A stretch of 64,000 nucleotides of DNA, taken from positions 1 to 64,000 of the forward strand of contig NZ_CALMPA010000046.1 of the NCBI RefSeq assembly GCF_937871615.1. The letters run 5' to 3'. Each line of letters opens with the position of its first letter. Position 1 is the first letter of the stretch. The stretch comes from an uncultured Sphingomonas sp. (GTDB lineage Bacteria; Pseudomonadota; Alphaproteobacteria; Sphingomonadales; Sphingomonadaceae). Positions 1 through 64,000 of the stretch are shown here, one piece after another. The translations under genes were made by a program, and so were the position numbers. The notes beneath the pieces were generated by a model. The model searched no databases and was not told the origin of the DNA. It was given only the letters and a program-made list of their open reading frames with translations.

Positions 1-1
1 A

Positions 2-1834
2 TCTGCGCCTCCCGCTGCCACGCTCGACATAAACTGCGACTGCAAAGAACAACTGATCGACTATCTCAACAACGCTTTCCCGACCCGCCAGATGGCTGTC
101 TTTCGGGACAACAGCGGGGAGCTTCGTTCGCGTCCTGCAATCGGCGAGGACGGCAATCCACTGCTCTCGCAGGAAGCGCTGCGGATCCGGGACGGGCTGG
201 TCGAGCGGCTCTGCGCGATGCCGCCGGTTGCGACCGCGCTCGACGAACTCATCCGGCATTTCGGCGCGGACCGCGTCGCCGAAGTCACCGGACGCACCCG
301 CCGGATCATCACGGACGCGAACGGGCGACAGAAGATCGAGCGCCTCAGCCCGCTCGCCCGCATCGCCGAGACCGACGCCTTCCAGAACGGCGACAAGGAT
401 ATCCTGGTGTTCTCAGGCGCCGGCGGAACCGGGCGATCCTATCATTCCGACCGGAACTGCAAGAGCGCCCATGGCCGGCGCGTCCACTTCCTGCTCGAAC
501 CGGGCTGGCGCGCGCCAGCCGCGATCCAGGGACTGGGCAGGACGCACCGCACCAATCAGGTCTCACCGCCGATCTTCCGCCCGGTCACCACGAACTGCAA
601 AGGCGAACGCCGCTTCATCTCCACCATCGCCCGTCGCCTGGATGCACTCGGGGCGCTCACACGCGGCCAGCGGCAAGCCGGAAGCCAGAACCTGTTCGAT
701 CCTGCCGACAACCTCGAAAGCGACTATGCCAGGGATGCGCTCCATCAATGGTATCATCTGCTCCACGCGGGCAAGCTCACCAGCACGACGCTGGATGCGT
801 TCGAGAAGATGACCGGCTTGAAGCTCACCGTCAGCGAGGGCGGCGAACTGCTGGAGCGCCTGCCGCCGATCCAGCGCTGGCTCAATCGTCTGCTCGCCCT
901 TCGCATCGCCACGCAGGACGCGATTTTCGAGGAGTTCTTCGGGCTGATCCAGGCGCGCATCGACGCCGCGCGCGAAGCCGGCACGCTCGATCTGGGCGTC
1001 GAGACGATCAAGGCAAGCCGGATCGACCTGCTCTCCGACATCGTTATTCATCGCGAGCCGATTTCCGGAGCCGAGACCCGGCTTCAGAAGCTGAGCCTCC
1101 ACCTCAAGCGATCGGTCACCACCTTCGAGCGCCTGATGAATGTCTGGGGTGGGACCGACGATATCGCCTTCGTTCGCAACACCCGCTCGGGTCGGGTCGC
1201 GTTGCGCGTACCGTCCTGGTCCACGATCGACGAGGAAGGGCGGCCTGTCCCGATGTGCCAGCTCATTCGACCGACCGGCCAGGATCGCGCAACTCTCGAA
1301 AATCTCGCGCGCAGCTTCTGGCACCGGATCGACGAGCCGACATTTCGTGCGCTGTGGGACGCCGAGGTCGATCAGGCGCGCGAGCAGGTCGATATCGAGA
1401 CGGTCCACATCGCAACCGGCCTGCTGCTGCCGGTGTGGGACAGGCTCCCCGAGGACGACGTGCGCGTCTGGCGGATCGTCGACGAGGCGACCGGCGAATC
1501 CCGGCTTGGCCGCATCATCTCGGCCGAAATGCTCTCGGCGACGGCGGCTAGTTTCAACGTTGCCGAAGCTGTTCGGCTTACACCGGCCGACATAGTCGCC
1601 GCTGCTGTTTCAACCGAGGGCGGGCGGATCGACGCCTTGCCGGGCGCGCGACTGATCCGGGTCCGCGTCAATGATCAGCCGCGTCTGGAAATTCGCGGCT
1701 ATCCGTTCGACCAGCTCGATTGGCTGAAGTCGCTGGGCTGCTTCACCGAAATTATCTCCTATCGGACGAGATTGTTCGTCCCACCTGACCAGGCCGAAAC
1801 CGTCCTCGCCACGATGGACCGGGTGCCGGCATGA
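2..1834 (+). CDS. Strawberry-notch-type helicase, C-terminal part (5' truncated by window edge)
   Basis: The frame is open from base 2 with no stop, so the true start and the N-terminal helicase half lie outside the window; the ATG at 92 is internal. About 610 residues are visible. FSGAGGTGRSYH (about 411-446) followed by the arginine-finger-like GLGRTHRTNQ (530-559) is the signature of the C-terminal helicase domain of the strawberry notch (SNO) family. Bacterial members are large superfamily II-like NTPases found mainly on plasmids and phages; their substrate is unknown. The remaining 400 residues match nothing I can name. Family call is firm, cellular role is not. Confidence 0.85.
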   Translation, partial: SAPPAATLDINCDCKEQLIDYLNNAFPTRQMAVFRDNSGELRSRPAIGEDGNPLLSQEALRIRDGLVERLCAMPPVATALDELIRHFGADRVAEVTGRTRRIITDANGRQKIERLSPLARIAETDAFQNGDKDILVFSGAGGTGRSYHSDRNCKSAHGRRVHFLLEPGWRAPAAIQGLGRTHRTNQVSPPIFRPVTTNCKGERRFISTIARRLDALGALTRGQRQAGSQNLFDPADNLESDYARDALHQWYHLLHAGKLTSTTLDAFEKMTGLKLTVSEGGELLERLPPIQRWLNRLLALRIATQDAIFEEFFGLIQARIDAAREAGTLDLGVETIKASRIDLLSDIVIHREPISGAETRLQKLSLHLKRSVTTFERLMNVWGGTDDIAFVRNTRSGRVALRVPSWSTIDEEGRPVPMCQLIRPTGQDRATLENLARSFWHRIDEPTFRALWDAEVDQAREQVDIETVHIATGLLLPVWDRLPEDDVRVWRIVDEATGESRLGRIISAEMLSATAASFNVAEAVRLTPADIVAAAVSTEGGRIDALPGARLIRVRVNDQPRLEIRGYPFDQLDWLKSLGCFTEIISYRTRLFVPPDQAETVLATMDRVPA

Positions 1835-1899
1835 TGCTGGCCGGGCCGGCTACACCAAGCCGGTCCGGACTCGCCCCTTGCGAGAAATCGCATATCGGA

Positions 1900-1935
1900 T
1901 TGCCGTATGGCTGATGAAGGTATATATTGCCATAC
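1900..1935 (+). promoter_or_regulatory. vapBC promoter and palindromic operator
   Basis: TTGCCG (1900-1905) and TATATT (1923-1928) are separated by 17 bp, a good sigma-70-type spacing. A perfect 7-bp inverted repeat, GTATGGC (1905-1911) and GCCATAC (1929-1935), brackets the -10 element. Autorepression of toxin-antitoxin operons by the antitoxin or the complex at such sites is established; its use here is inferred. Confidence 0.5.
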
Positions 1936-1950
1936 AAGCGGAGCTATACA

Positions 1951-2205
1951 ATGACATTGAGCATCAGAAACCCCGAAGCGGACAGTCTCGCACGACGATT
2001 GGCGCAGCTAGACGAGACGTCCATCACCGATGCGGTGGTGATCGCCCTCAAAGAGGCGATCCAGAAGCGGGTCCGGAAGGAAACGCCTTCCGATACCGCC
2101 CAGCGCCTTCTTGCTGGCAAGAGGCTTTCCTTCGTGCCTGGCCGCAAACCCGTCAGCGCGGACGTTTGGCATCAGCTTGATCACGATCTGATCGACGACG
2201 ATTGA
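1951..2205 (+). CDS. vapB: VapB-type antitoxin
   Basis: 84-residue protein opening MTLSIRNPEADSLARRLAQL, the pattern of the PSK-type (Rv0623-like) transcription-factor antitoxins. These bind DNA through an N-terminal ribbon-helix-helix-like fold and neutralise the partner nuclease with the C-terminus. The ATG at 1951 is chosen because GCGGAG lies 8-13 bases upstream; an in-frame TTG at 1927 lies inside the promoter. The stop shares its A with the start of the toxin gene (TGATG), so the two are translationally coupled. A palindromic operator sits just upstream. Confidence 0.85.
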   Translation: MTLSIRNPEADSLARRLAQLDETSITDAVVIALKEAIQKRVRKETPSDTAQRLLAGKRLSFVPGRKPVSADVWHQLDHDLIDDD

Positions 2206-2615
2206 TGTTCATCGATGCGTGCGCGATCATTTCGATCTTCGCGAATGAGGAAACCGCTCCCGCCTACGATCGCGCCATCATGGCGGCGGAGGCGCCTTAT
2301 ACTTCGGCTCTGGCCGCGTGGGAGGCTATCATTGTCCTATCGCGGCCCGATCAACTGGATTGTCCCTATATCGAGGCCCATGCGTTAGTCACCGAATGGC
2401 TGGCGCTGCGCAACATCGAGTTGCGTGAGTGTCCATTGCCGGCGGACGCGCTTCTCTATGCCGTGGAGGTCGCGCAGGAACATGGCATTGGCAAGCGCAA
2501 GCTCAGCAATTTCGATTGCTTCCATTATGCTCACGCCAAGGTCGCCGGAACGCCGCTTATCGCCCTCGACAGGCTGCTGCGCGACACCGATATCGTCACC
2601 TTGCCGGACGATTAA
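2205..2615 (+). CDS. vapC: VapC-type PIN-domain ribonuclease toxin
   Basis: 136 residues, usual size for VapC. MFIDACAIIS places the first acidic ligand at D4; E40, D104 (in NFDCFHYAHA) and an Asp near 122-127 complete the PIN metal site, so the toxin looks intact. PIN toxins cleave RNA, often tRNA, when the antitoxin is lost. It starts inside the vapB stop codon. A TTG one codon earlier could also be read as a start. The pair probably stabilises the element, as on many plasmids. Confidence 0.88.
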   Translation: MFIDACAIISIFANEETAPAYDRAIMAAEAPYTSALAAWEAIIVLSRPDQLDCPYIEAHALVTEWLALRNIELRECPLPADALLYAVEVAQEHGIGKRKLSNFDCFHYAHAKVAGTPLIALDRLLRDTDIVTLPDD

Positions 2616-2641
2616 TGGGCGTGAGGCGCGGTGCCGACGCG

Positions 2642-3067
2642 TCATCTTCTCGGTATGCCTCGACCGCCCTCGATACCGCCCAGGCGTCGCAGTTCATCAC
2701 CCGGCGGTTTGCCGTTGACCATGCAGGCGGCCACGATACGGTCATAGCTTCGATGGTCGGCCACGCAGGCGACCGTGCGGCCGAACACCAAAGACCGCAG
2801 GCGCTGCCTGGCCTGCTCGCCGCCCCGCTCGTGGAGTTCGGGAGCGTAGAAATCGGCGAGGCGGACTTCGATCCAACGATCCGGCCTTCCCATCGGGCCG
2901 ACGCATAGGCCATCGCCATCCCCAATATAGCGCACCACACCGCTGAATTGTGCGCCCGGCGAGGGCAGCGGCGCGGTGCAGGGATCGGCGAATACGGCAG
3001 TCGGGGCAAGGAACGAGCCCGCGCCGATGAGGATAAGCGCCTTCGAACGCGATCGGTGGGCGGTCAT
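2642..3067 (-). CDS. Secreted staphylococcal-nuclease-like protein
   Basis: 141 residues. Residues 10-27 form a signal peptide (ALILIGAGSFLAPTAVFA). The SNase-like OB fold follows: YIGDGDGLCVG (48-57), RLADFYAPE with R69 and E77, and SYDRIVAAC with R110, matching the Arg-Glu-Arg catalytic triad of thermonuclease. The canonical VxDGDT is altered to IGDGDG, so activity is uncertain. Its ATG overlaps the stop of the upstream mucR-like gene by four bases (ATGA), so the two are co-translated. A longer upstream reading frame exists but is only the shadow of that regulator. It converges with vapC across 26 bp. Confidence 0.78.
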   Translation of the reverse strand: MTAHRSRSKALILIGAGSFLAPTAVFADPCTAPLPSPGAQFSGVVRYIGDGDGLCVGPMGRPDRWIEVRLADFYAPELHERGGEQARQRLRSLVFGRTVACVADHRSYDRIVAACMVNGKPPGDELRRLGGIEGGRGIPRR

Positions 3068-3594
3068 ACCGGTTGCGCGGACGCGGCCTTCTTGCGGAGA
3101 CGACCCGCCGCGACCGGCTTGATGGCCTTGGCAGGCGCCTTGGTGACGGCCTTCGCGGGCTTGGACTCGACGGTTTGCACGGTCTCGGCCGCAACAGCCT
3201 TCGGCTTGCGACCGAGACCGCGCGCCTTGGCAAGTTCGCTCCGCTTGCGCGCATAACTCGGCGCCACCATCGGATAGTCCAAGGGCAGGTTCCATTTCGA
3301 TCGGTATTGCGCCGGCGTCATTCCGAAATGCGTTCTCAGGTAGCGACGAAGCATGGTCAACTTCTTCCCATCCTCAAGGCAGACAAGATAGTCTGGTTTG
3401 ACCGAAGCTTTGATGGATACGGCGGGTTTTTGCTTCGTCTCGATCGTCACAGCTCGCTGCGCAAGCCGCTTCAACGCCCGATGAACTACCCCGATCACGG
3501 TTTCGACCTCAGACACCGCCACTTCGTTGTTGGATAAATAAGCTGAAACAATGTCGACTGTCAGCGTGATGGACGGGCCGATCGCGTCAGTCAT
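3064..3594 (-). CDS. MucR/Ros family transcriptional regulator
   Basis: 176 residues from the ATG at 3594, preceded by AGTGAG. The MucR core spans about residues 63-130 (VKPDYLVCLEDGKK, THFGMTPAQYRSKWNLP, YPMVAPSYA, LAKARGLGRK). MucR/Ros proteins bind AT-rich promoter DNA through a prokaryotic zinc finger. In the finger C72 and H89 are present, the second Cys is Asp as in many MucR proteins, and the first His position is Tyr85 (RRYLRTH), so zinc binding may be lost. A lysine/alanine-rich tail (130-176) is unusual for the family. Coupled to the downstream nuclease gene. Confidence 0.85.
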   Translation of the reverse strand: MTDAIGPSITLTVDIVSAYLSNNEVAVSEVETVIGVVHRALKRLAQRAVTIETKQKPAVSIKASVKPDYLVCLEDGKKLTMLRRYLRTHFGMTPAQYRSKWNLPLDYPMVAPSYARKRSELAKARGLGRKPKAVAAETVQTVESKPAKAVTKAPAKAIKPVAAGRLRKKAASAQPV

Positions 3595-3686
3595 GCGCTC
3601 ACTTTCATAGGAATGGCAGAACAAAAGGCAGTCTTGAATCACAGATCACGCCGCTTCGGAATCCACTACGTCAACACGGCCTAAGC

Positions 3687-3777
3687 TCAGAACCTTTTGC
3701 TCACGCTGAAAGCGAAGGTGCGTGGATTGAGCGTGAAGACGTTGGTGTCGGCCATTGCGAGCAGCGCTTTCTTTCAT
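3687..3777 (-). pseudogene. Remnant of a TonB-dependent receptor gene behind fecR
   Basis: Directly after fecR, reading 3755-3687, a 22-codon frame ends VFTLNPRTFAFSVSKRF then stop. This matches the last residues of the intact receptor at 5616-8828 (VFTLDPRIFAFSMSKKF) and is a typical TonB-receptor C-terminus with terminal Phe. An ATG at 3777 overlaps the fecR stop (ATGA) and opens about seven codons in another frame. Inference: a fecI-fecR-receptor operon lost almost the whole receptor, leaving its first codons joined out of frame to its last. Confidence 0.6.
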
Positions 3778-4775
3778 CGCCCGTCCTTCTCCATAATGAT
3801 TTCGTCGGGGGTCGTGGAAACGCGCTTCGCGATCCCGTTCAGTTCCAGCGCGGTGATGAAGCTCTCCACGTCGCCAGCGGAAAACACGCCGACAATCTCC
3901 TTGTCCGGGATCTGGCCGTCCTTGAACGTCAACTTGCGGGTCGAGTAGCGGTTCACTTCCTCGATGGCCTTTGCCAAGGGATCGCGCATGAAGATCAGGC
4001 GGCCCTCGGTCCAGCCTATCTCCTTTTTCACGTCGACGGTGCTCACCGTCCATTGCCGGTTGGGGGAGACGACCAGTTGGCGTCCGGCCGTCATATCGGT
4101 TCCGTTGGCGGTCTTTTGCACCTCTTCGACGCGCACCTTGCCTTCGGCGAGGACGACCGCCATTTCGCCGCGATCCACGCTGACCTCGAACGCGGTGCCT
4201 ATCGCGCGCACGCGCTTGCCCGCGGCCGTAACGGTGAAGGGACGAGAGGGATTGTGCGCAACCTTGAAAAAGGCGCGACCGCGAAACAGTTCGACGCGCC
4301 GCTCCTCGGCCAGGTCGGTGAAGCGCATAGCGGTTTGGGAGTCGAGCGTGACGATCGAGCCGTCGGGAAGCGTGATCGTGGTGCGCTGGCCCGTCGCGGT
4401 CTGGAACGCCTGCACCTGGCCATCGTGATCGCCGACCAGGTAAGGCGCGATCGCAGACGATCCAATGCCGACAGCAAGCAGGATCGACGCGGCAGTCGCG
4501 AACAGCCTTAGGCGGTTCGGGGCCACGCGCATCGGTGCGGCGCTCGCCAATTGCGCTCGGCTGTCCGACAGGGCGGGGTCGTCCTTTGCCATCCCCGTGA
4601 TGAGCCACGCGCGATCGACGGTTCGATAGGCCTTGCGATGCGCGGGCGACCGATCGAGCCAGTCAAGAAAGCGATGTTCGTCCTCCAGCGTCATATCACC
4701 TGACAATCGCTCGACGTACCAGCGCACGGCCTCGGATCGAAGCCGGTCCCGATCTGCAAGGCTTTCGGGGTTCAT
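3774..4775 (-). CDS. fecR: FecR-family anti-sigma/signal-transducing protein
   Basis: 333 residues. N-terminal DUF4880 region (about 12-55, with FLDWLDRSPAHRKAY), one membrane segment (about 90-112), periplasmic FecR domain (about 118-215, with TLPDGSIVTLDSQT and GTAFEVSV), and a C-terminal DUF4974/STN-like segment (about 260-325). FecR proteins hold the ECF sigma factor and relay occupancy of a TonB receptor through the receptor's STN domain. The ATG overlaps the sigma-factor stop by four bases. The natural downstream receptor is a remnant, so the STN receptor at 5616 is the likely partner, by inference. Confidence 0.9.
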   Translation of the reverse strand: MNPESLADRDRLRSEAVRWYVERLSGDMTLEDEHRFLDWLDRSPAHRKAYRTVDRAWLITGMAKDDPALSDSRAQLASAAPMRVAPNRLRLFATAASILLAVGIGSSAIAPYLVGDHDGQVQAFQTATGQRTTITLPDGSIVTLDSQTAMRFTDLAEERRVELFRGRAFFKVAHNPSRPFTVTAAGKRVRAIGTAFEVSVDRGEMAVVLAEGKVRVEEVQKTANGTDMTAGRQLVVSPNRQWTVSTVDVKKEIGWTEGRLIFMRDPLAKAIEEVNRYSTRKLTFKDGQIPDKEIVGVFSAGDVESFITALELNGIAKRVSTTPDEIIMEKDGR

Positions 4776-5284
4776 CGGCCCGTCTCCAGTTCCTTGGCGA
4801 TCCGACCCAGCGCGCGATGGATAAGCTCCTTGACGGAGTTCATCCTGATGCCCATGCGGTTAGCGATCGCTTGATAGGTCAATCCCTCGAATCGGTTGAG
4901 CTCGAAGGCCTGGCGGACCCGGGGCGGAAGGTCACATATGGCTGTGATCACGCGTTCGTATTCCTCAAGTCCGATGACGATGCGCTCGGGTGTGAGCAGG
5001 TCAATCACCTCGGCGCTTTCGGTCAGTTCGCGGCGCATCAGCGCACTTCGCGTCGCCTGGTCGCGGTATCGGTTGGCCAAAACGTTATGCGCCGTCGTAA
5101 ACAGATAGCTTTCTATATTCTTGACCGGCTCGTCCGCTTGCGCGCTTTGAATCCGCAGGAAAACATCCTGCACAAGATCATCGACGTCATTCTCGGGAAC
5201 GCGGCGCAGAAAATACCGGCGGAGGATCGGGCCGTAGATTTTCATCCATGCGCCGAAATCCGGTGCCGCAGGCCTCGACACCAT
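4772..5284 (-). CDS. fecI: FecI-like ECF sigma factor
   Basis: 170 residues with sigma region 2 (about 12-75: ILRRYFLRR, DVDDLVQDVFLRI, NIESYLFTTAHNVLANRYRD) and region 4 (about 112-165: LPPRVRQAFELNRFEGLTYQ, AIANRMGIRMNSVKELIHRA). FecI-type factors direct RNA polymerase to promoters of iron or nutrient receptor genes when released by FecR. The ATG at 5284 has a weak ribosome site; an internal ATG at 5245 is an alternative. It forms an overlapping operon with fecR and diverges from the receptor gene at 5616 across 331 bp. Confidence 0.9.
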   Translation of the reverse strand: MVSRPAAPDFGAWMKIYGPILRRYFLRRVPENDVDDLVQDVFLRIQSAQADEPVKNIESYLFTTAHNVLANRYRDQATRSALMRRELTESAEVIDLLTPERIVIGLEEYERVITAICDLPPRVRQAFELNRFEGLTYQAIANRMGIRMNSVKELIHRALGRIAKELETGR

Positions 5285-5393
5285 TGTCAGCTTCGGCTCC
5301 TACCGGGCTGGTATCGACCCTGCGCGTAACACCCATTCATCATCCCTTCGTCTCGCGCCCCCTCCACGGCCATTTTTCCGATGTTCTATGGCT

Positions 5394-5535
5394 TAAGACA
5401 CGCGAGACTGCCCTTCGGGGGGATAAAATTCGAGCCCGCCCAAAAAAAATCTCTGGGCCTTGCCGTTACGGCAAAGCCAGTTCCGAAAAAAATCCATTCA
5501 GGCGATCCCCCCGAAGGGCAGTTTCGCGTGTCTTA
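5394..5535. repeat. 31-bp near-perfect inverted repeat in the fecI-receptor intergenic region
   Basis: Left arm 5394-5424 and right arm 5505-5535 are reverse complements with one mismatch; the arms contain TGCCCTTCGGGGGGAT. The 80-bp centre holds a smaller palindrome, TGCCGTtACGGCA (5461-5473), and two A-runs. No clear target duplication flanks it. It could be a small terminal-repeat element or a long hairpin controlling one of the divergent genes. The rest of 5285-5615 shows nothing else recognisable. Confidence 0.75.
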
Positions 5536-5615
5536 TGGAGCGACGGTGGAGAATTTTCTTGTGACATCCAGAGGGCAAAGCCCCCGATGTTGAATGCTCC
5601 AGAGGGGAGAGGTTT

Positions 5616-8600
5616 ATGAGTTTTCGTATAGCTGCGTTGCAGCACGTTCTTCTGGGTAGCGTCGCGGTGGTCGGGTTGGCCGCGACAGCGGTGCCTGCCT
5701 ACGCAAGCGATGCCGTCGTCAATTACAATATTCCGCCGCAGCCGCTGGCCCCCGCGCTCAAGGATTTCGGCCTGCAGAACGGCATGACGATCATGGCCGA
5801 TGCCGAGATCGTGCGCGGCAAGATGACACAGGGCACCAAGGGGCAGTCCGACCCTGAGACCGCCTTGCGGACGCTGCTGAAAGACACGGGCCTGACCTAT
5901 CGGCGCAATGGCAATGTCTTCGTGGTGAGGAACGCGGGAAACGCACAAGCTGCCAGCACGGCAAGCGCCGCCACTGATCCGCAAACTCCTCAGTCAGGCG
6001 ACATCATCGTGACCGCGCAGAAGCGCGCGGAATCGATCCAGAAGGTGCCGATTGCGGTGTCGGCCTTTTCCGCCAAATCGCTCGCTGACCAGAAGATCGA
6101 GGGCGGCTCCGAATTACTGCGCGCGATACCCAATGTCACGTTCTCGAAGACCAATTTCGCCAGCTACAATTTCTCGATCCGCGGCATCGGCACCAAGGCG
6201 CTGTCGGTGACCTCCGATCCCGCGGTGGCGATCAGTTTCAACAATTCTCCGATGCTCAGGAACCGCCTGTTCGAACAGGAATATTTCGACGTTGAGCGAG
6301 TCGAGGTGCTGCGCGGGCCGCAGGGCACACTCTATGGCCGCAATGCCACCGCCGGCGTGGTCAACATGATCCCCAACTTCGCCAGGCTGGACAAGTTCGC
6401 TGGCGACCTCAAGCTAGAAGGTGGCAACTACGGGTCGATGCGCGCGAGCGGGATGCTCAACATCCCGCTGACCGATACGCTGGCGATCCGTGGCGCGGGC
6501 GCGTGGACGAGCCGGGATGGCTATGACTACAACACGGTCACCAATCGCAGCGTCAACGGCCGCGATTTGTGGGGCACGCGCCTGACCGCGACCTGGGAGC
6601 CGTCGAGCCGGTTCAAGGTGACGGCAGCGTGGGAGCATTTCAACGAGAAGGACGATCGATCGCGCACTGGTAAGCAGCTTTGCCATACCGATCCCGGTCC
6701 GTCCTCGGTCGGCGGGATGGATATAAGCAACTTGCTGATGACGCGCGGGCAATTGAGCCAGGGATGCTCCGACGGATCGCTCTACGATAGCGGCGCCTAT
6801 GGCGTTCCGAACGGCTACTCGCTGCCTTATCTGCTGACGGCGGCCCAAATCGTCCAGATGGGTTTTCTTCCCGGCGGCGGGGCTAACCAAACTGTATTGA
6901 ATCTGCTGAATCCCAATAAAGACCCCTATAGCGGCGTGACGCAATCGCACGACCTACGCCAGATTGCGACCACATATGACCCGACCTTCAGGGCCAGGAA
7001 TGATGTCTTCCAGTTAAATGCCGAGCTTGCAGTGACGCCGTCGATCAAGCTTTATTCCCAGACCCTATACACCAAGGATTATTATTACTCTACCCAGGAT
7101 TATAACAGGTTCAATAGCGGGCCTGTGTTCAATAATTCAGCAGGGCTGATTAACCCGTTCTATCCGACCGATCCGATTGTCGGCATATCGCCCAATGGAA
7201 TCTTGAACGATCCGCAGTTGGGGTCGTCAAATGCGATCGTTGGCGTCGACATGGTGAAGTCGCGCAGTGAGCAATGGTATCAGGAGATACGGCTGCAATC
7301 CTCGTTCGACGGTCCGGTCAATTTCAGCTTCGGCGCCAATTACCTGAAATTCAAGATCGATGAGGACTATTATGTCTTCAACAACGTCTTTACCGCCATT
7401 GCTCGCGAGGTATTCGGCGGTGGTAATTTTGGATTCCCGGTTCGCGATTGCGGTACTTATACGGGGGACGATCTCTGTGCCTATGTCGATCCCAATCCGC
7501 TCGGCTCGATCAACGGGCAGGGGCATAACTATTTCCGCAGCCGCAACGTCGCCAGCACGCGATCACTGGCCGCGTTCGGCGAGCTTTACTGGAAAGCGAC
7601 CGACACGCTGAAGATAACGGCTGGCCTGCGCTACACCGACGATAGGAAGACGGCGACGCCGTACAAGTCGCAACTGCTGCTCACCACCGGCATGATCGGC
7701 GGCGGCTATGTCAACATGGGCTATCCGGCGTCGCCCGACGTCGTGCAGCATTGGGGCCGGGTCACGGGGCGGTTCGTGGTCGACTGGACACCGCGCCTCA
7801 GTTTCACGGACGCGACGTTATTCTACGCTTCCTATTCGCGCGGCTACAAGGGCGGCGGTGTGAACCCTCCCGGTATCGATGCGAATCCCCAATGGCTCCA
7901 GTTCTTTCCGGAACCGGCGACCTTCAAGCCCGAAAGCGTCGATGCGTTCGAGGTCGGTATGAAGAATACCTTCGCGGGCGGCAGGCTGACGCTCAACGCT
8001 GACGCCTTCTTCTATAAGTACAAGGACTATCAGGTATCGCAGATCATCGACCGCATTGCGCTCAACGAGAATTACGACGCTGACATCTGGGGTGCCGAGC
8101 TGGAGATGGTATGGCGGGCAACGCCCCGCCTAAGCTTCAACGGCAATGTCGGTTATCTCGGCACGCGCATCGCCAACGGCATGAAGTCGATCGATGTCAT
8201 GAACCGCACCCAGGGCAATCCGGACTGGATGGTGGTGAAGCCATGGCTGCAACTCGCGTCCAATTGCATTGCCCCGAAAGCGGACGTGGCAACAATTCTG
8301 AACAGCCCATTCTTTTCAAATGAAAGTGCCTTGTCGGCTCTTAGCGGCTTGTGCGGTGCGTCCTATGCTTCGGACTTCAGGACCGGCTCGCTAAACTCCC
8401 TCTTCTATGGTTTCACCTATGACCCGGCGACCGACGCTCCCAATCAGGGGCGAGGCTTCTACGCGGATCTTGGCGGCAAGGAGCTTCCCAATTCGCCGCA
8501 TTGGACGATGAATCTCGGCGCGCAATATACGCTTCCGATCGGCGATTGGGGTATGACGCTGCGCGGAGATTACTATCGCCAGGGGGCGAGTTGGGCCCGC

Positions 8601-8828
8601 GTTTATAACGATCCGATCGACCGGCTGAAAGCGTGGGACAACGCCAATTTGTCGCTCACGCTGGAGCGGCCTGCGGATGGGTTGGCGTTCCAGTTCTATG
8701 TCAAGAACGTGTTCAACAAGACGCCGATCACCGACGCGTTTCTCAACAGTGACGACAGCGGCCTCACCGCCAACGTCTTTACGCTCGATCCGCGAATCTT
8801 TGCTTTCAGCATGTCTAAGAAATTTTGA
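5616..8828 (+). CDS. TonB-dependent receptor with STN signalling domain
   Basis: 1070 residues from an ATG with GAGGGGAGAGG upstream. Signal peptide 1-30 (ending AYA), STN domain about 35-106, TonB box DIIVTAQKR (129-137), plug with RGIG and VEVLRGPQGTLYGRNATAG, then a long 22-strand-type barrel ending in Phe (FAFSMSKKF). Such receptors import ferric siderophores or other scarce ligands using TonB energy; the STN domain signals to a FecR partner. Divergent from fecI-fecR, it is the only receptor here able to work with them. The ligand cannot be read from sequence. Its tail resembles the remnant behind fecR. Confidence 0.92.
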   Translation: MSFRIAALQHVLLGSVAVVGLAATAVPAYASDAVVNYNIPPQPLAPALKDFGLQNGMTIMADAEIVRGKMTQGTKGQSDPETALRTLLKDTGLTYRRNGNVFVVRNAGNAQAASTASAATDPQTPQSGDIIVTAQKRAESIQKVPIAVSAFSAKSLADQKIEGGSELLRAIPNVTFSKTNFASYNFSIRGIGTKALSVTSDPAVAISFNNSPMLRNRLFEQEYFDVERVEVLRGPQGTLYGRNATAGVVNMIPNFARLDKFAGDLKLEGGNYGSMRASGMLNIPLTDTLAIRGAGAWTSRDGYDYNTVTNRSVNGRDLWGTRLTATWEPSSRFKVTAAWEHFNEKDDRSRTGKQLCHTDPGPSSVGGMDISNLLMTRGQLSQGCSDGSLYDSGAYGVPNGYSLPYLLTAAQIVQMGFLPGGGANQTVLNLLNPNKDPYSGVTQSHDLRQIATTYDPTFRARNDVFQLNAELAVTPSIKLYSQTLYTKDYYYSTQDYNRFNSGPVFNNSAGLINPFYPTDPIVGISPNGILNDPQLGSSNAIVGVDMVKSRSEQWYQEIRLQSSFDGPVNFSFGANYLKFKIDEDYYVFNNVFTAIAREVFGGGNFGFPVRDCGTYTGDDLCAYVDPNPLGSINGQGHNYFRSRNVASTRSLAAFGELYWKATDTLKITAGLRYTDDRKTATPYKSQLLLTTGMIGGGYVNMGYPASPDVVQHWGRVTGRFVVDWTPRLSFTDATLFYASYSRGYKGGGVNPPGIDANPQWLQFFPEPATFKPESVDAFEVGMKNTFAGGRLTLNADAFFYKYKDYQVSQIIDRIALNENYDADIWGAELEMVWRATPRLSFNGNVGYLGTRIANGMKSIDVMNRTQGNPDWMVVKPWLQLASNCIAPKADVATILNSPFFSNESALSALSGLCGASYASDFRTGSLNSLFYGFTYDPATDAPNQGRGFYADLGGKELPNSPHWTMNLGAQYTLPIGDWGMTLRGDYYRQGASWARVYNDPIDRLKAWDNANLSLTLERPADGLAFQFYVKNVFNKTPITDAFLNSDDSGLTANVFTLDPRIFAFSMSKKF

Positions 8829-8870
8829 TAGTAAAAATAGAAGAAATGAGATTTAATTTACATTAAAAAG

Positions 8871-8898
8871 TTGACTCTTAATATTTGTGTATAATAAT
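8871..8898 (+). promoter_or_regulatory. AT-rich promoter-like stretch upstream of the secreted-protein gene
   Basis: The 199-bp gap after the receptor gene is strikingly AT-rich compared with its surroundings. TTGACT (8871-8876) is followed by TATAAT (8890-8895) at a short 13-bp spacing, or by AATAAT (8893-8898) at 16 bp. A small hairpin TTGAGAA...TTCTCAA follows. Promoter function is likely but the exact -10 is uncertain. Confidence 0.35.
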
Positions 8899-9027
8899 CT
8901 TGAGAAGAGAATTTTATTCTCAACAAGTAATCGTCCATAATATTGTGGATGATGTGGATCATGCTTGTGATTGTGCATGATCGTCTTGAAGAAGCGGCAA
9001 CTGTGTCGCTATATGCAGGAGAGTGAT

Positions 9028-9513
9028 ATGAAACTATATTCGATGATCTCGGGGCTGGCTCTGGTCGCCGCCACTATCGCGGCGCCGGCATATGCCTCGT
9101 CCGTCTCGCCAACGGGCACCGCGTTTTCCGCGACGGGATCTGCCACGCTCATGAAAACCGGTTATCCGACGCAATTTTGCACACTCACGATTACTGGCAA
9201 CACCGGCGACGGCGTCAACGGCACCCTCGGGGGTGGCAGCAATACCGGCAGCGGCCTGTGCACGTCGATTAGCGTCGCGCCATCCACTTTCAAGATTACC
9301 GGAACGGTCGATGCGACCCATGTGAAGGGTGAGGTCGCTGATCTGAAGGTCATTCTCACCGTGGCTGGCGTTCCCGTTACGATGTGCGACCAGACCAATG
9401 CTGCTTTCACGGTCGATACCAGCGGCAATATCGTGTTCAACGGCCCGCTCGCGCCGAATTGCAGCGTGACCACGACGCTCGTCACCAGCCCGACGATCGT
9501 CGCGGTTCCCTGA
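9028..9513 (+). CDS. Small secreted protein, PraB-like pattern
   Basis: 161 residues. The ATG at 9028 follows AGGAGAG and opens a clear signal peptide ending PAYAS (about residue 23). The mature part is Thr/Gly/Ser-rich, starts VSPTGTAFSATGSATLMKTG and has four cysteines that could form two disulfides. The opening pattern resembles PraB-type secreted proteins linked to alkane growth and surface adhesion in Pseudomonas; I hold that name only tentatively. It stands alone with its own AT-rich promoter region and a hairpin terminator downstream. Confidence 0.55.
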   Translation: MKLYSMISGLALVAATIAAPAYASSVSPTGTAFSATGSATLMKTGYPTQFCTLTITGNTGDGVNGTLGGGSNTGSGLCTSISVAPSTFKITGTVDATHVKGEVADLKVILTVAGVPVTMCDQTNAAFTVDTSGNIVFNGPLAPNCSVTTTLVTSPTIVAVP

Positions 9514-9600
9514 CGGCCATTCAGCCGCCGTCTGGCGGCTTCGCGAATGTCCCGATCGGCGTCAACCGATCGGAACATTCGCTCTCCACCGGATACTACT

Positions 9601-9630
9601 GGCCGCACCGCTACCACGGTGCGGCCCTTT
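9601..9630 (+). terminator. Rho-independent-like terminator
   Basis: A perfect 10-bp stem, GGCCGCACCG (9601-9610) and CGGTGCGGCC (9617-9626), has a 6-base loop and is followed by CTTT. It lies between the secreted-protein gene and the barrel gene at 9697. The T-run is short, so strength is uncertain. Confidence 0.5.
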
Positions 9631-9696
9631 CCGGACCAGCGGCGGCAAGCCGCTGCTGGCGCGCTTTCGATAAGAGGCTCAGGTGGGCGTCGCAAT

Positions 9697-12216
9697 GTGA
9701 TTGCGCTGAGACGAGTTTCCACCCCGCTGTTGCTGGGCCTGGCTGTCCAGGCGGTTCCCGCGCTTGCCGATACGGACAAGGGGAACGTCGCGGCAGGAAC
9801 GACTGCGCGACAGGCAGCTTCCCCCGCCGACACCAGAGATATCGTCGTCACCGCGACGCGGCGGGGCGAGGCGAGCGTTCCGGCGGAATCGGAATTCGAC
9901 GAAAACGAGATCGCCAGCCACGGCGCCGACAGCATCCAGGAGCTGCTGATTCAGCTTCAGCCGATGATCGACCCCAATGGCGATGAGCCGGTAATCCTGG
10001 TCAACGGCAAGCCGGTAGGGTTCGACCGCTCGATCCTGGCTTACCCGCCCGAGGCGTTGACCCGGCTCGCGGTGTTGAAGCCCGAGGCGGCGGCGCAATA
10101 TGGCGCGCCGTCGGGCAAGCACGTCGTCAACCTCGTGCTCAAGCAGAAATTCGCCAGCCTGGACCTCGATGCAGGTGCATCCGCCGCGACCGCCGGGGGT
10201 CAATATGGCGGCAGCGTCTCGATCTCGCGCATGGCGATCAGCGGCGACACGCGCTGGAACGCGCAGGCGCAAGTCTCCCGTGACAGCAGCTTGCTGATGA
10301 GCGCGCGGCAAGTTCCGCCGCCCGCCGGAGTGTTCGATGGCGCTGGCTTCGTCACCGGGCTCGGCGGCGGCGAGATCGACCCCGCGCTCAGTCGGGCGGC
10401 GGGCTCGACCGTCACGGTCGCGGCGATCCCCCCGACTGGCGATGAACCCCCTTCGATCGCCGATTTTGCGGCGACGGCGAACCGGCGCCATCCGCTCGTC
10501 CCTAATCGCTTCGAGACGCTGCTGCCGTCGCGGCGCGCCATGTCGTTCGCGATCGGCGTGACGCGGCCGCTCGGCGCGTTCTCGGTGTCGCTCAGCCTCA
10601 ACGTCAACCGCAATGACAGCCACGGCCTGAACGGATTGCCGATGGCCTCCTTGCTGCTTCCGGCGGGAAGCCCGTGGTCGCCATTCGGCCAGGATGTCAT
10701 GCTCTACCGCCCGTTCGCCGGCACGCGCGCGCTGCGTCAGGACAGTAGCACACAGATGCTTGGCGGATCGCTGACCGTGAACGGCATCGTCGACGGCTGG
10801 CAGACCAGCTTCGCGGTCAATGTTGCGCATAATGAGTCGAGGAGCGTGTTCGAAACCGGGATCGACACGGCCCGGCTTCAGGACATGATCGACGCGGGCG
10901 ATACGGTGCTCGATCCCTATGGGCCGCTCGACCAACGCTACCTGCTCGCCACCCGCAATCGGTATCGCTCCGACACCCTTGGCGCGCGCATCGGCCTCCA
11001 GAAGGGCATCGTCAGGCTGCCGGCCGGCAGCATTGCGCTCAGCGTCTCCGCCGACGCCAGCCGGATCCATTCGGTGACGACGCAGAGCGGTGGCCTGGAC
11101 GGTTCCACGACTTCGGACCGTTCGACACTCTCGCAACTCAACGGCCAGGTCGCGCTTTCGCTACCGGTATCCGCGCGTGGTTCCGGATTCGCCGCGTTGG
11201 GCGATCTCTCGATCGATCTCACCGCCGCCGAGCTGGCCATGACCGGCAGCGGCGTGCAGGGTCGTCGAAGCGGCGCGATCACCTGGACCCCGATCCCGCC
11301 GATCCAGCTTCGCGCGAGCATCGACCGGGCGGACGCCGCTCCATCCTTCTACGAGCTTGATGGCCCGACCATCACCACCATCAGGCGGATGTATGATTAT
11401 GTCGGGCAGGAGATGGCCGCGCCGGCATGGATCACCGGCGGCAATCCCGCTCTCCGACGCGGGACCCGGCAGACGTTCATGCTGACCACTATGATCCGGC
11501 CCTTGGGGAATGAGAAGCTCACGGTCAATGTCGGTTATCGCCGCGCGGTCGGTACAGGAATCCCCTCGGGCTTTCCGGAATTGACGCCCGCGATCGAGGC
11601 GGCGTTCCCCGAGCGTGTCACCCGAGACGGCGAGGGCCATCTGGTCTCTGTCGATGCGCGCCCGATCAATATCGCGCGCGATACCGAAAACGGGCTCAAT
11701 TCGAACATGGCGTTGCGCTTGCGCCGCGCCGGGCAGGGCGCGGCAGCAGGCGACCCTATCCAGTTCACTCTGTCGATCACGCACAACTGGCGACTGCGCA
11801 GCGATATGCTGATCCGCGAAGGACTTCCGGTGATCGAGCGACTGGGCGGCGGCGGGGCGTCCCGGCACATGGTCGGGATGCAGCTCGGGTTCGGCAAGCG
11901 GGCGTTCGGCGCCAATCTCGGCGCGAGCTGGAACAGCACGGCGCATGTCACCGGCGCCGGTCCCGACAGCACGTTCCGGCTCAGCTCGCCGGTGATGTTC
12001 AATCTCTCCGCCTTCGTCGCCCTGGACCGGCTGCTCGAACGCTGGAAAGACAAGGCTGCGGTGAAGGGCGTGAAAATCTCACTCGATATCCAGAACCTGC
12101 TTAACGGATACCGCCATGTGACGCTCGCCGACGGCAGCGTGCCGGCGGATTATGCGCACGACGAGGTCGACCCGCTGGGGCGCACCGTGCGCCTGCAAGT
12201 TCGCAAGCGTTTCTAG
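9697..12216 (+). CDS. Atypical TonB-receptor-like outer membrane protein
   Basis: 839 residues from a GTG at 9697 with AGGTGGG ten bases upstream; this start gives a signal peptide (VSTPLLLGLAVQAVPALA). A TonB-box-like DIVVTATRRGE is followed by a short plug-like segment (SIQELLIQLQPMI, VILVNGKPVGF, LAVLKPEAAAQYG) lacking the usual RGxGxN and LRGPxGxLYG motifs. The barrel ends VRLQVRKRF with terminal Phe. It resembles divergent sphingomonad barrel proteins rather than classical siderophore receptors. The nearby secreted protein may be its partner or cargo, but nothing proves this. An upstream in-frame start at 9547 lacks a ribosome site and a leader. Confidence 0.7.
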   Translation: MIALRRVSTPLLLGLAVQAVPALADTDKGNVAAGTTARQAASPADTRDIVVTATRRGEASVPAESEFDENEIASHGADSIQELLIQLQPMIDPNGDEPVILVNGKPVGFDRSILAYPPEALTRLAVLKPEAAAQYGAPSGKHVVNLVLKQKFASLDLDAGASAATAGGQYGGSVSISRMAISGDTRWNAQAQVSRDSSLLMSARQVPPPAGVFDGAGFVTGLGGGEIDPALSRAAGSTVTVAAIPPTGDEPPSIADFAATANRRHPLVPNRFETLLPSRRAMSFAIGVTRPLGAFSVSLSLNVNRNDSHGLNGLPMASLLLPAGSPWSPFGQDVMLYRPFAGTRALRQDSSTQMLGGSLTVNGIVDGWQTSFAVNVAHNESRSVFETGIDTARLQDMIDAGDTVLDPYGPLDQRYLLATRNRYRSDTLGARIGLQKGIVRLPAGSIALSVSADASRIHSVTTQSGGLDGSTTSDRSTLSQLNGQVALSLPVSARGSGFAALGDLSIDLTAAELAMTGSGVQGRRSGAITWTPIPPIQLRASIDRADAAPSFYELDGPTITTIRRMYDYVGQEMAAPAWITGGNPALRRGTRQTFMLTTMIRPLGNEKLTVNVGYRRAVGTGIPSGFPELTPAIEAAFPERVTRDGEGHLVSVDARPINIARDTENGLNSNMALRLRRAGQGAAAGDPIQFTLSITHNWRLRSDMLIREGLPVIERLGGGGASRHMVGMQLGFGKRAFGANLGASWNSTAHVTGAGPDSTFRLSSPVMFNLSAFVALDRLLERWKDKAAVKGVKISLDIQNLLNGYRHVTLADGSVPADYAHDEVDPLGRTVRLQVRKRF

Positions 12217-12280
12217 ACGACGATGACCCGGTCCTTCTCCCGTTATCCTGATCTCTTCTACACCGGAGGCATAGCCGACC

Positions 12281-12730
12281 ATGAAATCGACCGTCGCACC
12301 GAGAATGATTCTGGCTTTCGCCGTCGTTGTGGCCACCGGCGGAGGGCTGGCCGAGGCTTCGCGGGGGAACGACGTCATCAACGGCGTCTGGGCGACCGGA
12401 AGCCAGCGCGGCCGCGTCGAGGTTTACCGCTGCGGTTCGTCGCTGTGCGGCAAGGTGATCGATGCCGCATCCCTGCGGGCCAACCCCGACCGGCGCGACG
12501 TGAACAATCCCGAGGCCAGTCTGCGCGACCGGCGCCTGAAGGGACTGGTCGTGCTGCAAGGCTTCGAAGGTGGTCCGCGCGAATGGAAAGGCGGCCCGGT
12601 CTATGACCCCGAGACGGGCGAAGGTGCGGTCAGGGGGTTTCTGACGCTTCGGGACGACGGCAAGCTTGAGGTGAAAGGATGCAAGGCAGCCATTTTCTGC
12701 CGAACGAAGGTCTGGACGCGGGCGCGCTGA
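12281..12730 (+). CDS. DUF2147 secreted protein
   Basis: 149 residues with a signal peptide (about 1-26, MILAFAVVVATGGGLAEA). DUF2147 begins at NGVWATGSQRGRVEVYRC and ends with GCKAAIFCRTKVWTR; the paired cysteines C51/C56 and the C-terminal pair are typical. The family forms small periplasmic beta-barrel-like proteins of unknown function. It follows the barrel gene by 64 bp on the same strand, so co-transcription is possible. Confidence 0.75.
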   Translation: MKSTVAPRMILAFAVVVATGGGLAEASRGNDVINGVWATGSQRGRVEVYRCGSSLCGKVIDAASLRANPDRRDVNNPEASLRDRRLKGLVVLQGFEGGPREWKGGPVYDPETGEGAVRGFLTLRDDGKLEVKGCKAAIFCRTKVWTRAR

Positions 12731-12985
12731 TCTCGTGGTGGCGTTTCGCGCTGAAATCGGAAAGAAGGGTGAGCGGCCCGGAAGCCGGATTACCGCCTTC
12801 GACGCCACGAGCGCACGATAGCGGGTCGATCTTTGCCGGCGCATCGAAACTCTCGCAAACTCAGCCGTAGCGAGGAAGCAGATTAAGGGCGTGAACTCCC
12901 TTCAATATCGCAGCGTATCGCGTGACGTGTTACAAATGAAAACATGGCGGGTGGACTATTTTGCCTGGCGCAATCAGGAGCGGTA

Positions 12986-13122
12986 ATGACCGATGTGACC
13001 TTTACCTTTCGCGTCGAGCGCGTCTTGAAGGAGGCGTTCGCCGAGATGGCTGCTGAGAGGATTTGTCCGCTACGCAGCTGCTTAGCCGGATGATGCGCGA
13101 GGTGGTCGATAAATCTTTCTAA
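12986..13122 (+). pseudogene. Frameshifted RHH-type antitoxin gene
   Basis: ATG 12986 opens MTDVTFTFRVERVLKEAFAE (ribosome site AGGAG), but the frame breaks at GAGAGGATTTG (13055-13065). Adding one G to the GG at 13059-13060 restores a 45-residue protein continuing RDLSATQLLSRMMREVVDKS to a stop at 13120-13122. That product matches short RelB/ParD-like ribbon-helix-helix antitoxins. No toxin gene follows. The rest of 12731-13357 shows no gene. Confidence 0.6.
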
Positions 13123-13357
13123 AATAACGTTATCCGCAGAAGCTCTTGAAAGCATTGTATTTCTTTTGTAATTACTGACGTAAATTTACATGTTTTGACC
13201 GCCTATTGTGCCACGTGTGTGCCACGATACTTAAGTTGGTCGCGTCGTTGATTGGCGAAAGGAGGTGCAAGCAATAGCAACCAATCAGAAGCGCAACCGG
13301 GCTTGGCGCCGTCGCACACGTCAGTCGCATCTCGGATCGGCGGCTGATCACCGGAAT

Positions 13358-13383
13358 GGAGGGGAGGGGGAAGGGAATAGGGG
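13358..13383 (+). repeat. G-rich leader repeat, copy A
   Basis: GGAGGGGAGGGGGAAGGG followed by AATAGGGG, starting 88 bp before the DUF932 start codon. First of eight related G-tract motifs in 13.4-33.6 kb that precede start codons on the + strand. Confidence 0.7.
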
Positions 13384-13445
13384 CCGGGTGGCGCGGTGAG
13401 CATCGCGACCGGCGCACGTCAATCCACATTCTCGGAGACATTCCC

Positions 13446-14639
13446 ATGGCAAGCCTTGCCCTTTCCGCCGCGCGCCCGGCGCCCGGTACCTATCACGTCG
13501 ATCTCTCGCGCGGCTCATCCAATGACCGCGTCTCCTCCGAATGGTTCTCGCGACCCGACGACGAGCGCTTCCTGTCGCTCGGCGACCTTCATGCCAGCGT
13601 TCACGCCCGCGCGCAGCGCGCCCATACCCAGATCGTCGAAAGCCGGGAAATCCGTGTCGAGGCGCGCCGCGACGCCCCCGAACGGCTCGCGCTGCTCCTC
13701 CCGGAAAGCGACATGCCGATCGCACCTACCAACTGGTCGTTCGGCCAGATGTGCAGCATGGTCGGTGCGCCCGCCTCCTATCTGCGCGATCTTCCCGCCG
13801 CGCTCGCCGGGATCAACCTGCAGCACGGCCTGCTCAACCACCGCGCCGAGCACGTGAAGCTGCTCCAGACCGACAATGGCCGCACCGAGCTGCGTGCCGT
13901 CACCGGCCCCGATTATGGCCGGATCTGGGACCACCAGCTTGTCGAGGCGGTGATGCGATTCGCGGGCAACGGCACCGGCGACACGCGCTGGAAGGTCCCT
14001 GGCGTGCTCGATTGGCGGACGATGCAATATAACCCATATGTCGATGTCTCGAAGGAGACGACGACGCTCTACGCCTCGGATCGCGACATCTTCCTTTTCC
14101 TTGTCGACGACACCCATCCGATCGAGGCCGGGCGCCTGCCCAACGGCGATCCCGATCTCTTCTTCCGAGGCTTTTATTGCTGGAACAGCGAGGTCGGCGC
14201 GAAAACGCTCGGCATCGCGACCTTCTATCTGCGCGCGGTGTGCGCCAACCGCATTCTCTGGGGCGTCGAGAGTTTCGAGGAGATCAAGATCCGGCACAGC
14301 AAGTTTGCCGCCGGACGCTTCGCCCAGCAGGCCGAACCGGCGCTGGAACATTTCGCCGACGCCTCGCCCCGCAGCTTCGTGGACGGAATCCGCACCGCGC
14401 GCGAACGCATCGTCGCCCGCAAGGACCAGGATCGTGAGGATTTCCTGCGCAAGCGCGGCTTCTCCAAGTCCGAGACCACGAAAGTGATCGAGACGGTCCT
14501 GGCCGAGGAGGGGCGGCCGCCCGAGAGCGTGTTCGACTTCGTGAACGGCATCACCGCGCTCGCCCGCTCGAAGACCCAGCAGGACAGCCGGCTCGACCTC
14601 GAAGCCAAGGCGCGCGCCCTGCTCGAACGGATCAACTGA
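13446..14639 (+). CDS. DUF932 plasmid/phage-type protein
   Basis: 397 residues from an ATG preceded by GGAGA. DUF932 covers roughly residues 75-330 (PTNWSFGQMCSMVGAPASYL, RAVTGPDYGRIWDHQL, FRGFYCWNSEVGAKTLGIATFYLRAVCANRILWG split across it). The family is common on conjugative plasmids and in phages; its biochemical role is unknown. The upstream ATG at 13356 would translate the G-rich repeat and is rejected. It heads the + strand gene array. Confidence 0.85.
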   Translation: MASLALSAARPAPGTYHVDLSRGSSNDRVSSEWFSRPDDERFLSLGDLHASVHARAQRAHTQIVESREIRVEARRDAPERLALLLPESDMPIAPTNWSFGQMCSMVGAPASYLRDLPAALAGINLQHGLLNHRAEHVKLLQTDNGRTELRAVTGPDYGRIWDHQLVEAVMRFAGNGTGDTRWKVPGVLDWRTMQYNPYVDVSKETTTLYASDRDIFLFLVDDTHPIEAGRLPNGDPDLFFRGFYCWNSEVGAKTLGIATFYLRAVCANRILWGVESFEEIKIRHSKFAAGRFAQQAEPALEHFADASPRSFVDGIRTARERIVARKDQDREDFLRKRGFSKSETTKVIETVLAEEGRPPESVFDFVNGITALARSKTQQDSRLDLEAKARALLERIN

Positions 14640-14653
14640 CCTCGCGCCGGCCT

Positions 14654-14698
14654 CGCCCGCCCGAATTGCGCCCATATGCGTGATTGTTCGGGCGGGCG
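14654..14698 (+). promoter_or_regulatory. 12-bp perfect hairpin between the DUF932 and Mom-like genes
   Basis: CGCCCGCCCGAA (14654-14665) and TTCGGGCGGGCG (14687-14698) are exact reverse complements with a 21-base loop. There is no T-run, so it may be a mRNA structure in the Mom-like leader rather than a terminator. Confidence 0.5.
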
Positions 14699-14722
14699 CG
14701 ACGGTCATCAAGGACTATGACC

Positions 14723-15595
14723 ATGTTCACGTCCCGCACCCAGCGGTGGCGCGATCGGCGCTGCCGCTGGATTCCTCAGGCAACGGAGATCGACCCGAAG
14801 CGCCTTGCCGTCGACGTCATCAGCACGACCGAGCAGGCCGCGCCCTTCGTGCTCGCCCATCACTATAGCGGATCGATGCCGGTCGCCCGGCTTTCCATCG
14901 GTCTGTTCGCAAACGGACGCGGCCGCCGCTCCGAGCTGGTCGGCGTCTGCGTCTTCTCGCATCCCGTCAACGACGCCAGCGTCCCCAAGACGGCGGGCCT
15001 GTCCAATCCGCGGTCGGCTTGCGATCTCGGCCGGCTCGTGATCGATCAATCGCAGGGTGGCAATGCCGAAACCTTCCTGGTGTCACGCGCCTTCCGGCTG
15101 CTCAGGCGCGAGAAACCCGAAATCCTCTCGGTCATCTCCTACGCCGATCCGGTTTGTCGCGTCGATGCCCTCGGCAATGTCATCCTGCCCGGCCATGTCG
15201 GCGGGATCTATGCCGTGATGGCGGCCCGCTATACCGGGCGCTCCAGCCCGCGCACCGATCTCATCATGCCGGACGGCCGCCCGATTTCGTCACGCGCCAT
15301 ATCGAAGATCCGTAACGCCGAGTGCGGCCAGCGCTATGCGATGGAGACGCTGCTCCGGGCGGGGGCACGTCCGCCCGGCCCACGCGAATCCCGTGCCGGA
15401 TGGCTCGCGGACCTTGAGCGCGACGGCTTTCTGCGCCGCCAGCGCCATCCTGGCTGCCACGCCTATCTCTTCCCACTGACGAAGGCGGCCCGGCTCGCGG
15501 CGCGCAACGTTCCGAGCCTGCCCTATCCGGTGCTCAATCGAGGAACGACGTGCGGCGATGTCACGGCATTGCCACTGGTCGCTCTCGCCGCCTGA
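14723..15595 (+). CDS. Mom-like (GNAT-fold) DNA modification protein, putative
   Basis: 290 residues. The ATG at 14723 is chosen because AAGGA lies 8 bases upstream; ATG 14717 is too close to it. The core (about residues 28-190) has AHHYSGSMPVARLSIGLF, VGVCVFSHPVN, CDLGRLVID, AETFLVSRAFRLLR, SVISYADP, GHVGGIYAVM and a following LIMPDGR. This resembles the phage Mu Mom family of GNAT-like enzymes, which convert adenine to N6-carbamoylmethyladenine and block restriction. The C-terminal hundred residues look like a DNA-binding extension. The Mom assignment rests on motif order alone. Confidence 0.6.
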   Translation: MFTSRTQRWRDRRCRWIPQATEIDPKRLAVDVISTTEQAAPFVLAHHYSGSMPVARLSIGLFANGRGRRSELVGVCVFSHPVNDASVPKTAGLSNPRSACDLGRLVIDQSQGGNAETFLVSRAFRLLRREKPEILSVISYADPVCRVDALGNVILPGHVGGIYAVMAARYTGRSSPRTDLIMPDGRPISSRAISKIRNAECGQRYAMETLLRAGARPPGPRESRAGWLADLERDGFLRRQRHPGCHAYLFPLTKAARLAARNVPSLPYPVLNRGTTCGDVTALPLVALAA

Positions 15596-15606
15596 CGTTC
15601 AGGCTC

Positions 15607-15629
15607 GGAGGGAAGGGGGAAGGGGGTGG
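15607..15629 (+). repeat. G-rich leader repeat, copy B
   Basis: GGAGGGAAGGGGGAAGGGGG then TGG, beginning 12 bp after the Mom-like stop and 118 bp before the next start codon at 15725. Confidence 0.7.
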
Positions 15630-15724
15630 TGAGGATAGCCGACGGTCTGTCGGATCGTCGTCGCCTCGATTCAACCTCGCGACCGGCACGCCGCCGCGCC
15701 GCGCATTTCCGGAAGGCATCCAAA

Positions 15725-16192
15725 ATGCACACTGCCCAGAATATTTATGCGACCGCTCCCCTGGGAAGCCTCATTCGCTACGGCAACGGCCAACCCCGGC
15801 CGCCCGAACGTTTCAAGCGCAAGCTGCGCGCCTGGGAGAATGAGAACGGGACCGGCCGCCTGGTCGAGCGGCAGCCGGCCAAGGGCACGTCGCCCGCATA
15901 TTTCACGCTCCGCCTCGGGGATTTCGAGAGCGAGGGCGTCATCGTCATGGTGGTCCGGCGTCTCTTCAGCGCCGAAAGCCCCAATCCGTTCGACATCGTC
16001 GAGACGCCGAAGCCGGGGATGGTCCGCGTGCTCACCGGCCATGGGGCGCGGGAGCAACTGCGCTTCCTCGCCCGCGATATGGCACATGCTGAACGCTGGA
16101 TGGAGGACAACCATTATTCGGACATGCGCGCCGAGACCGTGCCCGATCCCGATCCGGTTCTCGGCCCGGATGCGCTGAAACAGGCCGCGTAA
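15725..16192 (+). CDS. Hypothetical plasmid protein
   Basis: 155 residues; ATG 15725 follows GGAAGG. The N-terminus is basic (RPPERFKRKLRAWE), the middle is a beta-rich region (AYFTLRLGDFESEGVIVMVV), then an amphipathic helix (EQLRFLARDMAHAERWMED). No signal peptide or membrane segment. I do not recognise the family. It has its own G-rich leader, suggesting a separate transcript start. Confidence 0.7.
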   Translation: MHTAQNIYATAPLGSLIRYGNGQPRPPERFKRKLRAWENENGTGRLVERQPAKGTSPAYFTLRLGDFESEGVIVMVVRRLFSAESPNPFDIVETPKPGMVRVLTGHGAREQLRFLARDMAHAERWMEDNHYSDMRAETVPDPDPVLGPDALKQAA

Positions 16193-16299
16193 TCCGAGAG
16201 TCCCGGCATCGGCGATTGCGCTCCGGTGTCGGGACACGGCGCTCCACGGCGCCCGGTCACGCCATGCGGCCGGGCTGCCCTCTATCCGAGGTGATCACC

Positions 16300-16893
16300 A
16301 TGTCCATCGATCCCATCTTCCACAAAATCCATGCCCTAGTTGTCCCACATGGCATCATGCTAGAACTGATGAACGAGGAGCCCGACGCGCCGCTGGGGGA
16401 GCGTATCTCCGGGCAGGCATGGGCAGGCCGCTGGTTCGAAATCACGCAGCAATCCTACAACGAGATGTTCGAGATGATGCCGCCGCGCCTCATGGCGCCG
16501 GACATGTTCGCCCTGTCCGAGTTGAAAGCCGGCGCGGTAGGTTCGGTCTTCTTCGAGATCGTCATCGCCGGCAAGAAGCGGTGGTTCCACGGCTTCTGTT
16601 GCCTTTCCGACCGAGACGCGCCCACCAAAATGCGGACGGCCATCATTCTCTGGGAGACGGGTGACGCGACCGGGCTCACCCGCGATCAGAAGCTCGATGC
16701 GATCTGGTCGTTCACGCACCGAGGCTTTCGCGGGCACCTTCGCAATGGCGACGGGGCTGCGAACGCGGGCGACCTGCGGGGGTCCCGGACGATCCTGATC
16801 TACGAACCGGGATTCGGGACCGTCCTGAAACGGCTCGCCGATCTGACCGACAACGAAATCGCCGCCGAACTCCCCCGGCATCGCGCGCGATAG
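16300..16893 (+). CDS. DUF1419 protein
   Basis: 197 residues from an ATG preceded by GAGGTGA. DUF1419 is recognisable at about 45-125: GRWFEITQQSYNEMFEMMPP, MFALSELKAGAVGSVFFE, RWFHGFCCLSDR and MRTAIILWE. The family is restricted to plasmids and elements of alphaproteobacteria and has no assigned function. The C-terminal 70 residues are extra compared with the core. It sits alone between 107-bp and 182-bp gaps without a G-rich leader. Confidence 0.75.
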   Translation: MSIDPIFHKIHALVVPHGIMLELMNEEPDAPLGERISGQAWAGRWFEITQQSYNEMFEMMPPRLMAPDMFALSELKAGAVGSVFFEIVIAGKKRWFHGFCCLSDRDAPTKMRTAIILWETGDATGLTRDQKLDAIWSFTHRGFRGHLRNGDGAANAGDLRGSRTILIYEPGFGTVLKRLADLTDNEIAAELPRHRAR

Positions 16894-17075
16894 GCGCCGG
16901 AGCAACCGCCGGTCCCAATAGCATCGGTCACCTGGCGGCCGGTGCTTGCGGGCCAATCGCGTTGCGCCCGCCCAAAGATGGCGCGGGAAGGGCGATCGTT
17001 CCTGTCCACCGCGCCGCCGCCTGTCCGGCGATCCATTTTTCGGTCCTCTCGTCATCACCCAGCGAGGAACATTCC

Positions 17076-17387
17076 ATGTCCAGCATTGCATCCATACCGC
17101 GCCTTGCGGTGCGGCAATTGACCCGTGACGAAGCGGTGCGCTTTGCGACCGACGAACGCTGGCGGGCGCTCTCGATCGAGGATCGCGGCCTCTTCCAGCT
17201 TCGCCAGGACTGCCTCTGCATGCCGTTCGGCCATTTCGTCGAGGGCATGAACGCGCTGCTCGGCCGCCCGGTCTTCACCCATGAGTTCGCGGACCCCGAC
17301 GCCTTGTGGGCTGAATATCAGGGTGCCGTTCCGTCACCGGCTATCGGCGCGGTCATCGAGAATCTCGAACGCCGCCTCGCCGGCTGA
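17076..17387 (+). CDS. Hypothetical protein
   Basis: 103 residues; ATG 17076 is preceded by GAGGA. Sequence is soluble and mostly helical (LTRDEAVRFATDERWRALS, LFQLRQDCLCMPFGHFVEGM). Family unknown to me. Upstream 16894-17075 shows no gene; downstream 17388-17518 carries no clear terminator. Confidence 0.65.
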   Translation: MSSIASIPRLAVRQLTRDEAVRFATDERWRALSIEDRGLFQLRQDCLCMPFGHFVEGMNALLGRPVFTHEFADPDALWAEYQGAVPSPAIGAVIENLERRLAG

Positions 17388-17518
17388 CCCATACCCGCGT
17401 CCGCCGATCCAGCCACCTCCACACGGAGCTGGTCTAGGTCGCCTGGCACGTTCCCGCCAAGTGGGGCCACGCAAACACTTGATTGCAAATCAGATCATCA
17501 GGCCAAGGAGGACATCCA

Positions 17519-17944
17519 ATGAGTTTCGACCCGGCCAAATATGCGCGTGCCATGGGTGTAGCGACGATACCAACATCGACGTTGATCACCTTGAGGGACA
17601 AGCTGACCGCCGTTGTGATTGAGCAAGCAAGAACACGAGCGGAGTTACTGGCAGCGAAAGGCGAGGAGTTCACCCGCGAGGAGTGGGACACTCACTTCGA
17701 GGAGAAAGATGACGCCGACGCCCAGATACTGGCGGAAATCAACTCGGAACTTGCGGCGAAGAATGTACAGGTAGTTGAATCGCATGATCTGCCGATGTTC
17801 GAGCAGGCCGATCGGTTCGTCGAATGGCTCTCTCCCACCATCGAGCAGATCGACGATTATTGCAGCGACCATGATGCGATCGACACCGATAACGGTGCGT
17901 TCGCGGTCGACGGCGAAAGCGTCGTGGAGGAGGCGGGACAATGA
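17519..17944 (+). CDS. Hypothetical acidic protein
   Basis: 141 residues; ATG 17519 has a strong AAGGAGG. The protein is acidic, with a helical middle (LITLRDKLTAVVIEQARTRA) and an Asp/Glu-rich C-terminus. No domain recognised. Its last four bases overlap the next start (ATGA at 17941), so the two products are made together. Confidence 0.65.
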   Translation: MSFDPAKYARAMGVATIPTSTLITLRDKLTAVVIEQARTRAELLAAKGEEFTREEWDTHFEEKDDADAQILAEINSELAAKNVQVVESHDLPMFEQADRFVEWLSPTIEQIDDYCSDHDAIDTDNGAFAVDGESVVEEAGQ

Positions 17945-18225
17945 ACGCCACCCACCATGTCCATATCTACACGGTCATCCGGGTGAAAGTCGCCGTGGAA
18001 GCTGGCGATCAGCACGACGCCCTGAAGAGAGCCGATCAGGTGTTCAGCGCGCAAGGCTTTCCCGTCCGCCTCGTTCCCGTCGGTGAGCATATCCTCGATG
18101 CCGAACCGGCTGACGAAGTGATCGGCTATCTGGTCGATGAGGTAGACGATCCCGAGTTCCTCCGTTCCACCGCTTATGATGTGGAATTTCAACCTTGCAT
18201 TCCCGGAAAGGCCGCCTCGCAATAG
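17941..18225 (+). CDS. Hypothetical small protein, coupled to upstream gene
   Basis: 94 residues starting inside the previous stop. The pattern VIRVKVAVEAGDQHDALKRA resembles the short beta-strand plus helix modules of plasmid-encoded proteins of unknown function. No signal peptide. Unnamed family. Confidence 0.65.
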   Translation: MNATHHVHIYTVIRVKVAVEAGDQHDALKRADQVFSAQGFPVRLVPVGEHILDAEPADEVIGYLVDEVDDPEFLRSTAYDVEFQPCIPGKAASQ

Positions 18226-18282
18226 GCTCCGGCGGCGCGGAACGCCCTGAGGCCACGGCCGCGATATGGAAGCTGTCAGCCC

Positions 18283-18305
18283 GGAGGGGAGGGAGTGGGG
18301 ATGGG
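18283..18305 (+). repeat. G-rich leader repeat, copy C
   Basis: GGAGGGGAGGGAGTGGGG then ATGGG, starting 66 bp before the start codon at 18349. Confidence 0.7.
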
Positions 18306-18348
18306 TGCGGAAGCGAACGGTTCGCTGCCCCGCGTGGAGATCCATCCC

Positions 18349-18879
18349 ATGGCCAACACATACCTGCAAACTGCGTTCGACATTCACATCACTCCCGATG
18401 AAGCCGCGCTTCTCGCGGAATGTTTCGAGGTCGCGGACGAGATCGATTGCGGCATCCCTGGCGAGGAGTTGGACGCGGCGAGAGCCTATTATGACGAACG
18501 AAGCGCGGCTTTTCGCGCGGCCTTCCCGATCCGCACCGACGAGAACGATCCTTTCGCCGCCTTCCTCGATCTTTGGGACGATCCCGAATTCCCCCAGTTC
18601 GACGCGGACCTGTCGATCCGGACTGCCGATGACGGTCCGGGCGCTGTCGCGTTGATCAGCGGCCACCAGGTCGACGTGCGCGCGGTAGCGAACCTGATCC
18701 AGAAGACTTGCCCATCGGCCCTGCCGTTCGGCTTCGAATGGGCGTGCTATTGCGACCGCCTGCGGCCCGGAGAGCATGGCGGTGGCTATTTCGTCGTCAC
18801 CGGCACCGACATCATCGGCGGTTCGACCGGCTGGCTGATGAGCGAGGCGTTGCAATCGCCGGACACGAGGCAGCCCTAA
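18349..18879 (+). CDS. Hypothetical protein
   Basis: 176 residues, ATG 18349 after GGAGATCC. Acidic and soluble; two halves: helical 10-75 (ITPDEAALLAECFEVADEID, ARAYYDERSAAFRAAF) and a C-terminal alpha/beta part with GFEWACYCDRL and GGGYFVVTG. The second half recalls small immunity-type or DUF5983-like folds but I cannot assign it. The PP-loop ATPase gene follows after 30 bp, so the two may be one transcript. Confidence 0.68.
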   Translation: MANTYLQTAFDIHITPDEAALLAECFEVADEIDCGIPGEELDAARAYYDERSAAFRAAFPIRTDENDPFAAFLDLWDDPEFPQFDADLSIRTADDGPGAVALISGHQVDVRAVANLIQKTCPSALPFGFEWACYCDRLRPGEHGGGYFVVTGTDIIGGSTGWLMSEALQSPDTRQP

Positions 18880-18909
18880 ACGCTTCTCGCCCCTGAACGG
18901 GAAATCATC

Positions 18910-20037
18910 ATGTCCACCCTGATGCCGGGCGCGTTCAATCGCGCTCTTCCGGCGCTGGCGATCGACGCCCGCGTCCGCGATGCGCTCGCCCATGGCGCGT
19001 GGGTCGCCTTCAATCTCTCCGGCGGCAAGGACAGCGGCGCGTCCGCCCATGCGGTGAGCGGCCTGCTCGACCGCATGGGCCACCCCCGCGACCGCCGCAT
19101 CGCCGTCCATGCCGATCTTGGCCGCGCCGAATGGGAGACGACACCCGCGACCGTGGAAGCCATCGCCGCCCATATCGGCGTGCCGCTAATCGTAGTGCGC
19201 CGCGGCGCGGGCGACATGGTGGCGCGCTGGGAGCAAAGGTTCGCAAACGGCAAGACGCGCTACGAAGCGCTCGAAACCTATAATCTGATCGGTCCCTGGT
19301 CGTCCTCGTCGCTCCGCTTCTGCACCTCGGAATTGAAGGCGCAGGTCATCGGTCCTGAGCTCGCGCGGCGTCTGCGCGGGCAGACGATCATCTCGGTGAT
19401 CGGCATCCGTCGCGACGAGAGCCGACGGCGGCGCAACACCCCGGTCTCGAAGGTCGATTCCCGGTTCGCCAAACCCGGCAACCGCCACGGCACGCGCATG
19501 ATGCTCTGGCATCCACTGGTCGATTGGGCGGCCGACAGCGTGTTCGCCTGCCACGCGCGGGGCGGGGTTCCGCTGCACGAGGCCTATCATGTCCATGGCG
19601 CGACACGGCTGAGTTGCCGGTTCTGCGTGCTGGCCTCGCTACACGACCTCACCGCGTCCGTGCGTGCGCCAGCCAATCTCGATCACTATCTTCATCTGGT
19701 CGGCATGGAAGCGGTTTCGACCTTCTCCTTCCAACCGGCCCGTTGGCTCGCCGATGTTGCGCCCGACGCGCTACCGTCCGAACTTGGCGCCGCCATCGAC
19801 CTGGCAAAACGCGATGCAAGCGAGCGTCGCGCGTTGGAAGCATCGATGCCGCCGGACCTGCGGTTTGTGAAGGGATGGCCGCCGCGCATCCCTACCTTGG
19901 CGGAAGCGGCCGTGATCGCAGATGCGCGCGCGCCGATCCTCGCGCGCCATGGACTTCGCGCCCTCTACCCCAACGCCGCCGCCGTCCGCGACCGCTTCGC
20001 CGAGTTGGTCGCGCTCAAGCGGGCGCGCCGCGCCTGA
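18910..20037 (+). CDS. PAPS-reductase/DndC-like PP-loop ATPase
   Basis: 375 residues. The PP-loop LSGGKDSG (36-43) is near the N-terminus, followed by SSSLRFCTSELKAQ, SVIGIRRDESRRR and a CRFC pair. These are marks of N-type ATP pyrophosphatases related to phosphoadenosine-phosphosulfate reductase and to DndC of DNA phosphorothioation. Such enzymes adenylate or reduce sulfur-bearing or nucleic-acid substrates; the plasmid branch has no known substrate. No cysteine desulfurase or DndDE partner is visible, so classical phosphorothioation is unlikely from this window alone. A second, very different PP-loop gene lies at 29762. Confidence 0.8.
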   Translation: MSTLMPGAFNRALPALAIDARVRDALAHGAWVAFNLSGGKDSGASAHAVSGLLDRMGHPRDRRIAVHADLGRAEWETTPATVEAIAAHIGVPLIVVRRGAGDMVARWEQRFANGKTRYEALETYNLIGPWSSSSLRFCTSELKAQVIGPELARRLRGQTIISVIGIRRDESRRRRNTPVSKVDSRFAKPGNRHGTRMMLWHPLVDWAADSVFACHARGGVPLHEAYHVHGATRLSCRFCVLASLHDLTASVRAPANLDHYLHLVGMEAVSTFSFQPARWLADVAPDALPSELGAAIDLAKRDASERRALEASMPPDLRFVKGWPPRIPTLAEAAVIADARAPILARHGLRALYPNAAAVRDRFAELVALKRARRA

Positions 20038-20085
20038 CGGGCGCGAGCCCTCGCTTTCCTCCTCCAGCCGCGAAGGATCATCCCG

Positions 20086-20781
20086 ATGACGAACACCACC
20101 AGATCGGATCATCTGGCGCTCCTCGAGCGGGTACGCGCCGCGCTCGAAACCTACATGCCGAACAACGACGAAATGCACGCGCTGCTGGCAGAGTTCGGCG
20201 CCGGTATCGCCGCGATCGGCAAGACCGCCGTGCCGTGGCCCATCTTCCTCCATATGGCGCAGATCACGCATGGCGGCGGTATCCTGATGCTCGCGGCGAT
20301 CGACCATCGCAGCCTGCTCGCACAGGTCGCGGACTTCTGCCGGGGCCAGTGGGGCGAGATCAACGACCCGCGCGATCCGGCCACGCTCGATGATGCAACG
20401 GCGACGCGGGACTATTTCAATCGCCATCCCGAAGTCCGCCTCCAATCGCGCAAGCTGCGCGTCGATCCCGTCACCGGCATCGATCGCGAGGAACTGGAAT
20501 ATGGCGTCTATGTGGTGCTGTCGAACAGCCACATCACCGAGGCAACCGCATGCCTGCTCGACGAATGGGCGCAGACCGATCCGATGCAGCGTCCGCTCAG
20601 CGTCGCCGACAACCATTATGGCTGGTTCGTATCGGCCAATCCGGTGGCCCCCGCCGACCAGGACAAGCTTCCCGCCGATCTCGCCGCCGCGCTGACCTTC
20701 GCCCGCGATCAGGGCTGCACCTATCTGCTGCTCGACCGGGATGCGGGCACCACCGGCCATCTCCCCGAAAGCGAATGGTGA
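20086..20781 (+). CDS. DUF5983-containing protein
   Basis: 231 residues. The C-terminal 90 residues match the DUF5983 pattern: VLSNSHITEATACLLDEW, HYGWFVSAN, then ARDQGCTYLLLDRDA and LPESEW. The N-terminal 140 residues are a helical region of unknown type. DUF5983 is frequent on mobile islands beside anti-restriction and toxin genes, with unknown function. It lies 48 bp after the PP-loop gene on the same strand. Confidence 0.72.
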   Translation: MTNTTRSDHLALLERVRAALETYMPNNDEMHALLAEFGAGIAAIGKTAVPWPIFLHMAQITHGGGILMLAAIDHRSLLAQVADFCRGQWGEINDPRDPATLDDATATRDYFNRHPEVRLQSRKLRVDPVTGIDREELEYGVYVVLSNSHITEATACLLDEWAQTDPMQRPLSVADNHYGWFVSANPVAPADQDKLPADLAAALTFARDQGCTYLLLDRDAGTTGHLPESEW

Positions 20782-20790
20782 TCGCTGCAG

Positions 20791-20819
20791 GGAGGGGAGG
20801 GAGTGGGGAGTGGGGCGGG
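20791..20819 (+). repeat. G-rich leader repeat, copy D
   Basis: GGAGGGGAGGGAGTGGGG followed by AGTGGGGCGGG, starting 9 bp after the DUF5983 stop and 64 bp before the next start codon. Copies C and D share the longest identical core. Confidence 0.75.
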
Positions 20820-20854
20820 CGTTGGATTGCGCCCAGATCTCAGGAGCATCGCCC

Positions 20855-21502
20855 ATGTCCTATGATGTCGTCTTCCGGTTCCAACAGGCGCTCGACCCGT
20901 CCGCGCTGACCACCCTTGCCAACTGCCTCCATGGCCTCACCACCGCCATCGAGGATTGCCGCAACGCCGGCAAACCCCATGACAGCGATCCCGCCGTGAT
21001 CCTGCTGGCGCGCCATCTCGGCGCCTTTGCCGCGACGATCGGCGGCCCGGACGTGTTGCTCCGTCGCCAGTGCATGGACGCCGTCGCCGATCTTCGCAGC
21101 AAGCCCGCGCTGATCCCGCTCGCGCACAAGGGCGTCGCTTATGATGCCCATGCCAAGAAGGTCTTCCTGAGCGAGGGCCGCAAGGCGCTGCGCCGTCTCG
21201 CCGACGCGCTCGGCCTGGCCGATGAGAGCTACGACATCCGCGTCAATCGCGGCGGCATCGCCGTCAGCGGCGAAATCACGCTGCACGGCGAGGACATCTA
21301 TGTCGAACTGAGCCTCGGCTGTTTCGGCCGGGGCCGCGAAGTTCTGTATCGCCGCGTGCAGGGACGCCGCGATTATTGCGGGGACCGCAATCACTTCACG
21401 GGGGTCGAGGACCTGCTGAAACCCGATCGGTTCGCCGCCCAGCTCCGTCGCGAACTTCATCTTCCCCAACCCGACACCGTGCCGGCCCGGCTGGTCGCCT
21501 GA
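20855..21502 (+). CDS. Hypothetical protein
   Basis: 215 residues; ATG 20855 after AGGAG. Helical N-terminal half (ALTTLANCLHGLTTAIEDC) and a beta-rich middle (YDIRVNRGGIAVSGEITLHG, YVELSLGCFGRGREVLYRRV). C-terminus is a helix (RFAAQLRRELHLP). No recognised domain, signal or membrane segment. It has its own G-rich leader. Confidence 0.68.
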   Translation: MSYDVVFRFQQALDPSALTTLANCLHGLTTAIEDCRNAGKPHDSDPAVILLARHLGAFAATIGGPDVLLRRQCMDAVADLRSKPALIPLAHKGVAYDAHAKKVFLSEGRKALRRLADALGLADESYDIRVNRGGIAVSGEITLHGEDIYVELSLGCFGRGREVLYRRVQGRRDYCGDRNHFTGVEDLLKPDRFAAQLRRELHLPQPDTVPARLVA

Positions 21503-21513
21503 GGAGAACCATC

Positions 21514-21975
21514 ATGGAAATCGTCGTGACCCGTTCCCGCATCGCGGGGACGTTGCCTTTCTATGAATATCGCGCGCTTGTTCCCGTCGAAGACGTGGCG
21601 ATCGAGCGTCGGGCAAGAACCTGCGTCGTCCGGGCGCCCAAGGTCGCCGGTTCGGTTCCGTGCCTTCGGATAGCCGCCGTCATAGCGCCCGACCGCTTCT
21701 TCTCGCCGAACGATGCTGGCCGCTGTCGGCTGGCCGCTCATATCGGCACGGTTGCCAAACGGATCGAGACGCTGATCGTGCGGAACGTATTCCCGGAAAT
21801 GACCGCCGATACCTTGCGGCCGGTGATCCCGGTCGAGCACGACCCCGGAGACGCGTGCGTCTGGACCGATATCGACGACCTCGCCGGTTCCTACGATCGG
21901 TTCGCGCCTGAGTGCGACCTGCTCATGGCTTTCGACTTCGGCCTGCGACAGGATTTCGAATGCCGAGCAGCCTGA
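21514..21975 (+). CDS. Hypothetical protein
   Basis: 153 residues; ATG 21514 is preceded by GAGGAG and lies 11 bp after the previous stop, so the two are one operon. Compact alpha/beta sequence without known motifs (MEIVVTRSRIAGTLPFYEYR, VVRAPKVAGSVPCLRIAAVI). Function unknown. Confidence 0.65.
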   Translation: MEIVVTRSRIAGTLPFYEYRALVPVEDVAIERRARTCVVRAPKVAGSVPCLRIAAVIAPDRFFSPNDAGRCRLAAHIGTVAKRIETLIVRNVFPEMTADTLRPVIPVEHDPGDACVWTDIDDLAGSYDRFAPECDLLMAFDFGLRQDFECRAA

Positions 21976-22007
21976 TCCCCGCACCGGATATCACGAAAGG
22001 ACATCCC

Positions 22008-22514
22008 ATGGATGACTCCACCCATAGCTTTGCGCTCGAGACCGCCGCCTGTCTCTGGGAAGTGGTTCTCGACCTTCGCGATCGCCCCGTAACCGATCCA
22101 GACGCTCTTGCGCTGGCGACGGCGATCGACGCCGCCTTCAAGGCCGTCGGGGCTGCGGAGATGCGGCTGACCGTCATCGGCTGGACCGGTGCGGTCGATG
22201 CCGCCTGGACGGCCGTTCGGGACAACTATGATCGATGCTTCGACTGGGACTTCGTACCCGAATGGATCGTCGCCAACATCGACTGGTCGGACCCCGGTCG
22301 ACCGACGATCAGGCCGCCGGATACCGGAGGGGAGGAAGGGGGAGATGGGGGCGGTGTTGAGACCGCGTCGTTTCCGGAGGATCCCATGAAATACCCTGCC
22401 ACTATCCAGACCAGTGTGGGTCAGTCGATCATCGGCAAGGTCGGCCGCCTGTTCAACGGCACCGCCACCGACGTGCTCAACTTATGTGGAATTACGAGTC
22501 ACGCGTTTTCTTGA
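22008..22514 (+). CDS. Hypothetical protein reading through into the GHKL gene start
   Basis: The ATG at 22008 opens an unrecognised acidic protein (LETAACLWEVVLDLRD, CFDWDFVPEWIVANIDW) whose natural end should lie near 22320. No stop is present: the frame runs through G-rich copy E (as GGEEGGDGGG) and continues in frame through the GHKL gene start at 22386 until a stop at 22512 inside the inserted element. The 168-residue product is thus a fusion of this gene, a translated leader, 32 GHKL residues and element sequence. A lost stop codon is the simplest reading. Confidence 0.55.
   Translation: MDDSTHSFALETAACLWEVVLDLRDRPVTDPDALALATAIDAAFKAVGAAEMRLTVIGWTGAVDAAWTAVRDNYDRCFDWDFVPEWIVANIDWSDPGRPTIRPPDTGGEEGGDGGGVETASFPEDPMKYPATIQTSVGQSIIGKVGRLFNGTATDVLNLCGITSHAFS
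22326..22353 (+). repeat. G-rich leader repeat, copy E
   Basis: GGAGGGGAGGAAGGGGGAG then ATGGGGGCGG, starting 60 bp before the GHKL start codon at 22386; also read as protein by the upstream open frame. Confidence 0.7.
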
Positions 22515-24743
22515 GGATTTCTGGACCTTTTGCCGCAGCTCGGCCGGGGTCGGACCGGACGGGGTCGGTTCGCCATCGAGACGCGCCAGCAGGCGATCAA
22601 TAGCAGCTTGATCTCCATCGGCGGCTCGCTGCTCTTCTGCAGTGACAGGGATGGTCTTCAGGAAGTGATCGACGTTGTCCTTTGCTTCCAGAAGCTGCCC
22701 GCGCGACGATGCCTTCGGAATGTAGAAGTCGCACCGTGCGCATGCCATCCGATGCGGGCATCTGTCGAAGAACTCGAAGCTGCACCAACCATGCCCGAGA
22801 TCATAGTGAAGCCAGGGGACACCCTCCTGCGGATTTTTCATTTGATCGCGATCTATCAAGACCTTGACGACCCGAGAGTTGCGTTCAAAATACCCCGCAT
22901 CGGTGTATGCCTTTGCCAGCCTTGTCGGCGTGATCTTTACATAATGCTGTGTCGAATGCGGCGATCTATGGCCAAGCCACTCCTGAAGTTCCGAGAGCGT
23001 CATCGGTTCTTCGCTGTTGAACAGTTGGCTGGCAATGGTGGCGCGTGCGCGATGACTGGTGAGTTTCCCCCGAACATCATGATCGGGAATGCCGGCCTTG
23101 CCACACAGAATTGGTATCAATCGGACATTTATGAAGCTGTCGGCCATCGGAATGGCTCGAAACTGAAACAGAAATTGGACAAGGTCTCCAGTCTTGGGAT
23201 CAGGGTATGCCGGTTGGACGGGGCGTATGGCCTGCCAGGCTTCAACCGCTTCACCAACTGCAGGGTCAACAGGCTTGGTGTAGCAGGCTCCGGTTTTGTG
23301 GTCGGGGACGTCGAGCAAACAGATCGGCGCGCGCGCGTCGGCATCCACGGACTGCCAGCGGATACAACCAAGTCGCAGTCGACGGATCTCGTTGTTTCTC
23401 AGCGCGGCGAACAGCCACACGACAGCTATGGCACGTATATACTCCACGTCGAAAAGAAGGCCGCTGCTGTTGGCGCGAGGGACATCTGACTTCTCGAGGT
23501 TCAGGCCGGCCCACAGCAGACGCGCCCACAGGTCATCGGCAATCACTCGGGGCTTGGGACCAAGTTTGGCGCGGATACTTTGCGGTATCGCAAAACTGCG
23601 GCCCGGATCAAAGGACCGCTCGATCCAACCCCATTCCTGACAATCGTAGAAAAAGCCACGGACCTGGCAAATCAAGCCTGCGATCGTCGTCGCTTTCACC
23701 GCTTCGCCTGCCCGTGGATGCGGCGCTGCGGGCGCCACATATTGACCGACGCGCAATTTGGCCATCGCCGAGATGAATTCCGCCGCAATGCTGCGTGTCC
23801 ACTGTGCTGGCGATACGATTTCCGGATGATGGGCAGCCAGCCACCGCCCAACCTTGTAGAGTGTGGTCCGATGGCCTCTACGGGTTTCGATAGTTGTCGT
23901 TTGCGTCCAGCGCTCGATCCAGCGGCACCATTCGTCTGCCACGCCGATGTGCATGCTTTCTATCTGTTTCGTTCTCGGCGGAGCGCGATCGAGCGGCTGT
24001 TCAAGGATGCCCTGATTGGCCAAGACTTTGGAGATGGCGTAATAGTAACGCCTTTCGACGTTTGATCCTTCGGCTCGATAAGATTCCAGAATCTCCGCAT
24101 TCAGATCTTCGAGGCGCGGGCTTCGATTCACGAGCAGAACCGATGATACGAACAACTTCATGTATTTTGGATCTATTCGATAGCCCCACCGGATGAGAGG
24201 TGTCGTAAGCCGCTCAATCGCGGATGCTACCGACGCGCTACCAAAAACTCGGTTTGCCAATGATTTCCTGTGTGTTGACGCCAACGTCGAATAGCCGGTG
24301 AACCAGTTGTGCAGATAGGCGACCGCGGCGATGTCCACACGGACACCAGTAGATACTCTCCTTTTATTCCGGTCGAAGAAATCGTGGGTTGTGCGGCCTA
24401 ACACCGTTGCCCAATGCTGCTCTTGCCAAGCCCAATATGTGCGGTTCAACAGCAGGCATTCTCTCAGAAACACCATCATTGCGTCGTTTGGGTTCGCAGC
24501 CTCCGATCCGATGATGCCAAGTGCGTCTTCGATCGGCTTTATCAGGCGTAGAAGCCGCTCACGCTCTTGCGCGCGATGTTCAAAGCGGCTCCATTGGCCC
24601 GGCACGCGCTTTTTGAGCCACGCTTGAATGGCTGAACGCTCTCCCGCGGAGAGCTTCGGCGATCGATCATATTCGGCCGTTGCGAGTGGATTCTGCCAAT
24701 GTCTCGTAGCGAGCTGAGGATCGTTCACTGTCTGCGGGTTCAT
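22482..24743 (-). CDS. Large tyrosine recombinase, TnpB-like
   Basis: 753 residues from the ATG at 24743, which overlaps the tnpA-like stop (ATGA). Long unique N-terminal half; the catalytic domain (about 370-620) has AALRNNEIRRLRLG, SHRARATIASQL, LGHRSPHSTQHYV with the expected Arg, HxxR, His and Tyr. A cysteine cluster near 680 (CPHRMACARCDFYIP) is typical of Tn554 TnpB. It should act with the upstream recombinase in strand exchange. Its final 24 codons lie in the left inverted repeat and the TAA stop is the element terminus. Confidence 0.85.
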   Translation of the reverse strand: MNPQTVNDPQLATRHWQNPLATAEYDRSPKLSAGERSAIQAWLKKRVPGQWSRFEHRAQERERLLRLIKPIEDALGIIGSEAANPNDAMMVFLRECLLLNRTYWAWQEQHWATVLGRTTHDFFDRNKRRVSTGVRVDIAAVAYLHNWFTGYSTLASTHRKSLANRVFGSASVASAIERLTTPLIRWGYRIDPKYMKLFVSSVLLVNRSPRLEDLNAEILESYRAEGSNVERRYYYAISKVLANQGILEQPLDRAPPRTKQIESMHIGVADEWCRWIERWTQTTTIETRRGHRTTLYKVGRWLAAHHPEIVSPAQWTRSIAAEFISAMAKLRVGQYVAPAAPHPRAGEAVKATTIAGLICQVRGFFYDCQEWGWIERSFDPGRSFAIPQSIRAKLGPKPRVIADDLWARLLWAGLNLEKSDVPRANSSGLLFDVEYIRAIAVVWLFAALRNNEIRRLRLGCIRWQSVDADARAPICLLDVPDHKTGACYTKPVDPAVGEAVEAWQAIRPVQPAYPDPKTGDLVQFLFQFRAIPMADSFINVRLIPILCGKAGIPDHDVRGKLTSHRARATIASQLFNSEEPMTLSELQEWLGHRSPHSTQHYVKITPTRLAKAYTDAGYFERNSRVVKVLIDRDQMKNPQEGVPWLHYDLGHGWCSFEFFDRCPHRMACARCDFYIPKASSRGQLLEAKDNVDHFLKTIPVTAEEQRAADGDQAAIDRLLARLDGEPTPSGPTPAELRQKVQKSSRKRVTRNST
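22493..22565 (+). repeat. Left 73-bp inverted repeat of the recombinase element
   Basis: Starts TACGAGTCACGCGTTTTCTT and is the exact reverse complement of 25811-25883 over 73 bases. On the - strand this arm encodes the last codons of the large recombinase, whose stop codon is the first three bases of the element. Confidence 0.9.
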
Positions 24744-25804
24744 TGGTCGCGCTCCGGGCTGCTTTCGACCAACATGCGGGTTCGCCATGCGTGGATCTGC
24801 TCCATGGAGCCGGCCAGTTTTCTGGAGAGATCCCTGCCAGAGAGGTGGATATACTGCTGTGTGGATGCGAGGTTCCGGTGTCCGGCGAGCTGCGCGATCT
24901 CATGTATGTCCCAACCTGCGCGAGCCAGATCCGTCAGGCAAAGATGACGCAGTGTGTGGGTCGAAAACTTGTCGAGGTCGGCCGCGATCGCGATGCGCCT
25001 GATCACCTTTGACCAGGTCCACAGCGTGATGGGCTCTCCGTAATTTCGACGTGATTCAGAAAGGAAGAGCCTGCCGCGATCACGGGCCACCCGACGTCGA
25101 TGCTCAAGATAGGCGGCAAACAAAACACCGGCGGTCTCCGAGTAGGGAACGATACGGTCTCTGTTGCTCTTGCTGGTTTCGCCCCGGATCAGGATCAGAC
25201 GATGTGCCGGATCGATGTCGCGCGTCTCAATGGCGCAAAGTTCCTCGCGCCGCAGAGCGGCATCATATGCAATCGCCAGCATGCATCTATTACGGATGGG
25301 CTCATCCTTTGCGCACAGGAGAAACCGATGCCATTCTTCATCCGAAGGAATCCAGGGCAAGCTCTTATGCCGGCGGATCAGACCGCGGTCCCGCTTCGGA
25401 CTAAAGGGCCTGTTTGGGACAAACCGACCACGTCCCACGGGATTATTGGTTCGAACCCCTTCTTCAACCAGGTAATCGAAGAATAGCCGAATGGCCGTAA
25501 GCCGCTGATGCAACGTGGCGCTGGAAAGGCCGGATGTAGATTGCGCTGCGTCCCGTACTGACTTCCTGGCGCCTGGAAGCGTCCGCAGGTGAGCTACATA
25601 ACTGGCAATGTTGGGCCGGGTTGCAGCGCTTGCTGCGACATCGTTCGCCTCGCACCATCGTAGAAACTGCTCGAGGCCGCGACCGTAGGCCTCCACGGTA
25701 TTGGAGGCCAAACCAAGCATGTGCTGAATATCGAGCCACTCTTTCCCATTCACGTGGCGAGAGGTGAGGGGGAAAAGTTGCCATCGGATATTCACGGCAG
25801 TCAT
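24740..25804 (-). CDS. Tyrosine recombinase/integrase, TnpA-like
   Basis: 354 residues. N-terminal SAM-like DNA-binding domain (about 20-125, NTVEAYGRGLEQFLRWCE), catalytic domain with R185 (ALRREEL), HTLRH (283-287), H309 (AGHRNLASTQQYIH) and nucleophile Y318; all catalytic residues are present. The ATG at 25804 is taken because the longer frame would start by TTG inside the right inverted repeat. First gene of the two-gene operon; its promoter must lie in or beside that repeat. Confidence 0.85.
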   Translation of the reverse strand: MTAVNIRWQLFPLTSRHVNGKEWLDIQHMLGLASNTVEAYGRGLEQFLRWCEANDVAASAATRPNIASYVAHLRTLPGARKSVRDAAQSTSGLSSATLHQRLTAIRLFFDYLVEEGVRTNNPVGRGRFVPNRPFSPKRDRGLIRRHKSLPWIPSDEEWHRFLLCAKDEPIRNRCMLAIAYDAALRREELCAIETRDIDPAHRLILIRGETSKSNRDRIVPYSETAGVLFAAYLEHRRRVARDRGRLFLSESRRNYGEPITLWTWSKVIRRIAIAADLDKFSTHTLRHLCLTDLARAGWDIHEIAQLAGHRNLASTQQYIHLSGRDLSRKLAGSMEQIHAWRTRMLVESSPERDQ

Positions 25805-25810
25805 GTGAGC

Positions 25811-25883
25811 ACCCCGTCCGGTCCGACCCCGGCCGAGCTGCGGCAAAAGGTCCAGAAATCCTCAAGAAAACGCGTGACTCGTA
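25811..25883 (-). repeat. Right 73-bp inverted repeat of the recombinase element
   Basis: Perfect inverted copy of 22493-22565, starting 7 bp before the tnpA-like start codon. On this side 27 bp that have no counterpart at the left end separate the repeat from the terminal 12-mer. Confidence 0.9.
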
Positions 25884-27543
25884 GGTCTTAGCTTCTCACG
25901 CCCAGCCACGAATTCCAAATAACATAGCGAATTGCTCCAGAACGCTCGACGTGCCGGAGCATCCCGGATCGAGATTGAGAAACTCGCCACCGAACGCGGG
26001 CCAATCCTCACGGTGCGCGATGATGGGCGCGGCATCGCCGATCCGGCGAAGTTCCTGACGTTGGGCGATTCCGGCTGGGACGCTTCCATCGCCAGGTCCG
26101 AAGATCCGGCTGGGATGGGGGTGTTCAGCCTCGCTGGTCGCCATGTCACGGTGCGATCCCGCCCGGTCGACAGCACCGAGGGCTGGCAGGTGACAATCCC
26201 TCCCGAAGCCTGGGAGAGCAGCCTGCCGCTCGATGTTGTCCCCGCTGAGATCGTGCAGGGCACCGAAATCGATATCGATCTTCCCGATGGCTGGGTTCCG
26301 CACCTGGACAGCGCGGTGAAATCCGCCGCGACCTATTTCCCGCTTCCTGTAGTCTTCGACGGGGTAATGCAGGCCCGATCCGACTTCCTTCAGGGTGCTG
26401 AGCGTGTCGAAGACTGGGGCGGGTGCCGCATCGGTGTGTTCAAGAATGCGATCCGTGGCGACAGGGTCCGCATGAACTTTCACGGGCTGACCGTGCCGTG
26501 CAAACTGCCATACGCGCATGATGCTGAAGGCGGTGATGGCTGGGACGTCCGCGTGGAGATCGTGGATGCGCCGGATCTCCAACTCGTGTTGCCTGCTCGC
26601 AAAGAGATGGTCGAAGGCGCGGCTCTCGATGCGCTGCGCGTAGCCTGCGAGGCGGCAATCTACCGGACTATTGCTCGCAAGGGCCATCACCGCCTGCCAT
26701 TTAAGAGCTGGCAGCGTGCTCGTGATCTCGGCATTCTTCTTCCCGAGGCTTCCCCCTGGCTCGACGAATGGTGCCCCCGCGCCGCAGATGACGACGCCGT
26801 CATGCGAGGCGACCGGATCGCTGGCGAGCCGATGATCATTCTGCCCTATGAAGATGCCCATATCGAGCAATGTATGGGCCGGGCGATCGGGACCGGAGGC
26901 TTGTGCGGGGCAAAGCCCGTCCGACCGGTCGACGCCTTCAAGGGCTATGCCTGGTATGATGCCCTCCCACGTGTCTTTGCCCCCAACTTCCGGATCGCGC
27001 GCGGCGAGGAGCGGATCGATTACGATGGGAAGCGGGAACGCCCTCACGAATTGGAGTCCGGACACGTCGACGGGCTGACTCTTGAACTGGCCGTGCAAGA
27101 TTCCGGCGATCCGCTGGCCACCATCGAGGTGATCGAACTGCCCGTCGATGTGGTTATTGCGCCCGGTGACATCTGGGCCGGTCTGGGCGAGACGTCGATC
27201 TTGCTCGGCCCCGACTGCGCGATCGCTCCCGCCGATCTCGCCTGGCTCATCGAAGCGGCGTGTTTCTGTCCCGGCGACGACAGCAATGACGACAGCTACG
27301 AGACCCAGCAGTGCAGATTCGAGATCGAGGCGCGCTTCATCGCGAACAATCTCCTGCTCGGCGAGGATGCCGCGTTGCTTGCCCGCGTGCGCGACGCGAT
27401 GATCGAACATGTGACCTGGCTGGTGCCGACGGGGCGTTCGGTCAGCGTGGCCGCAAACGACTGGACCGTCGAGGTGGCCTTCGCCGACAACGATCCGGGG
27501 CCGCTTCCCGCCGCCGCCTGACCTCCTTCCCACCGATGCGATC

Positions 27544-27571
27544 AACCGGGCGGTCTCAGGATCGCCCGGTT
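27544..27571 (+). terminator. Terminator-like hairpin after the ATPase gene
   Basis: AACCGGGCG (27544-27552) pairs with CGCCCGGTT (27563-27571) around a 10-base loop, 22 bp after the GHKL stop. No T-run follows beyond GCTT, so termination is plausible but unproven. Confidence 0.4.
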
Positions 27572-27600
27572 GCTTCGCGTGCCGACAAGGAACCGCCGCC

Positions 27601-28038
27601 ATGACCGAAGATGATTTCGACAAGCTGGTCGACGACGCGACCCACGCGGTCAATAACCTGATCCCCGCCCACCTGCTCGATGGAATGACCGCAGGCCAGA
27701 GGTCGGACCTGTTGGTCCAGGTCAACGATGCCCTGACCCCGACCCTCCGGGATTTGATGGAGCCCACCGATGAGCCCGGCGAGGAGCGCCCGCAAACCCG
27801 CCCCCGCACGATGTCGGCGTTCGTCACCGAGTTGATCGAAACCCATATGGCAAAGTGCGAATGCGCCGGAGAACATCCGGACGACCGGCCACCGCATATC
27901 ATCTCCGAGGCGTTCGGCACCCACGCCAATGTCGAAAGCATCTCGACCGCCGGCAACGAGATCGCCGCAGCGATCCTCCTCGTGCTCGACGATGGCACCG
28001 CGTTTCGGTTCACCATCGAATGCGTGGAGCGTGTGTGA
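27601..28038 (+). CDS. Hypothetical protein
   Basis: 145 residues; ATG 27601 after AAGGA. Acidic with helical ends; contains CECAGEHPDD and a beta-rich C-terminus (AAAILLVLDDGTAFRFTIEC). Family not recognised. It opens a tightly packed run of six genes (27601-30793); its stop shares a base with the next start (TGATG). Confidence 0.66.
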   Translation: MTEDDFDKLVDDATHAVNNLIPAHLLDGMTAGQRSDLLVQVNDALTPTLRDLMEPTDEPGEERPQTRPRTMSAFVTELIETHMAKCECAGEHPDDRPPHIISEAFGTHANVESISTAGNEIAAAILLVLDDGTAFRFTIECVERV

Positions 28039-28355
28039 TGGCGATCCCCGAGCATTTCCGCACCAATTTCCAAACGCTGCTGCGAGCCGCTGCAGACAAA
28101 GCGCTCGCGCTCATGGAATGCAACGACGCAGCCACCGGCGAGCCGCGCTACGTCCTCTGCGCGGTCGGACGCGACCAGGGCAACTACGTCGTGACGCCCT
28201 TCGGCCATCTCGCTGACGGCAATCCCTATGAGCACTATCTGCCGCCCGATGTGCCCGGTGGTTCCCAAGGCCGCGCCAATCCCGTCAGCGGAAGCCCCGC
28301 TGCGCTATCCCCATCACCCGGAACGCGCCGAAAAGGCGGCAGGAGATCGCCATGA
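28038..28355 (+). CDS. DUF6117 protein
   Basis: 105 residues. IPEHFRTNFQTLLRAAADKA, LMECNDAATGEPRYVLCAVG and TPFGHLADGNPYEHYLPP are the hallmark of DUF6117, a small family on alphaproteobacterial plasmids with no known function. The C-terminal 30 residues are low-complexity and lie beyond the domain. Coupled at both ends (TGATG upstream, ATGA downstream). Confidence 0.75.
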   Translation: MAIPEHFRTNFQTLLRAAADKALALMECNDAATGEPRYVLCAVGRDQGNYVVTPFGHLADGNPYEHYLPPDVPGGSQGRANPVSGSPAALSPSPGTRRKGGRRSP

Positions 28356-28540
28356 ACGGTCTATCCACGGCCCGCGCCACGCTGGCCACGTTCGGAAACG
28401 CCTATAGCGTCGCGGTCCGGTTGCGCGAGACGACCGGACGGAACCAGTACGTCGTGCGGACCGGCAATGCGTTCCAGCCGTTCCGCGTCACGACCGCGCT
28501 GCCGGCGAACGACGAAGATGTGCTTGTCCAGGTCGCTTGA
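28352..28540 (+). CDS. Hypothetical 62-residue protein
   Basis: Starts in the DUF6117 stop (ATGA). Short basic beta-rich sequence (YSVAVRLRETTGRNQYVVRT, FQPFRVTTALP) that looks like a single small domain. No function can be given. Confidence 0.6.
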   Translation: MNGLSTARATLATFGNAYSVAVRLRETTGRNQYVVRTGNAFQPFRVTTALPANDEDVLVQVA

Positions 28541-28578
28541 CCGGACGCCTCATTCCCTCACCTGACCGGAGAACCGAC

Positions 28579-29385
28579 ATGCCCATCAGCAATATGGCTG
28601 CGCTCGCCGACATCGTGCTCGGCGACGCAGAAGCCCTCGCGCGCGCCTACCATGAGATTACGGTCCAGCGCCTTGGCGACTTCGAAAGCGAAGACGCGCG
28701 CCGCCGCTGCGCCATTGCCGTCCGGGCGGTCGGCATGGCCGCCGATCCTGACGCTTATAGCACGGCCTATGCCCGAATCGCGGGCCGTCCGACCGCGCCA
28801 TCGAAGCCGCCTGTCACGCTGGTGTGCAACCGCTGTGGGAGCGCCGACGTGGTGCGCGATGCCTGCGCCCAATGGGATGAGGCAACGCAGCAATGGGAGC
28901 TCGCCGGGGTGTATGATTCCACGACCTGCCAGACCTGCTCGGCCGAGAGTGACGACCTTTGCGCCTGGGTCGCATGCGTGCCTACCCCGCCATCGCCCAT
29001 TCCCGTTTGCCGCCGTTGCGGAAGCGATCGGATCGTGCGCGACGCCGGTGTGCGCTGGGACGCGCGATCAGGGCAATGGGTGTTGGTCGACCTTGATGAC
29101 TGCGCGTTCTGCGAGGCGTGCGAAGAGGAGGGCGATTTGCTGGTCCGCTGGTCGTCGACCGATGCGCCGGAATCGGCCACATCCCTTGAGGATGAGCCCG
29201 ACACCGACGCCGATCACGTCATCGCGCTCTTCAAGGCGCTCTGCGCGCTCGAGGCCGAGGTGCAACGGGTCAGGGAGCGGCTTCCCGAAGTCGACACCGT
29301 GATCAATCGCGGACTTGTAGAGGCAGCGCAGCAGACGGTTGAGGCGTACTTCCAACGCCTCTCCGCCCGGCTCGGAGACGGATGA
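28579..29385 (+). CDS. Double zinc-ribbon protein
   Basis: 268 residues; ATG 28579 has GGAGA upstream and is preferred to 28537. Two homologous ribbon units: CNRCGSADVVRDACAQWD...CQTC (Cys 83, 86, 117, 120) and CRRCGSDRIVRDAGVRWD...CEAC (Cys 144, 147, 178, 181). Each can bind one zinc, suggesting nucleic-acid or protein contact. A coiled-coil-like C-terminus (ALEAEVQRVRERL) follows an acidic linker. The internal duplication is clear by eye; the family has no name I know. Coupled to the next gene. Confidence 0.7.
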   Translation: MPISNMAALADIVLGDAEALARAYHEITVQRLGDFESEDARRRCAIAVRAVGMAADPDAYSTAYARIAGRPTAPSKPPVTLVCNRCGSADVVRDACAQWDEATQQWELAGVYDSTTCQTCSAESDDLCAWVACVPTPPSPIPVCRRCGSDRIVRDAGVRWDARSGQWVLVDLDDCAFCEACEEEGDLLVRWSSTDAPESATSLEDEPDTDADHVIALFKALCALEAEVQRVRERLPEVDTVINRGLVEAAQQTVEAYFQRLSARLGDG

Positions 29386-29765
29386 TGGCCCATCTCAGCA
29401 AGCAGAGGCGTTTGCGGGACACCGGACCCCGGACCGTTGCGACCAGATCGGACGAGGCGGCTTGCCCGTCACCGCCCGCCCGGCGGCCATCACCCCAGGT
29501 GGACTTGCGCTGGCGAGACGAGAATTACGGTTCAGTCTATGCGGTCGCCGCGTTTCGGAACTACGCCGATACCAGCGACTGGAGCGAACGGACGTTCCAG
29601 CGCTTCCGGGGCTGTCTCAGGCGCGCCGGCTTTGAAATCCACCACGGGCGCGCCGCCTATATCGCCACGAAAGGCGATGGCCCGAGCCGGAAGCGCGCGC
29701 TCTGCGACGAACTCGCCGCCGCCGGGTTCGACATCGCTCACGGTGACGTCCGGGGCGTGACATGA
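29382..29765 (+). CDS. Hypothetical protein
   Basis: 127 residues starting in the previous stop and ending in the next start (ATGA both sides). Basic, with a C-terminal winged-helix-like stretch (WSERTFQRFRGCLRRAGFEI, SRKRALCDELAAAGFDI). Possibly nucleic-acid binding; not assigned. Confidence 0.62.
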   Translation: MMAHLSKQRRLRDTGPRTVATRSDEAACPSPPARRPSPQVDLRWRDENYGSVYAVAAFRNYADTSDWSERTFQRFRGCLRRAGFEIHHGRAAYIATKGDGPSRKRALCDELAAAGFDIAHGDVRGVT

Positions 29766-30793
29766 TGGCCGCCCGCCCGTCTATCGCATTCCAGTGCCTG
29801 CGATTGCTGCGGGGGCGCTTGCTGGCTGTCTGTTTCGGCGCTGGCGTGGATTCCACCGCGATGCTGGTGGCGCTCCGTCTCGCGGGCATCCGTCCGCACG
29901 TCATCACCTTCGCCGATGTCGGCGAGGGCGAGAAACCGGAGACCATGGTTCATCTCGATCGGATGAACGCCGTCCTGATCTCCTGGGGCTGGCCGCAGAT
30001 CTCGACCTGCCGGAAGATTCCGCTCGCTTCGACCGGCTATGACAGCCTCTACGGCAATTGCCTCGCCAACGAGACGCTGCCGTCGCTGGCGTTCGGGATG
30101 AAAAGCTGTTCCCGTAAATGGAAACAGATTCCGCAGGACCAATTCATCAAGGGCGCACGGTCCGGTCCGAATGCCGCGCGGCCTCATCCGGTCTGGGTCG
30201 AGGCGCAGCGGACCGGTCAGCGCATTCTCAAACTGATCGGCTATGATTGCGGGCGCGCGGACCTGCGCCGATCGCGCAACCTGGCCATGGCCGATGCCGA
30301 TTTCGACTATGCCTATCCGCTCCAGATGCTCGGCTGGAGGCGCGAGGACTGCATCGAGATCATCACGGACGTGCTCGGCGCCGATTATGTGCCGATCAAA
30401 TCGGCCTGCTTTTTCTGTCCCGCTTCCAAGATCTGGGAACTGTTCTGGCTAGCGGCACACCATCCCGATCTGCTCGATCGTGCGCTTCTGCTCGAACGCA
30501 ATGCCCTGACCGGCCGCCATAGCCGGTTCGACGAGGTCGAGTTCGGGGCGACCTGGGAAGAAATGGTCGGCAATGCCGATCGCTTTCCGAGCACGAGCAC
30601 CACCGTCGGCCTCGGACGCAGTTTCGCCTGGAACCAATGGGCACGGGTCAACGATGTCGTCGACGAAAGCTATCGCGTTCGGCGCGACGCGGCGGATCGC
30701 GCCCGTTTCGAGATTCGGGCCGCCGAATTGCGGACCGCAGGCAACGCCGATGACCGGCGGTTTCCGGTTCGCCCTTGGTCGCTCGCGGCGTGA
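29762..30793 (+). CDS. Second PP-loop ATPase, PAPS-reductase-like
   Basis: 343 residues. The PP-loop is CFGAGVDST (24-32), a variant of SGGxDS, in the context of AVCFGAGVDSTAMLVALRLA. Cysteines at CRKIP, CSRKWK and a C-terminal CFFCPASK resemble metal- or sulfur-handling positions. It is only distantly related to the PP-loop protein at 18910, so the element carries two separate enzymes of this class. Substrate unknown; adenylation chemistry is inferred from the fold. Last gene of the coupled 27601-30793 run. Confidence 0.75.
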   Translation: MMAARPSIAFQCLRLLRGRLLAVCFGAGVDSTAMLVALRLAGIRPHVITFADVGEGEKPETMVHLDRMNAVLISWGWPQISTCRKIPLASTGYDSLYGNCLANETLPSLAFGMKSCSRKWKQIPQDQFIKGARSGPNAARPHPVWVEAQRTGQRILKLIGYDCGRADLRRSRNLAMADADFDYAYPLQMLGWRREDCIEIITDVLGADYVPIKSACFFCPASKIWELFWLAAHHPDLLDRALLLERNALTGRHSRFDEVEFGATWEEMVGNADRFPSTSTTVGLGRSFAWNQWARVNDVVDESYRVRRDAADRARFEIRAAELRTAGNADDRRFPVRPWSLAA

Positions 30794-30898
30794 CGGCTCC
30801 CACTTCCTTTCCACTGCCGATGTTCCGGCGCCGGTCGCCCGTTCTGACGGTCGGCTGCATCCGCGCGCGGGAACGCCGGCTCCAGCGAGGACAATGCC

Positions 30899-31549
30899 AT
30901 GCCAGACGTCATGGAAGTCACCGTTTTCAGGTTCGAGGAGCTCCCGGAGAGGGCCAAGGAGACCGCCCGCCAATGGTATCGGGAATCGTGCCTCGACTAT
31001 GACTGGCATGACGACACGTTCGAGGATTTCGCACGAATCTGCGAGATTCTTGGCGTCTCGCTCAAGACCACGCCCGTTCGACTCTATGGCGGCGGCACGC
31101 GCGATAAGCCCAGAATCTACTTCTCCGGATTCTCTTCGCAAGGTGACGGTGCCTGTTTCGAGGCAAGATACCGATATGCGCGCGGTGCACATCGCGAAAT
31201 CCGGGCGTATGCGCCGCAGGACGAGGAACTGCATCGCATCGCGGATGCCTTCCGCGATGTCCAGCGCCGGAGTTTCTATCAACTTACGGCCGACGCGACG
31301 CACCAGGGTCGGTATTATCACGAATATTCCATGTCGGTCGCTGTCGAGCGAGGGGATACGCATTACGGTGACGCCAGCGAACACGCCGAAAACGCGATAG
31401 CCGAGATTCTGCGGGACCTCGCGCGCTGGCTCTATCGAGCACTCGAAAAAGAATATGACTATCTGACGTCCGACCCGGTGGTCGACGAAGCGATCGCTGC
31501 CAACGGCTTCCGGTTTACCGAAGCTGGCGGCCGTTTGGCGAAGCTGTAG
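30899..31549 (+). CDS. Conserved plasmid protein of unknown function
   Basis: 216 residues. Core motifs FEELPERAKETARQWYRES, RIYFSGFSSQGDGACFEARY, EIRAYAPQDEELHRIADAF and YYHEYSMSVAVER define a family seen on many proteobacterial plasmids and prophages and sometimes labelled antitoxin of a stability system, without evidence I know. No toxin neighbour is present. Two gaps, 105 bp before and 179 bp after, show no further gene. Confidence 0.68.
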   Translation: MPDVMEVTVFRFEELPERAKETARQWYRESCLDYDWHDDTFEDFARICEILGVSLKTTPVRLYGGGTRDKPRIYFSGFSSQGDGACFEARYRYARGAHREIRAYAPQDEELHRIADAFRDVQRRSFYQLTADATHQGRYYHEYSMSVAVERGDTHYGDASEHAENAIAEILRDLARWLYRALEKEYDYLTSDPVVDEAIAANGFRFTEAGGRLAKL

Positions 31550-31728
31550 ATGCATATGTCCCATATCGCATCGTGCAAGCGCGCCACGCTCGCCAACCCG
31601 ATCCCCCAAAGACCCCCCTTCGAGGATTCCGCCCGGACGGAAGCGCGGACGCTCGAAAACGAAACCCGCTGCCTGGCATGACGAACTCTGCAGCCTGGCG
31701 TCTGACCCATTGCTGAAAGGAATGCGAG

Positions 31729-32028
31729 ATGGACGCGCACCCTTGCCTCGGACTCGTGATGAACGTGCCCGAATTCTTCGCCGACCCGGCGTTCCGGCGC
31801 TGGCTCCAAAACGACAATCCCAAGTTCACCCGGTGTCGCGATGGAGCGATCGACGAATGGCCGGACGTGGTCGTGCTGGTCGACCCGAGCCTGACTGGCG
31901 AGGGTAGCGACTCCGATATGCCGAAGGCGTTCTGGACCCGGATCGTCGACGCCTGCCAGGAGCATCTCGGCATCGGGACTGATCAGTGGACGCACTATAT
32001 GGTCCGGCTGACGAATCTCGGCGATTGA
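31729..32028 (+). CDS. Hypothetical protein
   Basis: 99 residues; ATG 31729 follows AAGGA. Soluble, tryptophan-containing sequence (FFADPAFRRWLQNDNPKFTR, WPDVVVLVDPSLTGEGSD). No known domain. Followed after 40 bp by G-rich copy F. Confidence 0.62.
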   Translation: MDAHPCLGLVMNVPEFFADPAFRRWLQNDNPKFTRCRDGAIDEWPDVVVLVDPSLTGEGSDSDMPKAFWTRIVDACQEHLGIGTDQWTHYMVRLTNLGD

Positions 32029-32067
32029 TAGCGGTCTGCGGCTCCGCGATTCCTGACCCCGCTTGCA

Positions 32068-32093
32068 GGAGGGGAGGGGGAGGCGAGCGGGGG
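32068..32093 (+). repeat. G-rich leader repeat, copy F
   Basis: GGAGGGGAGGGGGAGGCG then AGCGGGGG, starting 51 bp before the start codon at 32119. Confidence 0.7.
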
Positions 32094-32118
32094 ATAATTC
32101 CGTCCGTGGGGATTCAAT

Positions 32119-32634
32119 ATGCACACCGCCCAACTTGCGCAGCCCGATAACCCTCCACTTTCGGTCTTCATTTCGGGGTCGATCTCCATCAGGCAGCCGC
32201 TTTCCACGCTGGTCATGGATCGCCTCGCCGGGATCGTCGAGCGCTCCATGCCCATCCTGATCGGCGACGCCCCAGGGGTCGATGCTGCCGTTCAGTCTTA
32301 TCTCGCCCGGCAGCGCTATAACCACGTCACGATCTTCTGCGGCGGTGGACTGCCCCGGCACAATATCGGTGGATGGCCGGTCCGTACGGTCCGCGCCGAT
32401 GCTCCGGCCAGGACGCGCGCGTGGCATATGGCGAAGGACCGCGAAATGGCCCGCCTCGCTGATACCGGATTCGTGATCTGGGACGGATCGAGCCGCGGCA
32501 GCTTCGCCAATATCGAGCGACTCTGTCGGCGCGGATGCTATGTCCTCATCTACCTCGACCGGGAACAACGCTTCGTCTCGCTCGAATGCGATGCTGTACG
32601 GGAGGTGTTCCTTGCATCGCATCGGCCGGGCTGA
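32119..32634 (+). CDS. SLOG-like nucleotide-binding protein
   Basis: 171 residues with a Rossmann-like layout: FISGSISI (strand and loop), PILIGDAPGVDAAVQSYL (phosphate-binding-like), VTIFCGGGLPRHN, MAKDREMARLADTGFVIWDG and SRGSFANIERL. This is the order seen in DprA/LOG-like SLOG proteins, several of which sense or make nucleotide derivatives in conflict systems. No effector gene is fused or adjacent. A DUF2493 relative of this fold lies at 36061. Confidence 0.6.
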   Translation: MHTAQLAQPDNPPLSVFISGSISIRQPLSTLVMDRLAGIVERSMPILIGDAPGVDAAVQSYLARQRYNHVTIFCGGGLPRHNIGGWPVRTVRADAPARTRAWHMAKDREMARLADTGFVIWDGSSRGSFANIERLCRRGCYVLIYLDREQRFVSLECDAVREVFLASHRPG

Positions 32635-32775
32635 TCAGGATGCGCGGGTGGCCGTATGTCCGGGTGACCTGATGTGCCGCGCGCACGCTGAACTCATTCC
32701 GATGAACTGCTTTCCGTTCACGCGGATAGCGAGCGGGACGTTTGGCGCAGGGCCTGACGATCTGCACGTCGGCGC

Positions 32776-32797
32776 GGAGGGGAGGGGGATTGGGGCG
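32776..32797 (+). repeat. G-rich leader repeat, copy G
   Basis: GGAGGGGAGGGGGATTGGGG then CGG, starting 79 bp before the start codon at 32855. Confidence 0.7.
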
Positions 32798-32854
32798 GAT
32801 GGGATGCAATACGCGGGTAGTTTGGCCGGCGGGTGCGTCCGATCCTTTCCAAGC

Positions 32855-33445
32855 ATGGAGGCTCCCGTGGTTCACGTCGCTCCCCCTATCTCGAATATCC
32901 ATCATTGCTTCGGCGTCATTCTTCACCATCGCGCAGAGTGGTGGTTCGTCGAATTTCCTGGTTACGATCTGACCCCGATCCGCGTGCTCCCGCTCACCGG
33001 CGGGATCTCCGACGCGTTGCGAGACTCCCTGCGTCGGCGGAGAGCGGATCCGGCGCTCGGTAATGAAATCGCGACCGTCTATCCTGGTTACGAATGTTGG
33101 TGCGGCGATTTCTCGCTGGTCCGGTCTGCAGTCGACCCAGAACGCTTCGACATAGCCGCGCATCCGTGGGGCGCCGACGCGGGGGAACTCGATGCGCGGC
33201 TTGCCCGGACGATGGTGGAATCGACACTGTTCCCGATACCCGCCGGCTTCATCTCGGTGTTCGGGATGCTGCCGAACGAGAACGTTCCCGTGCTGGCGAT
33301 CCGGGCGAGCAGCTACCTATGCGCGACCTTCGAACTCATCACCGCGCGCTATATGCCGAGCTATCGGCCGCGCTCGCCATGGCGGGATATTTCGAACGAC
33401 GCGGTGAGCGAGAGCGGGTGCGAAATTCTCGGCTGGACCCCGTGA
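32855..33445 (+). CDS. Hypothetical protein
   Basis: 196 residues from ATG 32855, chosen because all other G-rich leaders stand outside the coding region; the ribosome site is weak. Beta-rich sequence (HCFGVILHHRAEWWFVEFPG) with hydrophobic patches (FISVFGMLPNENVPVLAIRA) but no clear membrane helix. Unassigned. Confidence 0.6.
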   Translation: MEAPVVHVAPPISNIHHCFGVILHHRAEWWFVEFPGYDLTPIRVLPLTGGISDALRDSLRRRRADPALGNEIATVYPGYECWCGDFSLVRSAVDPERFDIAAHPWGADAGELDARLARTMVESTLFPIPAGFISVFGMLPNENVPVLAIRASSYLCATFELITARYMPSYRPRSPWRDISNDAVSESGCEILGWTP

Positions 33446-33491
33446 CTGACTGGATCAGGCCCACCCGTTCCTAGCGCTGCCTTCTCTTGTT

Positions 33492-33518
33492 GGAGGGAAG
33501 GGGGCGGCGGGGAGGTGG
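33492..33518 (+). repeat. G-rich leader repeat, copy H
   Basis: GGAGGGAAGGGGGCGGCGGG then GAGGTGG, starting 120 bp before the start codon at 33612. Copies B and H share the GGAGGGAAGGGGG variant. Confidence 0.7.
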
Positions 33519-33611
33519 CCATTTGGCCGGGAATTGCGTGCAATCCGCCGAGCAGATTGGCGGCGATTTGCGTCGTTCCCCTCTTTCGATCATGTCATCA
33601 GGAGATTCGCT

Positions 33612-34115
33612 ATGCGACTCATGGACGAACTGGCCGCGCGCCGGTGTCTTTATCCTCGGCCGCTTCCCACCGCGCCGGCGCTCATGGTGATCGACGTTCC
33701 GAAGAAATGGGCCGGGGCAAACCTGCCGCTCGGTCGCTTTTATCCAATCATCATTGAGAGCGATGAGGAGCTTTCCGAGCTCGAAGCCTATCTCGCCGCG
33801 CCACGGACCACGCCCATCGTGCCGGACCTGCTCGCCACGCGCCCGAGCAGGCTTATCGCAAGCGCGATCACCTTCTTCGAGTTTGCGCCCCCTGCCGTTG
33901 GCTGGCCGTGGTTCCTCGTTGCTCATTGGCCGGAAGATCTGGCGGCGATCAGCGCGTCACTTGGACCGGACATGCTCGCTCGAAACGCATATACGTTCGA
34001 GACGTTCGCGAGCCGCGACGAACTGATTGCGGCAGCCTCCGCTCTCGCCGGACTATTGGGCGGGGCGAGCGTGATCTGCAGCTATTCGGAAATGTCGGAC
34101 ACCGGAAACGCGTGA
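33612..34115 (+). CDS. Hypothetical protein
   Basis: 167 residues; ATG 33612 after AGGAG. Alpha/beta sequence with AARRCLYPRPLPTAPALMVI and WPWFLVAHWPEDLAAI. No family recognised. Its stop shares a base with a possible 35-codon frame. Confidence 0.62.
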   Translation: MRLMDELAARRCLYPRPLPTAPALMVIDVPKKWAGANLPLGRFYPIIIESDEELSELEAYLAAPRTTPIVPDLLATRPSRLIASAITFFEFAPPAVGWPWFLVAHWPEDLAAISASLGPDMLARNAYTFETFASRDELIAAASALAGLLGGASVICSYSEMSDTGNA

Positions 34116-34222
34116 TGCGTTGCGATTTGCGGCGAACATTCCGGCGAGACTGGCGGAAATTCCCGCCGGGGCGGGTGATCGCACTCGCCGGATATTCCAT
34201 CGAGCGCGATCAACGACCCTGA
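34115..34222 (+). CDS. Possible small basic protein
   Basis: ATG at 34115 overlaps the previous stop (TGATG) and gives 35 residues, strongly basic (MRCDLRRTFRRDWRKFPPGR). Only coupling and composition support it. It overlaps the converging gene tail at 34210 by 13 bp. Confidence 0.3.
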   Translation: MRCDLRRTFRRDWRKFPPGRVIALAGYSIERDQRP

Positions 34223-34605
34223 TTGCGCGCGGCGATCACGGGCCGATACATGTCGGCGCGCGCCTTCATGAGATCCGCCAGCCAAACGAGATGCGAGGCG
34301 GCGTCGGCGAGGGGAAGGTGCGCTACCGCATCGAACATCGCCCGCTGATAGGGCACGCCACGGTCGAGGATATCGCTCATCTTGACACGGCCGGGGCTGT
34401 CCGGATCGGTGATCTCCGCATTGGCTTCGAAAGCCGCCTCCAGGAAGGCCTCCGCCAATTCCTGCGCTTCGTAATAGCCGCCATCAAGACCTTCCGATCG
34501 CGCTATGGTCGCCAGCTTCCGGCGGACGAAGACGATATCGGGGTCCACCGCTGCGTCATCGAGCGGCAGGTCGAAATCGTATTCCGCGAGATATTTCTCG
34601 ATCAT
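34210..34605 (-). CDS. Hypothetical protein on the opposite strand
   Basis: 131 residues; ATG 34605 has AGGAGG nearby. Acidic helical sequence (MIEKYLAEYDFDLPLDDAAV, QELAEAFLEAAFEANAEI). One of only two - strand genes in the 13-37 kb array outside the recombinase element. A far longer upstream frame is rejected because it lacks a ribosome site and runs through the palindrome region. Upstream sequence 34606-35058 shows no gene. Confidence 0.68.
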   Translation of the reverse strand: MIEKYLAEYDFDLPLDDAAVDPDIVFVRRKLATIARSEGLDGGYYEAQELAEAFLEAAFEANAEITDPDSPGRVKMSDILDRGVPYQRAMFDAVAHLPLADAASHLVWLADLMKARADMYRPVIAARNQGR

Positions 34606-35058
34606 AGTTGCGCCTCCTGCTATTGGGCGGGATCGGAACATAATACGAACGACAGGGCAAGTAAAATCCTGCTGCTCGCTGAACGCGAGATCAGTTTCTC
34701 GGGAGTGACGGCCCGTTCCAGTTACCCGCCGCAAGGGCCGCCGACGGCTGGGTTTTGCGCCGCCGGGGGAATGACGGCGGTCCGCCGACCGCCCGGGCGC
34801 GACACAACCATATCCAGCCCGAACCATCCTTCCGCGAGTCCCCGCCCGGCTCCCATCAACCCCCGACGCTGACAAGTGCGATCCCGCGCCTCCGACCCCG
34901 ACGCTTAATCGCAAACCGGAAGGGCCCGTGCGGCAATCGGTGAGGCGCTTCTGCCGCCGCGTCGCTGGCGGGGTGCGTCGGGGACGCCGCACCCCGCGAT
35001 CGCCTCCCGGACCAAGTCGTTCATCGCATCCTACACCGCCCTCGCAGGGTCTCGGCGT

Positions 35059-35226
35059 GCCGGGGCTGGTTCGGGAAAGCAAGGGCTGCCTCCGGCCAAG
35101 AAAATCTAGGAGAAAATGGGCCTGCCGACGTTGTTCTTTAGGTCAGAGTGTCGGCAGGCCCATTTTCTCCAAGATTTTCTAAAGGCCGCAGCGCGACGTC
35201 CCTTGCTTTCCCGAACCAGCCCCGGC
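35059..35226. repeat. 168-bp imperfect palindrome
   Basis: Outer arms 35059-35085 and 35200-35226 match perfectly over 27 bp; inner arms 35099-35129 and 35150-35180 match over 30 of 31 bp and include GGAGAAAATGGGCCTGCC. The central 20 bp form the loop. Weaker symmetry continues outward to about 35010 and 35275 (GTTCATCGCATCC on one side, its complement on the other). Candidate origin, resolution site, structured RNA or insertion footprint. Confidence 0.85.
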
Positions 35227-35328
35227 CCTTGAGCCCCGGCGAAGGCGGCTCCGGATGCGATGAACGACAGCCTCCGCCCCGTCCGAAGGCGATCAAGAAG
35301 GAATGCCTTCGGCATGCGTCTTTTGAGG

Positions 35329-35350
35329 GGACGCTACCGCGTCCGTTTTT
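35329..35350 (+). terminator. Rho-independent terminator upstream of the DUF736 gene
   Basis: GGACGC (35329-35334), loop TACC, GCGTCC (35339-35344), then GTTTTT. It would stop rightward transcripts leaving the palindrome region before the DUF736 promoter. The rest of 35227-35487 holds a smaller hairpin near 35301-35316 and no gene. Confidence 0.6.
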
Positions 35351-35487
35351 GTTGGCTCAGGCTCACCAGATGCGATGAAATTGTGTCAAGAAAACAGTGA
35401 TCTATGTCAATATTGAGGGGTGTAGTAAAAGAAATGCGCGTTAGGGGACGTAACGCCCAAACGCAAAAGATGAAGGAGATAGATAAA

Positions 35488-35979
35488 ATGAAAATCGGTT
35501 ACTTCAAACTGGATGAGAAAGTGAATGAAACCATCGGAAAGGTGGTGACGAGAACCCTTCGCTTTCCCATTCTGATCTTGCGGAGGGTCGAAGATCGCCG
35601 CAGCGACGCGGCTCCGATCTTCGAGATTTTCGAGCCGAACAGCATGGGCGAGGAAGTCGGCATCGGCGCTGTCTGGGAACGCCGGATGAAGGCGACCGAC
35701 GAGGTTTTCCTGTCCGGCATGATCGACGATCCAAGCTTCCCGGAACCTCTCCCGATCGCGCTATTCGGCGACGAGTTCAACGGTTTCGACGTGCAATGGC
35801 GACGTGAGCGTGAGCCGCAGACCTACGGCAACGGCGCGATGGCTGGCGGCTACGGCCAGCAACGCCGCAGCGGCGGGCAGCGATCCGGCGGGAGCGGCTT
35901 CGCGGGTGGCAGCACGGCGGGCACGAATGGCGAATATGTCGGCGCTGGTCGCAGCGTTGATGAGGAGGTGCCCTTCTAA
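35488..35979 (+). CDS. DUF736 protein with SSB-like acidic C-terminal tip
   Basis: 163 residues; ATG 35488 after AAGGAGA. DUF736 occupies about 1-106 (MKIGYFKLDE, PILILRRVEDRRSDAAPIFE, SGMIDDPSFPEPLPIALFG). It is followed by a Gly/Gln/Ser/Arg-rich linker (112-150) and ends SVDEEVPF. The linker plus acidic tip with terminal Pro-Phe copies the layout of single-stranded DNA-binding protein tails, which recruit repair and replication enzymes. DUF736 proteins are common beside conjugation genes with unknown role. Inference: a single-strand-binding-like or SSB-partner-recruiting protein for the incoming strand. Confidence 0.8.
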   Translation: MKIGYFKLDEKVNETIGKVVTRTLRFPILILRRVEDRRSDAAPIFEIFEPNSMGEEVGIGAVWERRMKATDEVFLSGMIDDPSFPEPLPIALFGDEFNGFDVQWRREREPQTYGNGAMAGGYGQQRRSGGQRSGGSGFAGGSTAGTNGEYVGAGRSVDEEVPF

Positions 35980-36060
35980 GCCTCGACCAAGGCGGGCCGG
36001 GGAAGCGCTGGAACGCTTTCCCGGACCCTCACCGCATCCCAGATCAAAGGACGTTGGACC

Positions 36061-37134
36061 ATGAGCAAGAACACGGCTGCCCGCAGCGTTAGCAGCTTTT
36101 CCGACCTGCCGGAACTCTATGCCGAACTTACGGCGACCGATGCTTTCGAGGCGTCATTCGGCGACCCGATGCCCCTTTCGATTGTCGAATTTGGCGACGA
36201 ACCCGGTGAACACTACATGCCCGATCCGCTGGCCGCGCAGACGGAATGCGGCGGAATCATCGCGTCGATGTTCGACCTGTTGACCGACACGCGCCTCGAA
36301 CCGCTTGCCCCGGAAATTGCGTGGGGAATGGTCAACAGCTTCCATTTCGTCGCGACGAAACTGGAGCGCGAGGAAGATCGGCTTGCCGACCAAATCCGCG
36401 AGATGGCGCGGCGATTGGAGCCGGGCGAGGTATTCACCAAGGAGCTTGAGGACAAGCAGCTTGAATGCCAGTCGCTGGCCGAGCAGCGTGCCGCCGTTGA
36501 AGCGATGCGCGATTACGCGGCGGCGACGTATCTGGCATGTTCCGGCCGCGCGTGGTCGCCCTCGAAGGGATCGAAGGCAAGCGAGGTCACAACCGCCAGC
36601 CAGATCAACGCGCTCGACTTCCTGCGCGCCCGCGCCGAGAAGCGGCGGGAGCGTTACGAGCCGCAAGGCCCTTGCGTCGTCGTTTCCGGCCCCGGCGACT
36701 GGCACGACTGGAAAATCATTTATGCCCGGCTGGACGAGATCAAGCGACGCATCCCCCACATGGTTCTCCTGTCCACCGGCGGGCGCACGGGTGTCCCCGC
36801 AATCGCCGCGTCGTGGGCGGCAAGGGAAGGAGTGCCGTGCGTCGTGTTCGGCCTATATGGAACCGGCCGGGGGCGCGCGTTCAAGCGCAACCGTGAAATC
36901 GTCGCCAAGTTTCTCCCGGTTGAGGCGCTGCTTTGCGAAGGCTCGGGAATCCAGTCGCACCTCTATGACCTGCTCAATCCACAAAGCGGGCGGCGCGTTC
37001 CAACCCACGTCATCATGCGAGCCGATCAGGCACCCGATCAGCCCAAGCGTCCGACTGGCCGGTTCGTCTGGTGTCCGCCGCAACCGAAGCGGGGGCTTCA
37101 CATGATCCCGCGCGACCAACTGGTCGAGATTTAA
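36061..37134 (+). CDS. DUF2493 (SLOG-type) protein
   Basis: 357 residues. N-terminal 190 residues are helical (SFSDLPELYAELTATDAF, KLEREEDRLADQIREMARRL). The DUF2493 domain spans about 205-285: VVVSGPGDWHDWKIIYARLD, MVLLSTGGRTGVPAIAASWA, VPCVVFGLYGTGRGRAFKRN. DUF2493 is a SLOG/YspA-like Rossmann fold presumed to bind a nucleotide ligand. It follows the DUF736 gene by 81 bp, probably in one transcript ending at the hairpin at 37174. This pair is widespread on sphingomonad elements. Confidence 0.85.
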   Translation: MSKNTAARSVSSFSDLPELYAELTATDAFEASFGDPMPLSIVEFGDEPGEHYMPDPLAAQTECGGIIASMFDLLTDTRLEPLAPEIAWGMVNSFHFVATKLEREEDRLADQIREMARRLEPGEVFTKELEDKQLECQSLAEQRAAVEAMRDYAAATYLACSGRAWSPSKGSKASEVTTASQINALDFLRARAEKRRERYEPQGPCVVVSGPGDWHDWKIIYARLDEIKRRIPHMVLLSTGGRTGVPAIAASWAAREGVPCVVFGLYGTGRGRAFKRNREIVAKFLPVEALLCEGSGIQSHLYDLLNPQSGRRVPTHVIMRADQAPDQPKRPTGRFVWCPPQPKRGLHMIPRDQLVEI

Positions 37135-37173
37135 TCTAACCCCCTAATGACGCCGCCCAGCGCGGCAACGATT

Positions 37174-37209
37174 AGGCCGATGCGGCGGGAGCCGTATCGG
37201 CCTTTTTTT
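37174..37209 (+). terminator. Strong Rho-independent terminator
   Basis: AGGCCGATGCGGC (37174-37186) pairs with GCCGTATCGGCCT (37191-37203) over 13 bp with one G-U pair and a GGGA loop, followed directly by seven T. It ends the DUF736-DUF2493 transcript. Confidence 0.85.
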
Positions 37210-37284
37210 GTGCTCGCCACCGCCGCGCCTCGCGGCGCGGCGGGGCATCACATCCGGGGGAGCGCGGGAGGGGAAGCGCCCCAG

Positions 37285-37521
37285 TCAGGATTTGGGAGGC
37301 GCGGCTTTCAGCGCCCCCACGGCGGCGGCTCCGCCCAGCTTCAGCACCAGCCCCAGCGCCTCACGAAATTCCCGCTCGCCGATCTCCTCGACCGGCATCG
37401 CGACCACAATCGCGGCATAGCGTTCCCGGACGCGTTTTTGCGCCGTCTCGATTTCATCGGCGATCTTGTCGCGCTTGGCGACCAGATCGGCGAGCTTCTC
37501 GCGTTCCGACATCTTGGGCAT
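37285..37521 (-). CDS. Small mobilisation-type accessory protein, putative
   Basis: 78 residues; ATG 37521 after AAGGA. N-terminal coiled coil (MSEREKLADLVAKRDKIADE) and C-terminal EFREALGLVLKLGGAAAVGA. The layout resembles the short TraC/TraD accessory proteins of Ti-type mobilisation regions, which flank oriT. Position beside the candidate oriT and orientation away from it support such a role, but the match is weak. The longer upstream frame lacks a ribosome site. Confidence 0.5.
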   Translation of the reverse strand: MPKMSEREKLADLVAKRDKIADEIETAQKRVRERYAAIVVAMPVEEIGEREFREALGLVLKLGGAAAVGALKAAPPKS

Positions 37522-37960
37522 AATCAGCGTTCCTTCATGGTCGCCGATCCGTTCGCCGTCGCCCTTGTCGCATGAGCGCGCCCGCGCGGCAATCTCCCAC
37601 ATTTCCGACCCGGCAGCGATGGCCGCCCGCAGCGTTGAGGATATGGCGCAGCGCCAGAGTCGCAGCGGGGAGGGGACGCACGCCCAAGGGCGGGTGTAAT
37701 GCACCCTACGCACGGGTGCTGCGAAGGAAAATCACGGTATTCCAATGCATTGTTCTGGCTGACACGTCTGCCGACTTTTCGCGATGCTGGCAGACGTGTC
37801 TGCCAATGGCATTATTCGTCCCCGAGAATCCTTGGATTTCTGCCGTTTCTGGCCGGCAGACACGTCTGCCACCCCTGATTTTCTTGTGATTTTGGCGGGT
37901 CTGCGCTAGATTACATCTGCTTCAGGACCGTCCTGGCGAAGCTCCATCAGGAGCCTCGCC
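37522..37960. other. Candidate oriT/relaxosome region
   Basis: 439 bp with no gene, between the diverging 78-residue accessory gene and the RHH-traD-traI operon. It holds three copies of a 16-bp palindromic motif, G/A-rich stretches and local AT-rich segments near 37731-37757 and 37871-37890. MobF oriT regions usually lie next to the genes for the relaxase and accessory DNA-binding protein. No nick site can be named from sequence alone. Confidence 0.5.
37757..37870. promoter_or_regulatory. Three 16-bp palindromic binding sites
   Basis: GGCTGACACGTCTGCC (37757-37772), GGCAGACGTGTCTGCC (37789-37804) and GGCAGACACGTCTGCC (37855-37870). The last two are reverse complements of each other with perfect 7-bp arms; the first has one arm mismatch. 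Spacings of 32 and 66 bp approximate three and six helical turns, placing all sites on one face. The RHH protein encoded 90 bp downstream is the natural ligand, by inference. Confidence 0.75.
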
Positions 37961-38260
37961 TTGGCCCGTGTTACCATCCGCATCGATGATGCGCTCCACG
38001 ACCGTCTTCAACGCCGGGCGCGTAGTCTCCACCTTACAGTCGCCGAGCTTCTTCGGCCCGCCATCGATCAGGCCGCGGACCCGCGCAGCGGTTATGTCTA
38101 TACGACGCAGGACGAGATACTGTCCGGGGTCCTCCAGACCCTCGCCATAGTCGCCGCATCGATCCGCCGGCGGTCGCCGGAGGCGCTCGAAGAGGGGATG
38201 GCTGATGCCCGGCAGATGCTCCTCGACCGGGGCCTGCTCCCTCCGGAGCAGCGGTCATGA
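37961..38260 (+). CDS. Ribbon-helix-helix relaxosome/regulatory protein
   Basis: 99 residues from a TTG start with AGGAG seven bases upstream. MARVTIRIDDALHDRLQRRA is an RHH/CopG-type beta strand and first helix, followed by the second helix (LTVAELLRPAIDQA) and a C-terminal helical region that may oligomerise. Accessory RHH proteins such as TraY bind oriT and repress their own operon. Its stop overlaps the traD start (ATGA). Three palindromes upstream are likely binding sites. Confidence 0.75.
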   Translation: MARVTIRIDDALHDRLQRRARSLHLTVAELLRPAIDQAADPRSGYVYTTQDEILSGVLQTLAIVAASIRRRSPEALEEGMADARQMLLDRGLLPPEQRS

Positions 38261-40335
38261 GCATATTCCGCAACGACACCTTGGGGTCGTGGACGCGCGG
38301 GGGTCAGGCGATCGTCCACAACGTCCGCATGACCACCCAGGTCTTCATGCAGACGATGATCGCCGGGCTCGCGCTCTGGGTCATGGGCACCTGCTGGTAT
38401 GCCCTCGAAAAATCCAACGACTATCAGCGGTTCGTCCTGGTCAAATTGGTGGAGGCCGCGTTCAAGGTTGATGCCGCGCCGGGGACCAACGACCCTGTTT
38501 CGTTCCGCACCCCGGACGGACGGCAATACTGGACCTCGGCCGACGCTCTTTTCGAATCCGAGATCGGGAAGAAATCCCTCCACAAGCTTGAGCAGGACCT
38601 CATCCACGGCGCCGCGATCGCCGGGGCCGGCGCACTCGCCGCGCTCTTCTGGGCGTGGTTCTATTTCACCCGGACCGGGAAGGGGTTGGGGTCCAACGAG
38701 TATATACGCGGCGCCCGCTTCGGCACTGCCTGGCAACTGCGTCGCGCCCTCTGGAAACAGAAGAAGGGCAGCTTCAGCATCGGCGGCGTTCCGGTGCCCG
38801 AGGCGTTCGAACCCGAACACTTCCTGATCTGCGGCGCTCCCGGAACCGGGAAAACCAACCTCATCACGGCGATGCTCGAAGGCATCCGCAAGCAGGGGAA
38901 GCGGGCGATCGTCTATGATACCGCGGGATCGTTCGTCGAGAAATTCTACCGGCACGGGCACGACGTGCTGCTCAACCCGCTCGATGAGCGGACGGACATC
39001 TGGAGCCCCTGGGTCGACGTCCCGCACGAATATCAATATGACCAGATCGCGGAATCCACCATTCCCGACAAGCACGGCGATCCCTTCTGGTCGAAGGCCG
39101 CGCGAGGGACATTGGTGGCGGTCTTGCGCAAGCTCGCCCGGCAAAAGCATACCCTTATCTCGATCCTGCTCGAGCGTGTCTTGCGCTCCCCGGTCGCGGA
39201 TCTCGCCGCTTTCGTAAAGGGCACCGACGCGGCCGCTTTCATTTCGTCGGAGGGTGAGCGGACGTCGGCTGGTATCCAGGCCGAGCTCGCCTCCGTGATG
39301 CGCAGCTTCTCGTATCTCGACGACACCACCGACGCCTTCTCGATCCGGAACTGGGTGGAGAATGAGGAGGATGACTCCTGGCTGTTCATCACGGTCAAGG
39401 CCGACCAGCTTCCATCGCTCCGCCCCCTGATCACCGTCTGGCTCGACATCGCCATCAGCGCGATCATGAGCTTGAAGCCCGACCGCGAACGTCGCCTCTA
39501 TTGCGTGATCGACGAGTTGCCGACGCTCCAACGACTGCCTTCCCTCGGCGATTTCCTCGCCCGCGCCCGGAAATATGGCGGATGCGGCATTCTCGGGTTC
39601 CAGTCCTATCCCCAGCTCAACGCCACCTATGGAAAGGAGGATGCCGCCGCCATCACGGGCTATTGCTCGACCTGGGTGGCGATGCGGGCCAACGACACCG
39701 ATACAGCGGAACTGGTCTCGAAGAATCTGGGCCGCGTCGAACAGGTCGAAGCCAACGAGGGGATGAGCTACGGCGTCAACGACATGCGTGACGGGGTGAA
39801 CCTGTCGCGCATGCAGGTCACGCGTCCGCTGGTGATGGACACGGAGATCAACAATCTCCCGAACCTCACCGGATTTCTCCGGTTCGGCCGCAACCTGCCG
39901 GTCGTCCGGTTCCGCGATCGCGTCAACCCAATTCCAACCGTCTGCCCGGCGTTCGAGGAACGAGCCACACCCCCGAAACGGCTCCCAGCGGGCAAGACCA
40001 TTATCGCGCACGTCCGGGCCGCTGCCCAGAAACGCGCGGTTGCCGAGAAGGAGCAGGCCGAGCTGCCCAACTCGGCGCCGCCTCAATCGACGCAACAGCC
40101 TGATCTCTTCGACCAGGCTTCGCCGCCGCCGGTAGTCGATCCCGATCCAGATGCTCGCGAGCCTTTCCCCGGTGAAGAAGATCGCGACGTCGCTTCGCCG
40201 GATCAGGCGCCACTGGCGTCCGCCGTGTCATCTGGCCCCGTCGCGTTTCTGGGGGCGGCGCGCGGGCGGATGAACGTGCCGCTTGAGGCCCATGCCCGGG
40301 CGAGCGGTCCGCGTGATCCGGCGAGGCCGGCATGA
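38257..40335 (+). CDS. traD: TraD-type type IV coupling protein
   Basis: 692 residues. Two N-terminal membrane segments (about 30-50 and 120-142), then the ATPase with Walker A GAPGTGKTN (about 193-201) and Walker B LYCVIDELPTL (about 415-425). A Pro/Ala-rich acidic tail (about 600-692) replaces F TraD's relaxosome-contacting end. It docks the relaxase-DNA complex to the secretion channel at the inner membrane. Overlaps the RHH and traI genes by four bases on each side. Confidence 0.93.
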   Translation: MSIFRNDTLGSWTRGGQAIVHNVRMTTQVFMQTMIAGLALWVMGTCWYALEKSNDYQRFVLVKLVEAAFKVDAAPGTNDPVSFRTPDGRQYWTSADALFESEIGKKSLHKLEQDLIHGAAIAGAGALAALFWAWFYFTRTGKGLGSNEYIRGARFGTAWQLRRALWKQKKGSFSIGGVPVPEAFEPEHFLICGAPGTGKTNLITAMLEGIRKQGKRAIVYDTAGSFVEKFYRHGHDVLLNPLDERTDIWSPWVDVPHEYQYDQIAESTIPDKHGDPFWSKAARGTLVAVLRKLARQKHTLISILLERVLRSPVADLAAFVKGTDAAAFISSEGERTSAGIQAELASVMRSFSYLDDTTDAFSIRNWVENEEDDSWLFITVKADQLPSLRPLITVWLDIAISAIMSLKPDRERRLYCVIDELPTLQRLPSLGDFLARARKYGGCGILGFQSYPQLNATYGKEDAAAITGYCSTWVAMRANDTDTAELVSKNLGRVEQVEANEGMSYGVNDMRDGVNLSRMQVTRPLVMDTEINNLPNLTGFLRFGRNLPVVRFRDRVNPIPTVCPAFEERATPPKRLPAGKTIIAHVRAAAQKRAVAEKEQAELPNSAPPQSTQQPDLFDQASPPPVVDPDPDAREPFPGEEDRDVASPDQAPLASAVSSGPVAFLGAARGRMNVPLEAHARASGPRDPARPA

Positions 40336-43328
40336 TCCACCCTCATCGCATGAAGGGCACGCCCGCGAACATCGCCCGATATTACACGATCGGCGACTAT
40401 TATACGAAGGGCAACGAGGAGCACAGCGAATGGGGCGGCAAGCTTGCTGCTGACCTGGGCCTTGAGGGCAAGGTCGACCCTGCGCAGTTCCAGCTTCTGC
40501 TTGCCGGAAAAATTGGCGACCAACAGCTAGGGCGCCATCGCAAGGATGGTCAAATCCAGCATCATCCCGGTTGGGATTTCGCGATCAGCGCCCCGAAATC
40601 GGTTTCGATCATGGCGCTCGTTCTCGGTGATGAGCGGATTATCGCCGCTCACGAGAGGGCGGTCGGCGTCGCCATCCGCTATCTTGAGGAACACGCGGAA
40701 CTACGTCGCCGCGTGAATGGCGAGGTTGTCCACGAAACAACCGGTCGGCTGCTGTTTGCCCGCTTTACCGAGCATTCGAGCCGCGAGCTCGACCCGCATC
40801 TCCATACCCATGTCGTGATGATGAACATGACCAATCACGGCACCGGCAGGCCCGTGGTTAGTCTGGAAACCCGCGCGATGTACGCGGAGCAGATGGCCGC
40901 AGGGCAGGTCTATCGCAATGAGCTCGCCCACGACCTGCGGCAGATAGGCTGGGAGATAGAGTTCGATCCGCGCAAGGGACTCTTCGAGATACGCGGCGTT
41001 CCCGGGGACCTTATCCGCGACTATTCCCAGCGTGCCGAGCAGATCAACGCGCATGCCCGTGAGCATGGCAACGAGGGACAGGCCCAGCGGGTCAGGTCCT
41101 TCTATGCCACCCGCAGGGCAAAGGCGAAGGTGGGGCTGGAAGACCTCCATCAGCAGTGGGCAACCCGCGCCGGCTCCCATATCGAAACCCTGAAGTCCGT
41201 GGCGCGCGAGGCGGAGCGGGCCGAAGGAGCGCCGCGTGAGGTCGATCCTCGTGCGCCCGCGCGCGCGGCGGCGTTCGGAATCCGCCAGGTCGAGACGCGC
41301 GAAGCGGTGAACAATGTCGGCCGGATTTATCGGACCGCGCTTGCGTCGCACGTCGGGGAGGTTCGCTTCGACGATGTGCGTCCATTGATCGCGGCCCAGG
41401 AGGCGGCCTTCAAGCTCCTTCGGACGCATCGGCAAACGGGCGACGAACTGCTTATCCGGGGAAGAACGAGCCTTCGGTCGGTACGCCGCGAACTCGCGCT
41501 TTCCGAACACCTCTCCCTCGCGATGGGCGACGTCCGGCCCGCGGCGACGCCGGAAAAGCTCGACGAGGCCGCGAAAGCGGTCGGCCTCACGCGCGATCAG
41601 ACCAGGGCGCTGCACGCGATCGCGGCGGGGACGGACCGCGTTGTCGGCATCCAGGGCGTCGCCGGCGCGGGCAAATCCACGCTGGTGAAAGCGATGGTGC
41701 TGGCCGTCCGATCCGATCATGAGGTGATGGCGCTCGCGCTCGCGCCAACTTCGTCCGCCGCATCCGGGCTGGGCGTCGACGCGGGAATCCCGTCGCAGAC
41801 GGTGGCCGCGATCCTTGAGACCGGCGGTCGCAACCTGACCGATCGGCACATCCTTGTTCTCGACGAGGCCGGACAGCTCGGCAACCGTCAGGCTATGCGA
41901 TTGCTGGAAATCAGCCGCGACACCGGCGCGCGACTGATCCTGCTCGGTGACACCAAGCAGACTGGCGCGATCGAGCAGGGAAAACCCTTCTGGCTTTTGC
42001 AGCGGCTCGGCATGCCGACCAGTCTGCTCACGGAATCGATCCGGCAGGATGCAAGGGCGATCAAGCTCAAGCAGGCGGTGATGCTCGCGCGACAGGGCGA
42101 ATATGCCGGATCGATCGCGTCGCTCGAACGGGTCACGGCCGGTGATACGGCGGAAGCGCTGGCGAAGAGCCTCGTCAAGGACTGGACCGAACTCAAACCC
42201 GCCGCGCGCGCCACGACAAATATCCTGGTGCTCGACAACGCCACCCGGCTGATCGTGAACACCCAGATCCGTCAGGTGCTGAAGACGGAGGGCGCGCTCG
42301 CGGCTGAAGAAGCGCGCCTTCAGGTTCTCACCCCGGCGGGTATGACCGAACAGGAAAAGCATTTCGCCCGCTTCTATTCGGGCGGCCAGGTCATTTTGTT
42401 CGCGCGCGACAATGTCGGGTTGGGGATCGCTCGCGATACCGAATATCGCGTGGTCGGGATCGGACGCGACAACGACGGCCGGCAGATCGTCCAACTGGTC
42501 GACCAGAACGGTCGCGTGATCGACTGGAATCCTCGCCTTGGAAAGGCTGGGCGGGTCAACGTCTTCCGGGCCGAGGATAGGGACCTCTCGCAAGGGGACC
42601 GGATCCAGTGGCGCCTCGTGAACAAGGACCTCGGTATCAAGAATGCCGAGCGGGGTACGGTCGAGAAGCTCGATGGCAGCGTCGCCACGATCCGATGGGA
42701 CCGCGGCGACCCGACGCAGGATGTCGACCTCGGCAAGCACAAGACATGGGACCACGGCTATTCCGAGACCGTCTATTCCGCGCAGTCAAAGACCTATTCG
42801 CGGGTCTATGTGCTCGCGCCCGTCGGGTCCGGCCTGGTCAACGGCCAGAACTTCTACACCGCCATCACGCGCGCCCGATACAGCGCGAAGCTCTGGACCG
42901 AAAATCCCTCACGCCTCGCGGAGAAGCTGAAATCCAATAGCGGCGAGAAGACCTCGTCGATCGAGGGATTGGGCCGGCTCCGCAAGGACAGCCACACCGT
43001 CCGCGGCGAGCGTCACAGGGACCGGCTCGACAAAGCGCGCGCGGCCCAGGTTCGCGAGCGGGAACTCCGCAGTGTCGAACGCGAAAGGCGGGTGCAGGAG
43101 AAGATCCAACCGCAACCGCCGCGCGAACCCAGGACACTCGGCGAGCTGCTCGCCAACCGCGCCCAGGAGGGCGCGCTGGCGATCGAACGGTTCCTTCGCG
43201 GGACGCTCGCACGCCAGTCCAACCGCTTCGACGACCGCCAGGGTGAGCGTGAGCCATCGGCGCCGACCCCCACTCATCAACCCCAGCCCGACCATGGCCA
43301 TGCCGACCGTGGCGGGCGCGATCGATAG
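40332..43328 (+). CDS. traI: MobF relaxase-helicase TraI
   Basis: 998 residues. The relaxase domain (1-about 300) has N-terminal tyrosine pairs Y17/Y18 and Y23/Y24 and the HUH metal site HLHTH (156, 158, 160). A RecD-like helicase (about 425-900) has Walker A GVAGAGKST (about 442-450), Walker B ILVLDEAGQL and a C-terminal UvrD-like motif (YTAITRARYSAKLW). Basic Gln/Arg-rich tail. F TraI is about 1756 residues; this form carries a single helicase block. It nicks oriT, stays on the 5' end and unwinds the transferred strand. Confidence 0.95.
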   Translation: MIHPHRMKGTPANIARYYTIGDYYTKGNEEHSEWGGKLAADLGLEGKVDPAQFQLLLAGKIGDQQLGRHRKDGQIQHHPGWDFAISAPKSVSIMALVLGDERIIAAHERAVGVAIRYLEEHAELRRRVNGEVVHETTGRLLFARFTEHSSRELDPHLHTHVVMMNMTNHGTGRPVVSLETRAMYAEQMAAGQVYRNELAHDLRQIGWEIEFDPRKGLFEIRGVPGDLIRDYSQRAEQINAHAREHGNEGQAQRVRSFYATRRAKAKVGLEDLHQQWATRAGSHIETLKSVAREAERAEGAPREVDPRAPARAAAFGIRQVETREAVNNVGRIYRTALASHVGEVRFDDVRPLIAAQEAAFKLLRTHRQTGDELLIRGRTSLRSVRRELALSEHLSLAMGDVRPAATPEKLDEAAKAVGLTRDQTRALHAIAAGTDRVVGIQGVAGAGKSTLVKAMVLAVRSDHEVMALALAPTSSAASGLGVDAGIPSQTVAAILETGGRNLTDRHILVLDEAGQLGNRQAMRLLEISRDTGARLILLGDTKQTGAIEQGKPFWLLQRLGMPTSLLTESIRQDARAIKLKQAVMLARQGEYAGSIASLERVTAGDTAEALAKSLVKDWTELKPAARATTNILVLDNATRLIVNTQIRQVLKTEGALAAEEARLQVLTPAGMTEQEKHFARFYSGGQVILFARDNVGLGIARDTEYRVVGIGRDNDGRQIVQLVDQNGRVIDWNPRLGKAGRVNVFRAEDRDLSQGDRIQWRLVNKDLGIKNAERGTVEKLDGSVATIRWDRGDPTQDVDLGKHKTWDHGYSETVYSAQSKTYSRVYVLAPVGSGLVNGQNFYTAITRARYSAKLWTENPSRLAEKLKSNSGEKTSSIEGLGRLRKDSHTVRGERHRDRLDKARAAQVRERELRSVERERRVQEKIQPQPPREPRTLGELLANRAQEGALAIERFLRGTLARQSNRFDDRQGEREPSAPTPTHQPQPDHGHADRGGRDR

Positions 43329-43337
43329 GAGACTGAA

Positions 43338-43919
43338 ATGACGATCGTGATACTTGTCCTTGCCGGGCTCGCGACGCTCGCCTGGTTGCTGCGCCATTAC
43401 AGGGTTCCGATAAAGCACCGCTGGCGACGGCGGCAGGCACGGGTGATGTGCACGCAGATGCGCGGCCGCGATCGCCATCAGCCGGCGACCCTGCTCTACG
43501 CCCGGCTTCGAGCCATGGACCCGCTCGCCTTTGAGGAGCTTCTGCTGGAAGCGTTCGAGCAGCGCGGTCATCGCGTCGTGCGTAACCACCGGTATACCGG
43601 CGATGGCGGTGTCGACGGCGAAGTTGTGATCGAGGGCATCAGGTTCCTGATCCAGGCCAAGCGTTATAGGGACAGCATTCGCCCTGAACACGTCCGCGCA
43701 TTCGGCGAATTGTGCGCGCGGCAACGGCGTCCCGGCCTGTTCATCCATACTGGGCGGACCGGGAATTTAAGCAGGGAGGCGATCGGTGCCACCCCGTACG
43801 TCACCATCATCTCAGGGCGCACGCTTCTCGCGTTGTTGACGGGTACGGATTGTCCGCTCCCATCGCCGTATCCGGCTCGGCGCGGCGAGCAGCCTGCGGC
43901 GAGGGGGCGGGCGCTATGA
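43338..43919 (+). CDS. Mrr-type nuclease-domain membrane protein
   Basis: 193 residues: one N-terminal membrane helix (2-18), then an Mrr_cat-like restriction endonuclease fold with FEELLLEAFEQRGHRVVRN, GDGGVDGEV (D93) and FLIQAKRY (Q106-A-K108), the D-QxK active site. Mrr domains cut DNA, often modified DNA; membrane-anchored plasmid forms have no defined task. Only 9 bp after traI and overlapping the next gene (ATGA), it belongs to the transfer operon. Confidence 0.78.
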   Translation: MTIVILVLAGLATLAWLLRHYRVPIKHRWRRRQARVMCTQMRGRDRHQPATLLYARLRAMDPLAFEELLLEAFEQRGHRVVRNHRYTGDGGVDGEVVIEGIRFLIQAKRYRDSIRPEHVRAFGELCARQRRPGLFIHTGRTGNLSREAIGATPYVTIISGRTLLALLTGTDCPLPSPYPARRGEQPAARGRAL

Positions 43920-44452
43920 CGAATTGGCAGTATCTCGCCAGTGCAACCATCGGCGCTATCGCGGCGTCCGTCCAACCAGCGGTCGCCATGACCCAGGCCC
44001 ATTCGGAAGATCCAAGGGTCGTCGCGTGCGTGCGGCAAGCTGCACGAGGCCACGATTGGCTGGAAAAGACGCTATGGGGCTTGCGCTATCAGGAGGCTGG
44101 CTGGCTGGGGGCCGAGGTAGCGAATACGAACGGTACTCATGATCTTGGGCCGCTTCAGATCAACAGCTCATGGGTGCCGCGCATCGCCAGATTGGTGGGG
44201 CGCCCGGAAAAGCAGGTCCGCTATTGGCTTCGCTACGATGCCTGCTTCAATGCGGACGCCGCGCGCTGGATATTCCTGTCGGCGCTGCGGGCGAGCGGAG
44301 ATTATTGGAAGGCCGTCGGCATCTATCATAGCCCGACCGGCTGGAGACAGCGCGCCTACGCGGCCAAAGTCGCTGGACATATGCGCCGCGCCTTTGGCCC
44401 CAATGTCTTCGCGCGTCGGGCCGGCGCAGAACCAACTACGCCGTCTGAATAG
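43916..44452 (+). CDS. Lytic transglycosylase of the conjugation system
   Basis: 178 residues; signal peptide about 1-24 (ending QPAVA). SLT fold with catalytic Glu60 in RYQEAGWLG, the DLGPLQINSSWVPRI motif and YWKAVGIYHSPT near the end. VirB1/TrbN/P19-type enzymes open peptidoglycan for channel assembly. Coupled to the Mrr-like gene by ATGA. The following 259-bp gap (44453-44711) has an AT-rich stretch near 44610-44670 and no gene. Confidence 0.85.
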   Translation: MTNWQYLASATIGAIAASVQPAVAMTQAHSEDPRVVACVRQAARGHDWLEKTLWGLRYQEAGWLGAEVANTNGTHDLGPLQINSSWVPRIARLVGRPEKQVRYWLRYDACFNADAARWIFLSALRASGDYWKAVGIYHSPTGWRQRAYAAKVAGHMRRAFGPNVFARRAGAEPTTPSE

Positions 44453-44711
44453 CGGAATCCTGGGATATTGGGGCACGGTTATCCGTGAGGCGACATGGAC
44501 CGAGAGCGATTGATGGTCGCTAACAGCAGAACGAACAATGGACCGCTTTTAGGAAACTATCCCTGCTTGGTGTTACTGAAGTGGCGGGCAGTCGCGACCG
44601 GCAAGGGTGATGTAATTAAGTCGATATCGATTGATTTTGACTAAATATCGCGCCAATTTGCTATTCTCTTAGCTTGATCCGTGCTATCCTTCTTCCGAAG
44701 GAAATCTCGGA

Positions 44712-45167
44712 ATGTCGGGCATTAGCAACAGTAGCATTGCGATGAGCGCACCCGCCGCGCCCGTGCGCCGGGCGGCGTCCTTCTGGTTGTGGCGGCCGTG
44801 GTACGCGAAGCTCTGGTGGTCCGCTATTCCGATCTGGTGGCTTGGGATGATGATCGCGTCCCGCGTTGATCTACTCGGTAATCTATATGGCAGCGCTTTC
44901 GGCGGATATCTCAACGTCCTCTTTTTCCCAGTGACCGCTCTTATGGTTTTGGGGGTTGGCTGGGCGCGTGAGATGCTGAAGTCTTTCCCGGCGACGCCAA
45001 TCAGTCGAAGCAACCGAGCGGTGGCGGACGATCAGGTTCGGAACCTTGAGGAATCGCACATTGTCGCCGCGCGATCTCTGGACGCTGCAACCGACATATA
45101 TGATCCCGAATCCGGCGCGCTCTACGTCGGCAATCCGCTGAGCCACCAACATGTAGGGCAGCGCTAG
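44712..45167 (+). CDS. Membrane protein of unknown function
   Basis: 151 residues; ATG 44712 after GAAGGAAA. Two to three membrane segments (about 33-52 WWSAIPIWWLGMMIASRV and 62-84 with FFPVTALMVLGVGW), then a soluble tail. Not recognised. Faces traG: the two stop codons overlap within CTAG at 45164-45167, so the transcripts converge. Own AT-rich upstream region suggests a separate promoter; surface or entry exclusion is one possibility by position only. Confidence 0.65.
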   Translation: MSGISNSSIAMSAPAAPVRRAASFWLWRPWYAKLWWSAIPIWWLGMMIASRVDLLGNLYGSAFGGYLNVLFFPVTALMVLGVGWAREMLKSFPATPISRSNRAVADDQVRNLEESHIVAARSLDAATDIYDPESGALYVGNPLSHQHVGQR

Positions 45168-48100
45168 CGCTTCTTGAAACTGCTATCGCCGTCCTCAGGG
45201 CTGTTCGGCAAATCAGTCGAGAAGCGGCCTCTTCCAAGGATTGATCGCTGCTCAATCGAGGTTAGGGGGCCGGTTATATCGGAGGTTGCCCGAGCAGTAT
45301 CGGCATCACCAAGATATTGATTTCTCAGGCCGTCGGTTCCGAGAACACGATTGGACAACTCGCGGGTGAATGCCGCTTCGGGACGCCCCGAGCGCGCAGC
45401 GGAGCGCTCGGCCGCCGCGATTGCTTCCCTCACGTTGTAATTGACGATATCGAGGTTGGCCTGGGCCGTCTCATTGGAAATACCCATATCGGAGCTGGAG
45501 ATGCCAAGGTGCGCTCCAAGACGGGATGAAGTAGACTGAACTTTTTGGGGAGTCAGTGTTGCCTTCGCGTCTTTGCCCTTTCCGGCCCCTTGTCCTCGGC
45601 CGCCGGAAACCTCGGATTCGGAAGTACCAATCCCGCCGCCCACATCGGCGCCAACCTTGGTTCCCATCGCAATTTGATCCTGCGCTGAACGCGATATCCC
45701 TCGTTGCCATCCAGTCTGGGCGATAATCGCCTGGACATCACGCGTAAGGGTGTCGGCGACCTGAGGCTTCAGCCGCCAGTTGCCGTGCCTGTCCATCTCG
45801 AACCCGCCCCGCAGCCAGTTCTGCATCATCGCCTGGCCCTCCGCACCGCCACCAAGGAAATGCTCGACCGTATCGGGGCCGGCCTGCTTCCCAGCCTCAA
45901 ACCGCGTCGACGTGTCGTTCCGCGCGGATTGCTGATAGCCGACGGAACTGGACACCAGCACATCGTTGCTGGCGAAACTGAATCGCGCGCGGCCGCCGTT
46001 GGCGATCGCGCCTAGCTGGCTCTCGTTGATCAGTCCGCCTTTCCACATCTGTGCAGCCGTCGCAGGCGTGAGGTTTAGGCTGAGATCGCCATTCTGCGCC
46101 GTCGCGATGTCTCGCTTCGACAGATCCACCCCATGGTCGCGAAGGAGCTTCTGCATGCGCGTGAGGCGTTCGCTGTCGACGATCCTGGACAGCCGATCGT
46201 TGCGCGCGCGATCGGCAATGCCGGCAGCGCCGCCTTCGGCCATGTCGGTCTGGTTCCCCGCTCCTTGCGAGAGCGTCCGGATAAAGCTGTCGAGGCGCGC
46301 TGCCTGTCGCACCGACATACCAGCCGCGGCCGCACCTTCCGCAAAGCCCGCATTGTCGGCCTGCCGACGTTGTTCGCCGGTCCGCGCCGACGAGCGCGTC
46401 CCATCGGGGCCGACCTCGCGCTGCGCACCGAGTTTGCCGGAGCGTTCGGCGAAATCGTACCCGGCCGCCTCGCGCGTCCGGCCGTAAACGCTGGTGCCTT
46501 CGCGGGCGGCCTCGGCCGTGGCCCCATCCGCCGTGCCGACCTGCGTCGCGGCGTTGTAGGTTTCGAGCGCGCGCAGGACCTGTGCTTCGTTTCGTCCCAT
46601 TGCACGGGAGAGCTGGGAGATCGCCGTCGATCGCGCCTCGCCGGACAGGTTGTTGATGAACCCGATCCGCTTGGCGGTTTCCTGCACCGGCAGGCCGAGC
46701 ATGGCCGCGGCCTGTCGCTCGCCGGCGTTGTTGCCGGTACGGTGGGCTTGCTCGGTGGCGACGTTGCCGCGCTCGATCCGCGCGACGTTATCACCGGCGA
46801 AGTCGCGCCGACCTTCCATCGCACCGACCTGCACCTGGGCGCCGGTAAGGTCGTTCCGCAGCATCTGCTCCTGGTCGAAGGCATTCGCGGTGAGCTTGGC
46901 GAATGTCGGATCAGCGGACGCCTGCGCAATGACCGTCGACGCCTTCAACGCCGCGTCGGAGCCGTCGTAGCCGGCGCGCTCGAAGTGGCGCTTCGCACCC
47001 TGCATCATCATGTCATAGGCCCGCTGGTCGCCGAACGCCCGCCACTGGACCATGCGCTGCGCGAACGCCGCAAAAGCCCTCTCGCCCGTTTGACCCTCAC
47101 CAAAATAGTCATGGCCGAGCGCGCGGAGCGCATCCTTCTCGGCGAAACTGTGGATCGCGGTGGTCGCGGCATTGTCCCTCACGGCGCGGATCGTGGCGGG
47201 ATCGGAAAGGCTCCTGCCGGACAGCGCGGGAGAAAGTCCGCCGAGTTCGCGTGCCGCGTCTAGCCCGCCAAGGCCGAATGCCGCCGTTCCGGCTGCTCCG
47301 CCGCCGTGCTCCCCGATATAGCGGCTTGCCGCGCCAAATGCCCGATCCGCGCTAAAGGTCGAACGCTCGCCAAAATCCCCGAAGGTGGAGGACGACTGCG
47401 CACGCGCCATCGTGCCCGAGGCGGAGGCCTGCGCCTCCAGCGCGCCGGCATAGCCTTCGCGTGTCCCAAGCGGCGCGGCGGCGGCGGTTCCCTGTCCCTG
47501 AACGCCCAGCGCGCCGCTGGTGAAGGCGGTGAACACGTTGCCGGAGAAGCGGAATACGGTGAACACAAACGCCCCGGCGAGTCCGGCGGCGGCGGTGCGG
47601 AAGCTACCGAAGATCGCGAGCGCCTTCATCGCTGCCGAGGGCGCGAGCATCCAGGCGTTCACACCGAGATTATTGGATCGCATCTCCGCGAGCACATCGG
47701 TCGCGCGGCCGAGGGTGAGCTGATAGATTCCGGCGTCGATCACGCCCCAGAGAGCCACGAAAACGAACAGACCCAGCGCGAAGCTGGCGACGCGCAGGTT
47801 GATGGGCGTCAGTATGAACATGAGCGCGATGGGCATCATGAACAGCATGATGCCGAACACAGTGGCGCGTATCGTCGGCATCCATTCATTGGCGGTGGAC
47901 ATGGTGGCGAGGCCTCCGGACACCACCGCGCGGTTCGCCATGACGCGCGCCGCGGTCGCCGGGCTATCCTCGAAGAGCACATCCCCGACGCTGTTGCCGA
48001 GCATCACGTTGGTCATGAACTGCTGGAGCGACAGCGGTGTGCCCATCATCATCTGGCCCATTTCGCCGAGGTTCGAGCGGCAACGCTGAAGCTGGGCCGC

Positions 48101-48934
48101 GTTGGTGACGTCGTAGCCGGTGCGGGTGCAGACCTGCGAGACATAATGGTCGAACAGCGCGGGCTCCGAAAGCCTTGTCGAGATATGCTCCCACGCCTGC
48201 GCGCACGTCATCGTCGTTCCGCCCTTGTCGGTCGGCGTATAGACGGTGCTGAAGGTAGCCGGGCCAGCCATGGCCGCGAACGCGTCGGGAAGATCGGTCG
48301 TCGTACGATAGAGCTGATCGTCATCGACGCCGTAGGCCGGCGACACGCGCGCGACGGGATAGCATTGGCGGACGTAATCCTTGATCGTCGCATCGAGGAA
48401 GGTGTCGGTCATCGGCCCGTGCGGGCTGGCGGCGTTGAGGAACAGGTCGAAACTATGGCCGCCGGCCCCGAATTCCAGCTTGGCGTTGGGATCGGTGGTA
48501 TTGTCGTCGATCACCTCGGCCAGCGCGCGCTCCATCATGTTGGTCATGCCCGCGACGATCACGATCAGGTTGGGGACGCTGCCGACCGCTTGGTAGGAAT
48601 TGCGGACCCGGTCATAGACGTGGACTGTGCCCGTCGTGGCGACGAGGCCGACATAGAGGCCGATGCCCACCAGCATCTGGAACCCGAACGCGAGGATGCC
48701 CATGCCCGATCCCCGGACGCTCGCCAGTAGCGCGCCGAGCGAGATTCCGGCCACCGCGACGATCAGCACCAGCGTCTCATAGCGCGGATCGTGGAAGATC
48801 ATCGCCACCAGACGAAAGGCATCGACGGTTTCAGCGAATCCGTCATAGGTGTGGAAACTCGCATCGACGGCGAGCGCGGGCGTGGCGAAGACGAGGGCGA
48901 CCGCGGCGAGCGCGATGCGGACAATCCGGGGCAT
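45164..48934 (-). CDS. traG: TraG mating-pair stabilisation protein
   Basis: 1256 residues. Signal-like N-terminus (1-22), membrane segments near 53-72, 78-100 and a group about 360-480, typical of the TraG N-terminal domain, followed by a long soluble Ala/Gln/Arg-rich periplasmic half (about 500-1256). In F, the N-terminal part serves pilus assembly and the C-terminal part mating stabilisation and entry exclusion. Last gene of the - strand operon; 15 bp separates it from traH. Confidence 0.9.
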   Translation of the reverse strand: MPRIVRIALAAVALVFATPALAVDASFHTYDGFAETVDAFRLVAMIFHDPRYETLVLIVAVAGISLGALLASVRGSGMGILAFGFQMLVGIGLYVGLVATTGTVHVYDRVRNSYQAVGSVPNLIVIVAGMTNMMERALAEVIDDNTTDPNAKLEFGAGGHSFDLFLNAASPHGPMTDTFLDATIKDYVRQCYPVARVSPAYGVDDDQLYRTTTDLPDAFAAMAGPATFSTVYTPTDKGGTTMTCAQAWEHISTRLSEPALFDHYVSQVCTRTGYDVTNAAQLQRCRSNLGEMGQMMMGTPLSLQQFMTNVMLGNSVGDVLFEDSPATAARVMANRAVVSGGLATMSTANEWMPTIRATVFGIMLFMMPIALMFILTPINLRVASFALGLFVFVALWGVIDAGIYQLTLGRATDVLAEMRSNNLGVNAWMLAPSAAMKALAIFGSFRTAAAGLAGAFVFTVFRFSGNVFTAFTSGALGVQGQGTAAAAPLGTREGYAGALEAQASASGTMARAQSSSTFGDFGERSTFSADRAFGAASRYIGEHGGGAAGTAAFGLGGLDAARELGGLSPALSGRSLSDPATIRAVRDNAATTAIHSFAEKDALRALGHDYFGEGQTGERAFAAFAQRMVQWRAFGDQRAYDMMMQGAKRHFERAGYDGSDAALKASTVIAQASADPTFAKLTANAFDQEQMLRNDLTGAQVQVGAMEGRRDFAGDNVARIERGNVATEQAHRTGNNAGERQAAAMLGLPVQETAKRIGFINNLSGEARSTAISQLSRAMGRNEAQVLRALETYNAATQVGTADGATAEAAREGTSVYGRTREAAGYDFAERSGKLGAQREVGPDGTRSSARTGEQRRQADNAGFAEGAAAAGMSVRQAARLDSFIRTLSQGAGNQTDMAEGGAAGIADRARNDRLSRIVDSERLTRMQKLLRDHGVDLSKRDIATAQNGDLSLNLTPATAAQMWKGGLINESQLGAIANGGRARFSFASNDVLVSSSVGYQQSARNDTSTRFEAGKQAGPDTVEHFLGGGAEGQAMMQNWLRGGFEMDRHGNWRLKPQVADTLTRDVQAIIAQTGWQRGISRSAQDQIAMGTKVGADVGGGIGTSESEVSGGRGQGAGKGKDAKATLTPQKVQSTSSRLGAHLGISSSDMGISNETAQANLDIVNYNVREAIAAAERSAARSGRPEAAFTRELSNRVLGTDGLRNQYLGDADTARATSDITGPLTSIEQRSILGRGRFSTDLPNSPEDGDSSFKKR

Positions 48935-48949
48935 GGGCGTCGATCCCGA

Positions 48950-50371
48950 TCAGCGGTTGCTGTTGGCGGCGGCGCCGGCGGCGTCGCGCGCGTCGCGATC
49001 GCGCTGGCGCACGACCCCGGCATAGGTCGCGGAGAGATTGGCCTGGTTGAGCGCGGCCATATACGACTGGCGCATCTGCGCACGCTGGCGCAGCACCTCG
49101 TCCCGCAGATCGCGAAGCTGATCGATGCCCTTGGTCAGGATCCGGGTCTGACAGACCTTGGCGTTGGCGGCATCGCCGGCGCCCGCGGCGGTCACCCCGC
49201 GCTCGGCATTGGTCAGCGTGAAATCGATGCTGCGCGTGAGATCGTTCAGCATCTGATAGGCGAGCGTCAGCGCGACGAGTTCATCGGTGTCGGCGATCAC
49301 GCTGTCGACGACGCCTTGTCGTATGCCCCATTCGAGCAGACGGTAGATCGGGAGCGTCCTGACGTTGGCGACGAACTGCTGTTCCTCGGGGGTCAGCGCG
49401 GCGCGCGTCCTGATCTTGAGGGCAATGCTTTCCATGCGCGACCTTGCGAGCACCAGCGCGCCCTTGCCGGAGCCGTTCACCGAGCAGTCCGCCGAGGTCG
49501 GAGGAACGCTGAGCGCGCGTGTCTGCACTCTCCCGGTCAGGAAGTCGTCGATACCCTCGCTATCCTGATGGGGGCAGGCGGGAATAGCAGAGAAGATCGG
49601 CACCTTGTCCGCCGGATCCCAGCGCATATAGACGTCGCCGACACGGGCACGCATGACGCCCGCCCAGTCCGACGCGCCGACCCGCGCCGCCGCGTGCGCA
49701 AGAAGGGATCCGGATTTGAAGATCTCCGTCACCTCGGGCGGGCAATTGTCCAGTGCGTCCTTGAGATCCTCGGTCGGGCTGTTGGCGTTCGCCTGAATCT
49801 TTTCCCGGCTCTGCTGATAGCTCTTGGCGAAGCCTTCCTTCACCGACTTGTAGCCGGTCATTTCCTCGATGATCCCAGACATGTTGTCGTCGCCCTTCGC
49901 GATCTGCACCATGCGGTTGGCGAGCCGGCAGTCGTTGACCTGGATCGAGTTCAGGAAATTGGTCGCGGCCTCCATCTTGCTGATAATATTTCCCATTTTT
50001 TCGTCTAAAGTTTCCAACAAGTATTGAAACGCGACGGCTGGCGCTGCCTGAAGGATGCTTTCGAGCTTCTGGACGAGATAGTCCGGATCGAGGAACGACA
50101 TGCCGCCGAGGAACATGTCGATCCCGCCGCAGCCCGCTTTAACCTTGGGCAGCGTGACGCTCATCAGATAGTCATTGTGGACGTCGACGCGGCCGGTCAT
50201 GCCGCCGGCCGTCAAATAGCCCCGCGTCTGGTCGTTGAAGCTGCCGGGGTTGGTGTAGGTCACATTGTCGAACCACGTCTCCGCCCAGCTTTGCGCCGAC
50301 GCGGGCGAGGCGGAGGCGGTGAGCGCGGCGGCTCCGGCGAACAGCGTCAGGCGTGCGCGAACGTTCGGCAT
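48950..50371 (-). CDS. traH: TraH pilus-assembly protein
   Basis: 473 residues with a signal peptide (about 1-26, ending SPASA). TraH features: GYLTAGGMTGRVDVHNDYLM, AGCGGIDMFLGGMSFLDPDY near the N-terminus, a helical middle and CPHQDSEGIDDFL near 270. TraH is an outer-membrane-associated periplasmic protein needed for F pilus extension. 46 bp downstream of the thioredoxin-like gene. Confidence 0.93.
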   Translation of the reverse strand: MPNVRARLTLFAGAAALTASASPASAQSWAETWFDNVTYTNPGSFNDQTRGYLTAGGMTGRVDVHNDYLMSVTLPKVKAGCGGIDMFLGGMSFLDPDYLVQKLESILQAAPAVAFQYLLETLDEKMGNIISKMEAATNFLNSIQVNDCRLANRMVQIAKGDDNMSGIIEEMTGYKSVKEGFAKSYQQSREKIQANANSPTEDLKDALDNCPPEVTEIFKSGSLLAHAAARVGASDWAGVMRARVGDVYMRWDPADKVPIFSAIPACPHQDSEGIDDFLTGRVQTRALSVPPTSADCSVNGSGKGALVLARSRMESIALKIRTRAALTPEEQQFVANVRTLPIYRLLEWGIRQGVVDSVIADTDELVALTLAYQMLNDLTRSIDFTLTNAERGVTAAGAGDAANAKVCQTRILTKGIDQLRDLRDEVLRQRAQMRQSYMAALNQANLSATYAGVVRQRDRDARDAAGAAANSNR

Positions 50372-50417
50372 GGCGGATTTCCTTCGTGCGAGTGGGAAAG
50401 GGGACCGACCGCCATGC

Positions 50418-51005
50418 TCAGCGCCCCTTCGGCTTGGTGGCTGGGCTCGCCGTCAACCCGACGATCCCGGTGAATTTCGATAGCCCCCGCACCCCGACAT
50501 CGACGCGGACGCCTCCCAGCATCTTCGCGGCGAGATAGAGATTGCGGGCAAGATTGGGCGCGTGGTCCGTGCCGATCGCGACGGGAATGGTCCTGTTGGA
50601 GTCCGATTTCGGGCGGACCCAGGCTACCGGATGGCCGACCCAAGGCAGCCCCAGCCTGCCGGATCGAATCATCGCATCCTGCGATGAGATGACCCGAACC
50701 TGCCACCCATAACGTCGTCCAAGCGCATTGAGCTTCGACCAAAGGTCGGCACAGGGAAGGCATCCTGACGCAGTGCTCATCTCGACCAGCAATGCCGGTG
50801 CCGATCCCGTCAGCGTTGGGCCGAAATCAGGCGGCCAGTCCCTGGTCACGGGAACGCGTGCCAGCCAGTCGCGCATCGCCGCTTCGCTCGTGACCGGATG
50901 GATTGCCGCGCGCATCGCCTGTTCGCGCGTCACGGTCTGGGCGCGGAGGGGAGACGCAATGGCCGAAGCCGAAAGGAGCAGGAGGAAGATCGCCGGGCGC
51001 GTCAT
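50418..51005 (-). CDS. TrbB-like periplasmic thioredoxin-fold protein
   Basis: 195 residues; signal peptide about 1-22. A single redox motif GCLPC (C82, C85) lies in LLVEMSTASGCLPCADLWSK. F-type systems encode the disulfide isomerase TrbB between traF and traH, the position seen here. It probably helps fold the cysteine-rich TraU, TraN and TraH. Overlaps traF by four bases (ATGA). Confidence 0.75.
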   Translation of the reverse strand: MTRPAIFLLLLSASAIASPLRAQTVTREQAMRAAIHPVTSEAAMRDWLARVPVTRDWPPDFGPTLTGSAPALLVEMSTASGCLPCADLWSKLNALGRRYGWQVRVISSQDAMIRSGRLGLPWVGHPVAWVRPKSDSNRTIPVAIGTDHAPNLARNLYLAAKMLGGVRVDVGVRGLSKFTGIVGLTASPATKPKGR

Positions 51006-51880
51006 GGCGTTGGTTCCACGCGCACATCGACCATATCGCCGCCGATCACCCGCGGGTCGGTGGCCGATACCGGGCCGTTGGCGAGCGCGTCGAAGAAACC
51101 GTCCTCCTCGCCTGCGCCGGTCAGGAACTGCTCGGGCCTGATATCGCCCGCGAGGAGACGCACGGCCTGATACGCCAACTGCGCGAGATTGGGGTAAGCT
51201 TCGACCCCGGATGCGATGACCATGCGCTGCTGGCTGTTGCGGCGGATCACCATCGTGGTCGGCGTGACCTCGACGCCGAAGCGCTGGCCGATTTCGGGTT
51301 TCCGATCGAGGTCGATCATCGTGACCTGCCAGCCCATCTCGTCCTGGAAACGCTGGACGATCGGCCATTGGACGCGGCAATACCCACAGGTCGAGCGCGA
51401 GAACATGACGAGCGCGAATTCGTTCGCGTGGGTGCGCAAATATTGGCGCCGCACATCGTCCTTATAGGCAACAAGCTGGTCGCGCGCGTCGCCGACCATC
51501 GGGTTGGCGGATTTCGAATTGAGCTCGGGATGCTGAAGCATGGCGATCTGCGTGACGCCGGCAAAGGCGCGCGCCTTTCGCCGCGCGAAGTCCTGCAAGC
51601 GCCAGAAGTCGGCGACCGCATCCACCGTCAGCATGGTCGCGGCATAATCGCGTTGCGCCTCGATCAGCTTGCGGATCTTCGGCGGCGTCCACGTCGCCAG
51701 TTCCTTCATCGGCGGGATGACCGGTTTTTCCAGACGGTCCTCGGCATCCGCCTGTTCCACCGGCGGTGGCGGCGCCTGATACCACCAATAGCCGGTGCGC
51801 GTGCCGTCCGGGGTTTGCGCATGGGCTGGTGCCGCCATCATGAGAATGGCGACGCAGGCGATGCCCCACGGCCGGCTCAC
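51002..51880 (-). CDS. traF: TraF pilus-assembly protein with CxxC
   Basis: 292 residues from a GTG at 51880, which overlaps the signal-peptidase stop (GTGA); this start gives a signal peptide ending APAHA. TraF hallmarks: WYQAPPPPVE, ATMLTVDAVADFWRLQDFAR and a thioredoxin-like domain with RSTCGYCRV (C165, C168). F TraF itself lacks the CxxC pair; retention here suggests redox activity. Part of the pilus assembly group with TraH and TraW. Confidence 0.9.
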   Translation of the reverse strand: MSRPWGIACVAILMMAAPAHAQTPDGTRTGYWWYQAPPPPVEQADAEDRLEKPVIPPMKELATWTPPKIRKLIEAQRDYAATMLTVDAVADFWRLQDFARRKARAFAGVTQIAMLQHPELNSKSANPMVGDARDQLVAYKDDVRRQYLRTHANEFALVMFSRSTCGYCRVQWPIVQRFQDEMGWQVTMIDLDRKPEIGQRFGVEVTPTTMVIRRNSQQRMVIASGVEAYPNLAQLAYQAVRLLAGDIRPEQFLTGAGEEDGFFDALANGPVSATDPRVIGGDMVDVRVEPTP

Positions 51881-52473
51881 AGCACCTTCTCCATACGCGA
51901 AAGGCGATCGATCGGGACCGGGCCGTAATAGCGGCTGTCGAACCCGCTCGCATGGGATGACCCGACATAGATCGTACCGGGGAGGATACGGCCGTTGGCC
52001 GGGTGCCAATGCTCCAGCGGCTGGCCGTTATGACCGAACGGCTTGCTGACGCCCAGGAGTCGACCCTCGCAGAAATACCAGCCGTCCCATTTACCGGGCG
52101 ACATCGAGGGCTTCTCGATCATCGAAATGCGCTCGCCGGGGAAGCACAGCGCATATTTGGTGACGTCGACGGGCTTTGGGCCGGCGAGCGGGTGCGAGAG
52201 GGTGAACGAGACAAGATCGCCGCGCAGGATCGGGCCGGACGCGTGACGTACCAGATGGGCATCGATCGACGGGCTCATGACGATGGTCACTTGCGGGATC
52301 GCCCAGAGCGTCAGCACGCCGATCGGCAACACGATGCCATAGGCTTTCCAAAGCTGATCCGGTCGTGGCGGCTGGCCGAGCCCGGAACTGCCAAGCGCGA
52401 CCGCAGCCCTGAGCGGCAGGTCCTTCAATCCGGTCCAGCCGTTCCTAGCGGCGTTGAAGGCGAGCTTCAGCAT
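51877..52473 (-). CDS. S26 signal peptidase (RP4 TraF-like)
   Basis: 198 residues; ATG 52473 with GGAGGT. One N-terminal membrane helix (about 45-62), catalytic-serine motif MSPSIDAHL and lysine region VTKYALCFPGERI, ending in YVGSSHASGFDSRYYGPV, the conserved box of S26 peptidases. In RP4 this enzyme matures and cyclises the pilin; in F the host LepB acts. A dedicated peptidase is therefore a P-type trait inside an F-type operon. Overlaps trbC by 29 bp. Confidence 0.85.
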   Translation of the reverse strand: MLKLAFNAARNGWTGLKDLPLRAAVALGSSGLGQPPRPDQLWKAYGIVLPIGVLTLWAIPQVTIVMSPSIDAHLVRHASGPILRGDLVSFTLSHPLAGPKPVDVTKYALCFPGERISMIEKPSMSPGKWDGWYFCEGRLLGVSKPFGHNGQPLEHWHPANGRILPGTIYVGSSHASGFDSRYYGPVPIDRLSRMEKVL

Positions 52474-53329
52474 CACGCACCTCCTTGCCCCCGCCGATGC
52501 GGGCATATTCTTCGAGCAGGCCGGAAAGCGCCGCGTCGCCGTAAACGACATGGGCAGCGCGCGGACTCTCATCCTCGCGCTCGCAATAGGGCTGGGTCGG
52601 ATCGCCGGGCACCATCGCCAACGCGGGAACGCGGGTGACAGCATGCTGGCGGAAGATCAGCGGATCGACGATCACGTGCACGTTGCGCATCGCGCATGCA
52701 GGACCCTCGCATCCGGGATCGAGGCGGAGCATTTCGGCCGACAGCTTCGCCATCGGTCCGATCCGTGTGAGGCCGCCCGGAACGCCGCGGAAGGCGAGCA
52801 CCCCGTTCACCCGTTCGAGTTGCCCCGCATAGGTCCGCAGTGTCGACACCGGCATGGAGGAAGATACGAACAGGACCGGCACCCATCCCTTCGCGGCAGG
52901 GGCCGCGGCGATGCCGGCGACCGCTCGCATGTCGGGCGCTTCCAGTCCGAACGCCTGCCCAAGCCGGTGCGCCATCGCTTCGCGCTCGGCGGCTATAGCC
53001 TCCTGGCCCTTCTCGACAGCCTGCCGTGCGCGCGCGTCCATCGCCGGCGCCGCCGCGTGCCGGCGTAAGCCATCAAATGCGCGCCGGTGCATCTCCGGGG
53101 ACGGCTCGGGCAGGGGCGAGGGGCGAGAGGCGCCGGCTTCGCTCTTTCGCGCGGCCGTTGCCGCCTTCAGCCGATCGAGCGCCGCGCCGCCTTCGCGTTC
53201 GATGCGATCGCGCGCATTCGAGGGCTGGCCGCCCGTCTCCTGTGCGCGGAGGCCAGGAGCGGAGGCGGCGAGCAGAGCGAACGCGATGGCGCCGCGCAGC
53301 TTATGGTTTGATGACCCGCATATAGGCAT
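52445..53329 (-). CDS. trbC: TrbC F-type pilus assembly protein
   Basis: 294 residues; signal peptide about 1-29. The C-terminal TrbC domain (about 145-270) shows VPVLFVSSSMPVSTLRTYAG, GVLAFRGVPGGLTRIGPM and HVIVDPLIFRQHAVTRVPAL. The N-terminal half is a charged helical region. TrbC is a periplasmic thioredoxin-fold-like partner of TraW. It overlaps the upstream TraN-like gene by 29 bp. Confidence 0.88.
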   Translation of the reverse strand: MPICGSSNHKLRGAIAFALLAASAPGLRAQETGGQPSNARDRIEREGGAALDRLKAATAARKSEAGASRPSPLPEPSPEMHRRAFDGLRRHAAAPAMDARARQAVEKGQEAIAAEREAMAHRLGQAFGLEAPDMRAVAGIAAAPAAKGWVPVLFVSSSMPVSTLRTYAGQLERVNGVLAFRGVPGGLTRIGPMAKLSAEMLRLDPGCEGPACAMRNVHVIVDPLIFRQHAVTRVPALAMVPGDPTQPYCEREDESPRAAHVVYGDAALSGLLEEYARIGGGKEVRDAEARLQRR

Positions 53330-54407
53330 CGACCTTGTCCTTCATATCGATTTGGATGTCGGATTGGGCGCGGACCTCGATGTCCGAATAATATTCGGAG
53401 AGGTCCATTTTCGAGAAATCGAGCGCCTGGAACTCTTCCGGGGTGAACCCCCGGCAAAAGGGCTTCTTTGGCGTGCCCCAGCCGACGCCATTGAATGACT
53501 TGAGCTGCGGGCGGCCTTGCTCCTGGATGATCCTCCCGAGTTTGGTATTGAAGCAGCATTGTCCTTTCGACTTTTGCACGCAGATGCCGAGGATCTTCGA
53601 CGAACAGTAGCTGCCAACCTCGTGGCACATGCCCGACCCCTTGAGCATGCCGACTTCCATGTCCTGCTGTTCACAACCGGACAGGAGGAAATCCACCATG
53701 AAGTTGATGGCGAGACTGATCGCGAGCGAGGTCGGATCGATGCCGGCGATGAAGGCGCCGGCGCCGGCATTCGCCGCCTGGCCTGCCGTGGCTCCCGCCT
53801 TGAACGCGGTATAGGCCGTCTTCATCCCGGTGAGCACGCCCTTCGCCACGGCGATCTTGGTGCCGACCGACGAGATCGACGAGCCCATCCCATCCTTCAC
53901 GATCTTCCCCTTGTCCTTGCAGCAATTGGAGAAGGTGGTGAGCAGGCCCGCCGGGCGGCAGCGCATCGCCCGGCCCGAGAAAATCTCGACATTGCCGATG
54001 CACGCGCCGGTTTCGTCAACCGCGCCATCGGCGGGAACGCCCGGATCGTCGACGACGGGCTCATCCTCGATCGGCGCGACGGCGGGGTCGGTGCAGGCGT
54101 TCGGCGAACAGGTCGGCGCGCCGCCTGTCGCGGGGGTCTTGCACGCGTAGCTAGCGCCGAGCGGACAGGCATAGCCCGCCACCGCATCGCCCGTGCAGGG
54201 GACCGCCTGGATCGGGCACAGCCAGCTCGCGTCGGCGGCGAGCATGCAACTGGCGGTCTCGCCCGGGTCGCTCGCGTCACCATTGCCGTTGAGATCGGCC
54301 GCGCAGAGCGACTGCGCGTGGACGGGCGCAGCGGTGATCGCGAGCGCAGTTGCCGCGCTCCAGGCGAGATTCCGCAGGCGCGGAGAATGGGTGAGGGAGC
54401 GGACCAT
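53301..54407 (-). CDS. TraN-like protein, C-terminal cysteine-rich type
   Basis: 368 residues; signal peptide about 1-31 (ending APVHA). Very cysteine-rich. The C-terminal block GQCCFNTKLGRIIQEQGRPQ with CCKDKGKIVKDG is the conserved end of F TraN, the outer-membrane mating stabiliser that contacts the recipient. An N-terminal Asp/Asn/Gly segment (LNGNGDASDPGE) resembles a calcium-binding repeat. Together with the next upstream gene it appears to represent one TraN split in two secreted proteins. Confidence 0.78.
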   Translation of the reverse strand: MVRSLTHSPRLRNLAWSAATALAITAAPVHAQSLCAADLNGNGDASDPGETASCMLAADASWLCPIQAVPCTGDAVAGYACPLGASYACKTPATGGAPTCSPNACTDPAVAPIEDEPVVDDPGVPADGAVDETGACIGNVEIFSGRAMRCRPAGLLTTFSNCCKDKGKIVKDGMGSSISSVGTKIAVAKGVLTGMKTAYTAFKAGATAGQAANAGAGAFIAGIDPTSLAISLAINFMVDFLLSGCEQQDMEVGMLKGSGMCHEVGSYCSSKILGICVQKSKGQCCFNTKLGRIIQEQGRPQLKSFNGVGWGTPKKPFCRGFTPEEFQALDFSKMDLSEYYSDIEVRAQSDIQIDMKDKVDAYMRVIKP

Positions 54408-56341
54408 CAGCGGGCCTCCGAGGTGCAGACCATATCCGCACCGCCGAGCCGGACGGTCTGCATCATCACGACCGCTTCGGGGAAATCATCCAGGCAACCG
54501 CAGGCCGAGACCAGTTCCTCGCCATCGCCCAATGGGCAATGGTTGTCGGCCGTGCAGGCGTGATAGAAGGTGTCATAGCCGACCGGCACATTCTGCTTCG
54601 CGCCGACGACCCCATTGACCGCGACCGCGCTGTTTGCCGCGGGCGCGCGGGTCTTGCAGATCGCCTCGCAGGCGGGGACCGAACCACGATCGGGCAGGCT
54701 GAAGGGGCGGCTCGGTGTTGAAACGCCGCCATCGGGTGTCCGGATGCGATCGGACAGCAAGGTCTCGGTCGAGTGATCGATGATCCACGCCCCGCGGCTG
54801 AGGTCCGGCTCGGGCAAAGCGCCCGTGTCGATCGCGCAGCGATATTGCCGTTTCCTCTCGAACCACGGCCGGGTGAGGTTGAGCGAGCAGCCGCCGTTCT
54901 CGAACAGCCGCGTCTGCGGTAGCGGCGACAGCCCCGTGGCAACGCCGCTGCGGAAGGTCACTACGCCATCGACGGTCTCATCCTGGAGGCGACAGTTCGC
55001 ATCGGCGGCATAGCCGGCGCAGAGATCGGCGATCGTCTCGGTCGGATTGCAGCTCGTGTCGACGCTCGCCTGAACCAGCGCATAGGCTTCGCCGCCGGTT
55101 GCCACGGCGACACGCATCCAGATTTCGTGGTCGCCCCTGGTCAGCCAGGGTTTGAGATCGAGGTTCGGATTGGCGCGGAAGGTCGCCTTCTGCTCGCATT
55201 TCCCTGGCGGGAGCGCCATGCCGGCCCATGGTTGCGGGCCGGACGCCACTAGCTCGCCATCAATCCGAACCTGGGCCCAATCGTCGGCGAACCAGCTTGC
55301 GAGGCGGACGTCCAGCAAGCGATCGGGATCGCTGACATGCAACGTCATCCGGAAGTCGAAGATGCTGCATGAGCCGCCGCTGAGGCTGTTGTCCGTCGGC
55401 GAGCCCATCGCAAAGCCGATGCTGCCGGGACCATAGACATAGGTCGCGTAACCGCCGGCCGCGCGAGCAATCACATCCTCCGGCTTCACCGCATTGAGCG
55501 ACAGGTCGCGGGTGACCGCGCACGACCGGATCTGTTCGGCTTTCCCTATACCGGCGGGGGAGGCCTTGAGGGCCTGGAAGATGCTGTTCGATGCAGCCGC
55601 GATCGTCGCATCGCCCTGGATCGCGGTCGGGTTGGCGCGATAGGCGGATTGGGGAAGGGTCGGGTTGCTGGAACAGGCAGTGCTCTGCGCGCCGGTATAG
55701 CGGATGACCGGTCCATCGATCACCGCTTGCGCGACGCCAATGCGAGGATCGGCGGTGGTGAGCGCGCCGATCACGCCGCCGCCCAGATCCTTGAGGACTG
55801 AGGCCATGTTGCCCCAGACGAGGTTCGAGCCGCAGCTATTATTGATGCAATAGCAGCCGGCCAGGTCGGTGAGCCCGACCTCCGTGAGCTTGAGATCGCC
55901 GGTGCCTGAAACGTCCCATTTATAGGGATGGCACTGGTTCCACGTTCCGGGCTGACAGGCGATGACGCCGTTCACGCAGATGCCGGAGACCGGGGCGGGG
56001 AGCGTGAGGGTCTGGTCGACCGTCCCATCCAGATCCTTGTCGCGGCTGATCCGCAGCGTGCCGATGTCGCCGCTCGCCGCCGGCTGCGCGATCAGTTCGA
56101 GCAAGGTCGAAGTCTTCTGGCAGGCGATGTTGGGATTGAAGCTCTTGCTGCTGTCGATCGTCGCGATCGGCTCGCTCGCGAGTCCCGGCGTCACATAGTT
56201 TCGCTGGAGCGCTTCGCTGTCCGAGGTCTTCGCGCGCGACGCGGCGGCGGCCGCGCGGGCGCGATCCTCAACGGTCTGCGCCGTCGCCAAAGCGGGAACG
56301 AGCGCGGACACGACCATCAAGGAGACGCGGAAGCCTTTCAT
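54407..56341 (-). CDS. traN: TraN mating-pair stabilisation protein
   Basis: 644 residues from ATG 56341 (overlapping the small upstream orf by ATGA); signal peptide about 1-21. TraN motifs: CQPGTWNQCHPYKWD, GCYCINNSCGSNL, FDFRMTLHVSDPD and repeated cysteines. The CCFD/CCFN end of F TraN is absent and occurs in the next gene, which shares the stop-start TGATG. F TraN is about 600 residues, so this one is full length yet lacks the usual tail. Confidence 0.85.
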   Translation of the reverse strand: MKGFRVSLMVVSALVPALATAQTVEDRARAAAAASRAKTSDSEALQRNYVTPGLASEPIATIDSSKSFNPNIACQKTSTLLELIAQPAASGDIGTLRISRDKDLDGTVDQTLTLPAPVSGICVNGVIACQPGTWNQCHPYKWDVSGTGDLKLTEVGLTDLAGCYCINNSCGSNLVWGNMASVLKDLGGGVIGALTTADPRIGVAQAVIDGPVIRYTGAQSTACSSNPTLPQSAYRANPTAIQGDATIAAASNSIFQALKASPAGIGKAEQIRSCAVTRDLSLNAVKPEDVIARAAGGYATYVYGPGSIGFAMGSPTDNSLSGGSCSIFDFRMTLHVSDPDRLLDVRLASWFADDWAQVRIDGELVASGPQPWAGMALPPGKCEQKATFRANPNLDLKPWLTRGDHEIWMRVAVATGGEAYALVQASVDTSCNPTETIADLCAGYAADANCRLQDETVDGVVTFRSGVATGLSPLPQTRLFENGGCSLNLTRPWFERKRQYRCAIDTGALPEPDLSRGAWIIDHSTETLLSDRIRTPDGGVSTPSRPFSLPDRGSVPACEAICKTRAPAANSAVAVNGVVGAKQNVPVGYDTFYHACTADNHCPLGDGEELVSACGCLDDFPEAVVMMQTVRLGGADMVCTSEAR

Positions 56342-56670
56342 GCCTGCCTCGCCCGCGCGCCGCGCGATCCGCAACGGAACCGGAATACGTCTCCCGCCCG
56401 GAACGCGGTGGAACCGGGCGACAGTATCGAGAAGACGGCCTGTCGTTCGAAGGTGGTCAGCGCGGCCACGACCGGAGGCCTGGCGATAGGGACGGATGCA
56501 GGCCCCGGAAGGGGGACCGCGACCGCGCTGACCGGGGGAAGGGCAGCGGCGGCGGGAGGCTCCGCCGCTGCCCCGGCCGCGCGCACGACCGACCGCCCTT
56601 CGGCCGCATGGCGAACGGACCGGCAGGGTTGAGGGCTTTGCGCGCGGTTTGGGGTGAGGGACCTGCTCAT
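56338..56670 (-). CDS. Small Pro/Ala-rich protein between traU and traN
   Basis: 110 residues joined to traU upstream and traN downstream by ATGA overlaps. Low-complexity middle (EPPAAAALPPVSAVAVPLPG) and an Arg-rich end; no clear signal peptide. Coupling supports translation, but composition is close to random high-GC frame. No function assigned. Confidence 0.45.
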   Translation of the reverse strand: MSRSLTPNRAQSPQPCRSVRHAAEGRSVVRAAGAAAEPPAAAALPPVSAVAVPLPGPASVPIARPPVVAALTTFERQAVFSILSPGSTAFRAGDVFRFRCGSRGARARQA

Positions 56671-57683
56671 GGCGTCGAGACCCCGGCGCAGCAGATCACC
56701 TTTTCAAACAACATGAACTGGGCATTGTCTCGGCCCGGTGCATGCTTGGCCGATGACCAGAGCGCACCGGGACGGCCGATGTTGACGCACTTGCCGCCCT
56801 TCACGGGCTCCATGATCTGAAGCTTGTAGCGGCTCTTGGTCCAGATCGGTTGGGGCTTGAACGAACAGCCGTCGGACGAGCTGATGGTGAGAGCCCCCAA
56901 TCGCCCCATCATGAAGGTCGAACGGGCGGCGAGCCCTGCCCAGGCTTCGACGCTGTCGTCGAAATGGATGTCGCCGGCGACCGGATAGGTCGCGCCCCAG
57001 GAGCCCATGCACCAGAACAGCGGATCGATGACCTTGCCCGCCGCTGCCGCCGCACTGTCCGCCATGCAGGCGAGACCAGCGGCGGGATTGCCGAACAGGA
57101 TTCCTTCGGGCTGGATGATCGCGCCCAGCGTCCCCGACTGCCAGGTCGGCAGCACCTCGGTGATCATGGCGACGTCGAACCCGTCATCCTCGATGCAGGG
57201 CAGGTCCGTGAACATGTCCAGCATCTTCCAGACCGGGCTGATATAATAGTGCGCCTGCGCGAACATCTTGCGCGTGTTGGTGCCGTCCGAAATAGACGAT
57301 TGACTGCCCTGCAGCTTGCCGCCGGTCGGAAGAAGGTCGACGCCGAGCGCCATCATGCACCCCGGTTCGGTGACGACATCGACCATGCGGTTGGGCGACC
57401 AGAAGCTGACCTTGACCCCGAACCAGAAGGTGGCGCCTTTGCGGCAGGCGCACAGCGGCTTCGATGCGGATTGCGCGTCCAGCTCCTTGTCGAGCTTGTC
57501 GAAGCTGCCGATCCGCACGCCGCCGATCGTGATCGGGAAGATGCAGTTCCAGCGGACCTTGGTGATCGGGTTGAAGATCGTGCCGGCCTCGCATTTCGAT
57601 GCATGGGCCGGTGCGGCCGGCAACAGGACCGCGAGCGCAAGCGCCGCCGCGCCCGCGCGCAGGGATGAGGCAACGCGTTTCAT
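56667..57683 (-). CDS. traU: TraU DNA-transfer protein
   Basis: 338 residues; signal peptide about 1-28 (ending APAHA). Conserved TraU stretches: FNPITKVRWNCIFPITIGGV, CACRKGATFWFGVKVSFWSP, ISPVWKMLDMFTDLPC and DPLFWCMGSWGATYPVAG, with about ten cysteines. TraU is periplasmic and required more for DNA transfer than for pilus formation. Overlaps traW and the next orf by four bases. Confidence 0.95.
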   Translation of the reverse strand: MKRVASSLRAGAAALALAVLLPAAPAHASKCEAGTIFNPITKVRWNCIFPITIGGVRIGSFDKLDKELDAQSASKPLCACRKGATFWFGVKVSFWSPNRMVDVVTEPGCMMALGVDLLPTGGKLQGSQSSISDGTNTRKMFAQAHYYISPVWKMLDMFTDLPCIEDDGFDVAMITEVLPTWQSGTLGAIIQPEGILFGNPAAGLACMADSAAAAAGKVIDPLFWCMGSWGATYPVAGDIHFDDSVEAWAGLAARSTFMMGRLGALTISSSDGCSFKPQPIWTKSRYKLQIMEPVKGGKCVNIGRPGALWSSAKHAPGRDNAQFMLFEKVICCAGVSTP

Positions 57684-58321
57684 GGCCTGGTCTTTCGCGG
57701 CGTGGCGGGCTCGGGAGGAATTTCCGTCAGTTCGAGACGCTGCCCGACCTGCCGGACGATCACCGGGGCAACGGTCAAGCCGAGGCGCTCCTTCATCCGC
57801 TCTTCGAGGATGAACAGCGCACGCCCGGACTTCTCGCTCAGCGACAGCGCGTCGTCGGCCGGATCGCCGCCGCCGGTCAGGATGATCCAGTCGGACGCGG
57901 AGGCGGCCCGGGTCGCCCAGCCCAGATCGCGGGGATGGACGATGAACAGCCGCTGCGGCAGCGAGACATAGGTGAGCGGATTGAACGCGAAGCCCTTGGG
58001 ATAGAGGATCTTCCCGTCAGGCAGCCGGATTTCCTGCTCCAGCGTGTAGAATGGCACGACCGAGCGGACGCGCTGCTGCTGCGTGACGCCGAGCGTCGCG
58101 CCGCGTAGCGCGCTCCATTTCGACCGGGGACCGAACCGCGATGCGATGTTCGCTGGTTGACGCGCGGCGCGCGCCTCGATCTCGGCCATCGCGTCGGGCT
58201 CGGCGATCGGCCAGGTCCGCCCGATCGTCGAAGTGTCGGCGTGCGCCGGAAATGCGGCGACAAGAGCGGTAGCGGCGAGAAAGCCCCGCATGGCACCGGG
58301 AGATACGCGATCAGCGGCCAT
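57680..58321 (-). CDS. traW: TraW pilus-assembly protein
   Basis: 213 residues; signal peptide about 1-28. TraW pattern: GRTWPIAEPDAMAEIE, YPKGFAFNPLTYVSLPQRLF and GRALFILEERMKERLGLTVAP, then VIVRQVGQRL. TraW works with TrbC in the periplasm during F pilus assembly. Starts inside the small membrane-protein gene upstream by 11 bp. Confidence 0.92.
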   Translation of the reverse strand: MAADRVSPGAMRGFLAATALVAAFPAHADTSTIGRTWPIAEPDAMAEIEARAARQPANIASRFGPRSKWSALRGATLGVTQQQRVRSVVPFYTLEQEIRLPDGKILYPKGFAFNPLTYVSLPQRLFIVHPRDLGWATRAASASDWIILTGGGDPADDALSLSEKSGRALFILEERMKERLGLTVAPVIVRQVGQRLELTEIPPEPATPRKTRP

Positions 58322-58550
58322 TGCGGCGTCTCCAGTGGTAATCGGATCCAGGCTGCGAAGTCTCGCCCAGCACGGCGCAGATGAAGGCCGAGACGCCGGG
58401 AACGAGCGTCAGCCAGATGACCATCTGGCTCGCCCCGAGATCTGGCGCCCCCCGAAGAACGAGCGTGGACTGAACGAGAAGGAGGAGATGCGTGCCCACC
58501 AGCAGGCGGATCGACGACTGGCAGGGTTGGCGCGAGAAGATGCCGTTCAT
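58311..58550 (-). CDS. Small membrane protein (TrbI/traW-region)
   Basis: 79 residues with two hydrophobic segments (LLVGTHLLLLVQSTLVL and MVIWLTLVPGVSAFICAVLG). Coupled to both neighbours. It sits where F has trbI, but its sequence does not let me assign it. Confidence 0.6.
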   Translation of the reverse strand: MNGIFSRQPCQSSIRLLVGTHLLLLVQSTLVLRGAPDLGASQMVIWLTLVPGVSAFICAVLGETSQPGSDYHWRRRNGR

Positions 58551-58945
58551 TGGCGCCTCCGGAACCGGATACGCTGAACCAGCCGCTCCGCGGCCGGCGC
58601 AATGCTGAAGGCGATCGCGCCACCCGCCAGCGCGGCGATACCGATCACGCCGGCAATGACAGGAGCGGGAACGACGCTGCGAGCGCCGCAAAGTTCGACC
58701 ACGATGCAGGTCATCGTGGAGCTTGCCGCTTCGGCGAGCGCGATCGCCGCGACGCTGCGCCGCCAGCGTCCGCGCTCGCGTCCTAGCGTCGCAAGGTAGC
58801 CGTCGCGAACCGACGCGAGCAGGATGACCCGATCGGTCAGTTCCGACTGGCACCGGACCAGATAGTCGTGAAGTGTTTCGTCGGGCTTGCGCTCGACATG
58901 GGTGAGGCGGTCGTGGTTGCCCGCATGCAGCAGGTCGTGGATCAT
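58547..58945 (-). CDS. Membrane protein of the transfer operon
   Basis: 132 residues starting in the previous stop (ATGA). Charged N-terminal half (HLLHAG-like start, VERKPDETLHDYLVRCQSEL) and two closely spaced membrane helices (about 75-95 and 98-118). Unrecognised; belongs to a three-gene membrane cluster between traC and traW. Confidence 0.6.
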   Translation of the reverse strand: MIHDLLHAGNHDRLTHVERKPDETLHDYLVRCQSELTDRVILLASVRDGYLATLGRERGRWRRSVAAIALAEAASSTMTCIVVELCGARSVVPAPVIAGVIGIAALAGGAIAFSIAPAAERLVQRIRFRRRQ

Positions 58946-59268
58946 CCCTTCCTCCCGAATTTTACGAGGAGACGGCTCGTGGCCCAGGTCAGGCCGATCA
59001 GCATCAGCCCGGTCAGGAAGCAGCCGGCGCCGACCATCGCCGCCCCGCGGAGCACCAGCCCGGCGGGCTGTCCGAGCGCGAACCCGGAGGCGAGCACGAG
59101 CAGGGAGATCATCGCGGTCTCGATCAGAACGAGCCGGAAGCGCCAGCGCATCGCTTCGGCTTCGGCGCGTTGGGCCACGCGCGCTTCGAAGGCCCGCGCA
59201 AGATCGAGGTTCGTGTCGTTCGAAAGCTGTAGCGGCAACTGGCGAGGGGATGAGTGACGGCGCATCAT
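58942..59268 (-). CDS. Membrane protein following traC
   Basis: 108 residues; ATG 59268 overlaps the traC stop (ATGA). Basic N-terminus then two membrane helices (about 47-65 LVLIETAMISLLVLASGFAL and 73-96). Ends with LVKFGRKG. No family name. Confidence 0.6.
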   Translation of the reverse strand: MMRRHSSPRQLPLQLSNDTNLDLARAFEARVAQRAEAEAMRWRFRLVLIETAMISLLVLASGFALGQPAGLVLRGAAMVGAGCFLTGLMLIGLTWATSRLLVKFGRKG

Positions 59269-61805
59269 GACTGTGCACTCCATTGGCGAGCGGGTCCCGG
59301 ATCGGCCGCGGCCGAGCCTCCGAGAATTTCGGCGGGATCGACGCCGGCCAGCTCGCAGATTGCTTCGAGCGGCGATCGTCCGGCGCGCACCAGCGCGTCG
59401 AATGCGGCGACGTCCTCGGGCGCGGAGGTGTTGATCCAGTAGCTGAACGGATCGACGACAAGCCGGGCGATGCCGAGCCCGAGCGGGCTGTCGATGAAGA
59501 CCTCGCTATAGTTCGGCTTGTTGTTGCGGACCGATTTCAGCAGGTCGAGGACGAACCCGGAATAATCGAGGATCTTGTTCTCGACCGCTTTGTCGTAGGT
59601 CGAGCCCTGTAACAGGAAACGCGTCGCGGCATTTTCAAGAATGACCTGACCAGTGCCGCCGAACAGCAGCAGATCGTTCATGCTCTGGAGAATGATGCCG
59701 AAGCTGCCGCGATACTTGCGGGCGCGGCGATAGCCCTGACTGATTGCTTCGGCGAGGCGGGACAGGTCCTGCCCTTCGTTCCGGGTCATGAACTGCGCTG
59801 ATTCGTCGCACAGCACGAAGCGCGGGCGGTCGCGGGCCGAGAGGTAAAGCTCCTGCGTCACCGCGTTGACCACGACCATCACGACGACATTGAACAGGTC
59901 GGGCATGGACTTGAGGCGCTCGAGTTCCAGCACGACGAATTCGTCGCTCGAGATGTCGAAGGTGGAAGGGCCGTTGAAATAATGGCCGTAGGCGCCGGCC
60001 GAGCCGAAATCGCGCAGGTTGAAGGCCAGTTCGCGCGCGGTCGGGATCAGATGCTCCACCCGATCGAGGTCGGAGCGCGTGTGCGCCGGATAGACGCCGA
60101 GCCATTCGCGCACGGCGTCGATCCCCATTTCCCCGCGCCCGCTCTCGATCGCCCATTGCACGGCCGATTTGAGCAGGTTCCATTCCGAGGTGGTGACGGC
60201 CTTGCGGTTCGCGGCATTCGCCATCTCGGCCACGATCGCGACGGCCATCGAGATGGCGGATTCGCGATCGTCGCCATCGAGCGCGAACCCGAGGTCGAAC
60301 GGATTGAGCACGAGATGCTCTTCGCCGAGATCGATATAGCGCCCGGAGCAAAGCGTGCAGAGCTTGCGGTAGGAGCCGCCGATATCGATGATCCGGATGA
60401 GCGCGTTCTGCGCGAAATATTGCTGGCACAGGTTGTTGAGCAGGAAGCTCTTGCCCGCGCCGCTCTCGGCCGAGACGATGAAATTGTAGTTGTTGATGCG
60501 CGGGTCGAAGAGGTCGAGCGTGATGAGCTGGCCCTTGCGGCCGGTGTAGAGCAGGGCAGGGCGGCCACCACCGCGGAAGTCGGTCTGGATCGGAGCCATC
60601 AGGACGCCGGCGCGCGCGGGAACCCGAAAGTCGCGCTGGAGCATCCGTAGCGTGCGGCGATCGGGATAGAGGCCGAACGGCAGGCTCGCGGCGAGAAGGA
60701 TCGGATTGAGGTAGCTTTCCTCCTGCACCATCCATGGCAGGGGCTCGCTCTCCCAGAGCCGCTTCGCGCGCGCCGCCATCTCGCGGGCCTGGGCGCGGGT
60801 CTCCCCGAACACCCACAAGGTCGGCGTCACGGAGAGGAACCGGCTGTTGCCGATCTCATCCAGAACCCACCCGATCTCCTCGATCTGCTTGCCGACCTCG
60901 ACGGCAAAGCTGCCCGCCGCCTTTTGCGCCGAGAGGATCTGCGCCCGCTTGTGGATTTCGAACGCGCTATGGTCGAACAGAACGTTCAGCGTGAACAGGA
61001 ACGGCCCGCCGATCTGGTCGCTGTCCTCCGAGCTGCCGCGTATCCCGCCGGTCAGGCGATTGCCGCGCTCGGCGGTGATCCGGCGCGGCGGCGACTTCGG
61101 CGTCAGGCACCGGGCGACCTGCTCGCCCAGAAAAACCTCCGGCCCCGCAAATTCGAACGCCGGCCCCGCGTCGATGATCTGCTTGCGCACCGGGACCGCG
61201 CGATCGTGCTGGCCCTGCGAGAAGACGCCGGGCGCGTGTGCGAAGACGCCATTGAAGATCCGGCGATAGAAGGAGACGACCTCGCCCGGTTCGAGGCGGC
61301 GGATGCCGAGCTTCGCGAGCTGCTCCTCGATCTGGCGCTTGAGGTCATTGTCCATCGGCTGCCGGGTCTTCACCGACAGGAAGGTTCGGAAATCGCGAAC
61401 CGGAATGCCGTGCAGCGCCTTCAGGCCCGCCGTTCCGGCGCGCATATAGTCGGCGGTGCGCCTCGCCGAAGCCTGGATCAGCGGGTCGGGACGAGTCTTC
61501 AGGTCGAGGAAGGCGTCAAGCGCATCATCGATCACCGGGTCCGCGAAGCTATGAAGCTGGAGAACCGTGCCTTCGGGGAAATGGATGTTGAGCAGTCCGA
61601 GCAGTGCTTCATGGACGTGCGCGAACATATACGCGGACGGCACCAGCTCCCAGGCATAGCCCCAGCCATCGTCGATCGTCAGGAACGCCTGCTCCTCCTC
61701 GACCCATGCGACGAGCGGGAGGAAATCCGAATAGCTGTCGCGCGAGACGCTCTGGCGCAGCCGCGCCAGCGTCATTCCATCGCGCTGGTCGACGAGCGCG
61801 CTCAC
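59265..61805 (-). CDS. traC: TraC (VirB4-type) assembly ATPase
   Basis: 846 residues. N-terminal TraC_F region (about 25-260, LPLVAWVEEEQAFLTIDDGW), Walker A SAESGAGKSFLL (about 443-453), Walker B FVLCDESAQFM (near 680) and C-terminal ATPase motifs. TraC energises pilin polymerisation at the inner membrane. Overlaps traV and the next gene by four bases each. Confidence 0.95.
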   Translation of the reverse strand: MSALVDQRDGMTLARLRQSVSRDSYSDFLPLVAWVEEEQAFLTIDDGWGYAWELVPSAYMFAHVHEALLGLLNIHFPEGTVLQLHSFADPVIDDALDAFLDLKTRPDPLIQASARRTADYMRAGTAGLKALHGIPVRDFRTFLSVKTRQPMDNDLKRQIEEQLAKLGIRRLEPGEVVSFYRRIFNGVFAHAPGVFSQGQHDRAVPVRKQIIDAGPAFEFAGPEVFLGEQVARCLTPKSPPRRITAERGNRLTGGIRGSSEDSDQIGGPFLFTLNVLFDHSAFEIHKRAQILSAQKAAGSFAVEVGKQIEEIGWVLDEIGNSRFLSVTPTLWVFGETRAQAREMAARAKRLWESEPLPWMVQEESYLNPILLAASLPFGLYPDRRTLRMLQRDFRVPARAGVLMAPIQTDFRGGGRPALLYTGRKGQLITLDLFDPRINNYNFIVSAESGAGKSFLLNNLCQQYFAQNALIRIIDIGGSYRKLCTLCSGRYIDLGEEHLVLNPFDLGFALDGDDRESAISMAVAIVAEMANAANRKAVTTSEWNLLKSAVQWAIESGRGEMGIDAVREWLGVYPAHTRSDLDRVEHLIPTARELAFNLRDFGSAGAYGHYFNGPSTFDISSDEFVVLELERLKSMPDLFNVVVMVVVNAVTQELYLSARDRPRFVLCDESAQFMTRNEGQDLSRLAEAISQGYRRARKYRGSFGIILQSMNDLLLFGGTGQVILENAATRFLLQGSTYDKAVENKILDYSGFVLDLLKSVRNNKPNYSEVFIDSPLGLGIARLVVDPFSYWINTSAPEDVAAFDALVRAGRSPLEAICELAGVDPAEILGGSAAADPGPARQWSAQS

Positions 61806-62428
61806 GGGCGATCGTCCCGGTCGGCCGGGCGTTCCCGCGTCTGGTCGAGGATCGGCACATTGGCCGAGGAGGCTTGCGGCGCGACGAGATAGTCACCGAC
61901 CACCCATTGCGGCCGTTCAAGGATCGAGAAGACATAGCGCTGCATGTAGAGCCGGTCGGGGCGATGCTGGTCCGCATAGGGCAGGATCAGCGTGCGGACC
62001 GTCCGGGGCGGTTTCAGCATCGGCGTCGCCGGCTGCTCGATCAGCCCCTGGAGCTCGCGATAGACGCTCTCCCGATACCCGGCATAGGCTGACCCAGAGG
62101 TTTGGCGTCCCGATCGATTGCCCCCGGCGGCAGGGTTCGGCGCATTGCGCAACAGCGCCTTGTCGCGCGTGACGCCGGGGTCGGATCGCGATGCCGCGCC
62201 GGCGACGGCGTCGCTATAGGCCTTCTCCGGGTGGATGCACTGACCATGGTCGCTGTTCTTGCACGAGAACTTCTCGCTATACGGTGACATGATCGAGCCG
62301 ATGGTGGCGCAGCCACCCAGCGCCGCGACGGTCGGCAGCGCGAGCCCCAGAATGACGGCGCGTGGCATGCGCCGGCAGGCATTCATGGTCATGGACGGAT
62401 TTCCCCTGAAAAAGTCGAGCGGGCGCAT
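61802..62428 (-). CDS. traV: TraV outer-membrane lipoprotein
   Basis: 208 residues; ATG 62428 shares a base with the traB stop (TGATG). Lipobox AALGGC with lipidated C40 gives a long leader; an internal ATG at 62392 would give a more usual one. TraV core: YSEKFSCKNSDHGQCIHPEK, with two conserved cysteines. TraV with TraK and TraB forms the envelope-spanning core complex. Confidence 0.88.
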   Translation of the reverse strand: MRPLDFFRGNPSMTMNACRRMPRAVILGLALPTVAALGGCATIGSIMSPYSEKFSCKNSDHGQCIHPEKAYSDAVAGAASRSDPGVTRDKALLRNAPNPAAGGNRSGRQTSGSAYAGYRESVYRELQGLIEQPATPMLKPPRTVRTLILPYADQHRPDRLYMQRYVFSILERPQWVVGDYLVAPQASSANVPILDQTRERPADRDDRP

Positions 62429-63723
62429 CAGAATTTCACTCCGGCGGTCGGCTTGATTTCGAGGGTCACGCCCTCCTGGATCACCACGACGACATCCTTC
62501 GCGGCGCCGACCTCGACGATCGGCCCCGCTTGACGGGCAAGATCCAAATAGAAATCGGTGAGCTTCTCCGACGAGCGCGAGAGGCCGCCGGCGATGCCGG
62601 CCTTGGCGGCGTCGCCCGCGTCGAGCGTTCGGACCGATCCCAGCGCCGAGGTCGACACCTCACCTGTGGTCGTCTCGACCGTCTGCGCGATGCCGCTGAT
62701 CGTGCCGGCGATGAAGGAGCGGGCGAGGGCCGCGCCCGCGCGCGTGACCACCTTGCCGCTCAGACCCTTCTTCCCGTCGACGTCAACGAAGAAGCCCTTG
62801 ATCGGCTGGTCGACCACCGAGCGCTCGTCGAAATCCACGCACGACAGCGACACGAGCTGGACCTCGACCCGCTCTTTCGCCAGGCTCCCGGTGGCGTTGC
62901 CGATGACGAAGCAGCCGGCGAGGTTCGCCTTCACGTCATTGGGGAGCAAGGCCGGGGCCTGTACGCGGGCGATCAACGGCTCCGGGTTCGAGGTCGCGTC
63001 GCGGCTCGCGAGCGCGTCGATCCCCGTCAGCAGCCGGGCCTTCATGAAACCAGGCGGCAAATAAATCGTGCGATTCTTTTTTTTGGTGCTGCCCGGCTTG
63101 TCGCCGGTCGCCGTCGCGCCGGTTGCCGCACCGATAGCGCCCACCGTCTTTTCGACCGGGGGTGCAGGGGGCGCGGGCGGCGCGGAGGGGATGGCGGGCG
63201 GCTCGGGCACCTTGGCGGCGGCGTCGCCTGTGGCGGGTGGGTCCGGGAAGGTGGGGACGCTGCCGGGAAGCGCGGGCGGCAGGTCGGTGCCGTCGGCCTT
63301 CGCCCCGCCGGGAACGATCTTGCCCTCCTCGATCGCCGTCACCCGGTCGCCGAGCAATGTCTGGCCGTCGAGGATCTTCTTGAGGTCGCCGCGCAGCTTC
63401 ACCTCCAGGCTGTCGCCGCGCAGGCCTGCACCCATTTCCAGTTTCGAGGCCGGGGTGGCTGCCGGTTTCTCGGCCTTGTCGCCGCTGGCAACATACAGGC
63501 CGGCACCAAGGAGCCCGACGACGCTCACGACACCCGCTTGTTTCAGCCGCAGTTGCTGCCGCGCCGTGAGCATGGCCCAACGGGCGCGCCAGTCGAGCAG
63601 CGCCGGACCACGGCCATTGAGTGTGTCTTCGGCGTCTGCCTTGGCCTGCGCCGCGAGATGGGCGCGATAGCTGCCCGGCTTCGCATCGCTATTCGTCCGG
63701 ATGGGTTCGTCGGCGTCGTTCAT
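62428..63723 (-). CDS. traB: TraB core-complex protein (VirB10-like)
   Basis: 431 residues: cytoplasmic N-terminus, one membrane helix (about 63-80), a Pro-rich periplasmic stretch (about 150-200, PPAIPSAPPAPPAPP), then the TrbI/VirB10 barrel with LPPGFMKARLLTGIDALASR and VQLVSLSCVDFDERSV. TraB links inner and outer membranes and senses energy. Overlaps traK by four bases. Confidence 0.92.
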   Translation of the reverse strand: MNDADEPIRTNSDAKPGSYRAHLAAQAKADAEDTLNGRGPALLDWRARWAMLTARQQLRLKQAGVVSVVGLLGAGLYVASGDKAEKPAATPASKLEMGAGLRGDSLEVKLRGDLKKILDGQTLLGDRVTAIEEGKIVPGGAKADGTDLPPALPGSVPTFPDPPATGDAAAKVPEPPAIPSAPPAPPAPPVEKTVGAIGAATGATATGDKPGSTKKKNRTIYLPPGFMKARLLTGIDALASRDATSNPEPLIARVQAPALLPNDVKANLAGCFVIGNATGSLAKERVEVQLVSLSCVDFDERSVVDQPIKGFFVDVDGKKGLSGKVVTRAGAALARSFIAGTISGIAQTVETTTGEVSTSALGSVRTLDAGDAAKAGIAGGLSRSSEKLTDFYLDLARQAGPIVEVGAAKDVVVVIQEGVTLEIKPTAGVKF

Positions 63724-64000
63724 TGGACCGCCCCCCTGCGAACGACGACAAGGCGTGCGGTCTCGCCGGCTTTGAGCACGCTCCGGTCGAGCGTGACCGC
63801 GAAGATGTTCGCGCCGAGGCTCGCGACGAGGAAGGTTCGCTCGTCGAGCGTCGCGTCGGCGCCGACCGTCACCAGATATTCGGAGGCCGACAGGCCCGCG
63901 CCCTCGATTTCAACGCGGCGACGTTCCTCGATGCTGGCGCCCGGCAAGGCGGGGAGGGCGAGCTTGCCGGCCGCCGGTGCTACCGGCGTGAAGCTCGCGG
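63720..64000 (-). CDS. traK: TraK secretin-like protein, C-terminal fragment (window edge)
   Basis: The frame is open to the window end, so only the last 93 residues are seen. The sequence (VEIEGAGLSASEYLVTVGAD, FAVTLDRSVLKAGETARLVV) is beta-rich and immediately precedes traB, as in F-type operons, where TraK is the VirB9/secretin-like ring protein. Identification rests on position and fold pattern; an apparent start at 63947 is internal. Confidence 0.7.
   Translation of the reverse strand, partial: ASFTPVAPAAGKLALPALPGASIEERRRVEIEGAGLSASEYLVTVGADATLDERTFLVASLGANIFAVTLDRSVLKAGETARLVVVRRGAVQ

Follow-up and report, generated by a model that had tools for sequence, protein, structure and literature searches.

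What are the G-rich motifs that recur ahead of plus-strand genes in this stretch of DNA, and what might they do there? A motif search over the whole stretch of 64,000 nucleotides (the window) revealed 10 matches to GGAGGGRAGGG with at most one mismatch, every one on the plus strand, compared to a mean of 3.27 in dinucleotide shuffles of the window, none of which reached 10 in 100 trials. Seven copies are exact (13358, 15607, 18283, 20791, 32068, 32776 and 33492), and the copy at 22326 has one mismatch. These eight, positioned by hand, start 88, 118, 66, 64, 60, 51, 91 and 120 bases before a start codon in order along the window, and each is accompanied by an SD-like site separate from the G-tract. 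The other two one-mismatch matches (63184 and 63948) lie within or beside minus-strand genes and are not leaders. The first-pass annotation had described such a set of G-rich leaders on the coding strand, and in its existence (eight copies 51-120 bases before starts, seven of them exact and one with a single mismatch), its strand bias (10 of 10 matches) and its position ahead of a separate SD-like site the description holds. Automatic gene calls under a strict upstream range flagged 4 of 23 genes at 13-34.2 kb. The placement of the eight motifs is not due to chance.

The first leader (13358..13445) consists of a G-tract, a hairpin and the SD GGAG, followed by ATG 13446 of a DUF932-like gene (13446..14639, plus strand), which is named from plasmid annotations and has no Pfam match at 0.001. 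The second (15607..15724) precedes a 155-aa ORF at 15725, whereas the third (18283..18348) precedes ATG 18349 and is predicted to form a tract-spacer helix with the SD in an internal loop. The leader at 20791..20854 heads a 215-aa gene (20855-21502), and that at 22326..22385, with the one seed mismatch, heads a gene starting with ATG 22386 that is interrupted by an insertion. The remaining three precede an ORF at 32119 (32068..32118), GTG 32867 (32776..32866) and ATG 33612 (33492..33611). All eight lie on the plus strand and are termed class A leaders. Genes for a TrwB-like coupling protein and a TrwC-type (MOBF) relaxase, assigned by Pfam, follow on the plus strand at 38257..43328; the leaders therefore sit in a conjugative element of the MOBF/F type.

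The bare 11-mer carries little information of its own. It is widespread, being present in 85 of 100 relatives, and was rejected as evidence because its letter-reversed control is more frequent (446 against 301 matches, counted over this genome together with 60 from the same genus). Nevertheless, 7 of the 13 exact matches in the whole 4.0-Mb genome fall inside the leader-bearing 20 kb; a tighter pattern gave a single match in this genome and was uninformative. Using a composition score over a 22-nt window, we found nine tracts on the plus strand and none on the minus strand at 13.0-34.2 kb (the eight leaders and one at 25756), compared to two and none, respectively, in the rest of the window. 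Seventeen further stretches of the same genome (340 kb) gave five tracts, and two extra control stretches gave five (L124) and seven (L127), the latter, drawn as a control, being another such element. Host genes are preceded by a tract in 7 of 272 cases. Tract density thus exceeds the level of the host genome, as the earlier reading required, and the signal resides in the placement and context of the motif rather than in the 11-mer.

We then compared orthologues. Among the best 30 loci of each protein search, 26 of 28 ParB-like members (21 of 23 non-redundant) and 27 of 30 members of the 215-aa family (21 of 24 non-redundant), the gene at 20855 included, are preceded by a tract; these counts exclude loci picked by the tract pattern itself (14 and 1), and the ParB-like set leaves out L207, which has no N-terminus, and L210, whose start was not found. 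Each of the nine class A relative regions, of which three are near-identical, has a G-tract ahead of its DUF932 gene, and five of the nine have the seed there within one mismatch. Homologues of the gene at 22386 have a G-tract ahead in five regions (L071-L074 and L077), and those of the gene at 33612 have a tract in one (L069, score 10) and a one-mismatch seed only in another (L076, score 0). By contrast, three near-identical homologues of the gene at 18349 (35%) have no tract ahead, and the genes behind the leaders at 15607, 32068 and 32776 have no homologue among the fetched regions. The conserved position expected of a cis-regulatory leader is thus found ahead of the ParB-like, 215-aa and DUF932 genes, and is missing at 18349; with that one exception, the positional conservation on which the first-pass annotation depended holds where homologues could be compared. 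Over 84,980 species, a strict tract pattern picked out 61 stretches, 35 of them sphingomonad (one by isolate name only); an ORF of at least 104 aa follows in all 35, compared to 5 of the 26 others.

Near-identical leaders were removed before the stem, mismatch, quadruplex, folding and tract-spacer tests, and the tract, stem and folding tests comprise tract-bearing leaders by definition. Accordingly, L244-L246, which lack a tract and are counted in the 27 of 30, were left out of the mismatch, quadruplex, folding and tract-spacer tests. A1 leaves out L205 together with 13 ParB-like leaders that are more distant, A2 leaves out L233 and L244-L250, and A3 leaves out L101. The 22326 leader was one base too long in the 74-segment mismatch test and the quadruplex count, and of exact length in the folding and tract-spacer tests.

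Between tract and SD, the leaders tend to form a hairpin. Against letter shuffles, a Watson-Crick stem was found at p<=0.05 in 20 of 81 non-redundant tract leaders (about 4 expected) and at p<=0.2 in 38 (about 16 expected). In 74 segments, with stems found without credit for G-U, the inner stem mismatches are 17 G-T and one A-C, compared to a shuffled share of 0.52 (p=1.7e-4); the larger set of 81 gave 18 and two. This asymmetry indicates that the coding strand, that is, the RNA, is the one that folds, and it speaks against the structure in the complementary strand that had been suggested earlier. The tract letters are kept, whereas the hairpin letters vary between genes. Two of the eight window leaders have a lower minimum free energy than their shuffles (z-scores of -3.12 at 22326 and -3.50 at 32776), the other six ranging from -0.69 to 0.20 (-0.69 at 33492, -0.58 at 32068 and 0.20 at 15607). 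RNAalifold on MAFFT alignments yielded 10 pairs for the class A ParB-like leaders and five for the 215-aa leaders, two in each with two-sided change; this result is weak because the stems vary in length and the alignment misplaces their arms, and per-leader stem tests were used in its place. By eye, the stop codon of the preceding gene sits in the hairpin loop in part of the ParB-like set, an observation that was not counted. As this arrangement is absent from the 215-aa set, it was rejected as a common mechanism.

The tract is predicted to pair with the bases that separate the SD from the AUG (the spacer), leaving the SD in a loop. CCC occurs within the last five bases before ATG in 32 of 74 leaders, compared to 27 of 184 tract-free genes of the same regions (p=2.5e-6); the other 42 leaders have a spacer without CCC. 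Predicted pairing of the SD window is 0.38 in 71 leaders against 0.59 in 169 controls, while that of the spacer is 0.68 against 0.44; out of the 0.68 in leaders, 0.56 involves the tract. Swapping the tract for control DNA raised the predicted SD pairing of leaders to 0.56, and with the tract part removed leaders and controls were equal at 0.58. A leader's own tract and spacer pair better than swapped partners do: among 5000 permutations, 69 did as well (p about 0.014), compared to 402 of 5000 for a control segment at -24..-15; within families the permutation p values are 0.04, 0.12, 0.14 and 0.22. The tract-spacer specificity is modest, and the predicted clamp is largely a consequence of composition.

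In related elements, genes of these DUF932 and ParB-like families are preceded by a second type of leader, class B, which occurs in 20 of 289 alphaproteobacterial genomes. It consists of a purine motif, which stays unpaired, followed by a stem that takes in the two leading G of the SD. Across 86 distinct sequences, 98.6% of cells are paired, and 14 of 18 pairs show two-sided changes, a number that none of 500 shuffles matched; the first two bases of the SD are 0.98 paired (84 sequences). Compensatory changes are thus strong in class B and weaker in class A. Applied to the loci supplied, the class B model did not strongly match any class A leader, and the default state of the SD is predicted to be opposite in the two classes.

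We propose that each G-rich motif forms the 5' portion of a structured mRNA leader that acts in cis to control translation of a conjugative-element gene, presumably one used at establishment, a reading that the position, strand, orthologue and folding data make reasonably likely. The leader family, which we presume to be transcribed with its genes, probably governs their translation. A class A leader comprises, in order, a purine/G-rich tract of ~24 nt, a gene-specific hairpin, the SD and the start codon. Pairing of the tract with the pyrimidine-rich spacer would close a helix around the hairpin, with the SD displayed as a loop; if this clamp were opened or stabilised, the initiation rate would be set jointly across the leader-bearing genes. 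Class B leaders would play an equivalent role with the SD masked. More tentatively, the two classes might be versions of one element-wide riboregulatory system of alphaproteobacterial conjugative elements, giving joint translational control of establishment genes (DUF932, ParB-like, ArdC-like, Mom-like and others), for example a burst on arrival in the new host that is then shut off by a common RNA-binding factor, encoded by the element and recognising the purine tract.

The conserved tract could instead be a single-stranded dock for a shared trans factor, either an RNA-binding protein of the element or a small, C-rich RNA of the CCUCCUCCC type, with the hairpin merely positioning it beside the SD. 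This is a serious contender, if not the one we favour: the tract keeps its letters whereas those of the hairpin vary, one tract is common to several genes of an element, and the unpaired purine motif is kept in class B too. However, no candidate factor was found, and C-rich partners, sought as opposite-strand tracts in the class A stretches, are nearly absent there, with two in 143.5 kb; in the 22-and-2 tract count over class A stretches, L074 was left out as a near-copy of L073 and the near-copy L072 was kept. A ribosome may also dock at the tract itself as an SD-like standby site that raises the local 30S concentration, the hairpin separating it from the true SD. GGAG is indeed in excess in the tracts (150 against 124.5 shuffled, z 3.1), but we regard such a site as rather unlikely, since it leaves unexplained both the pyrimidine spacer and the rarity of tracts at host genes (7 of 272).

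The remaining readings fare less well. It is improbable that the motifs are promoters, or Frpo-like promoters of single-stranded DNA, active in the recipient, as the earlier proposal of promoter use during entry had it. All leaders are oriented toward the TrwB/TrwC genes, as would be leading-region genes if oriT, which was not located, lay there; yet a scan of 13.2-33.19 kb, which takes in all leaders up to 32776, gave two sigma-70-like sites where shuffles had 3.6, and no leader coincides with either; five of the eight window tracts start 9-57 bases past the called stop codon of the preceding gene, and the G-T/A-C asymmetry points to the coding strand. This makes promoter use during entry less likely, as far as a scan for the sigma-70 duplex consensus can show. 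Slightly less probable still is a G-quadruplex in the mRNA, or an i-motif in the complementary transferred strand. The test was for canonical forms, with four runs of at least three G and loops of 1-7. Four such runs occur in 23 of 83 tracts (27 with flanks) and four of the eight leaders in the window conform to this pattern, but shuffled tracts do as well (19.3, sd 3.2; 25.2, sd 3.4, with flanks), and although runs of at least three G are more numerous than in shuffles (239 against 207, z 4.6), the longest runs are shorter (z -6.4). With four-run tracts at shuffle level and the coding strand folding, the quadruplex or i-motif suggested earlier was rejected as a general feature. Chance or base composition is barely credible: these genomes do hold many copies of the 11-mer, and its reversed control is at least as frequent, but strand, position, orthologue conservation and the covariation of class B leaders ahead of the same families all contradict it.

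The proposed translational leaders were also compared with known systems. Rfam 15 (4227 models) gave no match at the gathering threshold in the window and L251-L256, and none at a leader at a relaxed threshold in 12.9-35.5 kb of the window and L102, L084, L087, L127, L254, L255 and L108, so that a known RNA family was rejected for the loci searched. The radC RNA motif, which heads DNA-handling genes, has no match in the window or in the loci given to this search; RF01754 has none in the window's genome either, in a search whose control is blind, as 14 control genomes also gave none. In the part of the source available, this motif is assigned to Proteobacteria and listed as RNA 'Y' and cis-regulatory 'y' (Weinberg et al. 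2010, PMC2864571), resembling the present leaders as a candidate cis-regulatory structured RNA of Proteobacteria. The same part places the STAXI motif (RF01728) near single-strand-binding, topoisomerase, antirestriction and integrase genes, and its authors, too, weighed RNA against single-stranded DNA; STAXI consists there of repeated pseudoknots in Enterobacteriales with no G-tract mentioned, whereas the leaders here have one (PMC2864571). As far as the available portion of PMC11541004 goes, the early expression of plasmid establishment and anti-defence genes is explained at the promoter level, by Frpo/ssi single-stranded promoters of leading regions acting ahead of such genes. These are DNA hairpins with -35/-10 elements and act in transcription (PMC11541004), whereas in the present leaders it is the coding strand that folds, upstream of the SD (G-T 17, A-C 1); the transferred strand is presumably its complement. 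If our reading is true, leader RNAs common to several establishment genes would supply a further, translational level of control, while the class B model R1 together with the class A tract and hairpin would offer a sequence handle for establishment genes in alphaproteobacterial elements. A literature search, mostly of titles and abstracts and with thin coverage of subscription papers, found no description of such leaders. Some RNA regulators work by masking or unmasking the SD, and class B resembles them in the predicted change of SD accessibility through a leader stem. Compared to these regulators, the leaders here have one layout common to several genes of a single element.

Seven of the eight leaders carry GGAGGGRAGGG exactly and the one at 22326 with one mismatch; allowing one mismatch, the motif occurs ten times in the window, where shuffled sequence averages 3.27 (none of 100 shuffles reaches ten), so the eight-motif set of the first-pass annotation is real. 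Its claim that the motifs are strand-bound is borne out by the G-rich tracts flagged by composition score, nine on the plus and none on the minus strand of 13.0-34.2 kb. Eight stretches of relatives with this leader type, class A (tract, hairpin, Shine-Dalgarno (SD), start codon), gave 22 and 2 tracts per strand by the same score (143.5 kb; two of the eight, L072 and L073, are near-identical), and 30 other DUF932 stretches (569 kb; 29 with a second leader type, class B, plus L107) gave 1 and 3. Equal density throughout the host had been named as a refuting case; the tracts do not show it, with only 5 in 340 kb of control DNA (17 stretches from the window's own genome). The bare 11-mer, taken alone, is common among sphingomonads, and its reversed control is at least as common. 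Two stretches likewise drawn as controls, L124 and L127, held 5 and 7 tracts; L127 (120001-140000 of contig C38, window's genome) turned out to be another element, with its seven tracts on one strand and one, by eye, before a Mom-like gene.

Forty regions were fetched, 39 round DUF932-like homologues plus contig C6, and the leader before DUF932 falls into two classes across them. Class A, with its G-rich tract, occurs in L069-L077 and the window (seed with at most one mismatch in 5/9 of L069-L077). L078-L106 carry class B, in which AGAG..AGAG precedes a TGACGGG/CCCGTC stem; by automatic test L107 has neither. The positional conservation asked of the leaders thus holds for DUF932, and also for the 215-aa gene (20855) and the cut gene (22386), whose leaders recur before homologues; that of 33612 is clear before one of two homologues, and the three near-identical homologues of 18349 all lack the tract. 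No homologues of 15725, 32119 and 32867 occur in the fetched regions.

Protein searches across some 397 family genomes found the 215-aa gene in 37 and a ParB-like gene (L108:14215 on C6, behind another leader of this genome) in 119. Among the best 30 loci of each search, a tract precedes 27/30 215-aa loci (non-redundant 21/24) and 26/28 readable ParB-like loci (21/23); host genes have one in 7/272. The exact tract-gap-SD-ATG pattern, scanned for in 84,980 species, returned 61 stretches, 35 of them sphingomonad. All 35, which are not independent (several from one species or near-identical), lead into an ORF of 104 aa or more; only 5/26 others have one of 100 aa or more. The pattern matched one viral contig, before a 30-aa ORF.

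The hairpin sits between tract and SD and differs in sequence from gene to gene. Between orthologues its letters drift with pairing kept, as in the stem variants of the 215-aa gene (GGGCG/CGCCC, GGGCG/CGTCC, GAGCG/CGCTC), and in 20/81 non-redundant leaders the Watson-Crick stem is reached by at most 5% of letter shuffles. G-T pairs function in coding-strand RNA and become A-C on the complement. When stems were found without crediting G-U and inner mismatches then counted, 74 leaders gave 17 G-T and 1 A-C (shuffled G-T share 0.52, p=1.7e-4), and the set of 81 leaders gave 18 and 2. The selected fold is therefore not in the complement, and the sequence evidence argues that it is RNA of the coding strand. 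Should oriT lie to the right, the complement would be the strand that is transferred; the i-motif earlier suggested for the complement is disfavoured by these counts. In L108 and ParB-like orthologues, by eye, the reading frame of the preceding gene can extend across the G-tract to a TGA stop codon within the hairpin loop (CTGATGG); its termination would then be coupled to initiation of the ParB-like gene.

The quadruplex, also proposed at first, fits four of the eight window leaders in its canonical pattern. Four G3 runs occur in 23/83 tracts against 19.3 expected from shuffles (27/83 against 25.2 with flanking bases), and the longest G runs are shorter than in shuffles; the canonical form was rejected as a family-wide property. 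The likeliest mechanism of class A leaders, by folding prediction, is a clamp round the SD, in which the tract would pair the spacer between SD and ATG and leave the SD in a loop. This spacer is C-rich (CCC in 32/74 leaders versus 27/184 other genes of the regions, p=2.5e-6). In 71 leaders versus 169 controls, predicted pairing is 0.68 versus 0.44 for the spacer, whose partner is mostly the tract, and 0.38 versus 0.59 for the SD window. In folding, the SD closes again (0.56) when the tract is swapped for unrelated DNA, and SD pairing of leaders minus the tract part equals that of controls. In the minimum-energy folds of 13358, 18283, 20791, 22326 and 32776 the tract pairs immediately upstream of the start codon and the SD lies in a loop; those of 15607, 32068 and 33492 do not show this. 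The fold is better than shuffles in only 2/8 window leaders, and own tract and spacer beat swapped ones modestly (69/5000; control segment 402/5000).

The class B model R1, built from 21 sequences and run over 56 loci, gave 95 matches (86 distinct), building sequences included. Its alignment, fitted to R1 and so biased in its favour, has 98.6% of cells paired and two-sided changes in 14/18 pairs; the pairing signal (0/500 shuffles as high) is lost when the partner is slid. Because the stem also takes up the SD's first two G (0.98 paired), class B is predicted to mask the SD. R1 occurs in 20/289 alphaproteobacterial genomes, the window's among them (17/223 genera), and in 3/6 annotated plasmid regions (Agrobacterium, Gemmobacter and Sphingopyxis; no match in L251, L255 and L256). 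In 30/31 examined matches of the class-wide search a start codon lies at most 5 nt from the model end, two of these ORFs being short (29 and 75 aa) and several truncated where the locus ends; the remaining match runs past its locus end. Of the genes behind, blastp places 5 in DUF932 and 9 in the ParB-like family, so classes A and B head the same two families; 8 other ORFs start with what we take, from a motif seen by eye, to be ArdC-like sequence. The second DUF932 copy of the window's genome (C25, L102) is headed by class B. In one A. pusense ParB leader a class A-like tract GAGGAGGGAAGTGGG precedes a class B stem (52.4 bits), a hint that the classes may be akin. In S. meliloti pSymA (L255), the gene at 5391, annotated as an antirestriction protein, is preceded by an extended purine tract plus a hairpin whose loop is GGAGAGAGG (by eye); R1 has no match there at E 1.

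Most likely, as far as sequence can tell, the leaders act in cis to control translation initiation at establishment genes. The window, the first 64 kb of the 397-kb contig C46 in a 4.0-Mb genome, holds part of an F-type conjugative element, with a TrwB-like coupling protein and a TrwC-type relaxase on the plus strand at 38.3-43.3 kb and TraG-, TraH- and TraC-like proteins on the minus strand (Pfam); by sequence search, plasmid DNA resembling it occurs in sphingomonads and other Alphaproteobacteria. To the left of the relaxase, at 13.4-33.5 kb, each of the eight motifs precedes a rightward gene. Genes there encode Mom-like DNA-modification, PAPS-reductase-like, DUF1419, DUF5983, DUF7736 and DUF932-like proteins (the last named from plasmid annotations), a content such as leading regions have. 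PMC11541004 reports that anti-defence genes among the 300 most prevalent leading-region families are found only on the transferred strand, and attributes early expression to Frpo (single-stranded-DNA) promoters. If oriT is located near 35-38 kb, the gene orientation would agree with a leading region.

One tract common to the gene set points to a putative common factor, for which no candidate was found. Among known RNA motifs, radC RNAs head DNA-handling genes. Rfam gave nothing at the leaders, either at the gathering threshold (window, L251-L256) or relaxed (12.9-35.5 kb of the window, L102, L084, L087, L127, L254, L255, L108), and no description of such leaders turned up in the literature searched. 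The closest known kind is that of candidate structured leaders beside genes for DNA handling, among them radC and STAXI (both described in PMC2864571).

At 35016-35268, with the leader-bearing genes on one side and those for coupling protein and relaxase on the other, lie three nested inverted repeats (arms of 38, 27 and 31 nt; 82, 100 and 97% complementary), which may be an oriT, a single-strand origin or a promoter of the Frpo type; sub-threshold Rfam microRNA matches there are apparently hairpin artefacts. The DUF736 protein at 35488-35979, read from the DNA, ends in DEEVPF after a Gly-rich stretch, presumably resembling single-strand-binding protein tails, and purine-tract leaders also precede DUF736-type genes of L073 and L077. 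An insertion at about 22.48-25.9 kb splits a gene into an N-terminal part from 22386 and a remainder at 25932-27521; its uninterrupted homologue in L073 has 561 aa. The same genome carries further elements or element parts, with class A leaders on C6 (L108) and C38 and class B on C25.
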